Positions 1-64,000 of a DNA stretch of 64,000 bases are shown here, piece by piece. Numbering within the stretch: position 1 is the first letter of the stretch; each line of letters begins with the position of its first letter. The position numbers were made by a program, and so were the translations under genes. The stretch spans positions 33,084,139-33,148,138 of the forward strand of contig CM059563.1 of NCBI GenBank assembly GCA_030386875.1, given 5' to 3'. Source of the stretch: Morinoia aosen. Taxonomy: Eukaryota; Arthropoda; Malacostraca; Amphipoda; Talitridae. Below the pieces are notes generated by a model. That model saw nothing but the letters and a program-made list of their open reading frames with translations. It did not search any database and was not told the DNA's origin.

Positions 1-19
1 GTATATAATGAGTTATAGG

Positions 20-1698
20 CAGGGATGGAAAAAACCCTGGGTTTTTAGAAAAACCCAACCCACATGGGTTTTTTTGGGTTAAATTGGGTTTTTTGGGCTT
101 TATTGGGTTTTTTGTAATACTTGTTTTTGTTTAAAAGAGTTATTTACATAGCTCCAGTTGCATCTTTTACAGATTTATATATATACACTTATTGAGTAAA
201 TATTGTTATTGATTAATTTATTCCCAACATTATATTACATTATTATATGAATTATTACATTATATGAACAATATATGAATTAAGCTTGTGCATCACAATT
301 ACCATTTACCAATTACCATATGCATAGAGACATAGCTCTGCAGTCGGTTAAGATGTAAGATGTGCAAAGAGAATTGCTATGCTTGTCAATTCATAGTAAG
401 TTGTTTTAGCAGCAGTCAGACGCAAGTCATGTAAGAGGGAAGCACCATGCAGATCATAAGTAACCACCACAAGCAACTTGAAGCAAGACTGCTGCACATC
501 ACTTAACAGTCATGCTGTTAACAACTTAACATGTGGATTGTGTGAGCTGGAGGGCTTAGCAGCGCAAGCCAAGTCAGTCAACCACACTGGTACATGTTAC
601 ACAACATGTAGTGACATGCCAAAATTTTTTTTTTAAATTTGCCAAAAAAATTCCTTATTACAGTTCAGGATAGCAACAAACACTAAAATGATTAGAAATA
701 AATGCTCCAACAGATTCCATCGTCAAATTTGTTCCAGTGCAGCTTGAATGCTCACCACAGGCCAGGCGTTTATTTACTTTCTTACCCAATGATGGCTGCG
801 GTCGTGTCTTACCCCATCTGACTAAAATTGTTTGACTTATTCCAAGCAAAGCTCTCACAGGAGACAGATATTGAAGAGTGGTTGGCTGAGTACAATCCAA
901 AGTTGATCGGTGCGATTTATTTGTATAAATTGATGGACTCCAAAATCTTCCCAAAACACATGTTCAACAAGAACATAACTAAGACAATGACTTCTCGTTG
1001 ATGGTGGGATATTCAAGACATGAAACAACAGAAAATGCAGATTCCTGAATAAACACTGGCAGAGGGTTTCTGCAAGTTTATAAGCAATCTTCATTCATGC
1101 TTTGTAAGTTCAGGATCCATTAAGAGAATTTTCTAAACATTTGGAATTGTGTGGAATAAATTGAGAAATAGATTAGGATCAGAACGCCCACAGAAATTGG
1201 TCTCAGTATATTGCCACCTCACAAATGATCATGATGTGGATGACAACGATGAAATGGCAGTGGATGTAGAAAAAGAAACACAGTAGTACTGTAGTAGCAG
1301 TCTAGTCTAGAAGACAGAGGAAGAATTCAGAAGTCTCTATACTCTCAAATAGTCAAACTGTATTTGTTTCTTAGTTTTTGTTTTTTACTTTGAGAATGGA
1401 ACTCATGGAAATATGCTAGTCCCTCTAGTTTTTTTGTGATTAGGGTTTTTCTTATTTTATTTTAATAGTGTTTATTTTTGGTTTTCAATATTTATTGTCA
1501 TAGTCATGCAAATGCCTTGGAAAAATTTTTAACAATATAAATATTTAGCTTATTTTGATTCTATAAGCTAGAAAACAAGTGAAATTTAAATAGCACTAAT
1601 AAAACCCAAAAAAGCCCTAAAAAACCCACTATTTAGGTTTTTTTTTCACGTGGGTTTTTTTGGGCTTTTTTGGGTGGGTTTTTCATGTGCCAACCCTG
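20..1698. mobile_element. hAT-type DNA transposon, degenerate, with AAACCC/GGGTTT-rich ends
   Basis: Ends CAGGGATGG...CCAACCCTG are flanked by a perfect 8-bp target duplication GTTATAGG (12-19 and 1699-1706). Both subterminal regions (about 20-115 and 1600-1690) are dense in AAACCC and GGGTTT/GGGCTTTTT runs in inverted arrangement. No intact transposase is readable; a 98-codon minus-strand frame at 658-954 is not convincing. The 8-bp duplication and CAGGG terminus are typical of hAT. It is inserted in a copy of the GGTAAAT foldback family (the flanking sequence is that family's GAGTTATAG-GGTAGGTTTAG module). Confidence 0.75.
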
Positions 1699-1788
1699 GT
1701 TATAGGGGTAGGTTTAGTTTTGTCTTTGATGACAAATGCGCTTGAATAAACAAATAGGTACTACTCATCGATTTTTGAATTTTTGTTG

Positions 1789-2490
1789 GGTCAATGTTGG
1801 GCTTAATGTTTAATGTAATCATGGAAATGAATAATTCCATTGCTGTGAATCACTAGAGGAATGCATGTAAAAACGTTTTACTAGAATGACATTCTGCTCG
1901 CTGATGCATTATTTTTTCGAATTTTTGAACTTTGAAGTTGGCATTTACGCTCCAAAGAAAGCGAGCGCACCAAGCGCAATTTAATTAATAACGGAAGCTA
2001 ACCCCTTATTACAAAATTGAAGAGGTTGGGTCGTGAGGGGGAGCCACAGTTCTTTTAGTGAAAATTATAAATAAAGCTTCTAACTCACCAATTAGGGTGA
2101 CGACCGAAATCTTGTTTATATCAGCTCCAAGATGGCGACCACCATGGGCACTGCCATCTTGGAGCCAATGTAAACAAGATTGCGGTCGTCACCCTAATGG
2201 GTAGGTTAGACGCTTTATTTATAATTTTCACTAAAAGAACTGTGGCTCCCCCTCAAGACCCAGCCTCTCTACATTTGTAATAGGAGGTTAGCTTCCGTTA
2301 TTAATTAAATTGCGCTTGGTGCGCTCGCTTCCTTTAGCACGCGAAAGCCAACTTCAAAGTTCAATAATTCAAAAATAATGCATCATCAAGCAGAATGTCA
2401 TTTATGTTGAACGTTCTTAAATGGGTTCCTTTAGTGATTGTTCGGAATAAAATTATTAATTTCCATGATTGCATTAAACCCAACATTGAC
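1789..2490. mobile_element. GGTCAAT-family foldback transposon, copy A
   Basis: An almost perfect 702-bp palindrome: arms of about 340 bp meet at ~2140 around CCAAGATGGC...GCCATCTTGG. Ends GGTCAATGTTGGG / CCCAACATTGAC. Flanked by the 9-bp direct repeat TTTTTGTTG (1780-1788, 2491-2499). No coding capacity, so it is a non-autonomous element whose superfamily is not settled; 8-9 bp duplications fit hAT, P or Mutator-like. Confidence 0.75.
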
Positions 2491-3014
2491 TTTTTGTTGC
2501 TTGAATCATGGTAATAACATCAAAATAAACTACTTTTTATCCATACACTTTTTTCGTCAAATGAGTATTTAATGAGGTATAACGGTAGATTTAGTTTCGT
2601 CTTTGATGACGAGGGCGGCAGAAGCGAGACTCCAAATGCAGTGATGCCGTAGGGTGCAGTCGATGAATTGCTTCACACTTCGAACACTGGAGTTGGCTTT
2701 CTAGCTCACCGACTTTTTAGGACTTTATAACCCATTAATGCCGATAATTCTACAAAGTTTATTAAAACACAATTTTCAGCTAAACTGATTTATTAGTCTC
2801 CCATAAGTAATTGTAAAGAAAAAAAAATTGTATTAATTACTGAAATACAAACTGGCAACTATACTTTCCACCCAGCAATAAAATAATGTATACAGTTAAT
2901 GAGTAATCAAAGTTACCATGAAAAATTTTCTGTTAGTAACTGTTCATATATTGTCTTTCCTAGGTTTCTTTTTTGGCGTGAAAGATTTTCACAAACTCTA
3001 GGTGTACAGGAATG

Positions 3015-3788
3015 GGTTAATGTGAAGTTTAATGTGATCACGGAAAATAATAATTTTATTTCAAAGAATCACTAAAGGAACCCATTTAAGAACGTTTTAC
3101 ATGAATGACGTTCTGCTCGCTGATGCGTTATTTTCGAATTGATAAACTTTGAAGTTGGCTTTTGCGCACCAAAGGAACAAGCGCGCAAAGAAGAATTTAA
3201 TTAATAACGGAAGCTAACCCCCTAATACAAACGTTAAGAGGTTGGGTCGTGAGGGGGAGCCACAGTTCTTCTAGTGAAAATTATGAATAAAGGTTCAAAG
3301 CAACCCATTAAGGTCACGTCAACAATTTGTTTACATCTGCTCCAAGATGGCGGCGGCCGTACCGGGTGGTGCCATCTTTGAGCTGACTGCAAAGGTGATG
3401 ACGTAATAATGATGACTAAAAAAAACGTAAAAAGCACCAAGTACAAAAAATAGTACCTTACCTTTTTTGTGTTATGAACTGATAACAATATTTCTTGTTA
3501 TTTTATTAACAATTTCTATCATTCTTTCATTTCTACAAAGTTCTGGCAAAAACTTTAACACCTCATGATCTGAACTTTGCCTTTCCCGAAGCAACCTGGT
3601 CGTACTCTGTGTTGCACATTTTGCGCGGGATAGCGATTTCACCTATAACTTCAGAGCTGAAAAATTCATAAATAACGCATCAGCGAGCAGAATGTCTATT
3701 TTGTAAAACGTTCTTAAATGGGTTCCTTTAGTGATTATTTGGAATAAAATTATTATTTTTCGTGATCACATTAAACTTCACATTGACC
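3015..3788. mobile_element. GGTCAAT-family foldback transposon, copy B
   Basis: 774 bp. Ends GGTTAATGTGAAG / CTTCACATTGACC, 8-bp target duplication CAGGAATG (3007-3014, 3789-3796). The arms share the CTAAAGGAACCCAT, CATTCTGCTCGCTGATGC-like and GGGAGCCACAG modules with copy A. The centre (about 3380-3660) is unique. It interrupts the C-terminal Cys-rich region of the piggyBac transposase remnant. Confidence 0.8.
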
Positions 3789-4312
3789 CAGGAATGCTGC
3801 ACACGCTGCAAAAATAAATGATACGGGAGCCACATTCACGGCATCTGTTGTACGGACTTTTGCCTTTATAGGTCCAATGATGCTGACTGCTGTACCGCAG
3901 TGTGTTCACAACAGGCATAAGAACTGGACCTGGTTTTGCCTTAATTTTCCCATAATTAGTCAGTTGATATCACCAGTTGCTCTGAGAATTCTAATAAGCT
4001 AATTTTCCTATCATGTTCTCTGGAAAGTTTACATCCATTTACAACTTGAGTGTTGACGGTTCAGGCAAATAGAGGCCACCACCATTTCTTTGATCTTATT
4101 CTGCACCGGTGTGCTGCTACTTGTTGATCAAATAGGTCCACGCCACCCATGTGCTGGTTATAAATGTGGATTGAGTGCGGTTGGTCAACTTCAACGTGTT
4201 TCTTGTCAACTCGAGTCCACCGTTTTCATTTTTTTTGCAGGATCTGAATGAAGTTTGTTTGAGGCAATGCTTTCCACTTTGTTGTCTTTTCACTTTACAA
4301 CTGAAATGCAGA

Positions 4313-4852
4313 GTAAATATGTAGAAAAGTTCAGTAATATATTTTCCACTTTTTGTTGCCTAATCATAGTTAATTAGATCGAAATAAATAAGTTTTCTTC
4401 TATGCACTTTCCATCTTAAATGAATATTTGACAAGTTATAGCGATATGTTGATTTTCGTCTTTGATGACGATTGCGATCGAATAAACCAATTGATTTTCG
4501 AATTTTTGGTGCTTAAATAATGATAATAACATCAAGATAAACTTCTTTTCACCTATACACTGTTTGCGTCAAATGAGTATTTACCGAGTTATAGCGTTAG
4601 GTTTAGTTTTGTCTTTGATGACGAGCGCATTGGAAGCGAGACTCCATTGCAGTGTTGCCATACGCCATGCTGATCAATTTCTTTCTGCTTTAAACACTGG
4701 AGTTGCGGTAAGTCATTTACCGCTATAACTTATAAAATATTCATTTAAGACGGAAAGTGCATAGAAGAAAACTTGTTTATTTTGATCTAATTAACTATGT
4801 TTAGGCAACAAAAAGTAGAAAATCAATTACTGACCTTTCTTACACATTTACC
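4313..4852. mobile_element. GGTAAAT-family foldback transposon, copy P1
   Basis: 540 bp with inverted arms of at least 110 bp (CCACTTTTTGTTGCCTAATC at 4350 against the complementary GGCAACAAAAAGTAGA near 4804). Flanked by an imperfect ~8-10 bp repeat, GAAATGCAGA on the left and AAAATACAGA on the right. Inserted in the piggyBac pseudogene. Non-coding. Confidence 0.7.
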
Positions 4853-5763
4853 AAAATACAGATTGAGAATGCTTCATCCCTAGTTCCTTGTTGTTCTTTT
4901 TCCAAGACTTTTCTGGGTCTTAAAGGGGCACCAGATAGTCGGTGTTCTCTTAACGCACAAGTGGCTGCGATTTTTTTATGTGAAAGTTCCTCTAGTAATG
5001 CAAAGGAGCCTAAGAAATTGTCAAATACAATGTGCTGCCCGGGTTTTATGCTCACTCTTTCAATCATTTCTAGCACAACTTCATGTAGTCTGCATTTATA
5101 TCGCTACAAGGAATTCCCATCTGGTGAGCATAGTTTTTACTCTGTTCACACAAAACATTGATCCAATCTTCTGTCCAAAACCATTCCTCAAAAAATTCTA
5201 GAGGATTGGATTTTGGAATGTCAACTACCTCACCTGTTTTGCTGAAATCTGGTACTAGATTTGCAACCTTCTATCAGTGTGCCACATGTAGACACACATG
5301 TAGTCCACCTTTTTTTGTTGTTTTGATCCACAGCCAGTTGATTTTGAGGGTGGATTGAATTAAATTTCAGACTGATTGTTTTCCACATCATTATTCAAAA
5401 CCTTGGTGAGTAAAATTCTCCTAGGAAGGTGCCCTGAATCACAAATAACTTCATCATCTGAAGCATCACTATCCTGGTCTGGTGCAGCTTCAGGCATCTC
5501 TTCAGGGGGCTCTATTGCTACTTTGACTTCATTATGCTCTTCTTTATCTTCTAACAAGAAATCATGAATTTCGTCTGGTGACAACCTGAAGTAAGGGTTG
5601 AAATGTATTATTACTAATTGTCAAGTGATATAATGGAAAAAAAGCGATTCTGTAATTTTATTACCGAGTGGCAAGCACATTTGCCACAAATGCATATAGT
5701 AAAATATAGAGGTTGAATGAGATTAGAATTATGTAAATGCATACATATATTAGAACATCTTTT

Positions 5764-6488
5764 GGTAAATTTTGAGCGTTGGGTAGTAATCGATTTTCTA
5801 GTTTTTGGTGCCTAAACATACATAATGAGATCGAAATAAACAATATTTTTTCTATACACTTTCTGTCAGAAATAACTATTGTACAAGTTACAGCGGTAAA
5901 TGACTTACTGCAACTCTAGTGTTTGAAGCTGAAAGAAATTCATCGAGCGCATCGTATGGCAACACTACAATAGACTCTTCCTTCCGACGCGCTCGAATGC
6001 TCGAGCGCATCCCATCATCTAAGACGAAAGTCAACACACCGCTATAACTCGTTAATTTTGGGTGATAATTTCTTTTGTGTTATTAACTAAAAGATCCTAG
6101 AAGTGGGTTCAGGCTCCATGGGGTGAGGTGAGCTAATGATACATTAAAAATTATTCAAACGTATTCTAACAGCTCAATTGCGCAAAAAACATAACCTACC
6201 GCACTAACTCGTAAAATACTAATTTGCTGCAAAAAGTGTATGGAAGAAAAGTAGTTCATTTTGATGTTATTATCACGATTCAAGTAACAAAAGTTGGAAA
6301 ATCGATTAGTAGCTGTTCATTCAATTGCATTCGTCATAAAAGGCAAAAATTAACATACCGCTATAACTCTTGAAATAGTCATTTCTGGAGAAGTGCATAG
6401 AAGAAAAGTTGTTCATTTCCATCTAATTTACTATGTTTAGGCACCAAAACCTGGAAAATGGATTACTCCCCAACGCTCAACATTTACC
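5764..6488. mobile_element. GGTAAAT-family foldback transposon, copy P3
   Basis: 725 bp. Ends GGTAAAT...ATTTACC; 8-bp target duplication CATCTTTT / CAACTTTT with one mismatch. The inner part carries the CGCTCGA-rich module and a central segment (about 6058-6190, ATCCTAGAAGTGGGTTCAG) that is also found in copy C and, inverted, in copy P4. Confidence 0.72.
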
Positions 6489-6921
6489 CAACTTTTTAAC
6501 AACAGCTTTCAGTATAGTATTGAAACATAGCTGACAGATATAAGCAATAACTTATGTTTTTTCTGGTGTAGAAACGCCATTGATCACAGCAGCAACTTCC
6601 AAGGTCAATTGAGCAGACATGAAGCACAGCCAACTGCTGTAACTGCTTCTGAACTCGTTCTGTGCTTGTTTCTTTACTGTTAGACTCCAATACAAACTCT
6701 CACATTCATAGTATTGAAAACAATTCATTTTTTTATGTGCAAGTATACTTGCCAAGCGGCATTAATGGGTTAATTCTGATTGAAGATGATATACAAGTCT
6801 GAGCAGGCTGGTTCTTGTGCGCCATCTGTTTTGATATTTAGGACACTTTAGACATATAGCTAAAGATTCCATCAAAAGTGCCAACAACAGACCACTTAAA
6901 TTTGAGATAGGCCTACCTAAG

Positions 6922-7027
6922 ACAAAAAAATTGGAAGAATTAGTGACCAAGTGTGTGCATTTACTTACTATGTAGTAACCCTACATACTAAGTAAATCCA
7001 CACACTTGGTCACTAATTCTTCCGATT
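6922..7027. repeat. Inverted duplication of flanking DNA at the end of copy P4
   Basis: About 50 bases running up to CTATGTAG at 6975 are repeated as their reverse complement immediately after a 5-base loop (TAACC), ending in TTGGTCACTAATTCTTCC. Arms differ at a few positions. It would extrude as a hairpin. Confidence 0.85.
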
Positions 7028-7578
7028 TTAAGGAGATGCAACTAATCGATTATTGAAATTTTGTTGCCTGTATCATGGTAATTATATTGAAATAAGCAAC
7101 TTTTCTTCTATCCACTTTTTGGGGCAACTGAGGATTCAACAAGTTATAGCGGTAGGTTTAGTTTGGGTAGAGTACGTTTCGGTACTTTTTAATTCATTAT
7201 TTGCCAGCCCCGCAGAGCCTGCGGAGCCTGAACCCACTTCTAGGATCTTTTAGTTAATAACACAATAGAAATTATCACCCCAAAAATTACTAATTATAGC
7301 GGTATGTTCATTTTTGTCTTAGATGGTGGGAATGCGCTGAATCATTCGAGCGCGTCGGAAGGGAGAGTCCATTGTAGTGTTGCCATCCGGCGCGCTCGAT
7401 GAATTACTTGCCGCTTGAAACACTAGAGTTAGGGTCAGTAATTTACCGCTATTACTCATTAAATACTCATTTACCTCAAAAAGTGCATAGATGAAAAGTT
7501 GTTTATTTTGATGCAATTACCATAATATAGGCAACAAAATTTCGAAAATCGATTAGTTGCATCTCCTTAACATTAACC
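6976..7578. mobile_element. GGTAAAT-family foldback transposon, copy P4
   Basis: Inner arms AAGGAGATGCAACTAATCGA (7031 on) and its complement near 7549-7570. The right end CATTAACC is followed by CTATGTAG (7579-7586), which matches CTATGTAG at 6968-6975 on the left, an 8-bp target duplication. The left end carries an extra inverted copy of flanking DNA (described separately). It contains the AGTGGGTTCAG module in reverse orientation at ~7165-7290. Confidence 0.68.
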
Positions 7579-7586
7579 CTATGTAG

Positions 7587-8678
7587 ACTATCTAACATTT
7601 GGTCTCAAGGATGATCCATATTTGATGAACATACAGACATGAGCCTTCATGTCCATTTACAGTCTCTCGTACAATAATGCAAGCAAAATTGAAATGGCTC
7701 TACTCTAGTTTGGATTGTTGAGTTAGAAAATTAATTATAGGGGAGACACTCATGGAATTTAAACGTTTAGGTTTGTTGATGATAAAAGACTAAATGGTAG
7801 ACTGAAAATGAGGTGAGAAGAATGGTATAAAAATCAGAACCTTGCATATATTCAGTGTACTTTAAAATATAAATTAGGCCTTGAATGTGCAACCAACTAA
7901 GAACAATTTAATTAGGTTCGAAAAATCTAATTATTTGAGAAATAATCGTTTCAGATATTCTAAAAGTTAAATAGCAAAAAAGTTGATCTTGACTAACCTG
8001 CTCATAAAGTTTGGCAAAGCAACCAAAAATGGATTTATTATGAGGCCTTACATGTGGAAAATATGATTTCTCTTGCTGCAGTTCAGAGTTGAAGAATGTA
8101 ATCCATACTATTTTTCCTGAAATGAATTTCTTCAAGAATTCTATTTTATTTTGCTCAATTTTATGTATATTTCACCAATGAGGCCTAAATATGTTGTTGA
8201 ATAATCTTTGAAAATATTCATCTATGTTTGTTTGTGGAATTGTTTCATTTATTTGTGGTAAAGTTTGTCTTATAACATGTTGGCATATCAAAGTAAAAAA
8301 TGATCTCATATTTTGCATTTAACACTAAATTTTAATTATTTCCATTTGTTACAGCTGTTTATGTATTGCTAAAATGTTTGGTAGCTTGTGCGAAGGAAAA
8401 GTTAAGGAAGAATTTTCTCTAATATATATGGTTGATCCCCTCAGGAAACATAGGATTGTCGTGACCCTCTTTATTTTGTTTCGCTGAGGTCACGGTCTTC
8501 ATTTTTTTTTTCTGCCGTTATTCTTTGTTGTGATGTAAGATATTTTCCATGTGATATTATTAGTCGTGACATTAAGATTATTCGTCACCTTTCTTTTATT
8601 TTCTACTTGTTAATATCAATGTAGCTGCCACCAACTCAGAGTAAGTCTGAGTAAATATTTAATTCAATCTTCGGTAAG
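7587..8678. other. AT-rich interspersed DNA, nothing recognised
   Basis: No gene, tandem repeat or transposon end could be supported here. Short frames such as a 75-codon minus-strand one at 7908-8135 show no known motif. Confidence 0.5.
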
Positions 8679-8682
8679 CGTA

Positions 8683-9193
8683 TGTAACGACCACGAGCCT
8701 GAAAACGTTTAGTTACTGGGAACCGACCTGTCAGGATGCCGGCCAGACAGGGAATAGCTACTCAGGCTTAAATAGCTAAGGCCAGATACGAGGTCAAAGT
8801 ACGGCACGGACAAGACAAGAGTATATATTAAAACAGGGGAATGATAATTTACAGACAGACTCAGGGCGTGTCTTGCGGTAGCCGCCTCTCTCACACGAGA
8901 TCGTAATTCTACCGCTGACTTAACACCCCGGCAGAACACCCTAAGTTCCAACAGATAAAAGAGGCATAGGATTCGGGCAAGCACGACCAAGGTCACTTAC
9001 GAACATCAGGCAACCAGCTTTATTGGCCTGCTCGTAGACAAGTGCACCCTATGACGGTCCTGACGCAACTGCCTAGCTTCAATCGAGCAGCCGCCCACTT
9101 TAGCTGCAGCCAAGCAGCAACTGGACGGAGCTCTATGTACACGCCAGCGGTACAGTTGACGTACACAATACGTAGTGAAGTCTCTTCACTACA
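8683..9193. mobile_element. Probable solo LTR
   Basis: A 511-bp GC-richer block starting TGTAACGACCACG and ending CTTCACTACA (TGTA...TACA), flanked by a 4-bp direct repeat CGTA (8679-8682, 9194-9197). A TATA-like stretch TATATATTAAAAC lies at ~8822. No second LTR or internal coding region is nearby. A 4-bp duplication would fit a Gypsy-type element. Confidence 0.5.
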
Positions 9194-9197
9194 CGTA

Positions 9198-9662
9198 TAA
9201 TCCGGCTTAAGGCCATAAATTAATCATGCATTTTAGCCGTGTTTCCTGGCTACAAACATCATCTTTTCTTCTGAATCATCATGTCCTCTCCTCCTATTTA
9301 TCCGAGGGTTATTAAAGACACAGGAGATATCAAAGAAATTCACTATTGAACACAGTAAAATATTGAGATATTAATCATCGAAAATACGCATCCATTGAAT
9401 GAAAGTGACTTACGCATTCACATACTAATATACTTAGAAGCGTGAGAGGGAACTGGGATTTGACATGAAATCAGAGGGAAACTTATCTTGCGATTTGGAG
9501 GTTAGGGCTCGCAGACTGAGCGTCGCCTGGCTGGCGCGCCGGAGCAAGGTCGCCATTTTTGGTAGAGGGCAGAGAGACCAGGTTGATGTTTGAGGCTATG
9601 CCGACTGTTAGCGGTTTAGGTTGACAACCTCTAATTTACGTTATTGGAGCTGCAGTTGAGTA
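9198..9662. other. No feature recognised
   Basis: Intergenic or 5' intronic DNA with no supported ORF or repeat boundary. The short GC-rich stretch around 9510-9560 is unassigned. Confidence 0.4.
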
Positions 9663-9675
9663 TTCTTGAAGTAAA

Positions 9676-10041
9676 CCCCTCAGGGGGATACAATTATTGT
9701 ATCTATGGGAATTAGCGCTCCCAGGGGGACAATGTGAGGGCCCGAGCTAAAGGTTAGGTAGGCTTTCTTTTGTTAAAATAGAATAGGTTTTGTTGTGTTA
9801 CGGACCATCTTTTTTTCGGTTCACTGCTGTCCTGTTTTTCACCGCCTACCACTTTCTTCTTCAACTTTTTCTTGTTTCATGAACTTCTTTCTTAGCTTTC
9901 TGTTTCTGTGCCCTTTCTGCATAGATTCCACGTTCCCTTAACTCCATACTAAATGGTGCCTTCTTCCTTCCTCTCTTTACATCTCATTGTTGAGGATAGG
10001 GAGGCTTAAACTAACTAATAAACTAAACTAATAAACTAAAC
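9676..10041 (+). mobile_element. CCCCTCAGGGGG retroposon, copy 1 (full length, reference copy)
   Basis: A 366-bp copy flanked by the perfect 13-bp target duplication TTCTTGAAGTAAA (9663-9675, 10042-10054). It starts CCCCTCAGGGGGATAC, passes through TTCGGTTCACTGCTGTCCTG and AAATGGTGCCTTC, and ends GGGAGGCTTAAACTAACTAA plus an (AATAAACTA)-type tail. Variable-length duplications and a simple 3' tail point to target-primed reverse transcription, so it is SINE-like. I could not convince myself of tRNA A/B boxes. Confidence 0.8.
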
Positions 10042-10054
10042 TTCTTGAAGTAAA

Positions 10055-10670
10055 TCACTTTCGAGCGAATGAGGGCACAGATGTTCTAGGATGACTTGAA
10101 GTAGTGAATTTGAGAGACGAGCCTCGGCCCAACTGGGCCAAGGAAGGTGACTGATTACGCACAACTGCTCACGGTGGTGCTCTGGCCCTGACTGCCCTCG
10201 CTCTCTGAAGCAACGACGCTTAGGCGTCACCTTGAGGTGCCAACTCTGAATAACGACTTAACAAGGTTACCAATAAGAACATGATACATCCCCACTATCG
10301 AATAGAAAACATACATCATTAACCTTACCCTCATTACTATATAAAAAATCCCCACAAACAATGTTATACATATTAATTAAAGCAAATGAAGACATCCGTT
10401 GAGGTTCTTGGCCCCTTCCGTTAGCATCCTCGTTCGTTACGTGTATCGACGACGTCTGGACGTTGTTCCTGACGAGCCAACTGTTCTTGAATTTAACGTT
10501 GCAATGCTTTCTCGCAGAAATCAGGCTTAATATTCGGTCTTTTAGAATCATCAAGGATTACGTTGTAGGCCAAGCAACGCTCCTCTAAATTCTTAGCGAT
10601 GTAGGCCAAGCAACGCTCCTCTAAATTCTTAGCGATGTTCCGTACTCAGTTATGCAGAGGAGCATAACAG
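10055..10670 (-). other. Possible retroelement remnant with a 36-bp tandem duplication
   Basis: The minus-strand frame 10554-10267 (95 codons) ends in VCFLFDSGDVSC, resembling the active-site loop of a retroelement aspartic protease (DSG), but nothing else supports it. At 10565-10636 the 36-bp unit starting GTAGGCCAAGCAACG is present twice in tandem, identical. Confidence 0.3.
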
Positions 10671-10678
10671 GATAGGTG

Positions 10679-11284
10679 GGTCAATATGCAGTTTAATGCG
10701 CTCATGGAAATTAACAATTTCATTCCAAAGAATCACTAAAGGATCACATCTAAAAATGTTTTACACGATTGACATTCTGCTCGCTGATGCGTTATTTTTG
10801 AGTTATTCAACTGAAATTTTTGTAAACTGAATTCAACTGAAATACAATAAAGGTTATCACCATAAAATATTAGCGAGACTGGGGTAGTGAATACTGAAAT
10901 TGATATGCACTCAACATCAGTTTCAATATGGCCACCATTGTAGAACATTAGCAAAACTGTAGGAGTAAATACTATAGATTTAGTATTGTAATATTTTGGG
11001 TGATAACCTTTATTGTGTTAATAACTAAACCATCCTAGAAGTGGGTTCAGGGTCTGCGGGGTCGGCAAATAATACATTACAAAGTCCCCAAGCGTACCCG
11101 AACGGCTCAAGCGTGCAACGCAACTGCTATGGAAGACAAAAATTTCAAAGTTGAATAACTCGAAAATAATGCATCAACGAGCAGAATATCGTTCTTGTAA
11201 AAGGTTTTTTTTAGTGTGTTCCTTTAGTGATTCTTTAGAAGAGAACTGTTAATTTTTGTGAGCGCATTAAACTGCATATCGACC
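10679..11284. mobile_element. GGTCAAT-family foldback transposon, copy C
   Basis: 606 bp. Ends GGTCAATATGCAG / CTGCATATCGACC; perfect 8-bp target duplication GATAGGTG (10671-10678, 11285-11292). Arms share AATCACTAAAGGA and GCTCGCTGATGCGTTATTTT with copies A and B. The centre carries the AGTGGGTTCAGGGTCTGC module shared with the GGTAAAT family. Confidence 0.8.
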
Positions 11285-11295
11285 GATAGGTGATA

Positions 11296-12316
11296 TGGAT
11301 AATATTTAAGGAAAAAAACATCAATAAATTTTCCAATATGTGTTGCTTGCAAAATGTTGATTAGATTAAAATAAACAACTTTTCTTTTATGCACTTTCTG
11401 TCACAAATGAGTATTTAAGGTAATTGAACGCTTATTCCTACAATTTTTTTATAAATGAATGAATAATTCTGGAGCGAAATGAGCTCTTGAGTATTCACAG
11501 CATGTTTATAACATTCGAATACAGTTGTAGCCCATAAAGTTTTTGGAATTTGCCCATCGTTTTGAAATTTACCACCCTCCCTTTGGTAATTTTTTTTGAA
11601 TTTCAATATTAAACAGACTTTATAGTCTTTTCACCGTACTTTCAACAATTTCTCCAGTTTCAACAATTTCTCCAGTTTCAACACTTTCACTAGCTTTCCG
11701 CTTATGCTTCAACCAATTTTTGGCCAAGCGGACTGCTCACTTTCACTTTCTAAGCATTTTACAGGACATTTTGACAGGCCACTACCCATTCTTGTAAAGC
11801 TATCCCATCAATGGTCATAAATTTCTTTATACAAAACAAAAAACTGTAGCAACGTCCAGAGTTCGACGCCACAGCTTCAGTTGAATGCAGCACTGCTGAT
11901 GCTTAGTGGGGATCAATTTGGGGGAAATTTGGGGAGGTTAGGTTGCCAAATCCTGGTAAATGACGTTTTTACATGGTTAAAGGTTTTTGAAACATTTTTC
12001 CGCAGTAATCCCATTTTTGATTTTTGAAAAATCATTGTAATTTCTTTCATAGAAAATTTTCATGGGGAGACTCTGATAGAATCTGTAACAACGGCTTTAA
12101 TGTGCACGAATGATTGTTGGGTTTTGTTAGTTCTGGTAGGTTATGTTAGGTTACATTGGGTTAGCTTAGATTAGTGAAGTTACCTTACATCACCACCATA
12201 AATCATAACTCATTTGTGGTGGAAAGTGCATAGAAGTTAAGTTGTTTAGTTTGATCTAATTACCGTTATACAAGTAACAAATATGGAAAAATTGATGTCT
12301 TCTTTTTTACATTTAC
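11296..12316. mobile_element. GGTAAAT-family foldback transposon, copy P5 (diverged)
   Basis: Arms AACAACTTTTCTTTTATGCA (11369) and the complementary GTGCATAGAAGTTAAGTTG (about 12227). Right end ACATTTAC followed by TGGTGATA, matching AGGTGATA at 11288-11295 on the left with one mismatch. About 1 kb. The middle has a short direct repeat TTTCAACAATTTCTCCAG at about 11640-11680 and nothing recognisable as coding. Confidence 0.55.
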
Positions 12317-12575
12317 TGGTGATAGGTTTAAGTTAGTTACACTAGCCTATGACATGGGGGAACTAGTGCTCAGGAGAAAGGTACTGAATTATTTCAGCTG
12401 AGTATAGGCCTTTGAGACTTTAGTCTTTAGTGCCTACTTTGCTTTTACAGTTTTGGTTTGGTCTTTGGTGTTTATTTTTTGTCTTTTCTTGTTTTCCTTA
12501 TCTCTTCTTCCTTTTCTTCTCAACTGTGACACCAGGTCAACAATTGGTAATAATAAATTGAAGAATGGCTTCGTT

Positions 12576-12927
12576 CCCCTCAGGGGAATACAACTAATGT
12601 ATTTATGGGAATTTGCACTCCCTGGGGGAAAATGTCTGGTCCTGAGCTGAGGGTTAGGTATGCCTTCTTTTTGTTGAAATGCAATGTTTTTTATGTTAGG
12701 ACCATCTATGCTAAGTTTGCTGCTGACCTCTTTTTCAGCACCTCTGACTTTTTCAACTCTTTTATCATACTGTTTCTATGTGCACGGGATCCCTTCTGGG
12801 AATGCCTTTTGTGCCTAGATTCCATGTTTCCTTAATTGCATACCAATTGGTGCCTTTATCCTTCCTCTCTTTGAACATCTTTGTTGTGGTAAAGGGAGGC
12901 TAAAACTAATTTATAATCAATCAATGA
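12576..12927 (+). mobile_element. CCCCTCAGGGGG retroposon, copy 2
   Basis: Full-length copy from TTCCCCTCAGGGGAATAC to GGGAGGCTAAAACTAATTTA with an ATAATCAATCA tail. No clear target duplication remains. An older copy. Confidence 0.75.
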
Positions 12928-12929
12928 CT

Positions 12930-13845
12930 CTGTTGAGAAATACAACTTGAGTTTTACTGTAAACTGTATTGACTGATGCAAAGTACAGTTGCACTTCAAG
13001 GTATAAATTTAATTTGCTTTGTGACCTTTTCTGTACGTCAATTTTTTGCATCTCGAAGTAATTTTCCCCATTGAAATTAATTGATATGCTATTAATCCAT
13101 TTGAGCCCCCAAAATGCTGCTCCAATTGTTCATGTTATGTTTTTTGAATGAGGAAAATATATTTATAATTGACAAATATTAAATAAAAACGTAATGAAAA
13201 TTTTAAACAATTTATATGATTTTATATTTGTTTATTTACCTTGGAAATTAGCCGACTTGAGCTTATGGACCTTGGCCTATCTTCTCTGACTTGGGCTCAT
13301 GCTAGCAGAGGGGGTGGAGATGGGCGGAGGAGATCGGAGGAGCAATCGGTGGAGGAGCTTCACTTTGTTCACTCACTTGCTACTCTGTTAATGTCAAACT
13401 TTTTCAGTCATTTTCTTCATGTGCACCTTTGATTTATACACCTTCCTTATATTTTTCTATGAATTCATGTCAATTCAATAGATATGCTCGTATGAGCATT
13501 AACCTTTATTACTCATTTTCTTTGGACCCATGGTTTTAAGATAAATGATAAAGTACTGTAAGTGCATAAATGGCAAGCACACCTTATCAAAGATGCTTCC
13601 ATAGCAAGGCAAACAAATACAGTGACTGGCGCGGGAAACTGGGTAGTGTGGGGCTGGTCGACACTCAGATTGGTTGCTTGTATCAAATATTTCTCATATG
13701 TTAAAGGTGATAATTGCTTGGTCATCTGTGCATCTCTCAAAAATCTTGTAAGTTGGGGCAATCATGTGTTGAGGTGTGAGTGGAAATGCAGTGCATTGTG
13801 AAATTATTTAATCACTGATTAATTCATACAAAAACACTGCAAAAT
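12930..13845. other. Upstream region, nothing recognised
   Basis: No supported ORF or transposon boundary. A CGGAGGAGATCGGAGGAG purine-rich patch lies near 13325. No promoter element can be assigned. Confidence 0.4.
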
Positions 13846-14440
13846 CCCCTCAGGATGATACAACTATTGTATTTGTGGGAATTAGCACTCCCTGGGGGAA
13901 AATAGTAAGGTACTGAGCTGACAGGTAGGCCTTCATTTTGTTGAAAATAGTTTTTTTTTTGTAAAGGACCATCTGTTTCAGTTCACTGCTGTCCTGTTTT
14001 TCAGCATCTCTGATTTTTTTTTCAACTTTTATCTCGTTTCATTACCTTCCTTCTTATCTTACTGTTTCTATGCACATGGGATCCTTTGTGGAAACACCTT
14101 TTGTGCATAAATTCCATGTTCCCTTGAACTCTATATTAACCCTTTAACGCCCACATTTTTATACTCATATTACCGTTATGACAACCACTATCACTAAACC
14201 GACACTGGCATTAGGTAGTCACTGTTATCAAGATGGGGAAGGAACTGCCACTCGGCAGTGCAGTTCAAAGGACACATTAGTGAACAAATTGAATAAGAAA
14301 TACGATGTATTATTGTTATTTTTGAAAGAGGACGAAATAGTCCAGTTGGGCAGTAAAGGGTTAAATGGTGCCTTCATCCTTCCTCTCTTTGAACATCTTT
14401 GTTGTGGTAAAGAGAGGCTACAACTAATTTATAATCAATC
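13846..14440 (+). mobile_element. CCCCTCAGGGGG retroposon, copy 3, split by a piggyBac-type MITE
   Basis: Starts CCCCTCAGGATGATAC; flanked by AACACTGCAAAAT (13833-13845) and AGCACTACAAAAT (14442-14454), a diverged 13-bp target duplication. The 3' part AAATGGTGCCTTCATCC resumes after the insertion at 14140-14360. Confidence 0.75.
14140..14360. mobile_element. piggyBac-type MITE (221 bp)
   Basis: Inverted ends CCCTTTAACGCCCA / TGGGCAGTAAAGGG (about 12 of 14 matching), flanked on both sides by TTAA (14136-14139, 14361-14364). It sits inside the retroposon copy at the sequence normally reading ACTAAATGG. Non-coding. Confidence 0.75.
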
Positions 14441-14459
14441 AAGCACTACAAAATCCAGA

Positions 14460-15390
14460 TATGCATTAAATACAACCAATGAGCATCAAAAGAAAGAAAA
14501 CATATTCACAAATTTGTATTACCAATCCTTTCAAAATATAAAATCATTTACAGTGACCTAAGAACACACAAATTACTCTGACTCTTGCAATCTGCACGTT
14601 CCTTGCAAACATGAAATTTAATATTTGGTGCCATACCTACAAGTTGATTGCTGTAGTAGTAATGAATCAGTTGATGCCATGAATTAAATGCTGTGGGGCA
14701 TTGACTAATTTGTTAGAGGCTCATTGAATTTGTCCTATGTTGAGGCTAAGCTAGCATGTGCTCATGAAATGTTTCATGAAGTACACTCGCACGTTTTATT
14801 TTAAATGAGAAAATTTGAGGTGAGCAGAACATAGAAAAACTATTTTATCAAATGTGTTTAATGTTCTGTTGTCTTATTTCATTGGTACTAAAAAATAAAT
14901 TATTCAAGTGGGTGAAATAAAATAGTAAATGTTGATATTCAATGATATTATAAGTAAGAATGTTGTACTACATATAATTTTGGTTAATTGATACACTACT
15001 TGGTTGTGTCCTCATCATAATTCTCAAGGTCCCCTAGGTGTCATCTTTGAGGTGTTAGCTTCAAGCATCATTACATTGGATGTAAGCTCTATTGTGCATC
15101 TTGTGCTTGTGCTGGAAACCTTAATTTGGTGTTTTTTTTCCACTTGTTGAAATGAACCCATAAGCTTTACTTCTTTCATTTTTGAACTTTGTCTTATAAT
15201 GTGGTTATTTCTTAGTCAATTTCTTTGACTGATTTGTTATAACCTGATCTATTTTGTCTTTTACCTCTACTAGAGTTCATTTCCAGAAGATTTTTGAAGT
15301 ATGTATTTACTTATATAAATGGATCCATATTCATAGTTTTTGATTTTAAATGACTTTTTAATATGAAAAAATAGAATAGTTAACAGAAAG
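14460..15390. promoter_or_regulatory. Trrap: Region upstream of TRRAP exon 1; promoter not located
   Basis: AT-rich DNA directly 5' of the first coding exon. No TATA, initiator or CpG-rich block is evident. If the AG at 15386 is a splice acceptor, this is intron and the promoter lies further upstream, possibly outside the window. Confidence 0.3.
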
Positions 15391-15537
15391 ATGCAGTCAA
15401 GCAGTGGAAACAGCAGTAGTGCTGAGAGCTCGACCCAGATGAACACATTCCGTTCCTATGTGTCTATGCTCACAGACCCTAACTGCAAAGATGAAAACAA
15501 GCTAAAGGCAGCTCAGGCTCTCAGTGAGGATTTGGAG
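15391..15537 (+). CDS. Trrap: TRRAP exon 1 (first coding exon)
   Basis: Residues 1-49. The ATG at 15391 opens a Ser/Asn-rich start ([14 protein letters not shown]) followed by the conserved segment [20 protein letters not shown], matching the N-terminal helix of TRRAP. The donor after GAG is gtaagc, phase 0. The next upstream AG (ttaacag at 15380-15386) could be a 3' splice site of a 5' UTR intron, which would put the promoter further left. This start is favoured because the downstream part aligns from the family's N-terminus and no better in-frame ATG is visible. Confidence 0.85.
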
Positions 15538-18500
15538 GTAAGCTATAGCAAACCCAAGACAATCATATTATAAGACTATGCCTACAAATAGGTGGCATGT
15601 AGATACAAGTTATTTTTGAACTTGTAGGGGATGAGTTATTAACCATTTAATATTTGCTTTACCTTGCACAGTGACTATTACATCATGTAACCCTTTTTAT
15701 GTATATCAAAAAGATATACTCTTATGTCACTGTAATAACCCATTGACACTGACATTAATTTATTACTTGAGTTCATCTGAATTGCAATTTTTATTCTGCT
15801 ATTTAGGTACATCAATTCTATGCAATGGTTGTGCATTAGTATTCCTCTATTTTTTACTATAGATGGATACATTATTTCAAGATTTGCATGAGCATCTTCC
15901 ATGGAATTGACAGCACAATACCTAGGAATTGAAACCATTGCAGCTGCATATAAAAATTTTTGTGAAATATTGATGTGTGTGCCTATCATTTGCATTGAAA
16001 AATGTGTTGAAGATAGAATTATTAAATAATCTTGTAGATTTAGTGGAAAAGTTGTACACATTTTGTAAATACAGTGTAGTTATGGTGAAAAGTTGAAAGT
16101 CTTGATTTTCAGTAATAGCTACACTAATTGAGTCAAACCTACTGTAGCTTCTCAGTTATGTGTGTGCAAGATGCTAATATTGTAGGCTCCACAGCCAGTA
16201 TTTTTTACGGTTTCTCAATTATTTCGGCCCCTCTATACTTTTTGATCAAATTGTAAATGTATAACAGGGTGCGTACAGGCATGGAGAAGCATGGAAAGTA
16301 GTTGAATTTCGAAAATAAAATTCAAGGCCTCGAAAGTAGTGGAATTTTAAAAATGGTCATTGAAAGTCATGAAATTTAAATGCTTAAATTTTACTGTTGA
16401 AAATTTTCGTTCCGTTTGGTCCGCGTTGAGCGAGGCGTTGTCAGTAACCTTCGAGTGTTACTTGGGCTCTGATTGGTTGATACAGCTACGTCTTTAGTGT
16501 CCGCGATTTTGATTGGTTCTCAGGCGTCACGTGAAACCAAACGCGCTCAGTGAAGACACGCGCTCGCTCGGACCATTGTTGACCTGTCGCCACTGTTGAA
16601 CATTTTCGAGCTGAGTTTTTATCATCGGTCTTGACCATCCCGTGTGTGTGTGTGTGTGTGACTAGAGTTACGGTGCCGAGACTGAGCTGAGGAATTATCG
16701 TCATGCCAGGCAGTTGTTGCACAGAGGAAGATCAGCACTTTCAACAGTTTTCAGCAAGACACTGATTGGCTAGATGTCTTCTGGAGCAGCCAGCTGGCCA
16801 CATCCTCCCTCAAGAAACTGTGGCTGGTTGTGAAGATGCTACTGGTCCTGTCACATGGCCAGGCTTCAGTGGAAAGGGGCTTTTCTGTGAGCAAGCAGCT
16901 CATGGAAGTCAACATGGGTGAGAACACCATCGTGGTGCAGAGAGTGGTCATGGACCACATCAAACATGTAGGAGGTATCTCCAAGGTTGACATTTCCAAG
17001 AAACTCCTCTTTTCAGCTTCACAGGGCAGACAGCGCTATCAACACTACCTGGATCAAAAGAAGGAAGAGGCAGAGAAGCAGAAGAAGGGAGAGAAGAGGA
17101 AGAGAGAACTGGATGAAGTGGAGAACCTGAAGACAAAACGGAAGAGGATGGAGGAGAGTCTGCAAGCGCTGGTGGAGGATGCTGACAGCTTTGCACGGAA
17201 GGCAGAGGACAAGAATGATTTGCGCCTACTGGCAAAGTCAAATGCATTGAGGAAATCAGCCAAAGACAAGCAAGAACAACTCAAGGGGCTGAATGCGGAA
17301 ATTAATGACAAACTTAATGCACTGGCAAATGCATAGCAGATGCTATTGAACTGTCCAGCATGACTGTTTGGTGTTGTGATGATCATTTACACATTTATGA
17401 AAACAAGACCTGCAAGTAATGATGATTGTTCTGTGAAGTTTATGACTGAAATACATTTATTGTGCTGCAATTTAACTTTGTGTGACATTATTTTGGGCAG
17501 AGAGAGGTAGTGAAAATGTGATTTGGTTTTCATAAAAAGTCATGAAAAAGTAGTGGAATTTTGAACCTCAGAGCCTGTACGCACCCTGGTATAATGATTT
17601 GATGGATGTAAAAGTATGGACATTTTTCCAAAAAATATGTGCTAATTGAAAAGAGATATTTTATTCAGGAGAAAGGTCAATATGGCAGCAAGATGTGCTA
17701 TTGATATTTACTAATGAGAGGATGTGCTTTTTTCATCTTGAAGACTGATACTATCAAGATTTAAGTGAAAAAAGAACTGTAAACTATATGCTGCCATCCC
17801 TATGAATTTTGCAAAGAAACATTTTTATAGTACTGATTTCCTGTTTGTGCCATATTTGACCTTGGTGGAGAGGGAATACATCATGCCTAGGGCAGAAAAT
17901 ATCCATGGATTGATTGTAAGCTCATTTGCAAAATACTAATCGTGAAGATGCTATGTCTGACAATGGAAGAGTATGGTGATGATTATGAATTTTCAGTAAA
18001 AATTTGCCCATCAATAGAGAATGGTTAAAGTTTGTGGAATTTTAATCTCTAATAATGTCTTCAAAATTTTTCATTCAATTCTTTAATCATATAGAATGAA
18101 GATATACATAGAAAACCAGATTTTGAAACAAATAATTCTATTTATAAATTGTAGGAGCATCAATAATGCCATTAACATATCGGGTTTGACGGTTTCAGGG
18201 GTTCCGCCGTCCCGATGCGTTTCAGATCATCACTGACCTGAGGGGCCAAGGTTCAAGCAATCGTTTCAGTTTCTTATGTGAAGGGGGCAATTACACACAG
18301 CTGCGAAGTCCTTTTACTGGAGTGATGTGCTGATACAAAACGGATACATAATACAGTGAACACAATGGACGGGCGGGGCAGGCAGCGCCCCAGCACCGCT
18401 GTGCGACGCGCACACGCCGTAGCTCGGCGGTGGCTGCGCTCGACTATCTCTAGGCCTGAATGCCTAATCCTTAATGCCTCACGCTTTAACATTACAGCGC

Positions 18501-21500
18501 GTTATATAGGTAGCAGTATCTTCGGCGGGCTTTCCATATTGATACCAATACAAGAATAACAACATAAGGAATCCTGACTCCTCCGACTCCTACAAACATT
18601 TGTCATAGGTTTAGACATCATTTACTTTGTGTACTTTTAGCAATATATTGTCTAGCAAGGCAATGGTTGATTGTTTTATGTAATTTATGAATAAAACTCT
18701 TGACTCTAGAAAAAATCCTCAATATTTGAGTAAGGTCTGTCTGCATTTTCATGTTTCAGTATTTACTTGGGCAACATCAAGTGCATTTCTTGTTTTTACT
18801 TCTTTCTTCATAATGCAACACTAGTGTAGTAAGGGACAAATTTGATGACTTGTTGGGACATTAGCATTCCAGTGAATTTGAGCTACTCTTAATTAATATT
18901 GATTTAAATACTGACTACATATAAATTTTCCAGTATTGATCCCATTCTGATGCTTGGGTTTGAGTGACTGAATATTTATTAACTCGATTTTTATTTCAGG
19001 GGATTGCTCTATCACCTCACTACTCATCTTTCCTCGAGCATGCAATTGGTACATTCCTCAAGATTCTCAATGAAGGAGAACCACACTTCATATCTGAACA
19101 TCATCAACAGGTAAGTATAAGTTAACATTGCTACTCTTATTTGATATTGATTGCTTGTGATATTATTTCATAAGGCATTTTTATAATTAATAGTTGCTGT
19201 GATAGCAGTTGTTCTTTTGAAGTTTTTTGTGAGAAGGTGTTAGATTGTTTGTCATCCACTTGTTGCTTTATGAGGAGTTTTTCTTGATACATAATTGTCT
19301 AATTAGGCTCAAGGTTCCAGTGGGAAGATTCTGGTTGTACATCTTCCCTTGCCTTCTTTCTTGGGATTGTGGTGTTCCTGAGAGGTCTTAAATGGTTCTT
19401 CATTACACGGTACTGGTGGTGGCTTTGTGTATTCTGTAAGAATATTTGTTTGCCAACACGTTTCAGCCTCAACACGTTTCAGTTTAAATTCTTTACTTAT
19501 ACATTTTTTTTGTAGGTACATTATTGTGCTTGAGTTACTGTTGTGCCTGAAACAGCTGATTTGCTCTCATTTTGCAATTTTGTGAGGGGGGTTGGTTTTT
19601 TCTTGTTCATTAGCTTCTACATTGTTGGAATTTTCTGTTCCTCTGTTTGTTTTGATTTGCTCTCATTATTTGTATTTAATTGTTTTGATTTAATTTTATT
19701 ATTTTTGCCATTGTGTCTTGATGTACTCATTTTGATTTCCTTTTATATTGAGTAGAATTTTGTTTGTTCAGTATGTTCATTTTGCTGATATAATTTGTAT
19801 TTGAGATTTATCTTGCCTTATGAGATTTTATTGTTTTTTGCTTATCTGTGATTTTCATTTTGATAAATTCTGGTTATTGGAGTTGCTTGTGGTTCTTGTT
19901 TGGAACTATACTCAATATACTCATTTTTTCAGTTGGCAAGCCACACCTCATGTCTGTACTCCTTACTCTCGACTCCATCTTGTTCTTTTTACTGTGCAGT
20001 AAACACAGCTCATCAAGTCTCAGTATTGCTCACATCATTTGTGGCATTTTCTATGGTTTTGAGTCTTTGTACCTGCAAATTTAGTTATTTATTCCTTATT
20101 TTTTGTTTTGAGTAAACTAGAATGAATACCATAGTTCCATTTTGCTACTTTTGCAAGACTCTGTGATTGAGATTCATAACGCATCATAGGAAATTCTGAC
20201 CCTGCAACAGTGGAAGGGATCATTATGTTGTGGTCAGACACACTTTGGATTTGTTTGCTGTGGATATATTTAGGTAGATGTCCCCTGCTGAACCCTATGA
20301 ACTGAATTGAGCAAAATTAGAGCAGCCAAAGTAAAGGTGAACATTGCTTTTTGCTTGACTGTGACTAGTTGTGCAGGTTTCTTTTTCTTCTTTAATTCAG
20401 TCTCTCAGAAGGATAATAATCTGCTTTCCTTGAGAATCGGTGCTCCAAGGGAGAAGAAGCGAGGTCCCAAGCTGAAAGTTATGTAGGCATACCTTGAGCT
20501 GAAATATAATAGGATTCTGTTTTGTCATGCCCCTCAGGGGGATACAACTATTGTATCTATGGGAATTAGGGCTCGCAGGGGAAAATGTGAGGGCCCGAGC
20601 TGAAAGTTAGGTAGGCCTTCTTTTTGTTGAAATAAAATGTTTTTTGTTATGTTAAGGACCAACTTTTTTCGGTTCACTACTGTCCTGTTTTTCAGCACCT
20701 CTGACTTTCTTCTTCAACTTTTATCTTATTTCATGAACTTCTTTCCCATCTTACTGTTTCTATGCTCTATCTGCATAGATTCCTCATTTTCTTATCTCCA
20801 TTCTAAATGGTGCCTTCCTCCTTCCTCTCTTTGATACGCTCTATTTTTGCAGCGGTTAGGGAGGCTTAAACTAACTTATCATAATTATAATCATGATCTG
20901 TTTTGTCATGACCCACTTTTTCTTTGGTTCAGTCCTGTCCTGTTATTCAGTCTCTACTTAGTTCAACTTTGATCATATTTTATGAGCACACTTCCTTGCT
21001 TGCTGTCTTCATGTGCCATCTTATGTGTGAACACATCTTGTGCAAATATTCCATTTCCTTACTCCTTACTTAATAGGGCTGCCTCCCTCTCCTTGGGAGG
21101 CTCAAACTAACTTGAGTGCATGGAGTTGAGAACCTGTCAGGTGAGGTGCTGAGCAGTTCTTGCTCCTCACATGCCATTTCTATGATGTGACAGCTGAGTT
21201 GGTGTGGGAATGGCTCCTGTTTTCTGAAGCTATGGGTTAATTAGGAAATTTACTACAGTTATCCTGAACTTTTTTGAGAACTTTCGTGACTCAAACTGGT
21301 AGAGGATTTTGTTGGTGTTGGAAGAAATTGGATGGAATCATGTTTGAAATTTATAATTTTCTGGAATTTTAATTTGGAAATTCATGCACCCCAATCATTA
21401 TGTTGTAAGTTTTGATGGAAATACTTCATGCTCTATGTGCATCTGTCATCAGTAAAACAAAAGTGTGCATTCTGTTCTAACAATTTTGTGTAGTTATTGC

Positions 21501-24500
21501 AATGTGATAATTAGAGGCTACATTTTTTGCTGTTGCCTTTTATTCTTTTTTTCTTTTTATTTATGATATGATACATTTTTCACTGTGTGTCATAAGAAAA
21601 GCTTCTTATTTTGTAGCTCTGTGAATTTCTCAGTTGACACATTCATCCAAACCGACACACATTCAAATGGCTACACATTCATCCAAACCGACGGGGTGAG
21701 CATGGGGTCTCCACTGGGGCCAACGTTTGCCGACTTCTACATAACACATCTAGAAGAAAACTTGCTTTTGCAACAAAAAAATATCAAACCCAAAATACTA
21801 CAAGCGGTATGTGGACGACATTCTGGCTGTATTTTCAAGTGCGCATCACCTTCATTGTTCCAAAAGAAGAATGCACAGCAATTCGGTTCTGCGGTTTACT
21901 CACAAAGAAATGCAAGAAAACCAGTTCCACTTCTTGGACGTCCGCATAGAACTAAATGGAAAACAATTTTCAACTTCTGTCTACGTTAAACCTACGGATA
22001 ATGGCTCATACACTCACTTCACTTCCCAGGCAATCCTGTCTTACAAAAAATCAATTGCAAAGACACTGCTTCTTCGCGCATTGAAATATTGCTCGACATG
22101 GGAGACATGCACGCAAGAAATCAAGCGCATTAAACAAGTATTAACTAACAATGGCACCCTTTAATGATTTTAGACAAGATAGTGAAAACACTTTTGAATA
22201 GATATTATGGTTGTGGTCAGAATCGCCCAGCAGAAACAGTTGACCACCTCTACGTCAAACTCCATAACCTCGGAACTTACAAAAAAGATGCCGATTTTCT
22301 CACGAATACAGTTTTGCAACACACCTGTACAATCGATGCTTCTAAGAAAATTGTCGTTAGGCTGTATTTCAAGCCACAAAAACTTGCAACATTCTTCACT
22401 ACCAGACTTTGAGAACCGGATCTTCAGCGCACAGGCGTGGTCTACAAGTTTACCTGCCCAGAGGAAAGGTGTCAGGCTTCCTACGTAGGACACACCACCT
22501 GCACGCTGGAGAGAAGAGCAAAACAGCATCATTATTCATCCAGCAGCATCTTCAAACACTTCAGAGATGATCACCAAAGAGAACCACCCAACTTCGATGA
22601 ATTTCTTCCAGCTTTCAGCATAATGCACACTTACTCCGACACAGCATCAGTCAAAATTGCAGAAGCCTTAGAAATCAGAAAATATGCACTGATAATGAAT
22701 GTGAAGTACAACGAATTTTCCAACTACCTAAACTTGTTCACATAGAAAAAGCATACCGAGCACAGGAGGGTACTTAAGGCATCGTCAAGAACTTACACCG
22801 CCAGTCTCATGCCAAGCTTTGTCCAGTGCACTTCCCTCTGCTTGTCTGCTCCGTTTATCAAACTAGCTTCCTAAATTTTACCATGAATTGCTCAAAATTT
22901 TTGTTTGTAATTATTCAGTACAGATGACAGATGCTGTATGACTTTGTACGTTCAGGTTTAGTAAGTTTTTCTTTTTGTTTTGCAGAAATACCTTGATGAT
23001 GACCACAGTAGAAGGTCAAAACGTCGTTTTTTACTTAGCGTGTTCATATTTTTACTCTAGAATTGTTCTTAATTGTTGTAGTTCAGCTCTGAAGAATATT
23101 GTATGAATTTTCACTGTTCTCCTTACCACATTTTACTGATTGTCAGATGATGAGCTGGGGCTCAAAACATTTCATTAAAATGGTTTCAAAGTTCTTAAAT
23201 ATTACCTTCGCAAGGTACCACTTACCTCCAGCTCCCACAATATTCTGTTGTCACACCTCCACCTTGCTCCTGTTTGTTGAAACGTGCAGAGCAATTATGC
23301 CTAGCTATAAAGAGCTACTTGTGTTGTGCAGTATGCTGCAGCTAGGTGGTCATTTCAGAAACATGGTTATGCTTGGGCTGATTAACCATTCTATCTAAAA
23401 TGTCCTTTTTTGTGCAAAAAAGGCCAGCTGATATTTCAATTTTTTGTTGTGTAGGGCTTGCCTAACCAGCCATTATTGCTTCAGTGGGAGCCCTGAAACC
23501 CTCAAATGAAGTACCTTATATTTTGCTACCCCAGCAAAGTGTGTTTCAGTCCCTATGCTTTATCAATGTTCTGACTAAGTGACCAGAACAGATGACGTAC
23601 AAACACCACCTGCTCTGTATCATCCCAATCTTTACACTATTAGTCCTGTAACAACAATGCTCTACTTAAGGTAAATTTCCTTACATTGTATCCTGAATTT
23701 CCCAATGTTGTGACACTTGCAGTCAGCTACTAATGCTAGTGCTTTGGCCACAACTGCTCAAGCTCTCACTTAATAGTACCCATCACTTTTCAGATCAGTG
23801 TGGAAGGTACATGCTAATTTGGTTTTAACGCGATACCTACTCCCTTACTTTATGCTGTTCATGCTATACCTAGCATGGTGAACCTCAGTCCTCTCAAGGG
23901 ATACAACTATTGTATCTGTGGAATAGCACTCTGAGGGGAATATGTGAGGTCTCAAGCCAAAGTTTATGTAGGTTTGTGCTTTGATTCCACATTCCCTTGT
24001 GTACATACTAATTGATGCCTTCCTCCTTCCTCTTTTTGCAACCCCTTTGTTGTGGTTAGGGAGGCTTAAAATAACTAACATCTAATCCAATCTGGTGACC
24101 ATCTGTTGCTATAACTTTTTCTGCTACTATTGCTGCTGTCTGGTTCATTTAAAGCTGTATACCTGGGCTCAGTCATTGGGAATAGTGTTAAATTCTGTGA
24201 AGAGCTGTTAATTTGTTTGAAAATACATTTTATCAGATCTTGATTTGTGTTGTATTATTTGAAAGCTCATTGAGGTTTGTGTGTGCAGCAACTGAGGAAG
24301 TTGGTACTGGAAATGATACACAGACTTCCCAGCAATGACTTCTTGAAGCCCTACCTGCGCCAGATCTTAACCGTGTGTTTTCAATTACTTCAAAAAGACA
24401 ATGAAGAAAATGTCATGGTTGCTCTCCGAATAATTATTGAGCTGCATAAAACCTATCGACCTCAGTTCACTACAGAGGTAAGTAGGGGTGAAAAGTTTTT

Positions 24501-27500
24501 CTTCACAGTATAAGTGTGTAGATGCTTCCTTAAATAATGCAGAGGTAAATTCATTGCTAAAATTCTTGAACTGCAAATTTCTGCACTCCTAAAATTGAAT
24601 AGATTTGATGTAGTATTTCTTATGCTGTGGGGTCCTCCAAGGCAGTTCTGAGGGCAAGATTGGGTGTGCAATTAACACGTCAACTGCGATACGACCCATC
24701 AATATGTGGTGCTTAAGTTTTTCATGCTGCAATATGACCCATTGATGGTTTGTTTGATTAAGTTTTAACAATCTTATAAATTCATTGTATTTAATGGAGC
24801 CAGTCAACGTTTGGTATTCATAAAATTTCTAACATCTTTTGAATTTAAATTTGAGTTGAATGCTTAACTTCAGTTTAACCCATCACGGTCAACGTGTAAA
24901 GCTAGCCAGGGTGTCGACTGAGCGACTGACGCATGCAAAGGGGCAGAAAGTGGGTGGAGCAGGTCGTGGACTTACACGTGAGCGCTATGCGGGGAAATTT
25001 GGTAGATCATGCATCGTTGAATGGTGTCAGTGTCTCTTTGGCAGGTCATTGAGCAGTATTTTCTTCAATGGAATTCTTCATATTAACAGCTAGCCCTGCA
25101 GCTGTCAACTATCATTGCCATACTCCATGTTAAATGCTCTTTATGATCCTGTCTTATTAAACCTTAACTATGACGTTTCTGATGGACAGTGAGTAATATA
25201 TCAACAATCAATAGCATATTTAGACAGTTGAAATATTATGGAAGTTTTTACCTCTCCCCTACGAGCAGTTGCCATTGAAATCCATTTATGAGCAGGGGGC
25301 ACAGCAGATCAAGGAGTTCCTTGCATTTGTGAAGACCATGTACAGTGAGCTGCCCAACCATCTCGCCAAAATTTTCGAGCCCAAGCAGAGCCTCCGTGTT
25401 GCTGACCTGTCTGAGCTCAACTTGGACAGGCTCCTCATGGAGACTTTTGCCATCACCCCTGTCCAGACGGAGAAGAAACAGGCTGACGAGTCGCCTGTTA
25501 CTGTGAGTGGTGGTAGGCTGGTGTGGGGGGGTGGGGTGGGCTGGTGTGTGTGGTGGATGGGGGATAGACTGGTGTGTGTGGTTGTGGGGTGGGCTGGTGT
25601 GTGTGTGGTGAATATGGATAGACTGGTGTGTGTGGTGGTGGGGTGGGCTGGTGTGTGTGGTGGATGGGGGATAGACTGGTGTGTGTGGTGGATGGGGCAT
25701 AGACTGGTGTGTGTGGTGGATGGGGGATAGACTGGTGTGTGTGGTGGATGGGGGATAGACTGGTATGGGGTGGATAGGGGATAGGCTGGTGTGTGTGGTG
25801 GATGGGGAATAGGCTGGTGTGTGTGGTGGATTGTCCATAGGCCGGTGCGTGTGATGGATGGGGATAGGCTGGTGTGTGTGGTGTATGGGGGATAGGCTGG
25901 TGTGTGTGGTGTATGGGGGATAGGCTGGTGTGTGTGATGGATGGGGATAGGCTGGTGTGTGTGGTGGATGGGGGTAGGGCTGGTGTGTGTGTGTGGTGGA
26001 TGGGGGTAGGGCTGGTGTGTGTGTGTGGTGGATGGGGGTAGGGCTGGTTTGTGTGGTGGATATGGGGACGCTGATAGTAACTCATAACCATGAGTTGTAA
26101 TAATAGTGGCTAGTGAATGGCCTACTCCTATGAGAAGGCCATCAAGTGCATGGCCTACTCCTATGAGAAGGCCATCAAGTGCATGGCCTACTCCTATGAG
26201 AAGGCCATCAAGTGCATGGCCTACTCCTATGAGAAGGCCATCAAGTGCATGGCCTACTCCTATGAGAAGGCCATCAAGTGCATGGCCTACTCCTATGAGA
26301 AGGCCATCAAGTGCATGGCCTACTCCTATGAGAAGGCCATCAAGTGCATGGCCTACTCCTATGAGAAGGCCATCAAGTGCATGGCCTACTCCTATGAGAA
26401 GGCCATCAAGTGCATGGTCTACTCCTATGAGAAGGCCGTCAAGTGCATGGTCTACTCTATGAGAAGGCCGTCAAGTGCGTGGTCTACTCCTATGAGAAGG
26501 CCATCTAGTGCGTGGTCTACTCCTATGAGAAGGCCGTCAAGTGCGTGGCCTACTCCTATGAGAAGGCCGTCAAGTGCATGGCCTACTCCTATGAGAAGGC
26601 CATCAAGTGCATGGTCTACTCCTATGAGAAGGCCGTCAAGTGCATGGTCTACTCTATGAGAAGGCCGTCAAGTGCGTGGTCTACTCCTATGAGAAGGCCA
26701 TCTAGTGCGTGGTCTACTCCTATGAGAAGGCCGTCAAGTGCGTGGCCTACTCCTATGAGAAGGCCGTCAAGTGCATGGTCTACTCCTATGAGAAGGCCGT
26801 CAAGTGCGTGGTCTACTCTATGAGAAGGCCGTCAAGTGCGTGGTCTACTCCTATGAGAAGGCCGTCAAGTGCATGGTCTACTCCTATGAGAAGGCCGTCA
26901 AGTGCGTGGTCTACTCTATGAGAAGGCCGTCAAGTGCGTGGTCTACTCCTATGAGAAGGCCGTCAAGTGCATGGTCTACTCCTATGAGAAGGCCGTCAAG
27001 TGCATGGTCTACTCCTATGAGAAGGCCGTCAAGTGCGTGGTCTACTCCTATGAGAAGGCCGTCAAGTGCGTGGTCTACTCCTATGAGAAGGCCGTCAAGT
27101 GCATGGTCTACTCCTATGAGAAGGCCGTCAAGTGCGTGGTCTACTCTATGAGAAGGCCGTCAAGTGCGTGGTCTACTCCTATGAGAAGGCCATCTAGTGC
27201 GTGGTCTACTCCTATGAGAAGGCCGTCAAGTGCGTGGTCTACTCTATGAGAAGGCCGTCAAGTGCGTGGTCTACTCCTATGAGAAGGCCATCAAGTGCAT
27301 GGTCTACTCCTATGAGAAGGCCGTCAAGTGCGTGGTCTACTCTATGAGAAGGCCGTCAAGTGCGTGGTCTACTCCTATGAGAAGGCCATCAAGTGCATGG
27401 TCTACTCCTATGAGAAGGCCGTCAAGTGCGTGGTCTACTCTATGAGAAGGCCGTCAAGTGCGTGGTCTACTCCTATGAGAAGGCCATCTAGTGCGTGGTC

Positions 27501-30500
27501 TACTCCTATGAGAAGGCCGTCAAGTGCGTGGCCTACTCCTATGAGAAGGCCGTCAAGTGCGTGGTCTACTCCTATGAGAAGGCCGTCAAGTGCGTGGCCT
27601 ACTCCTATGAGAAGGCCGTCAAGTGCGTGGTCTACTCCTATGAGAAGGCCGTCAAGTACATTCTTGTGTCAGTCATCATGAAATTCTTGAAGCTGTTGAT
27701 GGCATGAGATGAGGTGCAGGATGCGAGTGCTCGACTTGGCCCCACTACATGTCTCTTACTTGTATACAGAATGTGAATGTTGGAACTAATGGGTGTTGAG
27801 TTGTTTGCGGTTGCTTCATATAAATTTCACAATGCTTTGTGTTTAAATGGTACCTTAATATATTGTATTACCAACGTCCAAGTCAATAAATATTCTTGTT
27901 GCCATGTATGCAAAACCCAGCTAGAGGGTTTTTTATCTGTTAATTGCTTGGTGACCCATTTGTAGTACCTGAGGTGATTTTCATTGTGCGCGTGACCGAT
28001 TGGTTGTCATAAATTGCATTTTTAATGATAACCAAGACCAGGTGATGGTACTTTTACGCTAATTTTTTGACCCTTCAAGAGTTTAGTTCTGAAATTGAGT
28101 TTTGTTGGTATTGAATCTTCAATTTCAGTTTAAACTATTGCAGTAAATGTGTCCAAATGTTTGCGTGGCGCCACTTAGCCACTTGTGTTAGCCTCCTGAG
28201 CTGTGTCGAGGCTTAAAAATCTTGTCTTGCTTCCTTACAAATCTTTGCTACCTTGTAAGAGAATGTAGTAGAAATTTGTTGATATGATGAGGAAAAATAT
28301 TAACTTATTCTTGAGAAATGGGGATGCAACATTTTTACAGGGTGCGACAGATTCAGATACATTCTATTCCACCAGCATCCTCATTTTAGTAGCCAACACG
28401 ATAGTGCATTGCGGCTTTGCCGTGCGGGCGTGTTATGAAAACCAATCTGTAATAGCGGCGCAAAGAGATTTTCAGTGACGGTTTAACTTCCGCGTAACGA
28501 TCTTGTTCCTAAGGCGATCACCGTTTGGTCCTGGGTGGTGTAGACAATTGGTAACAACAGGGAGTACACTAAGAGCAGACACACATGGCCAACGCAGATT
28601 CATCAGGACTCCAGAAAATATGGAGCGAGTGAGAGTTAGTGCAGTTGCCGCGATGTTCTGCCTGACGGCATGCTGTTGCTTTGGAAATGTCTGGCTGCTA
28701 CGTGAGAAGGATTCTGCAAATGGATTTGAATTTCCATCTCTTTTAAATAATAATGGCTCAAGAATTAACCCTAACATATGTAAAACATTAAAATCTGTGT
28801 GAGCAAGTGAGTGTGTTGATCGCTCCCAAAACAACTTTCTTCAGTAGTGACGCGGCCCATTTTCCCCAAGTGGGGATGTCATTGAGCAAAATTTATGCTA
28901 ATGGGCAGTAAATAACTCCCGAGTTATCCAGGCAAGACCGCAACATTTCCTAAACTAACGGTGTGGTGTTGCACTTCTTAGAGGAGGAAGGAGTGACCGT
29001 AACTTCCGAACGTTGTGTCTCAATGTTTAACAATTCCGTGCATCCCAAAAGAGATGAGATGGTTGAGGATGAGGGCTTTGGGGCTTGTGCTTCCTACTGG
29101 ATGATGCTGCAGCCTTCACAGCCTGGAATTCACTCACCGTTCTGAGAAGAATGTTCCCTGGATGTCTGGTCTCTCTGAGGGGTGATTTAGTGCGGCTTGC
29201 GTGGTCTCAGGGTTTGAGCATTTGTTACTTCTGAGGATATGAAAGAAAACGTGTTTAACATTGCTCTTTCACCCCACCAGATCTAAGGGAGCAAACTTTT
29301 GAAGAAGTCAACGCCATACCAAGCAATATGTATGAACATGCTTTTCATAAATTCGGATATCGACTCCACCAATGTGTTACTGATAATGCCTCTAATCTTG
29401 AGGAAATTATTTTCAGAACTTGAAGATTAGAAATCGTAGGCACTGCCAACTTCGAGTATGATAACATTTCATTTCTGTGTACTCTCATTACATTTATGTA
29501 ACGTTTCGAATTACCTCGATCGGTTCTACCACATCCAGTTTAACACTATGTTACGCATTTTTTCTGTAATCTTGCTTTATGATGTCCTGCTTCTGAAGTA
29601 GGTTTGCAAATATTTTTAATTCAGTAGAAGCAAATTGTTGGTAAAGCAGTTTTCAAATGCTAGTCTGAAGAGTGAAGAAAAAAAGCAAGCCAGAAGAGTT
29701 ATTACATTGAGATCGATCAGATCAAAAAGACGCTTGAGAACGTTGGGTCTGTTAGTACGAGCAAGGAAGTTGAGATGGTTGATGTTGATGAAGAGATGTT
29801 GATGAAGAGTTGATGGAGAGATGGTCAATGTGGATGGGATTTGCGTGTCTGAGGAAAGTGCTAAAGTGTCCTAGAGGAGCAAAGTACGTGCTGGTAAGCA
29901 GCAGCATTCTCCTCGCAATTCCGGTAGTCCTAATGAAAAGGGAGAGAAACTTGACGAAATAGAAAATCAGAGCTATTGACTGCAGAACGTGCAACACCTA
30001 TTGCAGGAGTCTGTTGTGGGCTTAGATCTGTAGTCAGGTTGGACTTGTATTTCATTGGTTACTTCTGTGTGGTCAGAGGAGGTCAGAATGTTACGTAACG
30101 GGCCACCTGTCTTATCATTCATTTTTTTCTTATTCCCCTTTTTAATTTCATGAAGATGCTTCGACCTGTTTTCTCTAGCAAAATAAGGCTGTGCCAATCG
30201 AGATTTCCAAATTTTACACCTTTGTGGCCCCACATAGACCTAAATTTCTCGAGTTTCTCTGTGGTTGTTGCCTTAATGAGTGAAAGTGAAAAGAGAATTT
30301 TAAATCAAATGATGATGTTAGTTTAAAAGAGGTGAGCCAGGAAAAGCCCAGTTTCAAGGTTGAAATGTGATATTCAGATTTTTAAATCCCACAAGCCGAG
30401 AGTCGGTGAGACTGTCATGGATTTTGTACATGTGTGGTGGTGCTTATTTCATTGGAAAGGTATTGAGTTGTATAATAATGCCCATAGGTGAGCCATGTTG

Positions 30501-33500
30501 TGATTCTGAGCTGGCCATGATGTCTTACATGTGCAGTATAACGTCATACCACGGGCCATGCTGTCCCTGAAAGTGCTCACCGAGCTGCCCATCATAGTGG
30601 TGCTCATGCTGCAGCTGTACAAGGACCACGTGTACCAGGAGGTCGTCGACTTCATTCCCCTCATCATGGACACAATCATCATTCAGCCTGTGCACCGGTC
30701 AGTATACCGAGAATGAGTGTGTGTAGGACATGGTAGAGAAAACAAAATAGTCATTTCTATGGGGGGAAATACACCTCCTGTATGGCTAGCCAATAGAACG
30801 GATTTATTTCCAACAAACTGGATGCTGTCATCATTACGACATGTCGTTAGGCCAATAGTCGTGCGAGATTTGGGGCTAGCAGTGTTGTCAGATGCAATCT
30901 TAGCACTGCTATTGGTTTGTTGCCATGACATCAGCATTGTCACACGGTCAACGAAAAAAGGCTGGTTTGACCCTATCTTGTTTCTTCTACTGTGGTGTAG
31001 GCTTTCTGTGCCTCAGTGACTGACTGGAGGGCTGGGGTCTGCATCCCCTCAGGGGGGTACAATTATTGTATCTATGGGAACTAGCGCTCCCAGGGGGACA
31101 ATGTGAAGGCCTGAGCTGAGAGTTAGGTAGGCCTTCTTTTTGTTGAAATATAATGTTTTTGTTATGTTAAGGACCACCTTTTTTCGGTTCACTGCTGTCC
31201 TGTTTTTCAGCACCTACTACTGTCTTCTTCAACTTTGGTCTTGTTTCATAATCTTCTTTCACAACTTACTGTTTCTATGCCTTTCTGCGTAGATTCCGCG
31301 TTTCCTTAACTCCATACTAAATGGTGCCTTCCTCCTTCCTCTCTTTGGATCGCAATTGTTGCTGGGTAGGGAGGCTAAAACTAACGACTAATCTAACTAA
31401 TCTAAGCTGGGGTCTGCACAGTGTCAGTCAACAAGATATTGGTTTCCTCACTTGCCTTCAAAAAGAGACGCATTTGGACGTTTGTTTTATCTTGCGGTTT
31501 TCTCATTTGAAATTTAATTGTAATGAAATTCAAAGGGACCTTTCATTTGAACTCATTTTATTAATGCGTAGGTTTGGATGAGTATGTGGTCTGCAGGTAA
31601 TTTTCAACTGTGAAAAGATGGTCGATGGATTTCTAAAAGTTTTTCATACTATTCATTATCTATTTGAGATAATATTGTAATTGGGGCTCATACAGAGCAG
31701 AACAATTTTGGCCGGTTTTCTCTCTACCAGTATCTCTCCAGATGCGCCTCACTGGTCGCACAGTTTCAGTATGACTATACATGTCAGAAAATTTATCACA
31801 TTTTTAATTTAATGTCAGTTTTTGAGATGATGATCGCGTCGGTAAATGGGCAATTCTGGTCATATATCTGACACAATATTTTGTAATTACTTAGTAAAAC
31901 CAGAATGTTGCTGCTTGTCATTTGAAAAGTCTTTGTTTTGTACGTGCAGTCTTGGCTTTGCGATAATGTTATTTATTGTTTCAGTGTTTGGGTATAATTT
32001 TACAATAAAAAATGTTTGCAAGATCATGTCATAATTATTCAATTTTCCCCCTCATGGGGATACAAGTATTGTATCTATAGGAATTAGCGCTCCCAGGGGG
32101 ACTATGCGAGGGCCTGAGCTAAAGGTTAGGTAGGCTTCCTTTTTGTTGTAATAAAATAGGTTTTTGTTTTGTTACGGACCATCTTTTTTCGGTTCACTGC
32201 TGTCCTGTTTTTCAGCACCTACTACTTTCTTCTTCAACTTTTTTCTTGTTTCATGAACTTCTTTCCTAGCTTACTGTTTCTGTGCACCTTGTGCATAGAT
32301 TCCGCGTTCCCTCAACTCCATACTAAATGGTGCCTTCCTCTTTCCTCTCTTGGAACATCTTTGTCGTGGTTAAGGGAGGCTAAAACTTTCATATACAGGG
32401 TGTTTCAAAAATACACGGCATAATTTCAGGTATGTATTTCCCACATGTAGACAATCAAAATAGTTCATTACAACATATGTCCGGAAATGCTTCATTTCCG
32501 AGTTATGGCCTTCACAACATTGAAATTCACCGGAACGTTTTTCTTTCCGCAGGTCGTTGCCATTACAGAAGATGTTCAAAATGACCACCTCCTGCTTGAA
32601 TACAGACCTCACATCGATGTCTCATTGACCTGCGAACACGATCCCACACTCCAGGAATGTTGCGTATGTCCTCAGAGCGTGCCACAATTCGATTCCGAAG
32701 GGATTCCAAATCAGGCACCGGAGACGAATAAACCAATGATTTTAAATGGCCCCACAAGTAGAAATCGAGAGGGTTCAGATCAGGTGAGCGTGGAGGCCAA
32801 GCAATTGGGCCACCTCTACCTATCCATCGATCAGGAAATCTTCGATCCAAGTACCGGCGAGCCGTACGACTGAAGTGTGCAGGAGCGCCGTCATGCAAGA
32901 AGTGAGCGTGCTGACGATCGATCAGTGGAGTGTCGTCATAAACATCAGGTATGATGTTTTCCAGGAAGTTTGTGTACGCCTGCCCCGTAAGTCTGTTTAC
33001 AAGTACATGGGGTCCAACTAACCGATCACCAATGATACCGGCCCACATGTTGAGGGAGAACCGCACCTGGTGATGAGATGCAACAGTTGCATTTGGGTTT
33101 TCATACGCCCATACATGCTGATTGTGGAGATTTGTTATGCCATCTCGTGTGAACTGTGCTTCATCTGTAAATAATACTAAGGCAGGAAAGTTCGGATTTG
33201 CAGCACATTGCTGCAAGAACCACTGACAGTACCTAACTCGTGCAGGGTAATCTGCTGGTGACAGCGCCTGTACACGTTGCAAATGGTAAGGATACAATTG
33301 ATACTCTTTCAGCAGTCTCCAGACAGTCGTATGGGGAACATTCACTTGCAACGCTAACCTTCGTGTGCTGATAGAAGGAGTTCTGTTCACAATCTCCAGA
33401 ATCTCCTCCTGTTCTTCTGGAGTTGTAGATCTTGGTCGTCCCCTTCCCAATCCAGGAGAGTCAAATTTTCCATACTCGCACAGACGCTGATGGAGACTTA

Positions 33501-36500
33501 CAAATGTCTTCCGATCTGGACATTGTCGCTGTGGGTACCTCTCCTGGTACAAACGACGAGCCAGCGCAGCATTGCCGTCTGCCTTACCGTAGATCAAGTG
33601 CATCTCTGCCAGCTCCTGATTTGTGTACATGACACACAGTCGAACGCCAAACACAACACTGAATTTAACCTTCGCCTAGGAATGATCTGTCAGAGTGCCC
33701 TCTTAATGTGTCCTTTGACGGCAACGACCTGCGGAAAGAAAAACGTTCCGGTGAATTTCAATGTTGTGAAGGCCATAACTCGGAAATGAAGCATTTCCGG
33801 ACATATGTTGTAATGAACTATTTTGATTGTCTACATGTGGGAAATACATACCTGAAATTATGCCGTGTATTTTTGAAACACCCTGTATAATAATAATAAG
33901 AATAATAATTATTCAATTTTCATGAAATGAAATAAAAAAATTGATCAACATTAAGTTTCTCAATTATGAATGTTGTTTTCGTTATTACTCTTTGATTTCG
34001 AAAATAGGAAATGAAATTGTTGAAGAGAACATTTAATGACTATCGAGAACAATGTTGAATCTGTTCCTAACTTTCCTCTACTTTAAACTGTTATTTTCAA
34101 TAAAAAAGAGAGAACCAGGAAAATGGTACAAACATTTTTCATTAAAATGTATTCTTGAGACTGTGAAAAGACTCGTAAAAAATAGGACGTTTCGAGCCTT
34201 CGCTCATCATCAGCAATAGGTACAAATTTGAACAAAAAGTCATCTGTAAAATACAAAAAGAAAACAACTCAGAAAATGCATGACATTACTTATTGACTAG
34301 GGATAAAGGAAATGAGCTAAGATGATTATTTAAAACAGGTTTCGTTTTAAAAATGAACAGAGACTCTAAAATCCGCAATTCTGAACACAACTTTGCCCTG
34401 GCTATGTCTTTGAAGCTATTTTTATTGACTGCTGTGTCGCATTCAAAAGCGTGATTACGGATGGCTGAGTTAGATGGGCTTGCTAAAATGTTTCCCGTCC
34501 GGTAGCTCCTACCTTGATGCTCGGCAATCCTACATCCCAGAGTACGGGTAGTCATGCCCACATACTCAGATGCACAAAGTGCACAACTATATTTGTATAT
34601 TAGGGAAATTCAGTTTAATAATGAAGTAGGAAAAACTGTAAAAACTAGTACCTAGACTTCTGAAACAATTTTTTCTAAACACGGAACACTCAAATTTATC
34701 CCCCTCTTTATGCACAAGACAATCCAGAAAGGAAAGTTTGCCACCCACTTCACAATCTATCGTAAATTTTATGTTTCTATGCTTGCTGTTGAGGTAGTTT
34801 AAGAAGAGCGGAGCATGAGACTGGTCCCGAAAAAGTAAAAAGGTCTCATCAACGTATCTCTTGTAAAAAACAGGTTTAAATGATTCAGGACATTCTTCCA
34901 ACCATTTCTCTTCCCCAAAACACATAAAAATATTAGCAAAGGTTGGAGAAAGCGGCAGACCCATACCTAGACCCTCTAATTGTTTGTAAATCATTGAATC
35001 ATTTTTTAGATTCAAGGATAGACTTCCTACTGAGATGCAAGCATCCCTAATATACAAATATAGTTGTGCACTTTGTGCATCTGAGTATGTGGGCATGACT
35101 ACCCGTACTCTGGGATGTAGGATTGCCGAGCATCAAGGTAGGAGCTACTGGACGGGAAACATTTTAGCAAGCCCATCTAACTCAGCCATCCGTAATCACG
35201 CTTTTGAATGCGACACAGCAGTCAATAAAAATAGCTTCAAAGACATAGCCAGGGCAAAGTTGTGTTCAGAATTGCGGATTTTAGAGTCTCTGTTCATTTT
35301 TAAAACGAAACCTGTTTTAAATAATCATCTTAGCTCATTTCCTTTATCCCTAGTCAATAAGTAATGTCATGCATTTTCTGGGTTGTTTTCTTTTTGTATT
35401 TTACAGATGACTTTTTGTTCAAATTTGTACCTATTGCTGATGATGAGCGAAGGCTCGAAACGTCCTATTTTTTACGAGTCTTTTCACAGTCTCAAGAATA
35501 CATTTTAATGAAAAATGTTTTATACTATTTTCCTGGTTCTCTCTTTTTTATTGAAAATTCGAAAACACCAAAATAGCTGCTTTAAACTGTTATTGTGATG
35601 AAAATGTCTCAGGGGGATACAACTATTGTATCTATGGAGCTTAGCTCTCACAGGGGCAGAAAGTGAGGCCCTGAGCTAAGAGTCAAGTAGGCCTTCTTTT
35701 TGTTGAAATAAAATGATTTTGCTTTGTGAAGGACCACCTTTTTTGGTTCACTGCCGTCCAATGTTTCAGTAACCACTACTTTCTTCAATTTTTATCTTGA
35801 TTTGTAAACTTCTTTGGAACGTACTGTTTCTGTGTATGTTGTTGTGCATAGGTTTTGCATTCCCTTAAATCCATACTAAATTGTGCCTTCTTCCTTCCTC
35901 TCTTTGGAACGCCTTTGTTTTGGTTAGGGAGGCTTAAACTAACATCTAATTTAATCCATTGAGAAAAATAAAGCTTTCATCTCTGAGTAAATTAATTGAA
36001 TATTTGACATTATGCTTTGCCTGACATCCTGCTCATGTCAGCAGTTTTTGGTTGCTGTTGAAATGTGGCCAATCCATTTCCCTCTCCAATCAAAAGGAGC
36101 ATAGATGAAAGTCTAAAGGTATATCAAGCGAAGCAATAATTTCTACTACAGTGTAATCATCGCAGACATGTTCTTTCTCGTTTTGCAGGGACAATGAACC
36201 ATTCAACAAGGAGGTGTTCGTTGACCTCATCGCTGCCCAAATCAAGATCTTGTCATTTCTGGCATACATCATCAAGACGTTCCAAGACCGAGTGGTGGAG
36301 CACTGTGACAAGTTGGTGCAGGGTATGCTGCAGCTGCTGACTCTGTGTCCCAGTGAGGTGGCACACCTTCGCAGAGAGCTGCTCATAGCAACTAAGCATA
36401 TTCTTGCTCTTGAGCTCCGCGTCCGTAAGTTGTCTACACTTGTTCTTGCCTCTCATTCGCCCTTTTTTGTACCTCTCATTCGCCCTTTTTCTTACCTCTC

Positions 36501-39500
36501 ATTCGCCCTTTTTCTTACCTCTCATTCGCCCTTTTTCTTACCTCTCATTGGCCCTTTTTTGTACCTCTCATTCGCCCTTTTTTGTACCTCTCATTCGCCC
36601 ATTTTCGTACCTCTCATTCGCCCTTTTTCGTACCTCTCATTCGCCCTTTTTCGTACCTCTCATTTGCCCTTTTTCGTACCTCTCATTGGCCCTTTTTCGT
36701 ACCTCTCATTGGCCCTTTTTCGTACCTCTCATTTGCCCTTTTTCGTACCTCTCATTCGCCCTTTTTCGTACCTCTCATTCGCCCTTTTTCGTACCTCTCA
36801 TTGGCCCTTTTTCGTACCTCTCATTGGCCCTTTTTCGTACCTCTCATTGGCCCTTTTTCGTACCTCTCATTTGCCCTTTTTTCGTACCTCTCATTCGCCC
36901 TTTTTCGTACCTCTCATTTGCCCTTTTTCGTACCTCTCATTCGCCCTTTTTCGTACCTCTCATTGGCCCTTTTTTGTACCTCTCATTTGCCCTTTTTTGT
37001 ACCTCTCATTCGCCCTTTTTTGTACCTCTCATTCGCCCATTTTCGTACCTCTCATTCGCCCTTTTTCGTACCTCTCATTCGCCCTTTTTCGTACCTCTCA
37101 TTTGCCCTTTTTCGTACCTCTCATTGGCCCTTTTTCGTACCTCTCATTGGCCCTTTTTCGTACCTCTCATTTGCCCTTTTTCGTACCTCTCATTCGCCCT
37201 TTTTCGTACCTCTCATTCGCCCTTTTTCGTACCTCTCATTGGCCCTTTTTCGTACCTCTCATTTGCCCTTTTTCGTACCTCTCATTTGCCCTTTTTCATA
37301 CCTCTCATTTGCCCTTTTTCGTACCTCTCATTCGCCCTTTTTCGTACCTCTCATTTGCCCTTTTTCGTACCTCTCATTCGCCCTTTTTCGTACCTCTCAT
37401 TGGCCCTTTTTTGTACCTCTCATTTGCCCTTTTTCATACCTCTCATTTGCCCTTTTTCGTACCTCTCATTTGCCCTTTTTCGTACCTCTCATTCGCCCTT
37501 TTTCTTACCTCTCATTCGCCCGCTTTTCCCACCTCTCATTTGCCCCCTTTTCCCACCTCTCATTTGCCCGCTTTTCCCACCTCTCATTTGCCCCCTTTTC
37601 CCACCTCTCATTTGCCCCCTTTTCCCACCTCTCATTTGCCCCCTTTTCCCACCTCTCATTCGCCCGCTTTTCCCACCTCTCATTTGCCCCCTTTTCCCAC
37701 CTCTCATTTGCCCCCTTTTCCCACCTCTCATTTGCCCCCTTTTTCCACCTCTCATTTGCCCCCTTTTCCCACCTCTCATTTGCCCCCTTTTCCCACCTCT
37801 CATTCGCCCGCTTTTCCCACCTCTCATTTGCCCCCTTTTCCCACCTCTCATTTGCCCCCTTTTTCCACCTCTCATTTGCCCCCTTTTTCCACCTCTCATT
37901 TGCCCCCTTTTCCCACCTCTCATTTGCCCCCTTTTCCCACCTCTCATTTGCCCCCTTTTCCCACCTCTCATTTGCCCCCTTTTCCCACCTCTCATTTGCC
38001 CCCTTTTCCCACCTCTCATTTGCCCCCTTTTCCCACCTCTCATTTGCCCCCTTTTCCCACCTCTCATTTGCCCCCTTTTCCCACCTCTCATTTGCCCCCT
38101 TTTCCCACCTCTCATTTGCCCCCTTTTCCCACCTCTCATTTGCCCCCTTTTCCCACCTCTCATTTGCCCCCTTTTCCCACCTCTCATTTGCCCCCTTTTC
38201 CCACCTCTCATTTGCCCCCTTTTCCCACCTCTCATTTGCCCCCTTTTTCCACCTCTCATTTGCCCCCTTTTTCCACCTCTCATTTGCCCCCTTTTTCCAC
38301 CTCTCATTTGCCCCCTTTTTCCACCTCTCATTTGCCCCCTTTTTCCACCTCTCATTTGCCCCCTTTTTCCACCTCTCATTTGCCCCCTTTTCCCACCTCT
38401 CATTTGCCCCCTTTTCCCACCTCTCATTTGCCCCCTTTTCCCACCTCTCATTTGCCCCCTTTTCCCACCTCTCATTTGCCCCCTTTTCCCACCTCTCATT
38501 TGCCCCCTTTTCCCACCTCTCATTTGCCCCCTTTTCCCACCTCTCATTTGCCCCCTTTTCCCACCTCTCATTTGCCCCCTTTTCCCACCTCTCAGTTGCC
38601 CCCTTTTCCCACCTCTCAGTTGCCCCCTTTTCCCACCTCTCAGTTGCCCCCTTTTCCCACCTCTCAGTTGCCCCCTTTTCCCACCTCTCAGTTGCCCCCT
38701 TTTCCCACCTCTCAGTTGCCCCCTTTTCCCACCTCTCAGTTGCCCCCTTTTCCCACCTCTCAGTTGCCCCCTTTTCCCACCTCTCAGTTGCCCCCTTTTC
38801 CCACCTCTCAGTTGCCCCCTTTTCCCACCTCTCAGTTGCCCCCTTTTCCCACCTCTCAGTTGCCCCCTTTTCCCACCTCTCAGTTGCCCCCTTTTCCCAC
38901 CTCTCAGTTGCCCCCTTTTCCCACCTCTCACATGTCCCCTTTTCCCACCTCTCACATGTCCCCTTTTCCCACCTCTCACATGTCCCCTTTTCCCACCTCT
39001 CATTTGCCCCCTTTTCCCACCTCTCATTTGCCCCCCTTTTCCCACCTCTCGTTTGCCCCCCTTTTCCCACCTCTCGTTTGCCCCCCTTTTCCCACCTCTC
39101 GTTTGCCCCCCTTTTCCCACCTCTCGTTTGCCCCCCTTTTCCCACCTCTCGTTTGCCCCCCTTTTCCCACCTCTCGTTTGCCCCCCCTTTTCCCACCTCT
39201 CGTTTGCCCCCCCTTTTCCCACCTCTCGTTTGCCCCCCCTTTTCCCACCTCTCGTTTGCCCCCCTTTTCCCACCTCTCGTTTGCCCCCCTTTTCCCACCT
39301 CTCGTTTGCCCCCCTTTTCCCACCTCTCGTTTGCCCCCCTTTTCCCACCTCTCGTTTGCCCCCCTTTTCCCACCTCTCGTTTGCCCCCCTTTTCCCACCT
39401 CTCGTTTGCCCCCCTTTTCCCACCTCTCGTTTGCCCCCCTTTTCCCACCTCTCGTTTGCCCCCCTTTTCCCACCTCTCGTTTGCCCCCCTTTTCCCACCT

Positions 39501-42500
39501 CTCGTTTGCCCCCCTTTTCCCACCTCTCGTTTGCCCCCCTTTTCCCACCTCTCGTTTGCCCCCCTTTTCCCACCTCTCGTTTGCCCCCCTTTTCCCACCT
39601 CTCGTTTGCCCCCCTTTTCCCACCTCTCGTTTGCCCCCCTTTTCCCACCTCTCGTTTGCCCCCCTTTTCCCACCTCTCGTTTGCCCCCCTTTTCCCACCT
39701 CTCGTTTGCCCCCCTTTTCCCACCTCTCGTTTGCCCCCCTTTTCCCACCTCTCGTTTGCCCCCCTTTTCCCACCTCTCGTTTGCCCCCCTTTTCCCACCT
39801 CTCGTTTGCCCCCCTTTTCCCACCTCTCGTTTGCCCCCCTTTTCCCACCTCTCATTGGCCCTTTTCTGTCATTCCGTGACACGCGTTCTTGGTAGGTTTG
39901 GAGGGGTCCTCCAATATTTGTATGTACTGTCTTTTGTCACTGGCGCTATTTCTATTTGTCTTGTAGTGTGACACTAATCAGTAACATTTATGATTTTCAC
40001 ATTTGTGTGAGGCTCGGAATTCTGGGACCAAATTGTCTATTGTTCCAAAATTTCTAAAGAAAACGTTTCAAATAGAATAGGACAAAATTGCAAGATAATT
40101 GAGAATACGCCTGTAAAATAGGAGGTAGAGCTCCTCAAAACACGCAGGATTTTAAGAGAGGTCATTGGCGCTAATGTGGAGGAATGAAAGAAATCTTTAA
40201 CTTGAAACAGTTTACTTGTTATTTGGTCATTCTTGATAAAAAATCACAGAAAATGGTGAAAAAACGTGATTCCAACTCATAGAAATGTTACAAAAGAAAA
40301 CTTAATATACTCTCTAACTAATATAAAGGGAAATTTCTGAAGGAAATGATGAATAAATATTTAAAAAGCATGTTGAACTAATTTTAGCTTATGTCAACTT
40401 TGAACAGCCATTTTGTGATAAACAGTAGATGGCTGTTAACAGATTTTGTTCTGTAAGTTGCTGGGATTGAGACAACTATACATGAGGCCCTTAGAATCAT
40501 ACGGTACCACACGCCGCTTTTTAAACACATCAAAAAACGGCATCAAAGTTAGGCGACTCAGCAAACCATCGCATCTCAGCAACGTATGGAGGTATTCGGC
40601 ATTTTGTAGCTATCTTCCTCTCCTCACGACTCACTCTCCAGACGAAGGATGATTATAATTTGGGAATGAGAGCGGTATACATAATTCATTTACGGTAGAT
40701 GTATTTGGCGCTCGGTACCGTACGAGTCGAGGGCTCACATCAGCCCTTGGCTCAGGCTGAGATGAGCTGTTGCCATCATTCGTTGCGCCGAGCAGTCGTG
40801 ATAGCATTTCTATTGTATGTTCCCTAGTACGTGGTAATCTTATGTACATGGGAAATGTATGTTTCATCAGAGACTTTAGAGTCTTGGTAGTCTTTCAGAG
40901 CCCCGGTATAGTAGCGTTTTATCAGTACCGCTGTTTTTTTTTACCACAGTGAAAATGCGTGACCAACCATTTCGTCATGTTCACTCGTTCATGCGTTGAA
41001 CTCGTTCAGCAACTGAGCAAATGGTACCTTCTGTGTGTACCTAGATTTCCTAGCATGAATTTAAATACTGTTTCATTAGCTAGTTAATCGCTTTGCTATA
41101 GGCCAACTTTTGAGCGCCAGGTTTTCGTTGGAAGCTGATCCGGTGTTTTTCATTGTGGACAGATCTTTTCTTTCTGTAATGTTGGGTTTAAATTTCTAAT
41201 GTGTAATGGTGTGCCTCAGTAATTGGCGGTTAGATTTCTGAAAATTATTCGTTCACAGCTGCTCGCGCTCTATCGTCCCGTTCTTAACTAGAATTAGCGT
41301 TGATAATTTCACTTGATTGTTTAAGCCTAATGGAGCCAAATTTTTTATTATTATTAGTTACTTTCTTAACAGGTATGTTGTTTGTATGATGTTTTTGGTA
41401 GCAGCTGTGAAGTACATTTTATGAGACTCGTCAGTCGAGTGGATCATTGTGGCAGTTTTATAACTTATTGTTTGTGACAGTAACTAACTCGAATTTCAGC
41501 CAAGACCATCTCTATTCTCTGGATTTACTTTTGTTTCCATTCTTTTTGACTGTTGGAGGAGCGTTCTCAACTGTGTTGAGAAGTTAGCATGTGCGTAATA
41601 TATCTAAATTGCAGTCAGTTACCTTGCTCAATTTCTCTGTTCGTGTGTCGTCGTGGCACACAAGCAACCGAATGTTTTCCTAGGCCATGGCCAAACTTCA
41701 ATAATTTGTTCTGCAATCGCTCCCCAAATTTTTTTTTGTACCATTGAATCGTCAATTTTCATGGCCGAAAAAAGAAACTCGACTTCTGTGCTCATTCATG
41801 TTTAAAAGTGCTGTTCATTGCTCAGTGAAGTTGTTGATAACAGAGTTTGCCTGCCTAGAGACTAGCTAATCCATGAGCGGGCGCTCTGCGTATTTTCGAG
41901 CATGTATGCATGATCTTTTACTTTCAAATATTGTATGTAAATTGGACCAATCATATCGGTGGGATTTTTTGACGGTGATAAATTCTTTGTCAATAAAAGG
42001 TTGTCTGGAATTCTATTTTATAATTGCATTACAAAAACACGCAACAACGGCACGCGGTGCAGCTTCTTTCACGTGCGTTTTACCTGAAAAGCGCGTTAAT
42101 TTCCGTTGGACAGTGATTTTGTTTGTACTTGTTGGCGTTGAAGCACCATCGTCTACTGCAGGGCGCTTTGCTGATCTTGCATTCAATATTATGATGCTTT
42201 ACCTCCATTTCCCAGCGGAGCGAGTTGTGCCAACCGAGACACCTAAACTTTGGTGCCCGGGTGCCGCCACTTAAACTTGAACAAAACCACATTTCTCTCT
42301 GATAGACGCTTGAATGAGGTGGAGCGGAGGTTAATTTTTGAGTGTTATAATATTAATGATATCGCGTTCGATTTGGAGGTGCCAAGAAGCTCACTTCTTG
42401 ACTAGCCCGTACACTTACGTGTGCGTTGTGCAGTTGTTTCCTCTGCTGCTTGTTTCTCGATCATTCGAGTTGAAATTCAATCACTTTATATTTGTATTGA

Positions 42501-45500
42501 AATAGCTATTCAGTTGCTTTCAATCCAATTACGCTTTTGGCGCTATGTATTCCACATTTTCTCTATCTCTTGTCATGCTCATCCATTATTGTTATCCTTC
42601 TTTTGTGTTTTTTCCCTGAGTCGTAGACCAGTTGTTCGTAGTACGTCCATCTCTTCCAATGTGTTCCTTGCCTGTTCGCTTTTGTCCATGCAGTTGATGG
42701 TCTTTAAAGCGATCATTTTCTGCTGTGATATCCACTCGCTCACTATAGTGGGCCACCCATCGCATGTTTTGCTTCATGACCTTCTCACATCAGTCGTCTT
42801 TTTAATACAGCCTTTACGGGGTCGTTTAGTGATGACGTGTCACATCCCAGCTCTTATAAGTCTTTCATTGAGCTTTGTTCTTCTCTTGCGCCTGAGTGTA
42901 TTTCTTTCAAAGGGCCGTGGTGTCGTTTGTATGATTCTTTCAGTGGTCTGCGTGGTTGTTCGGTGCTCATGTTTCAGTTCAATAGCTTCTTGTGGACAGT
43001 GTTTACGTCCTAGTGCCCAGTCTAACTTCACGTGGTCGATAAATTGTGCTAAAACATTGTGTTGCAGTAAATAGTCCTCCTCAAAAGGATACAAGTATTG
43101 TATCTATGGGAATCAGCGCTCCCAGGTCTAAAATGCAAGGTCCTGCACTGGAGGTAAGGTTGCTCTTTTCTTCAATTTTTCTTTCGTTTTATAATCTTCT
43201 TTTAACTTACTGTTTCCATGCGTAGGGGATCTTTTGGGGGAACACACCTGGTGTATAGATTCCCTTCGGGGAATCATTGAGCTCATTGATTCCCTTCAAG
43301 GGGACACTATTATTGTAGCTATGGGAATTAGCGCTCCCATGATAGCCCGAGATAAGCACGATCTGAGAGTTAAGTAGGCCTTTTTTTGTAGAATAAATTT
43401 TTTTTGTTATATTAAAGGGCACCCTTTTTTGGTTCACTTCTGTCCTGTTTTTCAGCACCTAATACTTTCTTCTTCAACTTTTTTGTTTCATAAACTTCTT
43501 TCTCAACTTTGTTTCCGTGCCTCTTCTGCATAGATTCTGCATTCCCTTATTTCCACACTAAATGGTGCCTTCTTCCTTCCTCTCTTCGGAATGCTTTTTC
43601 TTTTCGTGGTTAGGGAGGCTTAAACTAACATCTAATCTAATCTTTTACCTCATTGAGAACCCACTGCAGGTGTAAATTTCATATTACGATACGTATAAAA
43701 CAGAGATTGGAAATATAGATAATTTGGCTTATTGAGAATCTGCTGTTTTAGCACAGCACGCTACATTTCGCTCCTCTTGAATAACGTTATGCTCATTCTG
43801 TAGGCCTGGTTCTAACTTGTTATTGTTTGACAGTATTTTTTCCATTAAATCAAACTTATTATTCCATTTTAATGCATGTAACTCAGTGCAAATTCATGTA
43901 TCCATGTACCACCTGGGGACTTTATGAAATACTTGCCTCTGGCCTCAGCTGATATCAGCCCTGTAACTTTTGAGACCGTGCATGCTTGTCCTCACATCAT
44001 CTAGGTCAGCGGCTGATGCCGTCAGGTCAACAGGACTCTGATGCTGGCGATGGCTGCCAGATGAAGTGTAGGTGTTGTGTGTGCCGTGTGCAGTGCAAAC
44101 CTAGCCAGCGCAGTGTGCAAATGAGGCGTGCGCTGCTACCTAGGTGCTGAATGTAAATCTAACGCTCATTGACTGAGTCATGTAATCCTTCTGCTTTGTT
44201 TATGGTAAATCATTTGATGTACTTTTAAAAGCGTTCGTAGGTGAAATTTTTGTTCATAAAGCTTGATATACTTTGTGTTGTGGAGCAATACCTTGAAGTG
44301 GATACGAGCGGCTATGCTGCTGCTAGCTATTATATTTTGTAAATTTTAATTTACTATCTTCAGTGCGTATTTTCGTCCTTAAAAGCAACGTTTTAGGAGG
44401 AATTTCTTGAATGAATATGTCTTCAAGGTCGTTACTTTAAATTGAATTTGTAGCTTTCTTAAAATTTTAAATTTATGCTTCAAATAGAAATCGATAACCG
44501 CGGAAAGTGTTGGTACTAGCCAATGGTCGGGTACGTTTCTGTTGTAGAAGCTTGTTCATTTTTGAAGCCCCTGCATTACATTGAAACGCGTTTTTGGAAT
44601 CGTATCATGAATTTTTTCAATTTGTGTCAAATAGCGTCTTAGAACAAATAATTTGGATACTATGCTTACCTCGCCTCTCAGGGGGATACAACTATTGTAT
44701 CTCTGAGAATTACCACTCCTAGGGGGGAAATGTAAGGGCCTGAGCTGAAAGTTAGGTAGACCTTCTTTTTGTTTGTATAAAATGTTTTTGTTATGTTAAG
44801 GACCACTTTTTTTCGGTTCACTGTTGACCTGTTTTTCAGCACCTATTACTGTCTTCTTCAACTTTGATCTTGTTTCATAATCTTCTTTCCAACTTACTGT
44901 TGCTAAGCCCTTTCTGCATAGATTCTGCGTTTCCTTAACTCCATACAAAATGGTGCCTTCCTCCTTCCTCTCTTTGGATCGCATTTGTTACTGCAGGTAG
45001 GGAGGCTAAAACTAATGACTAATCTAATCCAATCCAATCCAATCCTCTTTTTGGATCGCCTTTGTGGCGGAAAGGGAGGCTTGAACTAACTAATAATCTA
45101 ATCTAGTCTTACCACGTTCCTCGCGTATGGGGCCACATGTGGAACAATATGCGAATTGGTCACACACGTACCGGTGTAAATGAATGGCATTTCATCTGCT
45201 GTGTCACCTCTTTTAAAAAATAAATATTGTCATACGAGGTGGAATGTTATCGTGCAATTGCTCTTTTCATATTTCTTGGTTAGGGGAAAATGGACTCATG
45301 CTCTTCACTCGATTTCTCTAGTCTGCTATTTACAACCCCACCAAACCAATTGTTCACTAACGCGGAAACGCTGTGAACACGTAATTTAGTTCTCAAATCG
45401 AGCTGAGAATAACTTTAACAACACTGCTTTTTTCAATTCTCAAGCCTTTTAACTTGTGCAGAGTTTGTGCCTCACATCGACCGTCTGTTCGATGAGAAGC

Positions 45501-48500
45501 TGCTGTTCGGGAGTGGCTGGACGGCGCACGAGACGCTGCGGCCACTGGCCTACTCCACCCTCGCCGACCTCGTGCACCACGTCAGGTGAACCCCCGCCTG
45601 GCCCCGCCAGTGGTCTGCCTTGACCCCTGAATGCACGGGGGCGTCTAAATGATCCCAACTTAATTTAAACTCAAATAACTGCGCATTTTATCCTAATACG
45701 TGAACATGGCTTTGTTGCTTTCCCCTAATAACTGAAACTGGTTAACCTTCATGTGAATTTTTTCTTTTATAGAAAAGTTAGGGGCAAAATGATCCCACTG
45801 TGTAAGTTTTTTGGAAATAATATCGTGCATTCATGGGTTTATAAAAATGTTCTCATTTGTTTAAATTTTACCAGCTTAGGATTTTCCCCTCACTTGCCTT
45901 TGTGCGGAATGGGGGCATTCTTTTGTGCCTGATGCATCTGTACAATGTATTACGTAATTTATTCCTATAACTCAGATTTTGTGGATCTTACTCATGGGTA
46001 TTTTACTACTCATGCTTGCCTCTAGAAAAATGCAGTGCATGGAAAAACAATTTGTCGGTTTCATTGTATTTGTAATAATTCTTACTAGACTAATTACTGT
46101 TTTTACTAGTATATAGGAGTATACAGTTAGTGTCAATGGTGCTATTTGTTGTAAAATAAATATTTGTACTCTACAAAATGGTTATTTTCACATGCTCCAT
46201 GGTAATTGACGTACCATTGTCTAACTTGATTCTACGTAATTACCTGATGATGAGATACAGTATGTGTCAATTGAAAAATGTGTTAGTTATTAAATTTTTG
46301 TTGAAAATATTAATTCAACAAAAATTCTCAACTTCTATTAGTTAAAAATTTCTTTTACGAGGCTATCCTTGTTGTAATTTGCCTATCACACGCCACGAAT
46401 GCCCCATTTGAGTTCCGCGCTCTTACCCTTTCTTTGTGGCGAAATTATGAAGTTATCTATATCTAAATTATTTCTAAATAAATTGCTAACTAAAAACTAT
46501 GTCGATACGCTAGAATGCTCTAGTCCTTTTCTTGACCCAAAGCCAATATTTGCTTTTTTATTTAGCATCAACCAAGAGCTTCTTATAGCTTGGTGGAGTG
46601 GAAGGAAGTATGTGAGGGGGAACAATGTAATATTAACATTAAACTGCGAATCACGCACCAATTACAGAAGAAGAATACTGCAGAACTGAGTGATGGCTCT
46701 GCTGCAAAGGATTGAATTGTAATAATTGTTTTGTGTAATTTATTTGCATCTAAGTATGGAGATTTAGGTATGATCAGCTTGCGTGTGATCTTTTTTGCTT
46801 TTTATGCATATTCTATCATGACATACTTTTGTTGAAGTGTAAAAAGGATGTGTAGTGTTTTGATTAGTTAAATGCGTATTAAATGTAGAATTTCATTGTA
46901 TACAAACAGTTGTTTCCCCCCACGATGTATCGGTTTTACATTTAAATTCTAGGAGATTTGCTCATTCTATGTTGTTGAAATAATGGTGTTTCTTACAGAA
47001 CAAAACTAAACCTTCAAGCACTGAACCGTGCCGTCCATTTGTTTTCAAAAAACATCCATGACGAGACGCTCCCAACGAGCATCCAAACGATGTCATGCAA
47101 GCTCTTGCTGAACTTGGTAGATGGCATAAGAACCTACAATCAAGACGATTCCTACGATCCTCAGCTCCCAAAGGACTTGCTCATTCGCATGCTGCAGGTG
47201 TTTGTGGACAAGTTCAAGTCCATAGCGCAGTTGCAGGTGCCATACCTGAAGCAGAAGCACAGTGAAAAGGAGGTGTCAAACGTTCCCGCTGCGCCGTTCT
47301 CGGTGCCCTCCACAGCCAACAGCACGCCTGGGTCGAGCACCAGCGGCGGCGTAGAGGGGGCTCAAGACATCAAGCAAGAGGATATCAAGGTCTCAAAATT
47401 GTTGGCGGGTGCTCCTGCGGCCAGCGCTAGTGTTCCCTCAGAGTCTGATACTGGCAAAGACAAGGATCAAATTCAGAAGCTTGGTGCGCCTCCCAACATC
47501 ACTCAGAACTACAGCGTCCCTGACTGCAAAGCGCTTGTCAAAACTTTGGTGTCTGGGGTCAAAACCATAACTTGGGGTTATACTAACTCCCGCTTCTGTG
47601 CTGATAAAGCAAATGGAGAAAAAATCTTCGAACCGAAGGAAGTGTTGATATTCATAAGGTTTGTGAAGTGGGCGATGCAGGCGTTGGACATCTATACAAT
47701 CAACACCCACGGCACCACACAAAGTGGACCTTCGGTGTCTTCGTCTCAGCGAGCGTCGGGCGTGACGACGGGAGGACGGTCCAAAGAAGAGAAGGAAGTG
47801 CTTGAGCATTTTGCTGGCGTGTTCACTCTGCTCAACCCCGCCACCTTCAAAGAAATATTCTCTACTTCAATCGATTATGTAGTCGACCGAATCCACTTGA
47901 ACAACGCACTGCAAGGAGTGGCCAACACGTTCCTTGCTAACCCCACCCCTTCGCCTGTATTTGCCACTATTCTGGTGGAATATCTTCTTAAACACATGGA
48001 AGAAATGGGCAAACCAGTCGAAAGATCCAGCCTCTATTTGAAGTTATTTAAGCTTGTGTTTGGTAGCGTTTCACTCTTTGCAACACCGAATGAGCAAATG
48101 TTGAAACCTCACCTGCATCAAATAGTAAATAAGTCAATGGAGCTGGCCATGAGCGCAAAGGAACCTTACAACTATTTTCTTTTGTTACGCGCTCTTTTCA
48201 GGTCAATTGGTGGAGGAAGCCATGACTTGCTATACCAAGAGTTTCTGCCTTTACTTCCAACTTTGTTGCAAGGGCTGAACAGCCTACAGAGCGGCCTTCA
48301 CAAGCAACACATGAAGGACTTGTTCGTCGAGTTGTGTTTGACGGTTCCTGTTCGTTTGTCATCACTTCTTCCCTACCTGCCAATGTTGATGGATCCTCTT
48401 GTGTCCGCTCTCAATGGCTCTCAAATGCTCATTTCTCAAGGTCTACGAACTCTTGAACTGTGTGTCGACAACCTGCAGCCAGACTTCCTGTATGAGCACA

Positions 48501-51500
48501 TCCAGCCCGTCAGAGCTGAGCTCATGCAGGCCCTGTGGAAAACTTTGCGCAATCCCAATGACACGACAGCCCAAGTGGCTTTCAGGGTTCTTGGCAAATT
48601 TGGTGGGGGTAACAGGAAAATGATGATAGAACCTCAAAAGCTGTCCTATGAAGAGCAAGAAACCCCAAGCACTTGTATCAATGTACTTTTTGCTGAGCAT
48701 AAAGTGCCAATTGTGCTACCTGTCGAGAAAATCATTGAAGTTGCTTTCAATGCCCTCAAAACGTCAACTACTGAACCTTGGTATCGCCAGCAGTGCTGGG
48801 AAGTTGTACGTTGCTTTTTGATTGGCTCAATGCTCAAGGATCAGGACAGAGGTCTGTTGTCAAAACTTATAAACCACCCGAGCTTCAAAGACGGTGATAT
48901 TTTGACTTGCGAACCGTACAAGTGTCGAGACGAGGCTGCGCGCAGAGTTCACCAGATGGCTCTCACCGCCATGCTCGTCACCGCTGCCATCAAGGAACTC
49001 AGCAAGCAGGTGCTGCCAAGCATGGTGTCTGTGGTGCGACATTACACCATGGTAGCCGTTGTGCAACAAGCAGGGCCTTTCAATGTGCACAATAAAATAC
49101 AAGGCATGGACCCCTACGTGCTCATCGACGCTCTGGCTGTAGTCATGGGGCATGAGGAGAAGGAGCTCTGCAAACCAGGCCATGTGACTTTGGTCTTGAT
49201 CATCAGTACTGCCAGTGACATTTTAGGGAGCAAGGACAGAGCCTCTCGGCTTCCTCTCATGGAATACCTCGCCGTAAAAATGTGTCAGTTGTGCTACCAG
49301 CGTGCGTGGTACGCCAAACATGGTGGTTGCTTGGCCATTAAGATACTTTGTGAACACATGCCACTCAAGTGGGTACTTCAGCACCAGTTTGCATTCCTCC
49401 GAGCTCTCATGTATGTCATGATGGACCTGTCTGGCGAGGTGTCCACGGGGGCAGTGGACATGGCCAAAACTAATCTGGAAAAAATCTTACATCTGTGTGC
49501 ATCTCCTCTGTTACCTCCGCACGATACGCAAGAAATGCAGGCCATCCAAGAAAAGTCGCTGCAAGAGGTGACTCAAGAACTTGTTTTGCAGGTAACCTCC
49601 TCCAACACAATAGTGAGAGAGCAGACCATGCACTCCTTGCGCCTTCTGGGCAGGCTCACAGGACGAGGAGTTACGGAAGTCATGCTGCCACACAAGGAGG
49701 TGCTTGTAGACATGGTTCCGCCCAAGAAGCACCTCTTGCGTCATCAGCCTGCTAATGTTCAAATTGGCCTCATGGAAGGCAACACCTTCTGCACCACCTT
49801 AGAGCCTCGGCTCTTCACCTTGGATACAAATGTACAGGAGCACAAGCTATTCCTCAATGAACTCTTGAATCTAGTTGAAAGTGATGAAGCCCATCTACGG
49901 AAGTATTCCTGCTATAAAAATGTCAGTAACTTGATCCCTCTGAAAAAGTCAGCCTTGCGTGCTCTCTCAACCTGCCATTACATTCATGCTATTCAGGACA
50001 AGATCTTCACCTCAATCTACAAAGCTCTGATCACCAGTAGCAATACAGAAATTCAGGAAGCTGCGTTTGAAGGTTTACAGAAGATGTTAGATGGGAGAGT
50101 GCCTTCAGAATCCATCACAGCAGTAGTGCGTCCTTTGGTATCTCAAATCTGCAGCAGCATAAGACTTTCTTCCCAAATGGTATCAAAGATCTCTTACATC
50201 TCGCGTCTGTTTCCGAACCTGTTCACCGAGTTCGTTTGTAACGAACTGCTGAAGTACTGCTATACACTGCTGGACACAGCTGCTCTCAACCCGAGGTCCA
50301 CGGCAGAGTTTCAACTCGCAGCCAGTGTGCTTGATCTTTTCCATCGTATGCCCTCTGCCTCGCCTCGCTGCATTGAGCACATGGTGACCAAGGTGCTCAG
50401 CACAGAACAAGCGCTGCTTATTGAAGCAGGGAGTCCTCTGCGTGAGCCTCTCGTCAAGTTCCTAGTTCTTCACCCCGTGGAAACTCTCGAGCTTTTCCTG
50501 TCTCCCGCCCATGCAGGCAACGAGCAGTGGGGACGTTATCTCGAGTACATTTTCCGTCATCCATCTTCTGCTCGCCTCCGTAGTCAAATGGAGCTGCAAG
50601 GAGACCGAATACTCTGTCTCATGTCAGAATGTGACGTGACTCCTGCGCATACAGCTCAAAAGCATTTCCTGGCCATCCGTATGACTCTACTTGTTGCTCG
50701 CAACAATAATGCGTGGCTCGAGTCGCAACCTGCTCTTCTGCGGAGTTTCCGCGATCTTTGGAATTCAGAGGAATTCCACAACAAGCACATCATGTGTGCG
50801 TCAGTTGAGTTCAGCCATTGGAAAGTTCCTCGAATGGTGGTTTCAATTTTACTCATCTGCTATAAAAATCACAGCGACGACATTCCACTTTTGTTCCAGT
50901 TGGTCAAAGCTTTCATTGGTCGTTACATTCCTGAGTTCCAATTTTTGAGAGAATTTCTGGAAGAAACTGTAGCCAAGACGTACCCCGTTGAATGGAAGCG
51001 AAAGGCTTTCTTTGAGTTTGTCAACTTGTTTGAAGATGCATCCGTAATTCAGGAACTCAAAGCATGTGTCCTTCAGTATATCATCATTCCTAGCTTCTCT
51101 GTGAGCTTGGAGCGCGGCGAGCGAGACTTGCTGATAAGCAACAGTGAAACTCCCAATGTGGACTCCCCTGACAACATTGTGTCGGTGTTCATCAACCGCA
51201 TCATGAACCCTGACAACAACGGCATCTTCATCGACGCGCTTCGCATTCTCCTGTTGCAACTGTCATGCCTCCTGGTGGACAAGGCCTACAACTACTTCCA
51301 CGATGAGGCCAGCCACCGCCAAGGGGAGAAACATCGGCAGGGTGACAAACTGCGTCGCTTGATGACATTCACTTGGCCGTGTTTGCTCGCCAAGAACTGC
51401 GTCGACCCAGCCACAAAGTACCACGGACACCTCCTACTGTCGCACATCATCGCCAAGTTTGCCATCAATAGGCGCATCGTGCTACAAGTGTTTCACAGTC

Positions 51501-54500
51501 TGCTTAAGGCTCACGCTATGGAGGCGCGCACAGTCGTCAAGCAAGCTCTCGAAATACTCACTCCTGCCATGCCCGCTCGCATGGAAGACGGTGAGTGATG
51601 GTTAATGTACAGTGGTGCTGTGCTTTTGGTTCTGCTTCAATGTCTGCTCCGTTGTGGTCGCCAGTTTGTGTACAGTGTTGCTTTTGGTTCTGCTTCAATG
51701 TCTGCTTCGTTGTGGTCGCCAGTTTGTGTACAGTGTTGTTTTTGGTTCTGCTTCAATGTCTGCTCCGTTGTGGTTGCTGGCTTGTGGAGTGCCTGCTCAT
51801 TGTATGATCTCGTGATTTACGTCATGTCCTTAATTTGTATTCACCAGCTAACTTAGATCTCGCGCTGAGGTCCCGAGCTGAGGGAGTTACTTATGTAGAT
51901 TTTCTTTTTGTTAATGTAAAATGCATTTTTGTGTTGGCTTCACTCATCTTTTCAGACCATCTATTTTTGGGGTACTGCTGGCCTGCTTTTCAGCTCAAAC
52001 TATTTTCTTCTAATTTTTTCTTGCTCCTCAGCTTTCCTTCTTAATTTATTGTTTGTATGCGCGAAGGATCTTGTAAGGGAACACATCTTGTGCATAGATT
52101 CTCCATTCCCTAACTCTGTACTCTATGGTAACTTTATCCTTCTTCTCTTTGGAACGCTTTTGTTACAGTTTAGGAGCTTTGAACTAATTTATCTAATCTA
52201 GACTTTGTGTTCTCTTTTATTTAGCGCAACCAAACATTACAATTGCTGAGCCCTGGTGAAAATGTATGTACTCTTTTATTTTCTTAATATTTGCGTGTAG
52301 CTAGTTCAAAGTTTTGTAATAAATGATGGTGACTAGCCAATAGATAAAGTTTCATGCTAAATTTGTTTGGACGTCTAATATGTTTGCGTGGAAGACCAGA
52401 TTTGACAGTTTCTCACCACTGACGTGAAAGTTTAGTTATCGTTTCGACTTGTGGTTTAAATTTCATCGAAAATTTCATATCACCATTATCACAATCACAA
52501 ACTACTGTTTCATGTAACAAAATTCAATTTTAGTTTTTACAATGCGTTCAAAATCATGACACGGGCCATGGTAAAAATCGCGGTCTTGAAATAATTTGAA
52601 TTTGGCAGCTCCTTCCTCATCCTGAAGTTGGTGACTGCCTGATGCCGGTGCCAGTTTAGTGACGGTGGTTGTGATAACTGTGATATGAGTACAAAAATTC
52701 CTACATTAACAGGTTAAGATGTTGCGAGGTAGCATGATGTGCAGGACGTGAAATGCGGTGTTGCTATGTAACACGGTCACAGAGGCCGTTACAATAACAA
52801 AAATTGTCTCCCAATTATTTTGTCTTGCAACAACAATATTTCTATGGGCAGAAAACTCTGATCTTCTATCATTATAATTTAGATGTTCATGTAAATATAA
52901 ACCCGTGTGGTAAAATGGAGAGGTCTGAGACTTGTTAAATTATGCGGCTTTCGGTGCGGTATAGTTTGAGTAACTGAAGCGCCAGCAAACCAATGTTCCT
53001 ACTTTTACCACCGCTGCAGGTAACACGATGCTGACTCATTGGACTCGCAAGATCCTGGTGGAAGAAGGGCACAGTATCGGGCAGTTGGTGCATATCTTGC
53101 AGCTGGTGGTGCGGCACGTGGACGTGTACCAGCCGGTCCGGCAGCACCTGGTGCACCACATCACCAGCGCCATGCACAAGCTCGGCTTCTCCATCACCGC
53201 CAACATGGACCAGAAGCGCCTCGCTGTCGACCTCGCTGAGGTACGATTTTCAAGAAATAGTAATACTTTCAAGAAATAGTAATACTTTCAAGAAATAGTA
53301 ATACTTTCAAGAAATAGTAATACTTTCAAGAAATAGTAATACTTTCAAGAAATAGTAATACTTTCAAGGAATGAAATAGTAATACTTTCAAGAAATAGTA
53401 ATACTTTCAGGAAATAGTAGTACTTTCATGAAATAGTACTTTCAAAAAATAGTAATACTTTCAGGAAATAGTAATACTTTCAAGAAATAGTAATACTTTC
53501 AAGAAATAGTAATACTTTCAAGAAATAGTAATACTTTCAGGAAATAGTAGTACTTTCAAGAAACAGTAATACTTTCAGGAAATAGTACTTTCAAGAAATA
53601 GTAATACTTTCAGGAAATACTAGTACTTTCAAGAAATAGTAATACTTTCAAGAAATAGTAATACTTTCAAGAAATAGTAGTACTTTCAAGAAATAGTAGT
53701 ACTTTCAAGAAATAATAGTACTTTTAGGAAATAGTAATACTTTTAGGAAATAGTAATACTTTTAGGAAATAGTAATACTTTTAGGAAATAGTAATACTTT
53801 TAGGAAATAGTAATACTTTGAAAAAATAGTAATAGAGAAGTAGTTTTTTTCAAGAGGTCGCATTTTCGAGAAATAGTAATAAAATGTACACATGCTTGAA
53901 CGCATTAGAGTACATATTTTCAGAAGAATAGGCTTATATGGGACAGTTTTTATGCACAAGATAAAATGATCGTAACGGTGAAACTAAATTGCTTACCTAA
54001 ATGTTGGGAGGACCTACTCGTGAGCCTTTTGATCGACTCGTATCTTGTGAACAAGTTATAGTACCTCTGCCTACTGAGAACTTTGAAGTTGTAATAACAA
54101 ATAAGTTTTGTGAACCTATTTCTAGTGGTAATGTTCTTTGTGAGTCCTGCTATATTTGTTTTATTTAAATAATCGTTATTGCGTAAGCTAAGACGCCTGG
54201 CCCGATATAGGCTTTGAATTTGAGGCGCTAGTAACCTTCTTGCCAGTACTAATGCCTGCCTGCCTGCCTGCCTTGCTCTCATTGTTTCTTCCTTGCCAGT
54301 TAGGACTTCTAGCTGTCAGGCTCTAGCATAGTTTGGTGGTCCTTCTTGGTGTTGCTTAGTATATTGCTTCTTTTTTTCCTACTCAAAATTTCTTTGCGCT
54401 CCTTCTTTATTCTTTTCGCGTCAGCACATCTTGTGGGATTGCCACCTTTCTGGGATATGCAGGAGACTTTACGCTTTGACTGCTTCAGGTAAAACTGAAG

Positions 54501-57500
54501 TTCAATATTCAACTTGAATTGAAAGTCAATTGTAATGAGCAACGTTTAAAATAGCAAACATTTACGAGATCGTGCCTTCATTTCGTTTTGGTTAAGTATT
54601 TATGAAAATTGAGTTTGTGACTACTGGTCGGTCAGCAGCATCACGAAAATTGCCTCCGTGTACCACCGGGCTACACTCAGAGGAGGTATGCTGGTAAGGT
54701 TTGTCCTCGGCAGTATACCATTGGGGAACAAACTCTCCTTTATGATAACCACAGCTACCCACCAAACAACTAGCTACACTTGTTGCGAGAGTCTGATGTT
54801 CTTTTAAATTTGTAATTAGGTAGGCCTCGTCTTTCATTCTTCACTTCTTTGTCTTTCATTAGTGCTTCTAGAGGAAAATTTTGAGTCTGCCAGCTTAAAG
54901 ATAGATCCTTTGATATAAAATAGGCTGTTTATTTCTGACCTTCTGTTCTGATTCATTGATGTTGCCTCATTTTCAGCACCTAATGCTTTCTTCGTCAACT
55001 TCCATAATATTCAATAATTTTTTCAATCTAACAATTTCTGTGCACAGGGTGTAGGGGCACACCTTGTCGCATAGATTCTTCATTCCCTTCATTCCATACT
55101 AAATGCTATCTCCTTCAGCTCTTGGTAACGCTTCCATTGCGGTTAGGGGAGCTTAAACTGCCTTAAAATTCTAACTCTTTTTTTTGTCTCATTAACAGGG
55201 TGCGTACAGGCATGGAGAAGCATGGAAAGTAGTTGAATTTCGGAAATAAAATTGAAGGCCTCGAAAGTAGTGGAATTTTAAAAATGGTCATTGAAAGTCA
55301 TGAAATTTTAGGATTTTCGTGAAAAGAAAATTTTACTGTTGAAAATTTTCGTTCCGTTTGGTCCGCGTTGAGCGAGGCGTTGTCAGTAACCTTCGAGTGT
55401 TACTTGGGCTCTGATTGGTTGATACAGCTACGTCTTTAGTGTCCGCGATTTTGATTGGTTCTCAGGCGTCACGTGAAACCAAACGCGCTCAGTGTGACTG
55501 AAGACACGCGCTCGCTCGGACCATTGTTGACCTGTCGCCACTGTTGAACATTTTCGAGCTGAGTTTTTATCATCGGTCTTGACCATCCCGTGTGTGTGTG
55601 ACTAGAGTTACGGTGCCGAGACTAGCTGAGGAATTATCGTCATGCCAGGCAGTTCTTTCAACAACTTGTGGTTGCGAGACAAAGACTTTCAACAATGGAT
55701 AGCACCGCATCCCAAACTGAAAACAATGGCGGTTTGCACCGCGTGCGAGTCGGAGTTCGACATTGTTTTGGCTGGAGAATGTTCGTGTTGCTGAGAGGGG
55801 TTTGGAACTGTGGCCACATCTGAAGGAGTTTGTCCAGGCTGTCAAGTCTGGTAACATTCCACAGCCGAAAGGGAAGTCGTACAAGACAATTGAAGGACTC
55901 TCACTGGACCCCCTATTCGAGGCCAAGGTGCAAGCGTTCCTGTCAGTTGCGAAGATCTTGAACCCCTTTCTCAAAAAGTTTCAAGGAGACGCGCCACTCC
56001 TGCCTTTCATGTGCAATGACATCATCAAGATTTTGAAGGTTCTGTTGGAGAGGTGTGTGAAAGCAGAGGTGCTGGAAAAACTGACCACACCAGCTAAGTA
56101 TGCTGCCCTTGACTTCAATGACAAGACCATCTACCTGCAAAATAGCAAGATTGACCCTGGCTTTGTTGCTGCAAGTATTTTGAAAGATCAGATGGCTGCA
56201 AAGAAAGTGAATGAGAGGCTTGCTTTCTCCTTCAGGGATGATGTGAAGAATTTCCTTGTTGCTGTCATCAAGAAGATTGTTGAGAAGTCACCTTTGAAGT
56301 TCGGGTTGGCCCGAAACATGGGCTGGCTGGTGCCAAGTGTCTTTGTGGATCGCACAAAGAGAGAGAAGACCAAGTCCATGCTGAAAAACTGTCTGCAGCT
56401 GCTCAGCGATGCTAAGAGGCTACCACAGGGTGACATCGATGAGGTGATGAGCCAGTTTTCAGAGTTCTTTGATGAGGCACAGAGGAAGATCAGCACTTTC
56501 AACAGTTTTCAGCAAGACACTGATTGGCTAGATGTCTTCTGGAGCAGCCAGCTGGCCACATCCTCCCTCAAGAAACTGTGGCTGGTTGTGAAGATGCTAC
56601 TGGTCCTGTCACATGGCCAGGCTTCGGTGGAAAGGGGCTTTTCTGTGAGCAAGCAGCTCATGGAAGTCAACATGGGTGAGAACACCATCGTGGCGCAGAG
56701 AGTGGTCATGGACCACATCAAACATGTAGGAGGTATCTCCAAGGTTGACATTTCCAAGAAACTCCTCTTTTCAGCTTCACAGGGCAGACAGCGCTATCAA
56801 CACTACCTGGATCAAAAGAAGGAAGAGGCAGAGAAGCAGAAGAAGGGAGAGAAGAGGAAGAGAGAACTGGATGAAGTGGAGAACCTGAAGACAAAACGGA
56901 AGAGGATGGAGGAGAGTCTGCAAGCGCTGGTGGAGGATGCTGACAGCTTTGCACGGAAGGCAGAGGACAAGAATGATTTGCGCCTACTGGCAAAGTCAAA
57001 TGCATTGAGGAAATCAGCCAAAGACAAGCAAGAACAACTCAAGGGGCTGAATGCGGAAATTAATGACAAACTTAATGCACTGGCAAATGCACAGCAGATG
57101 CTATTGAACTGTCCAGCATGACTGTTTGGTGTTGTGATGATCATTTACACATTTATGAAAACAAGACCTGCAAGTAATGATGAATGTTCTGTGAAGTTTA
57201 TGACTGAAATACATTTATTGTGCTGCAATTTAACTTTGTGTGACATTATTTTGGGCAGAGAGAGGTAGTGAAAATGTGATTTGGTTGGCATAAAAAGTCA
57301 TGAAAAAGTAGTGGAATTTTGAACCTCAGAGCCTGTACGCACCCTGCATTAAGATATGAACGCCTTCTAATACCAGCTTTACGAGCTGTACCATCTACGG
57401 CTCAAATTTCAAGCCCTCATGGTGTCACTTAACCCTCAACTACCCCTTGTGCCACGAGTGGCTCACTCAATGAAAATGCTCGCATGTTATTTTTCTCAAG

Positions 57501-60500
57501 TTTGTGTTGCATGCGCATGCGCTGAGTTGGTGTGCTTCAGTAGTTTGTCTGCGAAGATTTATAGCGATCGCATCACCCAGAACAGCAGCCATGTCTAATC
57601 CATAGTCAGTTTGAAAAATAGCTCTTCGCATTTTCAAAGTCAAAGTATGAAAAATACTACAATTTATCGGAAATTTCTTTAGCTTAGGAGGGACTGTGTC
57701 TTCGTCCTGGGAAGACATATCTTATTGATTGATCAGTTCTATAATGGGTGGATCTAGTGATGCAAAAAAAACGGTTTTATTTGATTGCGGTTTTTTTTGC
57801 AAAAAAAACGTGTTTTTTATGCGTTTTTTTTGTTTTTTTTGGTTTTTTTTTGCACACCTAAATTTTTTTGAGTATATGTCTGGATTTTTTTTGGACACCT
57901 AAAATATATTAATATCCATGTTATTTAGTCATTTTATTGTTATAAAAACATCAAAAAGAAACCACACAGTAAAAGTGGTGGCAGATGACCCACAATTACC
58001 TAGTTAGAGGCATCTAAGAGGAACAGCAGGAGCCACAGAACTTATATTGATGGAGTCAAAATTCAGAGCTTACTATCTCTTCTATGTCTGATTTTATTTT
58101 TATGTGACCAAAAAAATCAGACTTTGCAGAGATAATAAGCTCTGAATTTTGACTCCATCAATATAAGTTCTGTGGTAAGTTCTGTGGCTCCTGCTGTACC
58201 TCTTAGACTCCTCTAGGTAATTGTGGGTTATCTGCCACTACTTTTACTGTATGGTTTCTTTTTTATGTTTTCATTACAAAAAATAACTAAAAACCATAGA
58301 TATTAATATATATTAGGTGACCAAAAAAATATGCTTTTTTTTAAAACATGTTTTTTTTACAAAAAATTCTCACTAATAAAAATGAATATTAATATATTTT
58401 CGGTAAATCTGAAGGATATGTCAGTAATTGATTTTCCACTTTTTGGAGCCTGAACCTAATTAATTGAATCAAAATAAACAAGTTTTCTTCCATGCACTTT
58501 TCGTCTCAAATGAGTATTTTACGATTTATAGCGGTAAGTTTAGTTTCGTCTATGATGACGAATGCGCTCAAATAAACAGCTACTCATCGATTTTTGAATT
58601 TTTGTTGCTGGAATCATGGTAATAAAATTGAAATAAACAACTTTTCTTCCATACACTTTTTTCGTCAAATAAGTATTTGACGAGGTATAGCGGTAGGTTT
58701 GGTTTCGTCTTGGATGACGATCGCACTGGAGGCGAGTGCGCATTGCAGTGTTGCTGTCCGACGTGCTCCTTGAATTACTTGCCGCTTCAAACACAGGAGT
58801 TGCGGTAAGTCATTTACCGCTATAACTAATAAAATTCTCATTTGAGACGGAAAGTGCATAGAAGAAAACTTGTTTATTTTGATCTAATTAACTAAGCTAA
58901 GGCATCGAAATTTACAAAATCGATAACTGACATATCCTTCAGATTTACCATATTTTCTCGTACCAAATATAACCATGCAGTTTTTTTTACAAAGAATCAT
59001 GACTAAAAAACAATATATCTTATGTGACCTAAAAAGCCCCATGCAGTTTTTGAAAAAAAAAATGTTTCTTACTAAAAAATCATGACTGAAAAAACATGAA
59101 TATATTTATGAGACCTATAAACCCCATGCTGTTTTTTAAAAATGTTTTTTTACAAACAATGATGTATGAGAAAACCTGGATATGAATATATTTTATGCGA
59201 CCAAAAAACCATGCTGTTTTATGTTATGTATTTTTCATAAAAAGTCGTGTCTTAAAATCATGGATATTGACATATTTTATGTTACCAAGAAATTCATTGT
59301 TTTTTATAAACATGTTTTTTTTTACTAAAAAGTTATTATTATTCATTTTTTGGTCACGACTTCTTTGTAAAAAAAACACCCCCTCAGGGGGATACAATTA
59401 TTGTATCTATGGGAACTAGCGCTCCCAGGGGGACAATGTGAGGGCCCAAGCTGAGAGTTAGGTAGGCCTCCTTTTTGTTGAAATAAAATGTTTTTGTTAT
59501 GTTGAGGACCACCTTTTTTCGGTTCACTGCTGTCCTGTTTTTCAGCACCTACTACTGTCTTCTTCAACTTTGATCTTGTTTCATAATCTTCCTTCCTCTC
59601 TTTGAATTGCATTTGTTGCTGGGTAGGAGGCTAAAACTAATGACTAATCTAATCTGTAAAAAAAAACATGGAAATTAATTTATTTTATGTGACCAAAAAA
59701 CCATGCTTGTAGAAAAAAAGGTTGTTTACAAAAAACATGAGTTTTATTCAATTTTATCTGACCAAAAAAACATGACTTTATAAACCTTGTTTTTTTCACA
59801 AGTCATTAATATCCATGTTTTTTAGTCATGATTTTTTTGGTAAAGAAAACATGATTTAAAAAAAACAGCATGTTTTTTTTTGGCACATAAAATATATTAA
59901 TATCCACATTTTTTAATCATGATTTTTCTGTAAAAAAGATGTTTGTAAAAAAAACAGCATGGTTGTTTATGGTAAAATATAGTATATTAATATCCGTATT
60001 TTGTAGTCTTGATTTTTTTGTAACAAAAACATTCAAAAAACACGTGGATTTTTTGGTCACATAAGATATATTAATATCCATTAGAACCGTACCAGGTCTT
60101 AGAATAAAATATCCACAAAGAATCTATTCACTCTATAAAACCTTTTGGAGACTAGCTCCATCCTCAGTAAGTCATTCAGTCAAATGTTTTTCAAATGAAC
60201 AGTGAAAATTCATTGTCCATTTCACCAAATTTTACTGAATGACTGAGGATGGAGCTAGTCTCCGAAAGGTTTCATGGAGTGAATAGATTCTTTGAAGATA
60301 TTTTATTCTAAGACCTAGTACAGTTCTAATAAACATGATTTCAATATTAACAGCATTTTTTGTTTATAAGTTTTTAAAGACAATTCGATTAAAGAAAAAT
60401 AACTTTCCTGATATTCAAATCTGTGGTTTTTTAGTCATGATTTTTTTAAATGTTTTTAAAAAAAAAAAACATTTTTTTGGTCCCATAAAATATAATAGCC

Positions 60501-63189
60501 ATGTTTTTTTAGTCAAGATTTTTCTGATAAAAAACAATGTTTTAAAAATAACAGCATTGGATTTTTAAGGTCACATGAATATATTAATATCCATGTTTTT
60601 TGTTCATAATTTTTGTATGAATAACATGTTTTTTTTTGAAAAAAAAGCATGGTTTTTTAGTCACATCTCTATCAATGACCATAAGTAAAGATATGTTATT
60701 ATAACATACCATTTATGGAGTTTAAGGTCATTCACATGTATTGTAAAATGAATGAAATATCAAAGCATGAAACTGCAGAAAATGAAAAATTTCATAAAAC
60801 CATAGAAAACCATCAATTAAGAAGTATGCTGTTTTATTTGGTAACTTGACATGAAAACAAATAATGTAATGTGGTTCTTTTTCTTGCTGAGTTATTTTCA
60901 GACAAAATATTTAAAAAAAACCAAAATATCCACGTTTTTTTTGGCCACGGTTTTTTTTGTAAAAAAAACGTGTTTTTTTTAAAAAAAACGGCATGGTTTT
61001 TTTTGAGTCACATCTCTAGGTGGATCAGTGTACCTCAAAAAGAAAACAGTGGGTGTCATCAACCTTGACTGATCACCCATGGCAACTGCATGAGCTAGAG
61101 AGATGTGTAGTTATAGCATACAAGCTTGTCTCCATAGGTGAAGAGGCATCTCTTTTGCGCATCAGTCATGGTTCTGCTCATCTGAGTTTTCATTTGAGAA
61201 GTTATTCAAACCCAAATACGTGAAATGAACTCGAGACTGACTCAAAAAACTTTTTCATTGATGGCATACAAAATTTGGTGTGACTTGCTGGACTAAGTGC
61301 GTTGGTTAATAAGTAGAATGTCAATTGAGGCACTGTTGAGGCCTATGTTTGTTAAATAACATTTTCTAACAAAGAGTGTAAGTTTTTAACTTGACCCTCG
61401 TGGGCTGGTAGTTCTTAAGCTCCTACCCTCTTCAGCTGCCAGTTGATCTTATTGCTTTCCAGGATTTCCCTTCCGTCGGTCCATTTTGTAGTTATATCTG
61501 TATGAAATTATCTCCTGCTCATGGCCCCCTACTTTGCTCATGATGCATCCCTACCTGTTTATAGTTTATTCTTAGTTTTCCATCCTTATCACGTATACCC
61601 CTCAGGGGGATGTAACTATTGTATCTATGGGAATTGGCGCTCCCAGGGGAAAATGTGTGAGGGCCCGAGCTGAGAGTTAGGTAGGCCTATCTTTTGTTGA
61701 AATGAAATTTTTTTGTGTTATATTATAGACCCCCTTTTTCGGTTCTCTGCTGTCCTGTTTTTCAGCACCTACTACTTTCTTCTTCAACTTTGATCTGCTT
61801 TCAAGAACTTCTTTCTCAACACACTGTTTCTATGCCCATTCTGCATAGATTCCCCATTCTCTCATCTCCATACTTAATGGTGCCTTCCTCCTTCTCTTTG
61901 ATACGCCTCATTTTTGTAGCGGTTATGGAGGCTTAAACTAACATGATATAATCTAGCCTCATCAGGTACAGTGTCGTAGTCGTTCCTTGGTCTGATTCAG
62001 AGTACAAGTCAACCTGTCTACTGTATGTTTGTAAATTATTCTATTCTCTATTCTACCTGCAAATGTCCACTGTCTTGAATAAATAGCTCATTCGAATAAT
62101 TATAGTTTTTTGCTCATGGGCATGGTCATTATAAAATTCAATTCTCAATTGTTCCTAATTGTTATGCCCACAATTTATTTTGCAGTATACATACGTATTT
62201 CATGTTCACATGCAGTGCTGCACTTCATGTTACGGTACACATATTATAAATTCATATGCAGAATTTGAGTATTTTTCATATTCTATTGCTCCTAATTTTC
62301 AAATTTCATTTTATATTTTACAGTACTCATTTTATATGCACATCCAGTGTTAGAGTATTTCTCATAGCAATTAGGGCTTTACACTGATGACGAAGCCATA
62401 AATTCTGGCAGGTCTGCATCAAATGGGAAGAACGGCGTGTGGCGGATGAGAAGGCCGGCGTAGTGACTCCTGCGGTCGAGACGCGCATGAAGGGTCGCAC
62501 TCTTCTCGACCAGTACCGGCCCGCCGTGCATGCAGACACAGTCGTGTACTTCCTCGTACGGCTGCCGTGTCAAGTGCACGAGACAAGCACGGCCACCTCA
62601 GCGCTGCTGCCCAATGCCAGCCCTCCATTGCCGGCTGCCACTGCCAGCGAGTTGCTATCCAGGCGTTGCTCTCTCCTGCTCAAACGCGCTCTCGTCGTCT
62701 GGCCAAATGCCGACCCCAAGCTCGGTTGGCTCGACAAGCTCTTCCAAGGCGTGGATTCTCCCCAGTACAGTCAGGGAAATGTGTGCTCTGGTTTGGAGCT
62801 GCTTACTTTCCTGGTGGGGAAACTGAAACGAGAACAAATGCTGTCCGCCGTGAAAGGCTTATACCGCGGGTTGTTGTGCTGCTGCGCTTGTTCCAACCCT
62901 CGCATCATCCGTCTGCTTCATCCTCTCCTCTCAACCCTGTTCACCACTTTTGGGGTGGATGATCTTGAGGAGCTGATGTCACGAGCGACAAAATTAGTGC
63001 AGGACACTCTCAATAACTATGACCGCGGCCCTCCCGGCTCCGTGTTGACGCTGTACCCCGCCCTGATGGTGATGCGAGCTGTCGCACAGCACTCCACCCA
63101 GTACCTGGACAAGCTGATGGCGTCCGTCATGAAAGTGCTGCAGAAAATTACGCGGGACCACTTGACGCCCATCGGACCTGATATCTCAA
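15391..63189 (+). CDS. Trrap: TRRAP/Nipped-A (Tra1 family) gene, 10 coding exons, 3' end outside the window
   Basis: Spliced gene for the giant HEAT-repeat scaffold that, in known TRRAP/Tra1 proteins, docks transcription activators onto SAGA and NuA4/TIP60 acetyltransferase complexes in the nucleus. Ten exons join in consistent phase: 15391-15537, 19000-19110, 24289-24477, 25269-25502, 30537-30697, 36189-36424, 45462-45585, 46999-51590, 53020-53240, 62412-63189. They give about 2,264 codons of a family usually near 3,800 residues, so the FAT and PIKK-like domains lie beyond 64000. Identity rests on long collinear similarity to vertebrate TRRAP as I recall it (e.g. [54 protein letters not shown]). 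No internal stop or frameshift is seen. Intron sizes run from about 0.8 to 9.2 kb, filled with transposons and minisatellites. Confidence 0.96.
16265..17588 (+). mobile_element. CAGGGTGCGTACAGGC transposon, short copy
   Basis: A 1,324-bp element in intron 1 with perfect 16-bp inverted ends CAGGGTGCGTACAGGC / GCCTGTACGCACCCTG and a 6-bp target duplication GTATAA (16259-16264, 17589-17594). Nearly identical over shared parts to the longer copy at 55196-57346, but more of the interior is deleted (the start MPGSC joins directly to the region [10 protein letters not shown]). Contains a (GT)n run at ~16642. Confidence 0.85.
16724..17336 (+). pseudogene. Transposase remnant, C-terminal half
   Basis: Encodes [20 protein letters not shown], then [20 protein letters not shown], and a Lys/Glu-rich coiled-coil tail. 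The [14 protein letters not shown] motif resembles the C-terminal dimerisation segment of hAT transposases. A single C-to-T change relative to the other copy makes a stop eleven codons before the normal end. The N-terminal and middle parts, including the catalytic core, are missing. Confidence 0.75.
18170..18620. other. GC-rich island in intron 1, unassigned
   Basis: Sharply higher GC than its surroundings, especially 18365-18440. It may be an old LTR or other insertion. A 5-bp AACAT occurs on both sides, but the ends do not form TG...CA, so no class is claimed. Confidence 0.3.
19000..19110 (+). CDS. Trrap: TRRAP exon 2
   Basis: Residues 50-86. Acceptor tttatttcag, donor gtaagt, 111 bp, phase 0 at both ends. 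The encoded segment [19 protein letters not shown] matches the conserved SPxYxxFLEHxIxxFLxxL helix pair of TRRAP. It ends in HHQQ and runs into the [14 protein letters not shown] helix of exon 3. Confidence 0.93.
20424..21112 (+). mobile_element. CCCCTCAGGGGG retroposon, copy 4 (old, 5' truncated, split)
   Basis: Diverged copy whose left part (GAGGTCCCAAGCTGAAAGTT) and right part (GACCCACTTTTTCTTTGGTTCAG to GGGAGGCTCAAACTAAC) are separated by the younger copy at 20530-20896. Confidence 0.7.
20530..20896 (+). mobile_element. CCCCTCAGGGGG retroposon, copy 5, nested in copy 4
   Basis: Full-length copy with a perfect 14-bp target duplication TCTGTTTTGTCATG (20516-20529, 20897-20910). The tail is TTATCATAATTATAATCATG-like. 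Confidence 0.85.
21590..22745 (+). pseudogene. Penelope-like element: reverse transcriptase and GIY-YIG remnant
   Basis: Fragments in shifting frames: [16 protein letters not shown] (RT motif with conserved GxPLxPxxA) at ~21690, [11 protein letters not shown] (RT catalytic YVDD) at ~21805, [15 protein letters not shown], then a GIY-YIG endonuclease start [20 protein letters not shown] at ~22470-22530. A duplicated short segment near 21640-21690 and at least two frameshifts show it is dead. The order RT then GIY-YIG is diagnostic of Penelope-like retroelements. A hammerhead-like hairpin follows at 22992. Confidence 0.8.
22992..23026 (+). ncRNA. Degenerate hammerhead-like motif of the Penelope-like element
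   Basis: CTTGATGATGACC, loop ACAGTAGAA, then GGTCAAAACGTCG: a GACC/GGTC stem between TGATGA and an AAAAC core where GAAAC would be expected. Position downstream of the endonuclease domain fits the ribozyme site in Penelope-like elements. Core substitutions suggest it is inactive. Confidence 0.45.
23889..24092 (+). mobile_element. CCCCTCAGGGGG retroposon, copy 6 (internally deleted)
   Basis: 5' part CTCTCAAGGGATACAACTAT to AAAGTTTATGTAGG fused to the 3' part GATTCCACATTCCCTTGTG through TTAGGGAGGCTTAAAATAAC and a CTAATCCAATC tail. Confidence 0.7.
24289..24477 (+). CDS. Trrap: TRRAP exon 3
   Basis: Residues 87-149. Acceptor gtgtgcag, donor gtaagt, 189 bp, phase 0/0. It encodes the highly conserved [17 protein letters not shown] and [21 protein letters not shown] segments of the N-terminal HEAT repeats. 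Confidence 0.95.
25269..25502 (+). CDS. Trrap: TRRAP exon 4 (two possible acceptors)
   Basis: Residues 150-227 if the acceptor is 25267/25268 (cctctcccctacgagcag). The conserved part is [18 protein letters not shown]. An in-frame alternative acceptor at 25306/25307 (gcacagcag) would drop 13 residues ([13 protein letters not shown]) and give the same spacing as vertebrate TRRAP, but its pyrimidine tract is poor. The donor is gtgagt at 25503 after codon ACT, phase 0. The following intron starts directly in a GT-rich minisatellite. Confidence 0.85.
25503..26075 (+). repeat. GT-rich minisatellite beginning at the exon 4 donor
   Basis: About 20 units of a roughly 28-30 bp G/T-rich sequence built on GGTGTGTGTGGTGGATGGGG + ATAGACT or ATAGGCT, with length variants. 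It begins with the splice donor itself (GTGAGTGGTGGTAGGCTGG), leaving no unique intron sequence in between. Sense strand is almost free of C. Confidence 0.9.
26117..27657 (+). repeat. 33-bp minisatellite in intron 4 (about 47 units)
   Basis: Unit of 33 bp beginning TGGCCTACTCCTATGAGAAG and ending GCCATCAAGTGCA. The first ten units are essentially identical. After about 26415, C/T and A/G variants and a recurring 32-bp unit (CTACTCTATG lacking one C) form higher-order groups. Because 33 is divisible by three the unit reads open as an 11-residue repeat, but 32-bp units and ATCTAG variants break that frame. Exon 4 joins exon 5 directly, so this is intron. Confidence 0.9.
27660..30536. other. Rest of intron 4, no feature recognised
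   Basis: AT-rich unique-looking sequence. Short frames on both strands (e.g. 99 codons at 28503-28802) have no recognisable domain and overlap each other on opposite strands. Confidence 0.45.
30537..30697 (+). CDS. Trrap: TRRAP exon 5
   Basis: Residues 228-281. Acceptor atgtgcag, donor gtcagt after ..CACCG, leaving a codon split 2+1. It encodes [20 protein letters not shown] and the HEAT helix [17 protein letters not shown]. It joins exon 4 in phase 0, so the whole 5-kb minisatellite-bearing interval between them is intron. Confidence 0.95.
31044..31405 (+). mobile_element. CCCCTCAGGGGG retroposon, copy 7 (full length)
   Basis: Perfect 13-bp target duplication GCTGGGGTCTGCA (31031-31043, 31406-31418). 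Tail CTAATCTAACTAATCTAA. Confidence 0.85.
32396..33885 (-). mobile_element. DD41D mariner-like transposon, apparently intact
   Basis: A 1,490-bp element. Inverted terminal repeats of 166 bp (32396-32561 and 33720-33885) look identical by eye, starting CAGGGTGTTTCAAAAATACA, with TA on each side. It encodes one uninterrupted transposase on the minus strand. Long identical ends and an intact ORF indicate a recent insertion. Confidence 0.92.
32563..33654 (-). CDS. Mariner-family transposase, DD41D type with DUF4817-like N-terminus
   Basis: 363 codons (Met9 is an equally plausible start). Residues ~9-62 ([20 protein letters not shown] to LHQRLCEYG) match the helix-turn-helix DUF4817 family common in insects. 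GRGRPRS at 70-76 is an AT-hook-like linker. Catalytic triad: D164 in LFTDEAQF, D255 in [10 protein letters not shown], and D297 in [12 protein letters not shown]. The last two are separated by 41 residues, which places it in the DD41D (rosa-like) branch rather than DD34D mariner or DD34E Tc1. The stop codon lies one base inside the terminal repeat boundary. Likely catalyses cut-and-paste transposition into TA. Confidence 0.92.
   Translation of the reverse strand: MFGVRLCVMYTNQELAEMHLIYGKADGNAALARRLYQERYPQRQCPDRKTFVSLHQRLCEYGKFDSPGLGRGRPRSTTPEEQEEILEIVNRTPSISTRRLALQVNVPHTTVWRLLKEYQLYPYHLQRVQALSPADYPARVRYCQWFLQQCAANPNFPALVLFTDEAQFTRDGITNLHNQHVWAYENPNATVASHHQVRFSLNMWAGIIGDRLVGPHVLVNRLTGQAYTNFLENIIPDVYDDTPLIDRQHAHFLHDGAPAHFSRTARRYLDRRFPDRWIGRGGPIAWPPRSPDLNPLDFYLWGHLKSLVYSSPVPDLESLRNRIVARSEDIRNIPGVWDRVRRSMRHRCEVCIQAGGGHFEHLL
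34185..34213 (-). ncRNA. Hammerhead-like ribozyme motif, minus-strand copy
   Basis: On the minus strand CTGATGATGAGC, loop GAAG, GCTCGAAACGTCC: the CTGANGA and GAAAC boxes of a hammerhead around a 4-bp stem. One extra U follows CTGATGA and stems I and III are not obvious, so self-cleavage is unproven. Confidence 0.5.
34286..34561 (-). pseudogene. GIY-YIG endonuclease domain, minus-strand copy
   Basis: 91 codons starting [16 protein letters not shown]. The upstream [11 protein letters not shown] part of the GIY-YIG fold lies in another frame relation to the truncated RT. It differs from the plus-strand copy by about one residue (YRTG versus YWTG). Confidence 0.75.
34587..35096 (-). pseudogene. 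Penelope-like reverse transcriptase fragment
   Basis: Minus-strand frame with the RT signature [17 protein letters not shown], then [20 protein letters not shown], where the catalytic YVDD is read as YVDE, and [18 protein letters not shown]-terminal RT motifs are missing and the frame ends before the endonuclease domain, so this copy is truncated and probably inactive. Confidence 0.8.
35035..35364 (+). pseudogene. GIY-YIG endonuclease domain, plus-strand copy
   Basis: 109 codons. [20 protein letters not shown] carries the two-tyrosine start of a GIY-YIG nuclease, followed by the conserved Arg in RIAEHQGR and a HAFECDT segment. There is no RT in front of it, so it is a partial copy. Confidence 0.75.
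35437..35465 (+). ncRNA. Hammerhead-like ribozyme motif, plus-strand copy
   Basis: Identical 29-base motif in the inverted arm of the same Penelope-like insertion. Confidence 0.5.
35607..35957 (+). mobile_element. CCCCTCAGGGGG retroposon, copy 9
   Basis: From TCTCAGGGGGATACAACTAT to TTAGGGAGGCTTAAACTAAC and a CTAATTTAATCC tail. Moderately diverged. Confidence 0.75.
36189..36424 (+). CDS. Trrap: TRRAP exon 6
   Basis: Residues 281-360. Acceptor cgttttgcag. The first base completes the split Arg codon from exon 5. It encodes [28 protein letters not shown] and [17 protein letters not shown]. The donor is gtaagt at 36425, phase 1. An alternative donor GTCCGT four bases upstream would break the frame with exon 7, whereas 36424 restores a conserved Gln codon across the junction. 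Confidence 0.95.
36449..39859 (+). repeat. 3.4-kb pyrimidine-rich minisatellite in intron 6, units of 23, 24 and 25 bp
   Basis: Starts 25 bp after the exon 6 donor. Three blocks: ~36449-37515 with 23-bp units (CTCTCATTCGCCCTTTTTCG + TAC), ~37515-39025 with 24-bp units (CTCTCATTTGCCCCCTTTTC + CCAC), ~39025-39859 with 25-bp units (CTCTCGTTTGCCCCCCTTTT + CCCAC; three with a longer C run near 39181-39240). Runs of identical variants are contiguous (14 with CAGTTG, 3 with CACATG, 6 with CTTTTTCC). No unit contains a stop in most frames, so 800-1,200-codon frames exist on both strands but are not genes. Confidence 0.95.
39860..43077. other. Intron 6 middle part, nothing firm
   Basis: AT-rich intronic DNA. 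A minus-strand 84-codon frame at 42840-43094 ([20 protein letters not shown]) faintly resembles the region after GIY-YIG domains in retroelements, but is too short to assign. Confidence 0.4.
43078..43282 (+). mobile_element. CCCCTCAGGGGG retroposon, copy 10 (3' truncated)
   Basis: TCCTCAAAAGGATACAAGTA through the GGGGGAACACACCTGGTGTA region, cut by the next copy. Confidence 0.65.
43284..43643 (+). mobile_element. CCCCTCAGGGGG retroposon, copy 11
   Basis: Diverged 5' end (CCCTTCAAGGGGACACTATT), then the full body to TTAGGGAGGCTTAAACTAAC and a CTAATCTAATC tail. Adjoins copy 10, probably inserted into it. Confidence 0.7.
43645..44670. other. Intron 6, no feature recognised
   Basis: No ORF, tandem repeat or transposon end supported. 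Confidence 0.4.
44672..45045 (+). mobile_element. CCCCTCAGGGGG retroposon, copy 12
   Basis: Full body with the clearest tail of the family: CTAATCTAATCCAATCCAAT, i.e. a pentanucleotide (AATCC)n. Confidence 0.8.
45046..45104 (+). mobile_element. CCCCTCAGGGGG retroposon, copy 13 (3' end only)
   Basis: Only the last ~55 bp (TCTTTTTGGATCGCCTTTGT, GGGAGGCTTGAACTAAC) plus its own tail, directly abutting the tail of copy 12. A 5'-truncated insertion or a slippage duplicate. Confidence 0.65.
45462..45585 (+). CDS. Trrap: TRRAP exon 7
   Basis: Residues 360-401. Acceptor aacttgtgcag, donor gtgaac. It encodes [18 protein letters not shown] and the near-invariant [18 protein letters not shown]. The codon is split 2+1 (Arg) into exon 8. 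Base composition is clearly GC-richer than the flanking introns. Confidence 0.96.
45586..46998. other. Intron 7, no feature recognised
   Basis: 1.4 kb AT-rich. A 96-codon plus-strand frame at 46399-46689 has no recognisable motif. Confidence 0.5.
46999..51590 (+). CDS. Trrap: TRRAP exon 8 (4.6-kb giant exon)
   Basis: Residues 401-1932 in one 4,592-bp uninterrupted exon. Acceptor gtttcttacag, donor gtgagt after MEDG. It encodes most of the HEAT solenoid. Landmarks in order: [18 protein letters not shown]; a Ser/Ala/Pro-rich, probably disordered loop at residues ~490-560 (in vertebrates Pro-rich); the segment [60 protein letters not shown]; and at the end SGHLLL-like helices and the motif [15 protein letters not shown]. 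No intron is seen, although vertebrate TRRAP is split into many exons here. Codon use is GC-richer than the flanking AT-rich introns. Confidence 0.97.
51605..51785 (+). repeat. 58-bp tandem repeat (three units) at the start of intron 8
   Basis: Unit containing TTCTGCTTCAATGTCTGCTC and GTGGTCGCCAGTTTGTGTAC, repeated at a 58-bp step (TTCTGC at 51630, 51688, 51746). It starts about 15 bp after the exon 8 donor. Confidence 0.9.
51851..52206 (+). mobile_element. CCCCTCAGGGGG retroposon, copy 14 (old)
   Basis: Recognisable from GAGGTCCCGAGCTGAGGGAG to GGAACGCTTTTGTTACAGTT and an ATCTAATCTAG tail; 5' end lost. Confidence 0.6.
52207..53019. other. Remainder of intron 8, no feature recognised
   Basis: AT-rich unique sequence up to the acceptor ccgctgcag of exon 9. 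Confidence 0.5.
53020..53240 (+). CDS. Trrap: TRRAP exon 9
   Basis: Residues 1932-2005. Acceptor ccgctgcag, with the first two bases completing a Gly codon ([14 protein letters not shown]). It encodes the conserved [15 protein letters not shown] and [10 protein letters not shown] helices. Donor gtacga, phase 0. A 19-bp minisatellite starts about six bases into the intron. GC-rich. Confidence 0.95.
53247..53835 (+). repeat. 19-bp minisatellite at the start of intron 9 (about 30 units)
   Basis: Unit AAGAAATAGTAATACTTTC, with variants (GGAAATAG, AGTAGTACT, shortened GAAATAGTACTTTC). Begins six or seven bases after the exon 9 donor. The last third shifts to CTTTTAGGAAATAGTAATA units. Confidence 0.95.
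53836..54879. other. Intron 9, no feature recognised
   Basis: Contains a short (TGCC)n run at ~54255. No gene or mobile element boundary supported. Confidence 0.4.
54880..55175 (+). mobile_element. CCCCTCAGGGGG retroposon, copy 15 (old, 5' degraded)
   Basis: Recognisable through TTTTCAGCACCTAATGCTTT, CATAGATTCTTCATTCCCTT and GGTTAGGGGAGCTTAAACTG. Confidence 0.55.
55196..57346 (+). mobile_element. CAGGGTGCGTACAGGC transposon, long copy
   Basis: 2,151 bp in intron 9. Perfect 16-bp inverted ends as in the copy at 16265; 6-bp target duplication CATTAA (55190-55195, 57347-57352). Subterminal repeats AGTAGTGGAATTTT occur near both ends in direct orientation. An internal deletion joins the N-terminal part (starting [19 protein letters not shown] at 55642, with a CTACESEF zinc-finger-like half) out of frame to the downstream ORF, so this copy is probably non-autonomous. 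Confidence 0.88.
55763..57121 (+). CDS. Transposase C-terminal region, hAT-like, 452-codon ORF
   Basis: Open from 55763 to 57121. It includes [20 protein letters not shown], a helical middle ([20 protein letters not shown]), the segment [20 protein letters not shown] that resembles the C-terminal hAT dimerisation motif, and a highly charged Lys/Glu-rich coiled-coil tail of ~110 residues. The first ATG may not be a native start: the reading frame is entered through a deletion junction near 55760. I recognise this protein type from invertebrate and fish repeat proteins but cannot name a described family. Confidence 0.7.
   Translation: MFWLENVRVAERGLELWPHLKEFVQAVKSGNIPQPKGKSYKTIEGLSLDPLFEAKVQAFLSVAKILNPFLKKFQGDAPLLPFMCNDIIKILKVLLERCVKAEVLEKLTTPAKYAALDFNDKTIYLQNSKIDPGFVAASILKDQMAAKKVNERLAFSFRDDVKNFLVAVIKKIVEKSPLKFGLARNMGWLVPSVFVDRTKREKTKSMLKNCLQLLSDAKRLPQGDIDEVMSQFSEFFDEAQRKISTFNSFQQDTDWLDVFWSSQLATSSLKKLWLVVKMLLVLSHGQASVERGFSVSKQLMEVNMGENTIVAQRVVMDHIKHVGGISKVDISKKLLFSASQGRQRYQHYLDQKKEEAEKQKKGEKRKRELDEVENLKTKRKRMEESLQALVEDADSFARKAEDKNDLRLLAKSNALRKSAKDKQEQLKGLNAEINDKLNALANAQQMLLNCPA
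57958..58262. repeat. Inverted repeat inside the A/T-rich element
   Basis: Arms of about 140 bp: ACAGTAAAAGTGGTGGCAGA (57966) pairs with the complementary TCTGCCACTACTTTTACTGT near 58229-58248; the pairing includes GAACTTATATTGATGGAGTC. Confidence 0.8.
58402..58949. mobile_element. GGTAAAT-family foldback transposon, copy P2
   Basis: 548 bp. Ends GGTAAAT...ATTTACC; perfect 8-bp duplication ATATTTTC (58394-58401, 58950-58957). The left arm module (CTTTTCTTCCATACACTTTT) is present twice in tandem inside the copy. Confidence 0.85.
59380..59655 (+). mobile_element. CCCCTCAGGGGG retroposon, copy 16 (internally deleted)
   Basis: Target duplication GTAAAAAAAACA (59367-59378) and GTAAAAAAAAACA (59656-). 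Lacks ~70 bp before CTTCCTTCCTCTCTTTG. Inserted in the A/T-rich element. Confidence 0.8.
60083..60331. repeat. Palindrome with hammerhead-like hairpins in both arms
   Basis: Arms of about 110 bp meeting near 60205; ends TTAGAAC / GTTCTAA. The right arm reads CTGAGGATGGAG, loop CTAGT, CTCCGAAAGGT, again a CTGANGA box, stem and GAAA. The left arm is the complement with one core change. Confidence 0.7.
61598..61957 (+). mobile_element. CCCCTCAGGGGG retroposon, copy 17
   Basis: Full length from CCCCTCAGGGGGATGTAACT to GAGGCTTAAACTAACATGAT and ATAATCTAG. Confidence 0.8.
61960..62411. other. End of intron 9, no feature recognised
   Basis: AT-rich. A loose direct repeat ACATACGTATTTCATGTTCA / similar text around 62187-62340. 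Ends at acceptor attctggcag. Confidence 0.4.
62412..63189 (+). CDS. Trrap: TRRAP exon 10 (last in window)
   Basis: Residues 2006-2264. Acceptor attctggcag; it starts VCIKWEERR, equivalent to the VVIKWELQR segment of vertebrate TRRAP. Further on: [47 protein letters not shown] and [20 protein letters not shown]. The donor is taken at 63190 (gtaatt), phase 1, because the continuing frame reaches a stop at about 63216. The linker after the first helix is shorter than in vertebrates and I see no counterpart of their Lys/Arg-rich block here. GC-rich. Confidence 0.93.
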
Positions 63190-63345
63190 GTAATTGCCTT
63201 AGTGTACTGATAGATTAATGCATTTCTTTGATGTCTTGTTGATGAAATGACGGCTTCCCACATGGCGCCGCTTGGACCTGATATCTCAAGTAATTGATGT
63301 AGTGTGCTGATGGGTTGATGCCTTTGAAATCTTGTTGATGTTTGA
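63173..63345 (+). repeat. 100-bp tandem duplication spanning the exon 10 donor
   Basis: GGACCTGATATCTCAAGTAA occurs at 63174 (last 16 coding bases plus donor) and again at 63274. Similarity continues through TAGTGT.CTGAT and CTTGTTGATG at the same 100-bp offset. The second copy therefore contains a duplicate exon end and donor in the intron. Confidence 0.85.
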
Positions 63346-63394
63346 TCTAATTATGTTGGCTTCCCTCTGCTACTGACCAGTTATGCTACTGTTC

Positions 63395-63525
63395 CCTAAA
63401 GGATCTTGTATAGGAACTCACCTTGTGCGTAGATTTCCATTCCCTTAAAACCATATCAATGGGTCCTTCAACCTTCTTCTCTTGAACACCTTTGTTGTGG
63501 TTGGGAGGCCTAAACTGATTTAATC
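63395..63525 (+). mobile_element. CCCCTCAGGGGG retroposon, copy 18 (3' fragment)
   Basis: AAAGGATCTTGTATAGGAAC to TTGGGAGGCCTAAACTGATT and TAATCTAG. Confidence 0.6.
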
Positions 63526-63539
63526 TAGTCTCTTCTTTG

Positions 63540-63695
63540 TCTTTTCTTTCCCTTCTAACTGAACAAGCTATTTCTGTGCTCTGAGTCCCCTGTGTGGGAA
63601 CGCACCTCATTTTCTACAGGCCGAATCAAATGATGCCTTCTTTTCGCTCTTTGGAGATCGTCTTTGTTGTAGCTAGGAAGTCTTACACATACTTA
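63540..63695 (+). mobile_element. CCCCTCAGGGGG retroposon, copy 19 (3' fragment, diverged)
   Basis: TGTGTGGGAACGCACCTCAT, TGATGCCTTCTTTTCGCTCT and GTTGTAGCTAGGAAGTCTTA. Confidence 0.5.
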
Positions 63696-63854
63696 TACTC
63701 GTATAATATGATATATATTCTTGATTTACGCTGAACAATATCTCTGTAAGCACTTCAATGTTGAGGAAATAATCCTTCAATGTTGAGGAAATCAATAATG
63801 GCCACAGAGAGCGCTTCTTTACGTATTGTTCTGATGTTCGATGCGTTAGTGGCA

Positions 63855-64000
63855 TAATCCCAGGGGAAAATGTGAGGTTCCGTGTTGAAGGTTAGGTAGA
63901 CCTGTTTTGTTGTTACCGTAAATCTTATTCTTGTTAATGATCATTTTTTCTTGGTTTGCTGATGTCCTGTTTTTCAATATCCACTACTTTCTTATACTTT
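63855..64000 (+). mobile_element. CCCCTCAGGGGG retroposon, copy 20 (runs off the window)
   Basis: CCCAGGGGAAAATGTGAGGT, AAGGTTAGGTAGACCTG, then GATGTCCTGTTTTTCAATAT up to the window end. Confidence 0.6.

Follow-up and report, generated by a model that had tools for sequence, protein, structure and literature searches.

Thousands of short foldback transposons are present in the genome of Morinoia aosen (1.99 Gb), and they carry near each tip a variable block that is matched between the two ends of a copy. In 50 copies of the GGTAAAT family, strong arm-to-arm agreement is found only at tip positions 8-26 and at a dinucleotide at positions 105-106, with the remaining arm positions nearly uncoupled between ends. 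The end-to-end pairing first noticed in a sequence-only reading of the window (the whole 64,000-nucleotide stretch analyzed) is hence real and not a product of decay. On the basis of the sequences, the block and the inner dinucleotide probably constitute a putative transposase-recognition box that co-evolves with diverging Merlin transposases.

The copies present in the window are summarized in Table 1. Matching boxes are borne out for two of the five GGTAAAT copies originally reported, those at 58402 (CTGAAGGATATGTC at the left and right end, 0/14 mismatches) and 5764 (TTTGAGCGTTGGGT and GTTGAGCGTTGGGG, 2/14 differ), and in part for the copy at 4312 (4/14). For the copy placed at 6976, GGTAAAT is absent at that position, but the reported block does occur at both ends of the element at 7020-7578, which has lost its left tip (TTCCGAT) and has GGTTAAT as its right tip. 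Poor agreement within the 11296 copy was likewise seen again, and the three GGTCAAT copies show paired blocks with perfect 8-bp duplications, as described.

Table 1. Foldback copies and variable boxes located in the window.
Feature	Position	Strand	Details
GGTAAAT-family Merlin foldback	58402..58949	.	548 bp; 8-bp duplication ATATTTTC at 58394-58401 and 58950-58957
Left variable box, 58402 copy (tip positions 8-21)	58409..58422	+	
Right variable box, 58402 copy	58929..58942	-	equal to left box
GGTAAAT-family Merlin foldback	5764..6488	.	725 bp; target duplication CATCTTTT/CAACTTTT
Left variable box, 5764 copy	5771..5784	+	
Right variable box, 5764 copy	6468..6481	-	
Decayed GGTAAAT-family foldback	4312..4852	.	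boxes ATGTAGAAAAGTTC / GTGTAAGAAAGGTC, 4/14 differ; left tip G mutated
Decayed foldback	7020..7578	.	TTAAGGAGATGCA is the box of both ends
Possible copy, badly decayed	11297..12317	.	poor agreement between boxes
GGTCAAT-family foldback	1789..2491	.	perfect 8-bp duplication TTTTGTTG; both-end box GTTGGG
GGTCAAT-family foldback	3015..3788	.	perfect 8-bp duplication CAGGAATG; both-end box GTGAAG; left tip GGTTAAT
GGTCAAT-family foldback	10679..11284	.	perfect 8-bp duplication GATAGGTG; both-end box ATGCAG; right tip GGTCGAT

Left-right agreement is far higher than chance, and in the GGTAAAT family it is almost restricted to the block. Among the 50 oriented copies, which include at least two faulty pairs (L108_1924, misaligned by a nested element, and the spurious L058_120), a permutation p at its floor (0.0005) combined with a large effect is found only at columns 8, 10, 11, 14-18, 20, 21, 25, 26, 105 and 106. 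When these two pairs and the copies with the dominant box are dropped (n = 29), p ≤ 0.001 is reached by the identical 14 columns alone out of 135. Columns 105-106 are coupled as strongly as the box despite the nearly uncoupled stretch at 28-104. The boxes themselves (8-21) are equal at the two ends in 19 of 48 copies, with one difference in 13, two in eight, three in four and at least four in four. Unequal boxes include TGTAGTGCTTGGC paired with TGTAGCGTTGGGT or TGTAGCGTTTGGT (L004, L009, L015/L023, L073), where the 8-bp flanks are alike. The flanks of the block had been described as constant, which holds in part: among 48 ends not selected by flank, diversity is low at positions 1-7 (0.115), rises to 0.419 at 8-21, and is 0.184 at 22-27, 0.190 at 28-34 and 0.344 at 35-60, most copies having been selected by flank. 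In the GGTCAAT set, coupling declines gradually (.91,.86,.37,.31,.12), and 13 columns past 27 are likewise at p < 0.005.

The block is not copy-specific, as had been claimed, but marks recurrent, graded subfamilies: the 100 listed ends carry 43 distinct blocks, one of which is found on 43 ends. Between five subfamily consensuses, 62 of 188 scored class-pair columns differ in the box and 126 of 853 in the arm bodies. The identical change is present at both ends for 55 of the 62 box differences, compared with 8 of the 126 body differences (Fisher 8.6e-31); 112 of the latter occur in one arm alone. All five differences scored at the inner dinucleotide are also identical changes at both ends. In addition, the dinucleotide is associated with the box, with inner TC present in all 15 ends with T at column 25 and in four with A at this column.

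Coding elements with boxes of their own are also present. Some 100-150 sites with Merlin transposases were listed, and 12 of them were read: seven are complete elements (L118, L120, L121, L122, L123, L126, L127) and five yielded no complete element. All seven are flanked by 8-bp duplications (0-1 mismatch) and have GGTAAAT or GGTCAAT tips at both ends, as located by a search for GG-type tips with one mismatch permitted. Between them they carry five different boxes, and within each element the two ends have the same box (0-1 mismatch across positions 8-27). Six contain an inverted repeat of 134-162 bp, a few flank bases included, and that of L123 spans 322 columns at 70%. The DDE_Tnp_IS1595 domain was detected above the Pfam cut-off in all five elements scanned (L118, L120, L122, L123, L126; E 2e-13 to 2e-15), while the places of L121 and L127 were located by this family and by the protein of a relative. 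No other domain was matched in the five at E ≤ 0.001, neither a THAP domain as in P-type transposases nor Zn_Tnp_IS1595. The putative mobilizing family is Merlin, as indicated by its IS1595-like DDE transposase, 8-bp duplications and GG ends. A structure search with the L122 protein gave a designed protein as its sole match up to E 1 (0.033), which was judged to be due to chance.

Foldbacks with an equal or near-equal box are known for four of the five coding-element boxes. The L122 box recurs in foldbacks L106 and L110, and that of L120/L121 in L031 1571 and L033, identically or with one change; the L123 box is a few letters from that of L031 2327, and the L126/L127 box from those of L002, L032 and L036. 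No close foldback was seen for the L118 box. Inner letters are often shared as well, with TC common to L126/L127 and their three foldbacks and GG to L122, L106 and L110. However, L123 has TG and its nearest foldback GG, and thus the inner site is not always in step with the box. The autonomous partner sought by the sequence-only reading has therefore been found for several blocks, but the commonest, GTGTAGCGTTGGTC, has no coding partner among the 12 places. On the strength of these common ends and boxes, Merlin transposases are the putative mobilizers of the foldbacks.

The transposase N-terminus is cysteine-rich, and its divergence between lineages with different boxes is 1.7-2.1 times that of the catalytic part in a comparison of small n (N-terminal/catalytic identities.78/.89,.66/.80,.65/.81 and.53/.77). 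Two same-box pairs show no clear N-terminal excess (.99/.96,.93/.95). Raised N-terminal divergence is common among transposases.

Co-evolution with binding sites, the first cause originally proposed, is the best supported of the causes. The foldbacks would be non-autonomous members of the Merlin superfamily (IS1595/IS1016-like DDE) with long inverted arms. Their tip at 1-7 (GGTAAAT or GGTCAAT), common to the subfamilies of a family, is presumably the cut site of the catalytic domain, positions ~8-27 would be the recognition box read by the N-terminal part, and positions 105-106 are a probable second contact. Given that one transposase must hold both ends, a change in the box would survive only if the other end follows. 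As Merlin lineages diverge, boxes would shift at both ends together and the rest of the two arms would drift independently. Binding of the box and dinucleotide by the transposase is an inference, as is the role of selection for matching ends in keeping them equal. Co-evolution of terminal inverted repeats (TIRs) and transposases is generally expected; what is unusual here is how sharply the box is delimited and how remote its second site lies.

Alternatively, gene conversion or foldback repair synthesis between arms may homogenize a fast-changing tip of about 30 bp in each copy or founder. Inverted arms are able to pair, and in each of the five classes the A and B arm consensuses are equal across columns 1-27 (0-1 differences), against differences at 6 to 21 scored columns in their bodies. 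This explanation is nevertheless improbable and weaker than had been proposed, since it must account for a coupled dinucleotide ~80 bp further in; with 28-104 uncoupled, a single terminal tract is insufficient. Furthermore, classes P, P2 and M retain arm-specific letters at 35-45 despite the two-ended change of their boxes, such that tracts would need to end in one short gap every time. Conversion alone would also leave the matching boxes of separate coding elements unexplained.

Ordinary subfamilies, each derived from a symmetric-arm founder whose letters were all inherited by both ends, are a rather remote alternative. Blocks do recur, and box classes track the subfamilies of the arm body (Mantel r 0.53 and 0.57), such that simple descent accounts for some of the signal; four of 54 copies have near-symmetric arms (L031 2327, L106, L110, L108 2399), and the GGTCAAT set has weaker coupling along the arm as well. 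However, the arms of the other 50 are two distinct versions that cut across box classes. A tree of the bodies of 48 copies (columns 35-135, none of which were used to name arms) requires 12 A/B label changes compared with a mean of 32.7 under random orientation (0/500 shuffles as low), whereas the box tree requires 39 compared with 40.4 (151/500 shuffles). It superseded a tree on columns 35-160 (3 A/B changes; a clade of 47 B and 0 A arms), which was partly circular because 7 of the 19 arm-naming columns fall within that range. Ordinary descent is insufficient because arm bodies sort by arm type and boxes do not: body changes are one-armed and box changes two-armed, and the shared changes cluster at 8-26 and 105-106 rather than spreading arm-wide. 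Of the two parts of the refuting condition named in the sequence-only reading, recurrence of the blocks as subfamilies holds, and an even spread of changes over the arm does not.

It is very unlikely that the pattern is an artefact of selection or alignment. Most copies were retrieved through one end whose tip and flank matched exactly, pairing of ends demanded an 8-bp duplication with at most two mismatches (0, 1 and 2 in 26, 19 and 9 of the 54 foldbacks), and the right-hand box of L032_801 was read in two differing ways between analyses. L004 was removed as a flank duplicate of L073, and L073 and L015 were both kept among the 50. However, the box was left free in selection, the faulty pairs lower left-right agreement, and 10 copies retrieved without an exact flank remain coupled, more weakly (0.193 own versus 0.361 other at 8-21). 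A chance origin of the end pattern itself is ruled out by reversed controls: tip-N14-AGTAATCGATTTTC with up to three mismatches has 14,011 + 13,959 genome matches (control 34 + 32), and the GGTCAAT pattern 4,004 + 4,018 (control 0 + 0). Halving these end counts gives ~14,000 GGTAAAT-type and ~4,000 GGTCAAT-type copies. Capture of flanking DNA as an inverted copy at each insertion would predict an equal block at both ends, but its probability is negligible, as identical blocks recur at unrelated sites, where both the 8-bp duplications and the flanks differ.

If the recognition-box reading is correct, the pattern predicts a binding footprint with a second site ~100 bp in, and switches in recognition become directly testable. 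Co-evolution of transposases and ends is usually assumed from comparison of distant families; one genome with graded variants and several coding partners provides a position-by-position map of the letters that need a match at both ends. More speculatively, and with some doubt, there may have been a radiation of recognition codes within this genome. Merlin lineages would repeatedly switch the ~20-bp box and remote dinucleotide faster than the arm. This would divide the population into mobilization compartments that are largely separate, and might also free the lineages from titration by the thousands of non-coding copies; these copies would then follow by changing both ends.

A literature search found no description of the paired box, though it may have been published elsewhere. 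Neither it nor the inner dinucleotide is found in the passages of the Merlin paper seen, and "MITE", "nonautonomous" and "non-autonomous" have zero occurrences in its main text (PMC8101967). In the passages defining the superfamily, Merlin elements have GG ends, 8-bp or 9-bp duplications and TIRs of 24-462 bp, which the 5'-GG ends, 8-bp duplications, DDE_Tnp_IS1595 domain and TIR length of the present elements resemble (PMC8101967). The chief non-coding form in the present genome differs from the Merlin elements of these passages: it is a foldback of high copy number whose two arms can be told apart, and it has a paired box with sharp limits and, separate from this, a single inner dinucleotide.

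Galileo and the Foldback-like elements of Drosophila (P superfamily) likewise have long arms and combine a shared tip with family-specific recognition; according to parts of the Galileo study, its THAP domain binds ~70 bp from the end, outside the ~40-bp family-shared terminus and inside the family-specific TIR, with more sites inward (PMC3688188). The D. mojavensis work, in the portion available, defines subfamilies from TIR sequences, with 12 of 170 copies mixing subfamilies, unlike the present elements, in which arm bodies sort by arm and the box by subfamily (PMC3573991). Galileo also differs in its transposase family and 7-bp duplications, compared with 8-bp here.

Bipartite IS ends consist of a cleavage tip and an inner binding domain. 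The layout proposed here is the same, and resembles the TIR-transposase co-evolution of Tc1/mariner mentioned in a remark in PMC8101967. Unlike in Tc1/mariner and IS elements, a single genome here contains numerous variants of the box within one family, which makes the evolving positions directly readable.

Foldbacks, non-coding transposons with long inverted arms, were analyzed in the window (C8:33084139-33148138) and throughout the 1.99 Gb genome (29 contigs). The sequence-only reading had described a variable block, or box, near each tip that agrees between the two ends of a copy. In the window, paired blocks and 8-bp duplications were confirmed for two foldbacks of the GGTAAAT family, and the three GGTCAAT copies have paired blocks and perfect duplications. 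Two further proposed copies, 4312 and 7020, are recognisable as foldbacks but decayed, and were left outside the coupling sample; copy 11297, which is badly decayed, is inside it. No left tip is present at 6976, where one had been claimed. Text similar to a 62-bp inverted repeat in the foldback cluster also occurs beside remnants of Merlin transposons at two other loci (L079, L117). Elsewhere in the window, two open frames without a Pfam match at E<=0.001 look, by eye, like the C-terminal part of a hAT-type transposase. The minisatellites are open in several frames at once, so their long ORFs are unlikely to be genes.

Coordinates of features in the window
Feature	Position	Strand	Remarks
Foldback	5764-6488		
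Foldback	58402-58949		
62-bp inverted repeat	6056-6117 / 7223-7284		97% alike
Two open frames	16686-17336 and 55721-57121	+	long part nearly identical between them
Minisatellites	25248-27700 and 36157-39970		open frames up to 1240 codons
Tc1/mariner-like transposase	32566-33675	-	open 370 codons; Pfam HTH and DDE_3
TRRAP/Tra1-like gene exon	46979-51598	+	one open stretch, 1539 codons; Pfam Tra1 domains
Putative further exon of the TRRAP/Tra1-like gene	62391-63218	+	by eye

Genome-wide, there are 898 + 862 exact matches to GGTAAATG-N13-AGTAATCGATTTT, against 0 + 0 for the reversed pattern. When up to 3 mismatches are allowed, GGTAAAT-N14-AGTAATCGATTTTC is found 14,011 + 13,959 times (34 + 32 in the control); when up to 2 are allowed, the GGTCAAT pattern is found 4,004 + 4,018 times (control 0 + 0). 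Among the GGTAAAT-N14-AGTAATCGATTTTC matches listed, 100 ends on contigs C1-C3 with 0 mismatches outside the block carry 43 distinct blocks: one at 43 ends, one at 8, and 34 singletons. Single linkage at two or fewer letters apart places 86 of these 100 ends in one cluster. The blocks therefore mark subfamilies that recur and grade into one another; they do not fall into a few clean classes, nor, as had been supposed, is each copy's block unique. The target preference is A/T-rich, tending to (A/G)AAATTT(T/C) when both strands are read (45 target duplications, 0-1 mismatch).

A profile search of loci L001-L127 from the same genome and the window yielded 433 hits, 401 tips and 79 end pairs whose duplications mismatch at 2 or fewer of 8 positions. 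Removal of overlaps and repeats left 63, and dropping nine flank-sharing copies left 54, of which 50 have arms (A and B) distinguishable by columns 137-186, counted inward from the tip. Two of the 50 pairs are faulty: L058_120 is spurious, and in L108_1924 the right arm, whose true block does match, is misaligned owing to a nested element. They were retained in the 50-copy coupling, best-match/Mantel and class-consensus tests, and removed for the tests without the dominant block (n=29) and on 48 copies. The right box of L032_801 in the 50- and 48-copy sets disagrees with its earlier separate reading, probably through a nested end. Locus L108 holds a foldback within a foldback; in the outer one (1924-3009) the boxes are nearly equal and the duplication is perfect, and in the inner one (2399-2933) the boxes are equal and the duplication has one mismatch. 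Most of the sample was taken from contigs C1-C3, following the order of the listing, and was retrieved by exact matching of one flank. Some of the constancy of the flanks is thus a product of the selection; the block was left free.

Average arm mismatch within copies (own) and between arms of different copies (other), 50 GGTAAAT copies
Region	Own	Other
Tip 1-7	0.066	0.064
Block 8-21	0.113	0.379
Columns 22-27	0.037	0.104
Columns 28-34	0.100	0.104
Columns 35-60	0.304	0.328
Columns 61-104	0.143	0.154
Columns 105-106	0.183	0.634
Columns 107-135	0.177	0.177

Across these 50 copies, columns 8, 10, 11, 14-18, 20, 21, 25, 26, 105 and 106 reach the permutation floor with a large effect; columns 51, 66 and 176 are only weakly coupled. 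With the dominant block excluded (n=29), the identical 14 columns stand at p<=0.001, and none besides among 135. Where both ends are inexact (10 copies), mismatch in the block (8-21) averages 0.193 within a copy and 0.361 between copies. The two boxes (8-21) of a copy differ at 0, 1, 2, 3 or at least 4 positions in 19, 13, 8, 4 and 4 of 48 copies. An exception to pairing is formed by L004:1987, L009:563, L015:591/L023:1501 and L073:172, where TGTAGTGCTTGGC is paired with TGTAGCGTTGGGT or TGTAGCGTTTGGT; their 8-bp flanks are alike, and they are perhaps one insertion duplicated with its surroundings. In the GGTCAAT set (21 copies of several mixed lineages, 2 flank duplicates dropped beforehand), coupling peaks at the block too but declines gradually inward, from 0.91 (8-12) and 0.86 (13-27) to 0.37 (28-60), 0.31 (61-100) and 0.12 (101-140), with p<0.005 also at 13 columns past 27. 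Arm-to-arm conversion limited to the tip is a possible source of matched ends, but it requires a second tiny tract, plus a stop between about columns 28 and 34 every time.

Boxes and arm bodies, the parts further inward than the box, sort differently. In 48 copies, with arms named by columns 137-186 alone, the body tree (columns 35-135 minus 105-106) has 12 A/B label changes, against a mean of 32.7 and minimum of 24 under random orientation (0/500 as low); the box tree has 39, against 40.4 (151/500 as low). Since the body tree sorts by arm and the box tree does not, arm bodies are old, distinct versions across subfamilies and the box ignores arm. On this ground simple descent of subfamilies fails to explain why both ends are alike, although the arms do carry subfamily structure (Mantel r 0.58 for bodyA-bodyB, 0.53 and 0.57 for body-block). 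With ties counted, a copy's own partner is the best match for the box in 35/50 copies and for the body in 3/50. Five box classes (21, 7, 4, 3 and 2 copies; 13/50 outside classes) were also compared by their consensuses, in 10 class pairs. Box positions were changed identically at both ends in 55 cases, at one end in 5 and differently in 2 (126 unchanged, 12 unscored), and body positions in 8, 112 and 6 (727 unchanged, 137 unscored). Columns 105-106 gave 5 same, 4 unchanged and 11 unscored; there were no changes in 70 at tip 1-7 or in 62 at columns 28-34 (8 unscored). The two-ended share of changes is 89% in the box vs 6% in the body, a plain contrast whose significance is overstated by the Fisher value of 8.6e-31 because class pairs are not independent. 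The special feature is that block changes are two-ended, not that subfamily structure exists.

The proposed mobilisers are Merlin elements, which encode an IS1595-like DDE transposase. The genome contains 101 matches to Pfam DDE_Tnp_IS1595 at E<=0.001, and a related protein query gave at least 150 (150 scored of 258 candidates). Of the 12 Merlin places examined, seven (L118, L120, L121, L122, L123, L126, L127) hold a complete element. These elements are 1.6-2.2 kb long, are flanked by 8-bp duplications and each carry an open frame of 356-381 codons, counted between stops; no complete element was found at the other five places (L116, L117, L119, L124, L125). Among those with GGTAAAT ends, the box is GTAAAGGACTTGACCATAAT in L122, GTTGAGGAG[G/T]TGACCATAAT in L123, and CTGAAGGACTTGACAGTTGT in L126 and L127. 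Among those with GGTCAAT ends, it is ATGAAGCGTGATGC in L118 and ATTGAATATAATG in L120 and L121, the ends of L121 differing by one mismatch. Foldbacks L106 and L110 have exactly the L122 box and share its inner dinucleotide (columns 105-106), GG. The L120 box recurs identically in foldback L031 1571 and, with one change at one end, in L033 710. Foldback L031 2327 is 1-2 letters from the L123 box, with inner GG vs TG in L123, and foldbacks L002, L032 and L036 have boxes near that of L126/L127 and inner TC in common. No foldback close to the L118 box was found among the copies examined, and the coding partner of the commonest box was absent among the 12 Merlin places.

Box and inner dinucleotide are associated, as counted over ends that are not independent and include those of coding elements. 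T at column 25 is accompanied by inner TC in 15/15 ends, and A at column 25 occurs with TC in 4. With CG at columns 14-15, column 105 is G in 37 ends, A in 6 and T in 3; with GA, it is T in 35, G in 12 and A in 4. This association fits one protein contacting both sites. The transposase N-terminus is cysteine-rich, with no Pfam domain at E<=0.001 in the Merlin transposases scanned. Its divergence is 1.7 to 2.1 times that of the catalytic part in four different-box comparisons, a small number, and without clear excess in two same-box pairs. A faster-diverging N-terminus is a common pattern among transposases.

Boxes are paired, confined and changed at both ends, and Merlin partners carry boxes of their own. 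Under co-evolution of ends and transposase, the enzyme would bind both box and dinucleotide, and selection for matched ends would keep the boxes equal. This idea is not new; what the present case contributes is its resolution, its occurrence in foldbacks and the distant dinucleotide.
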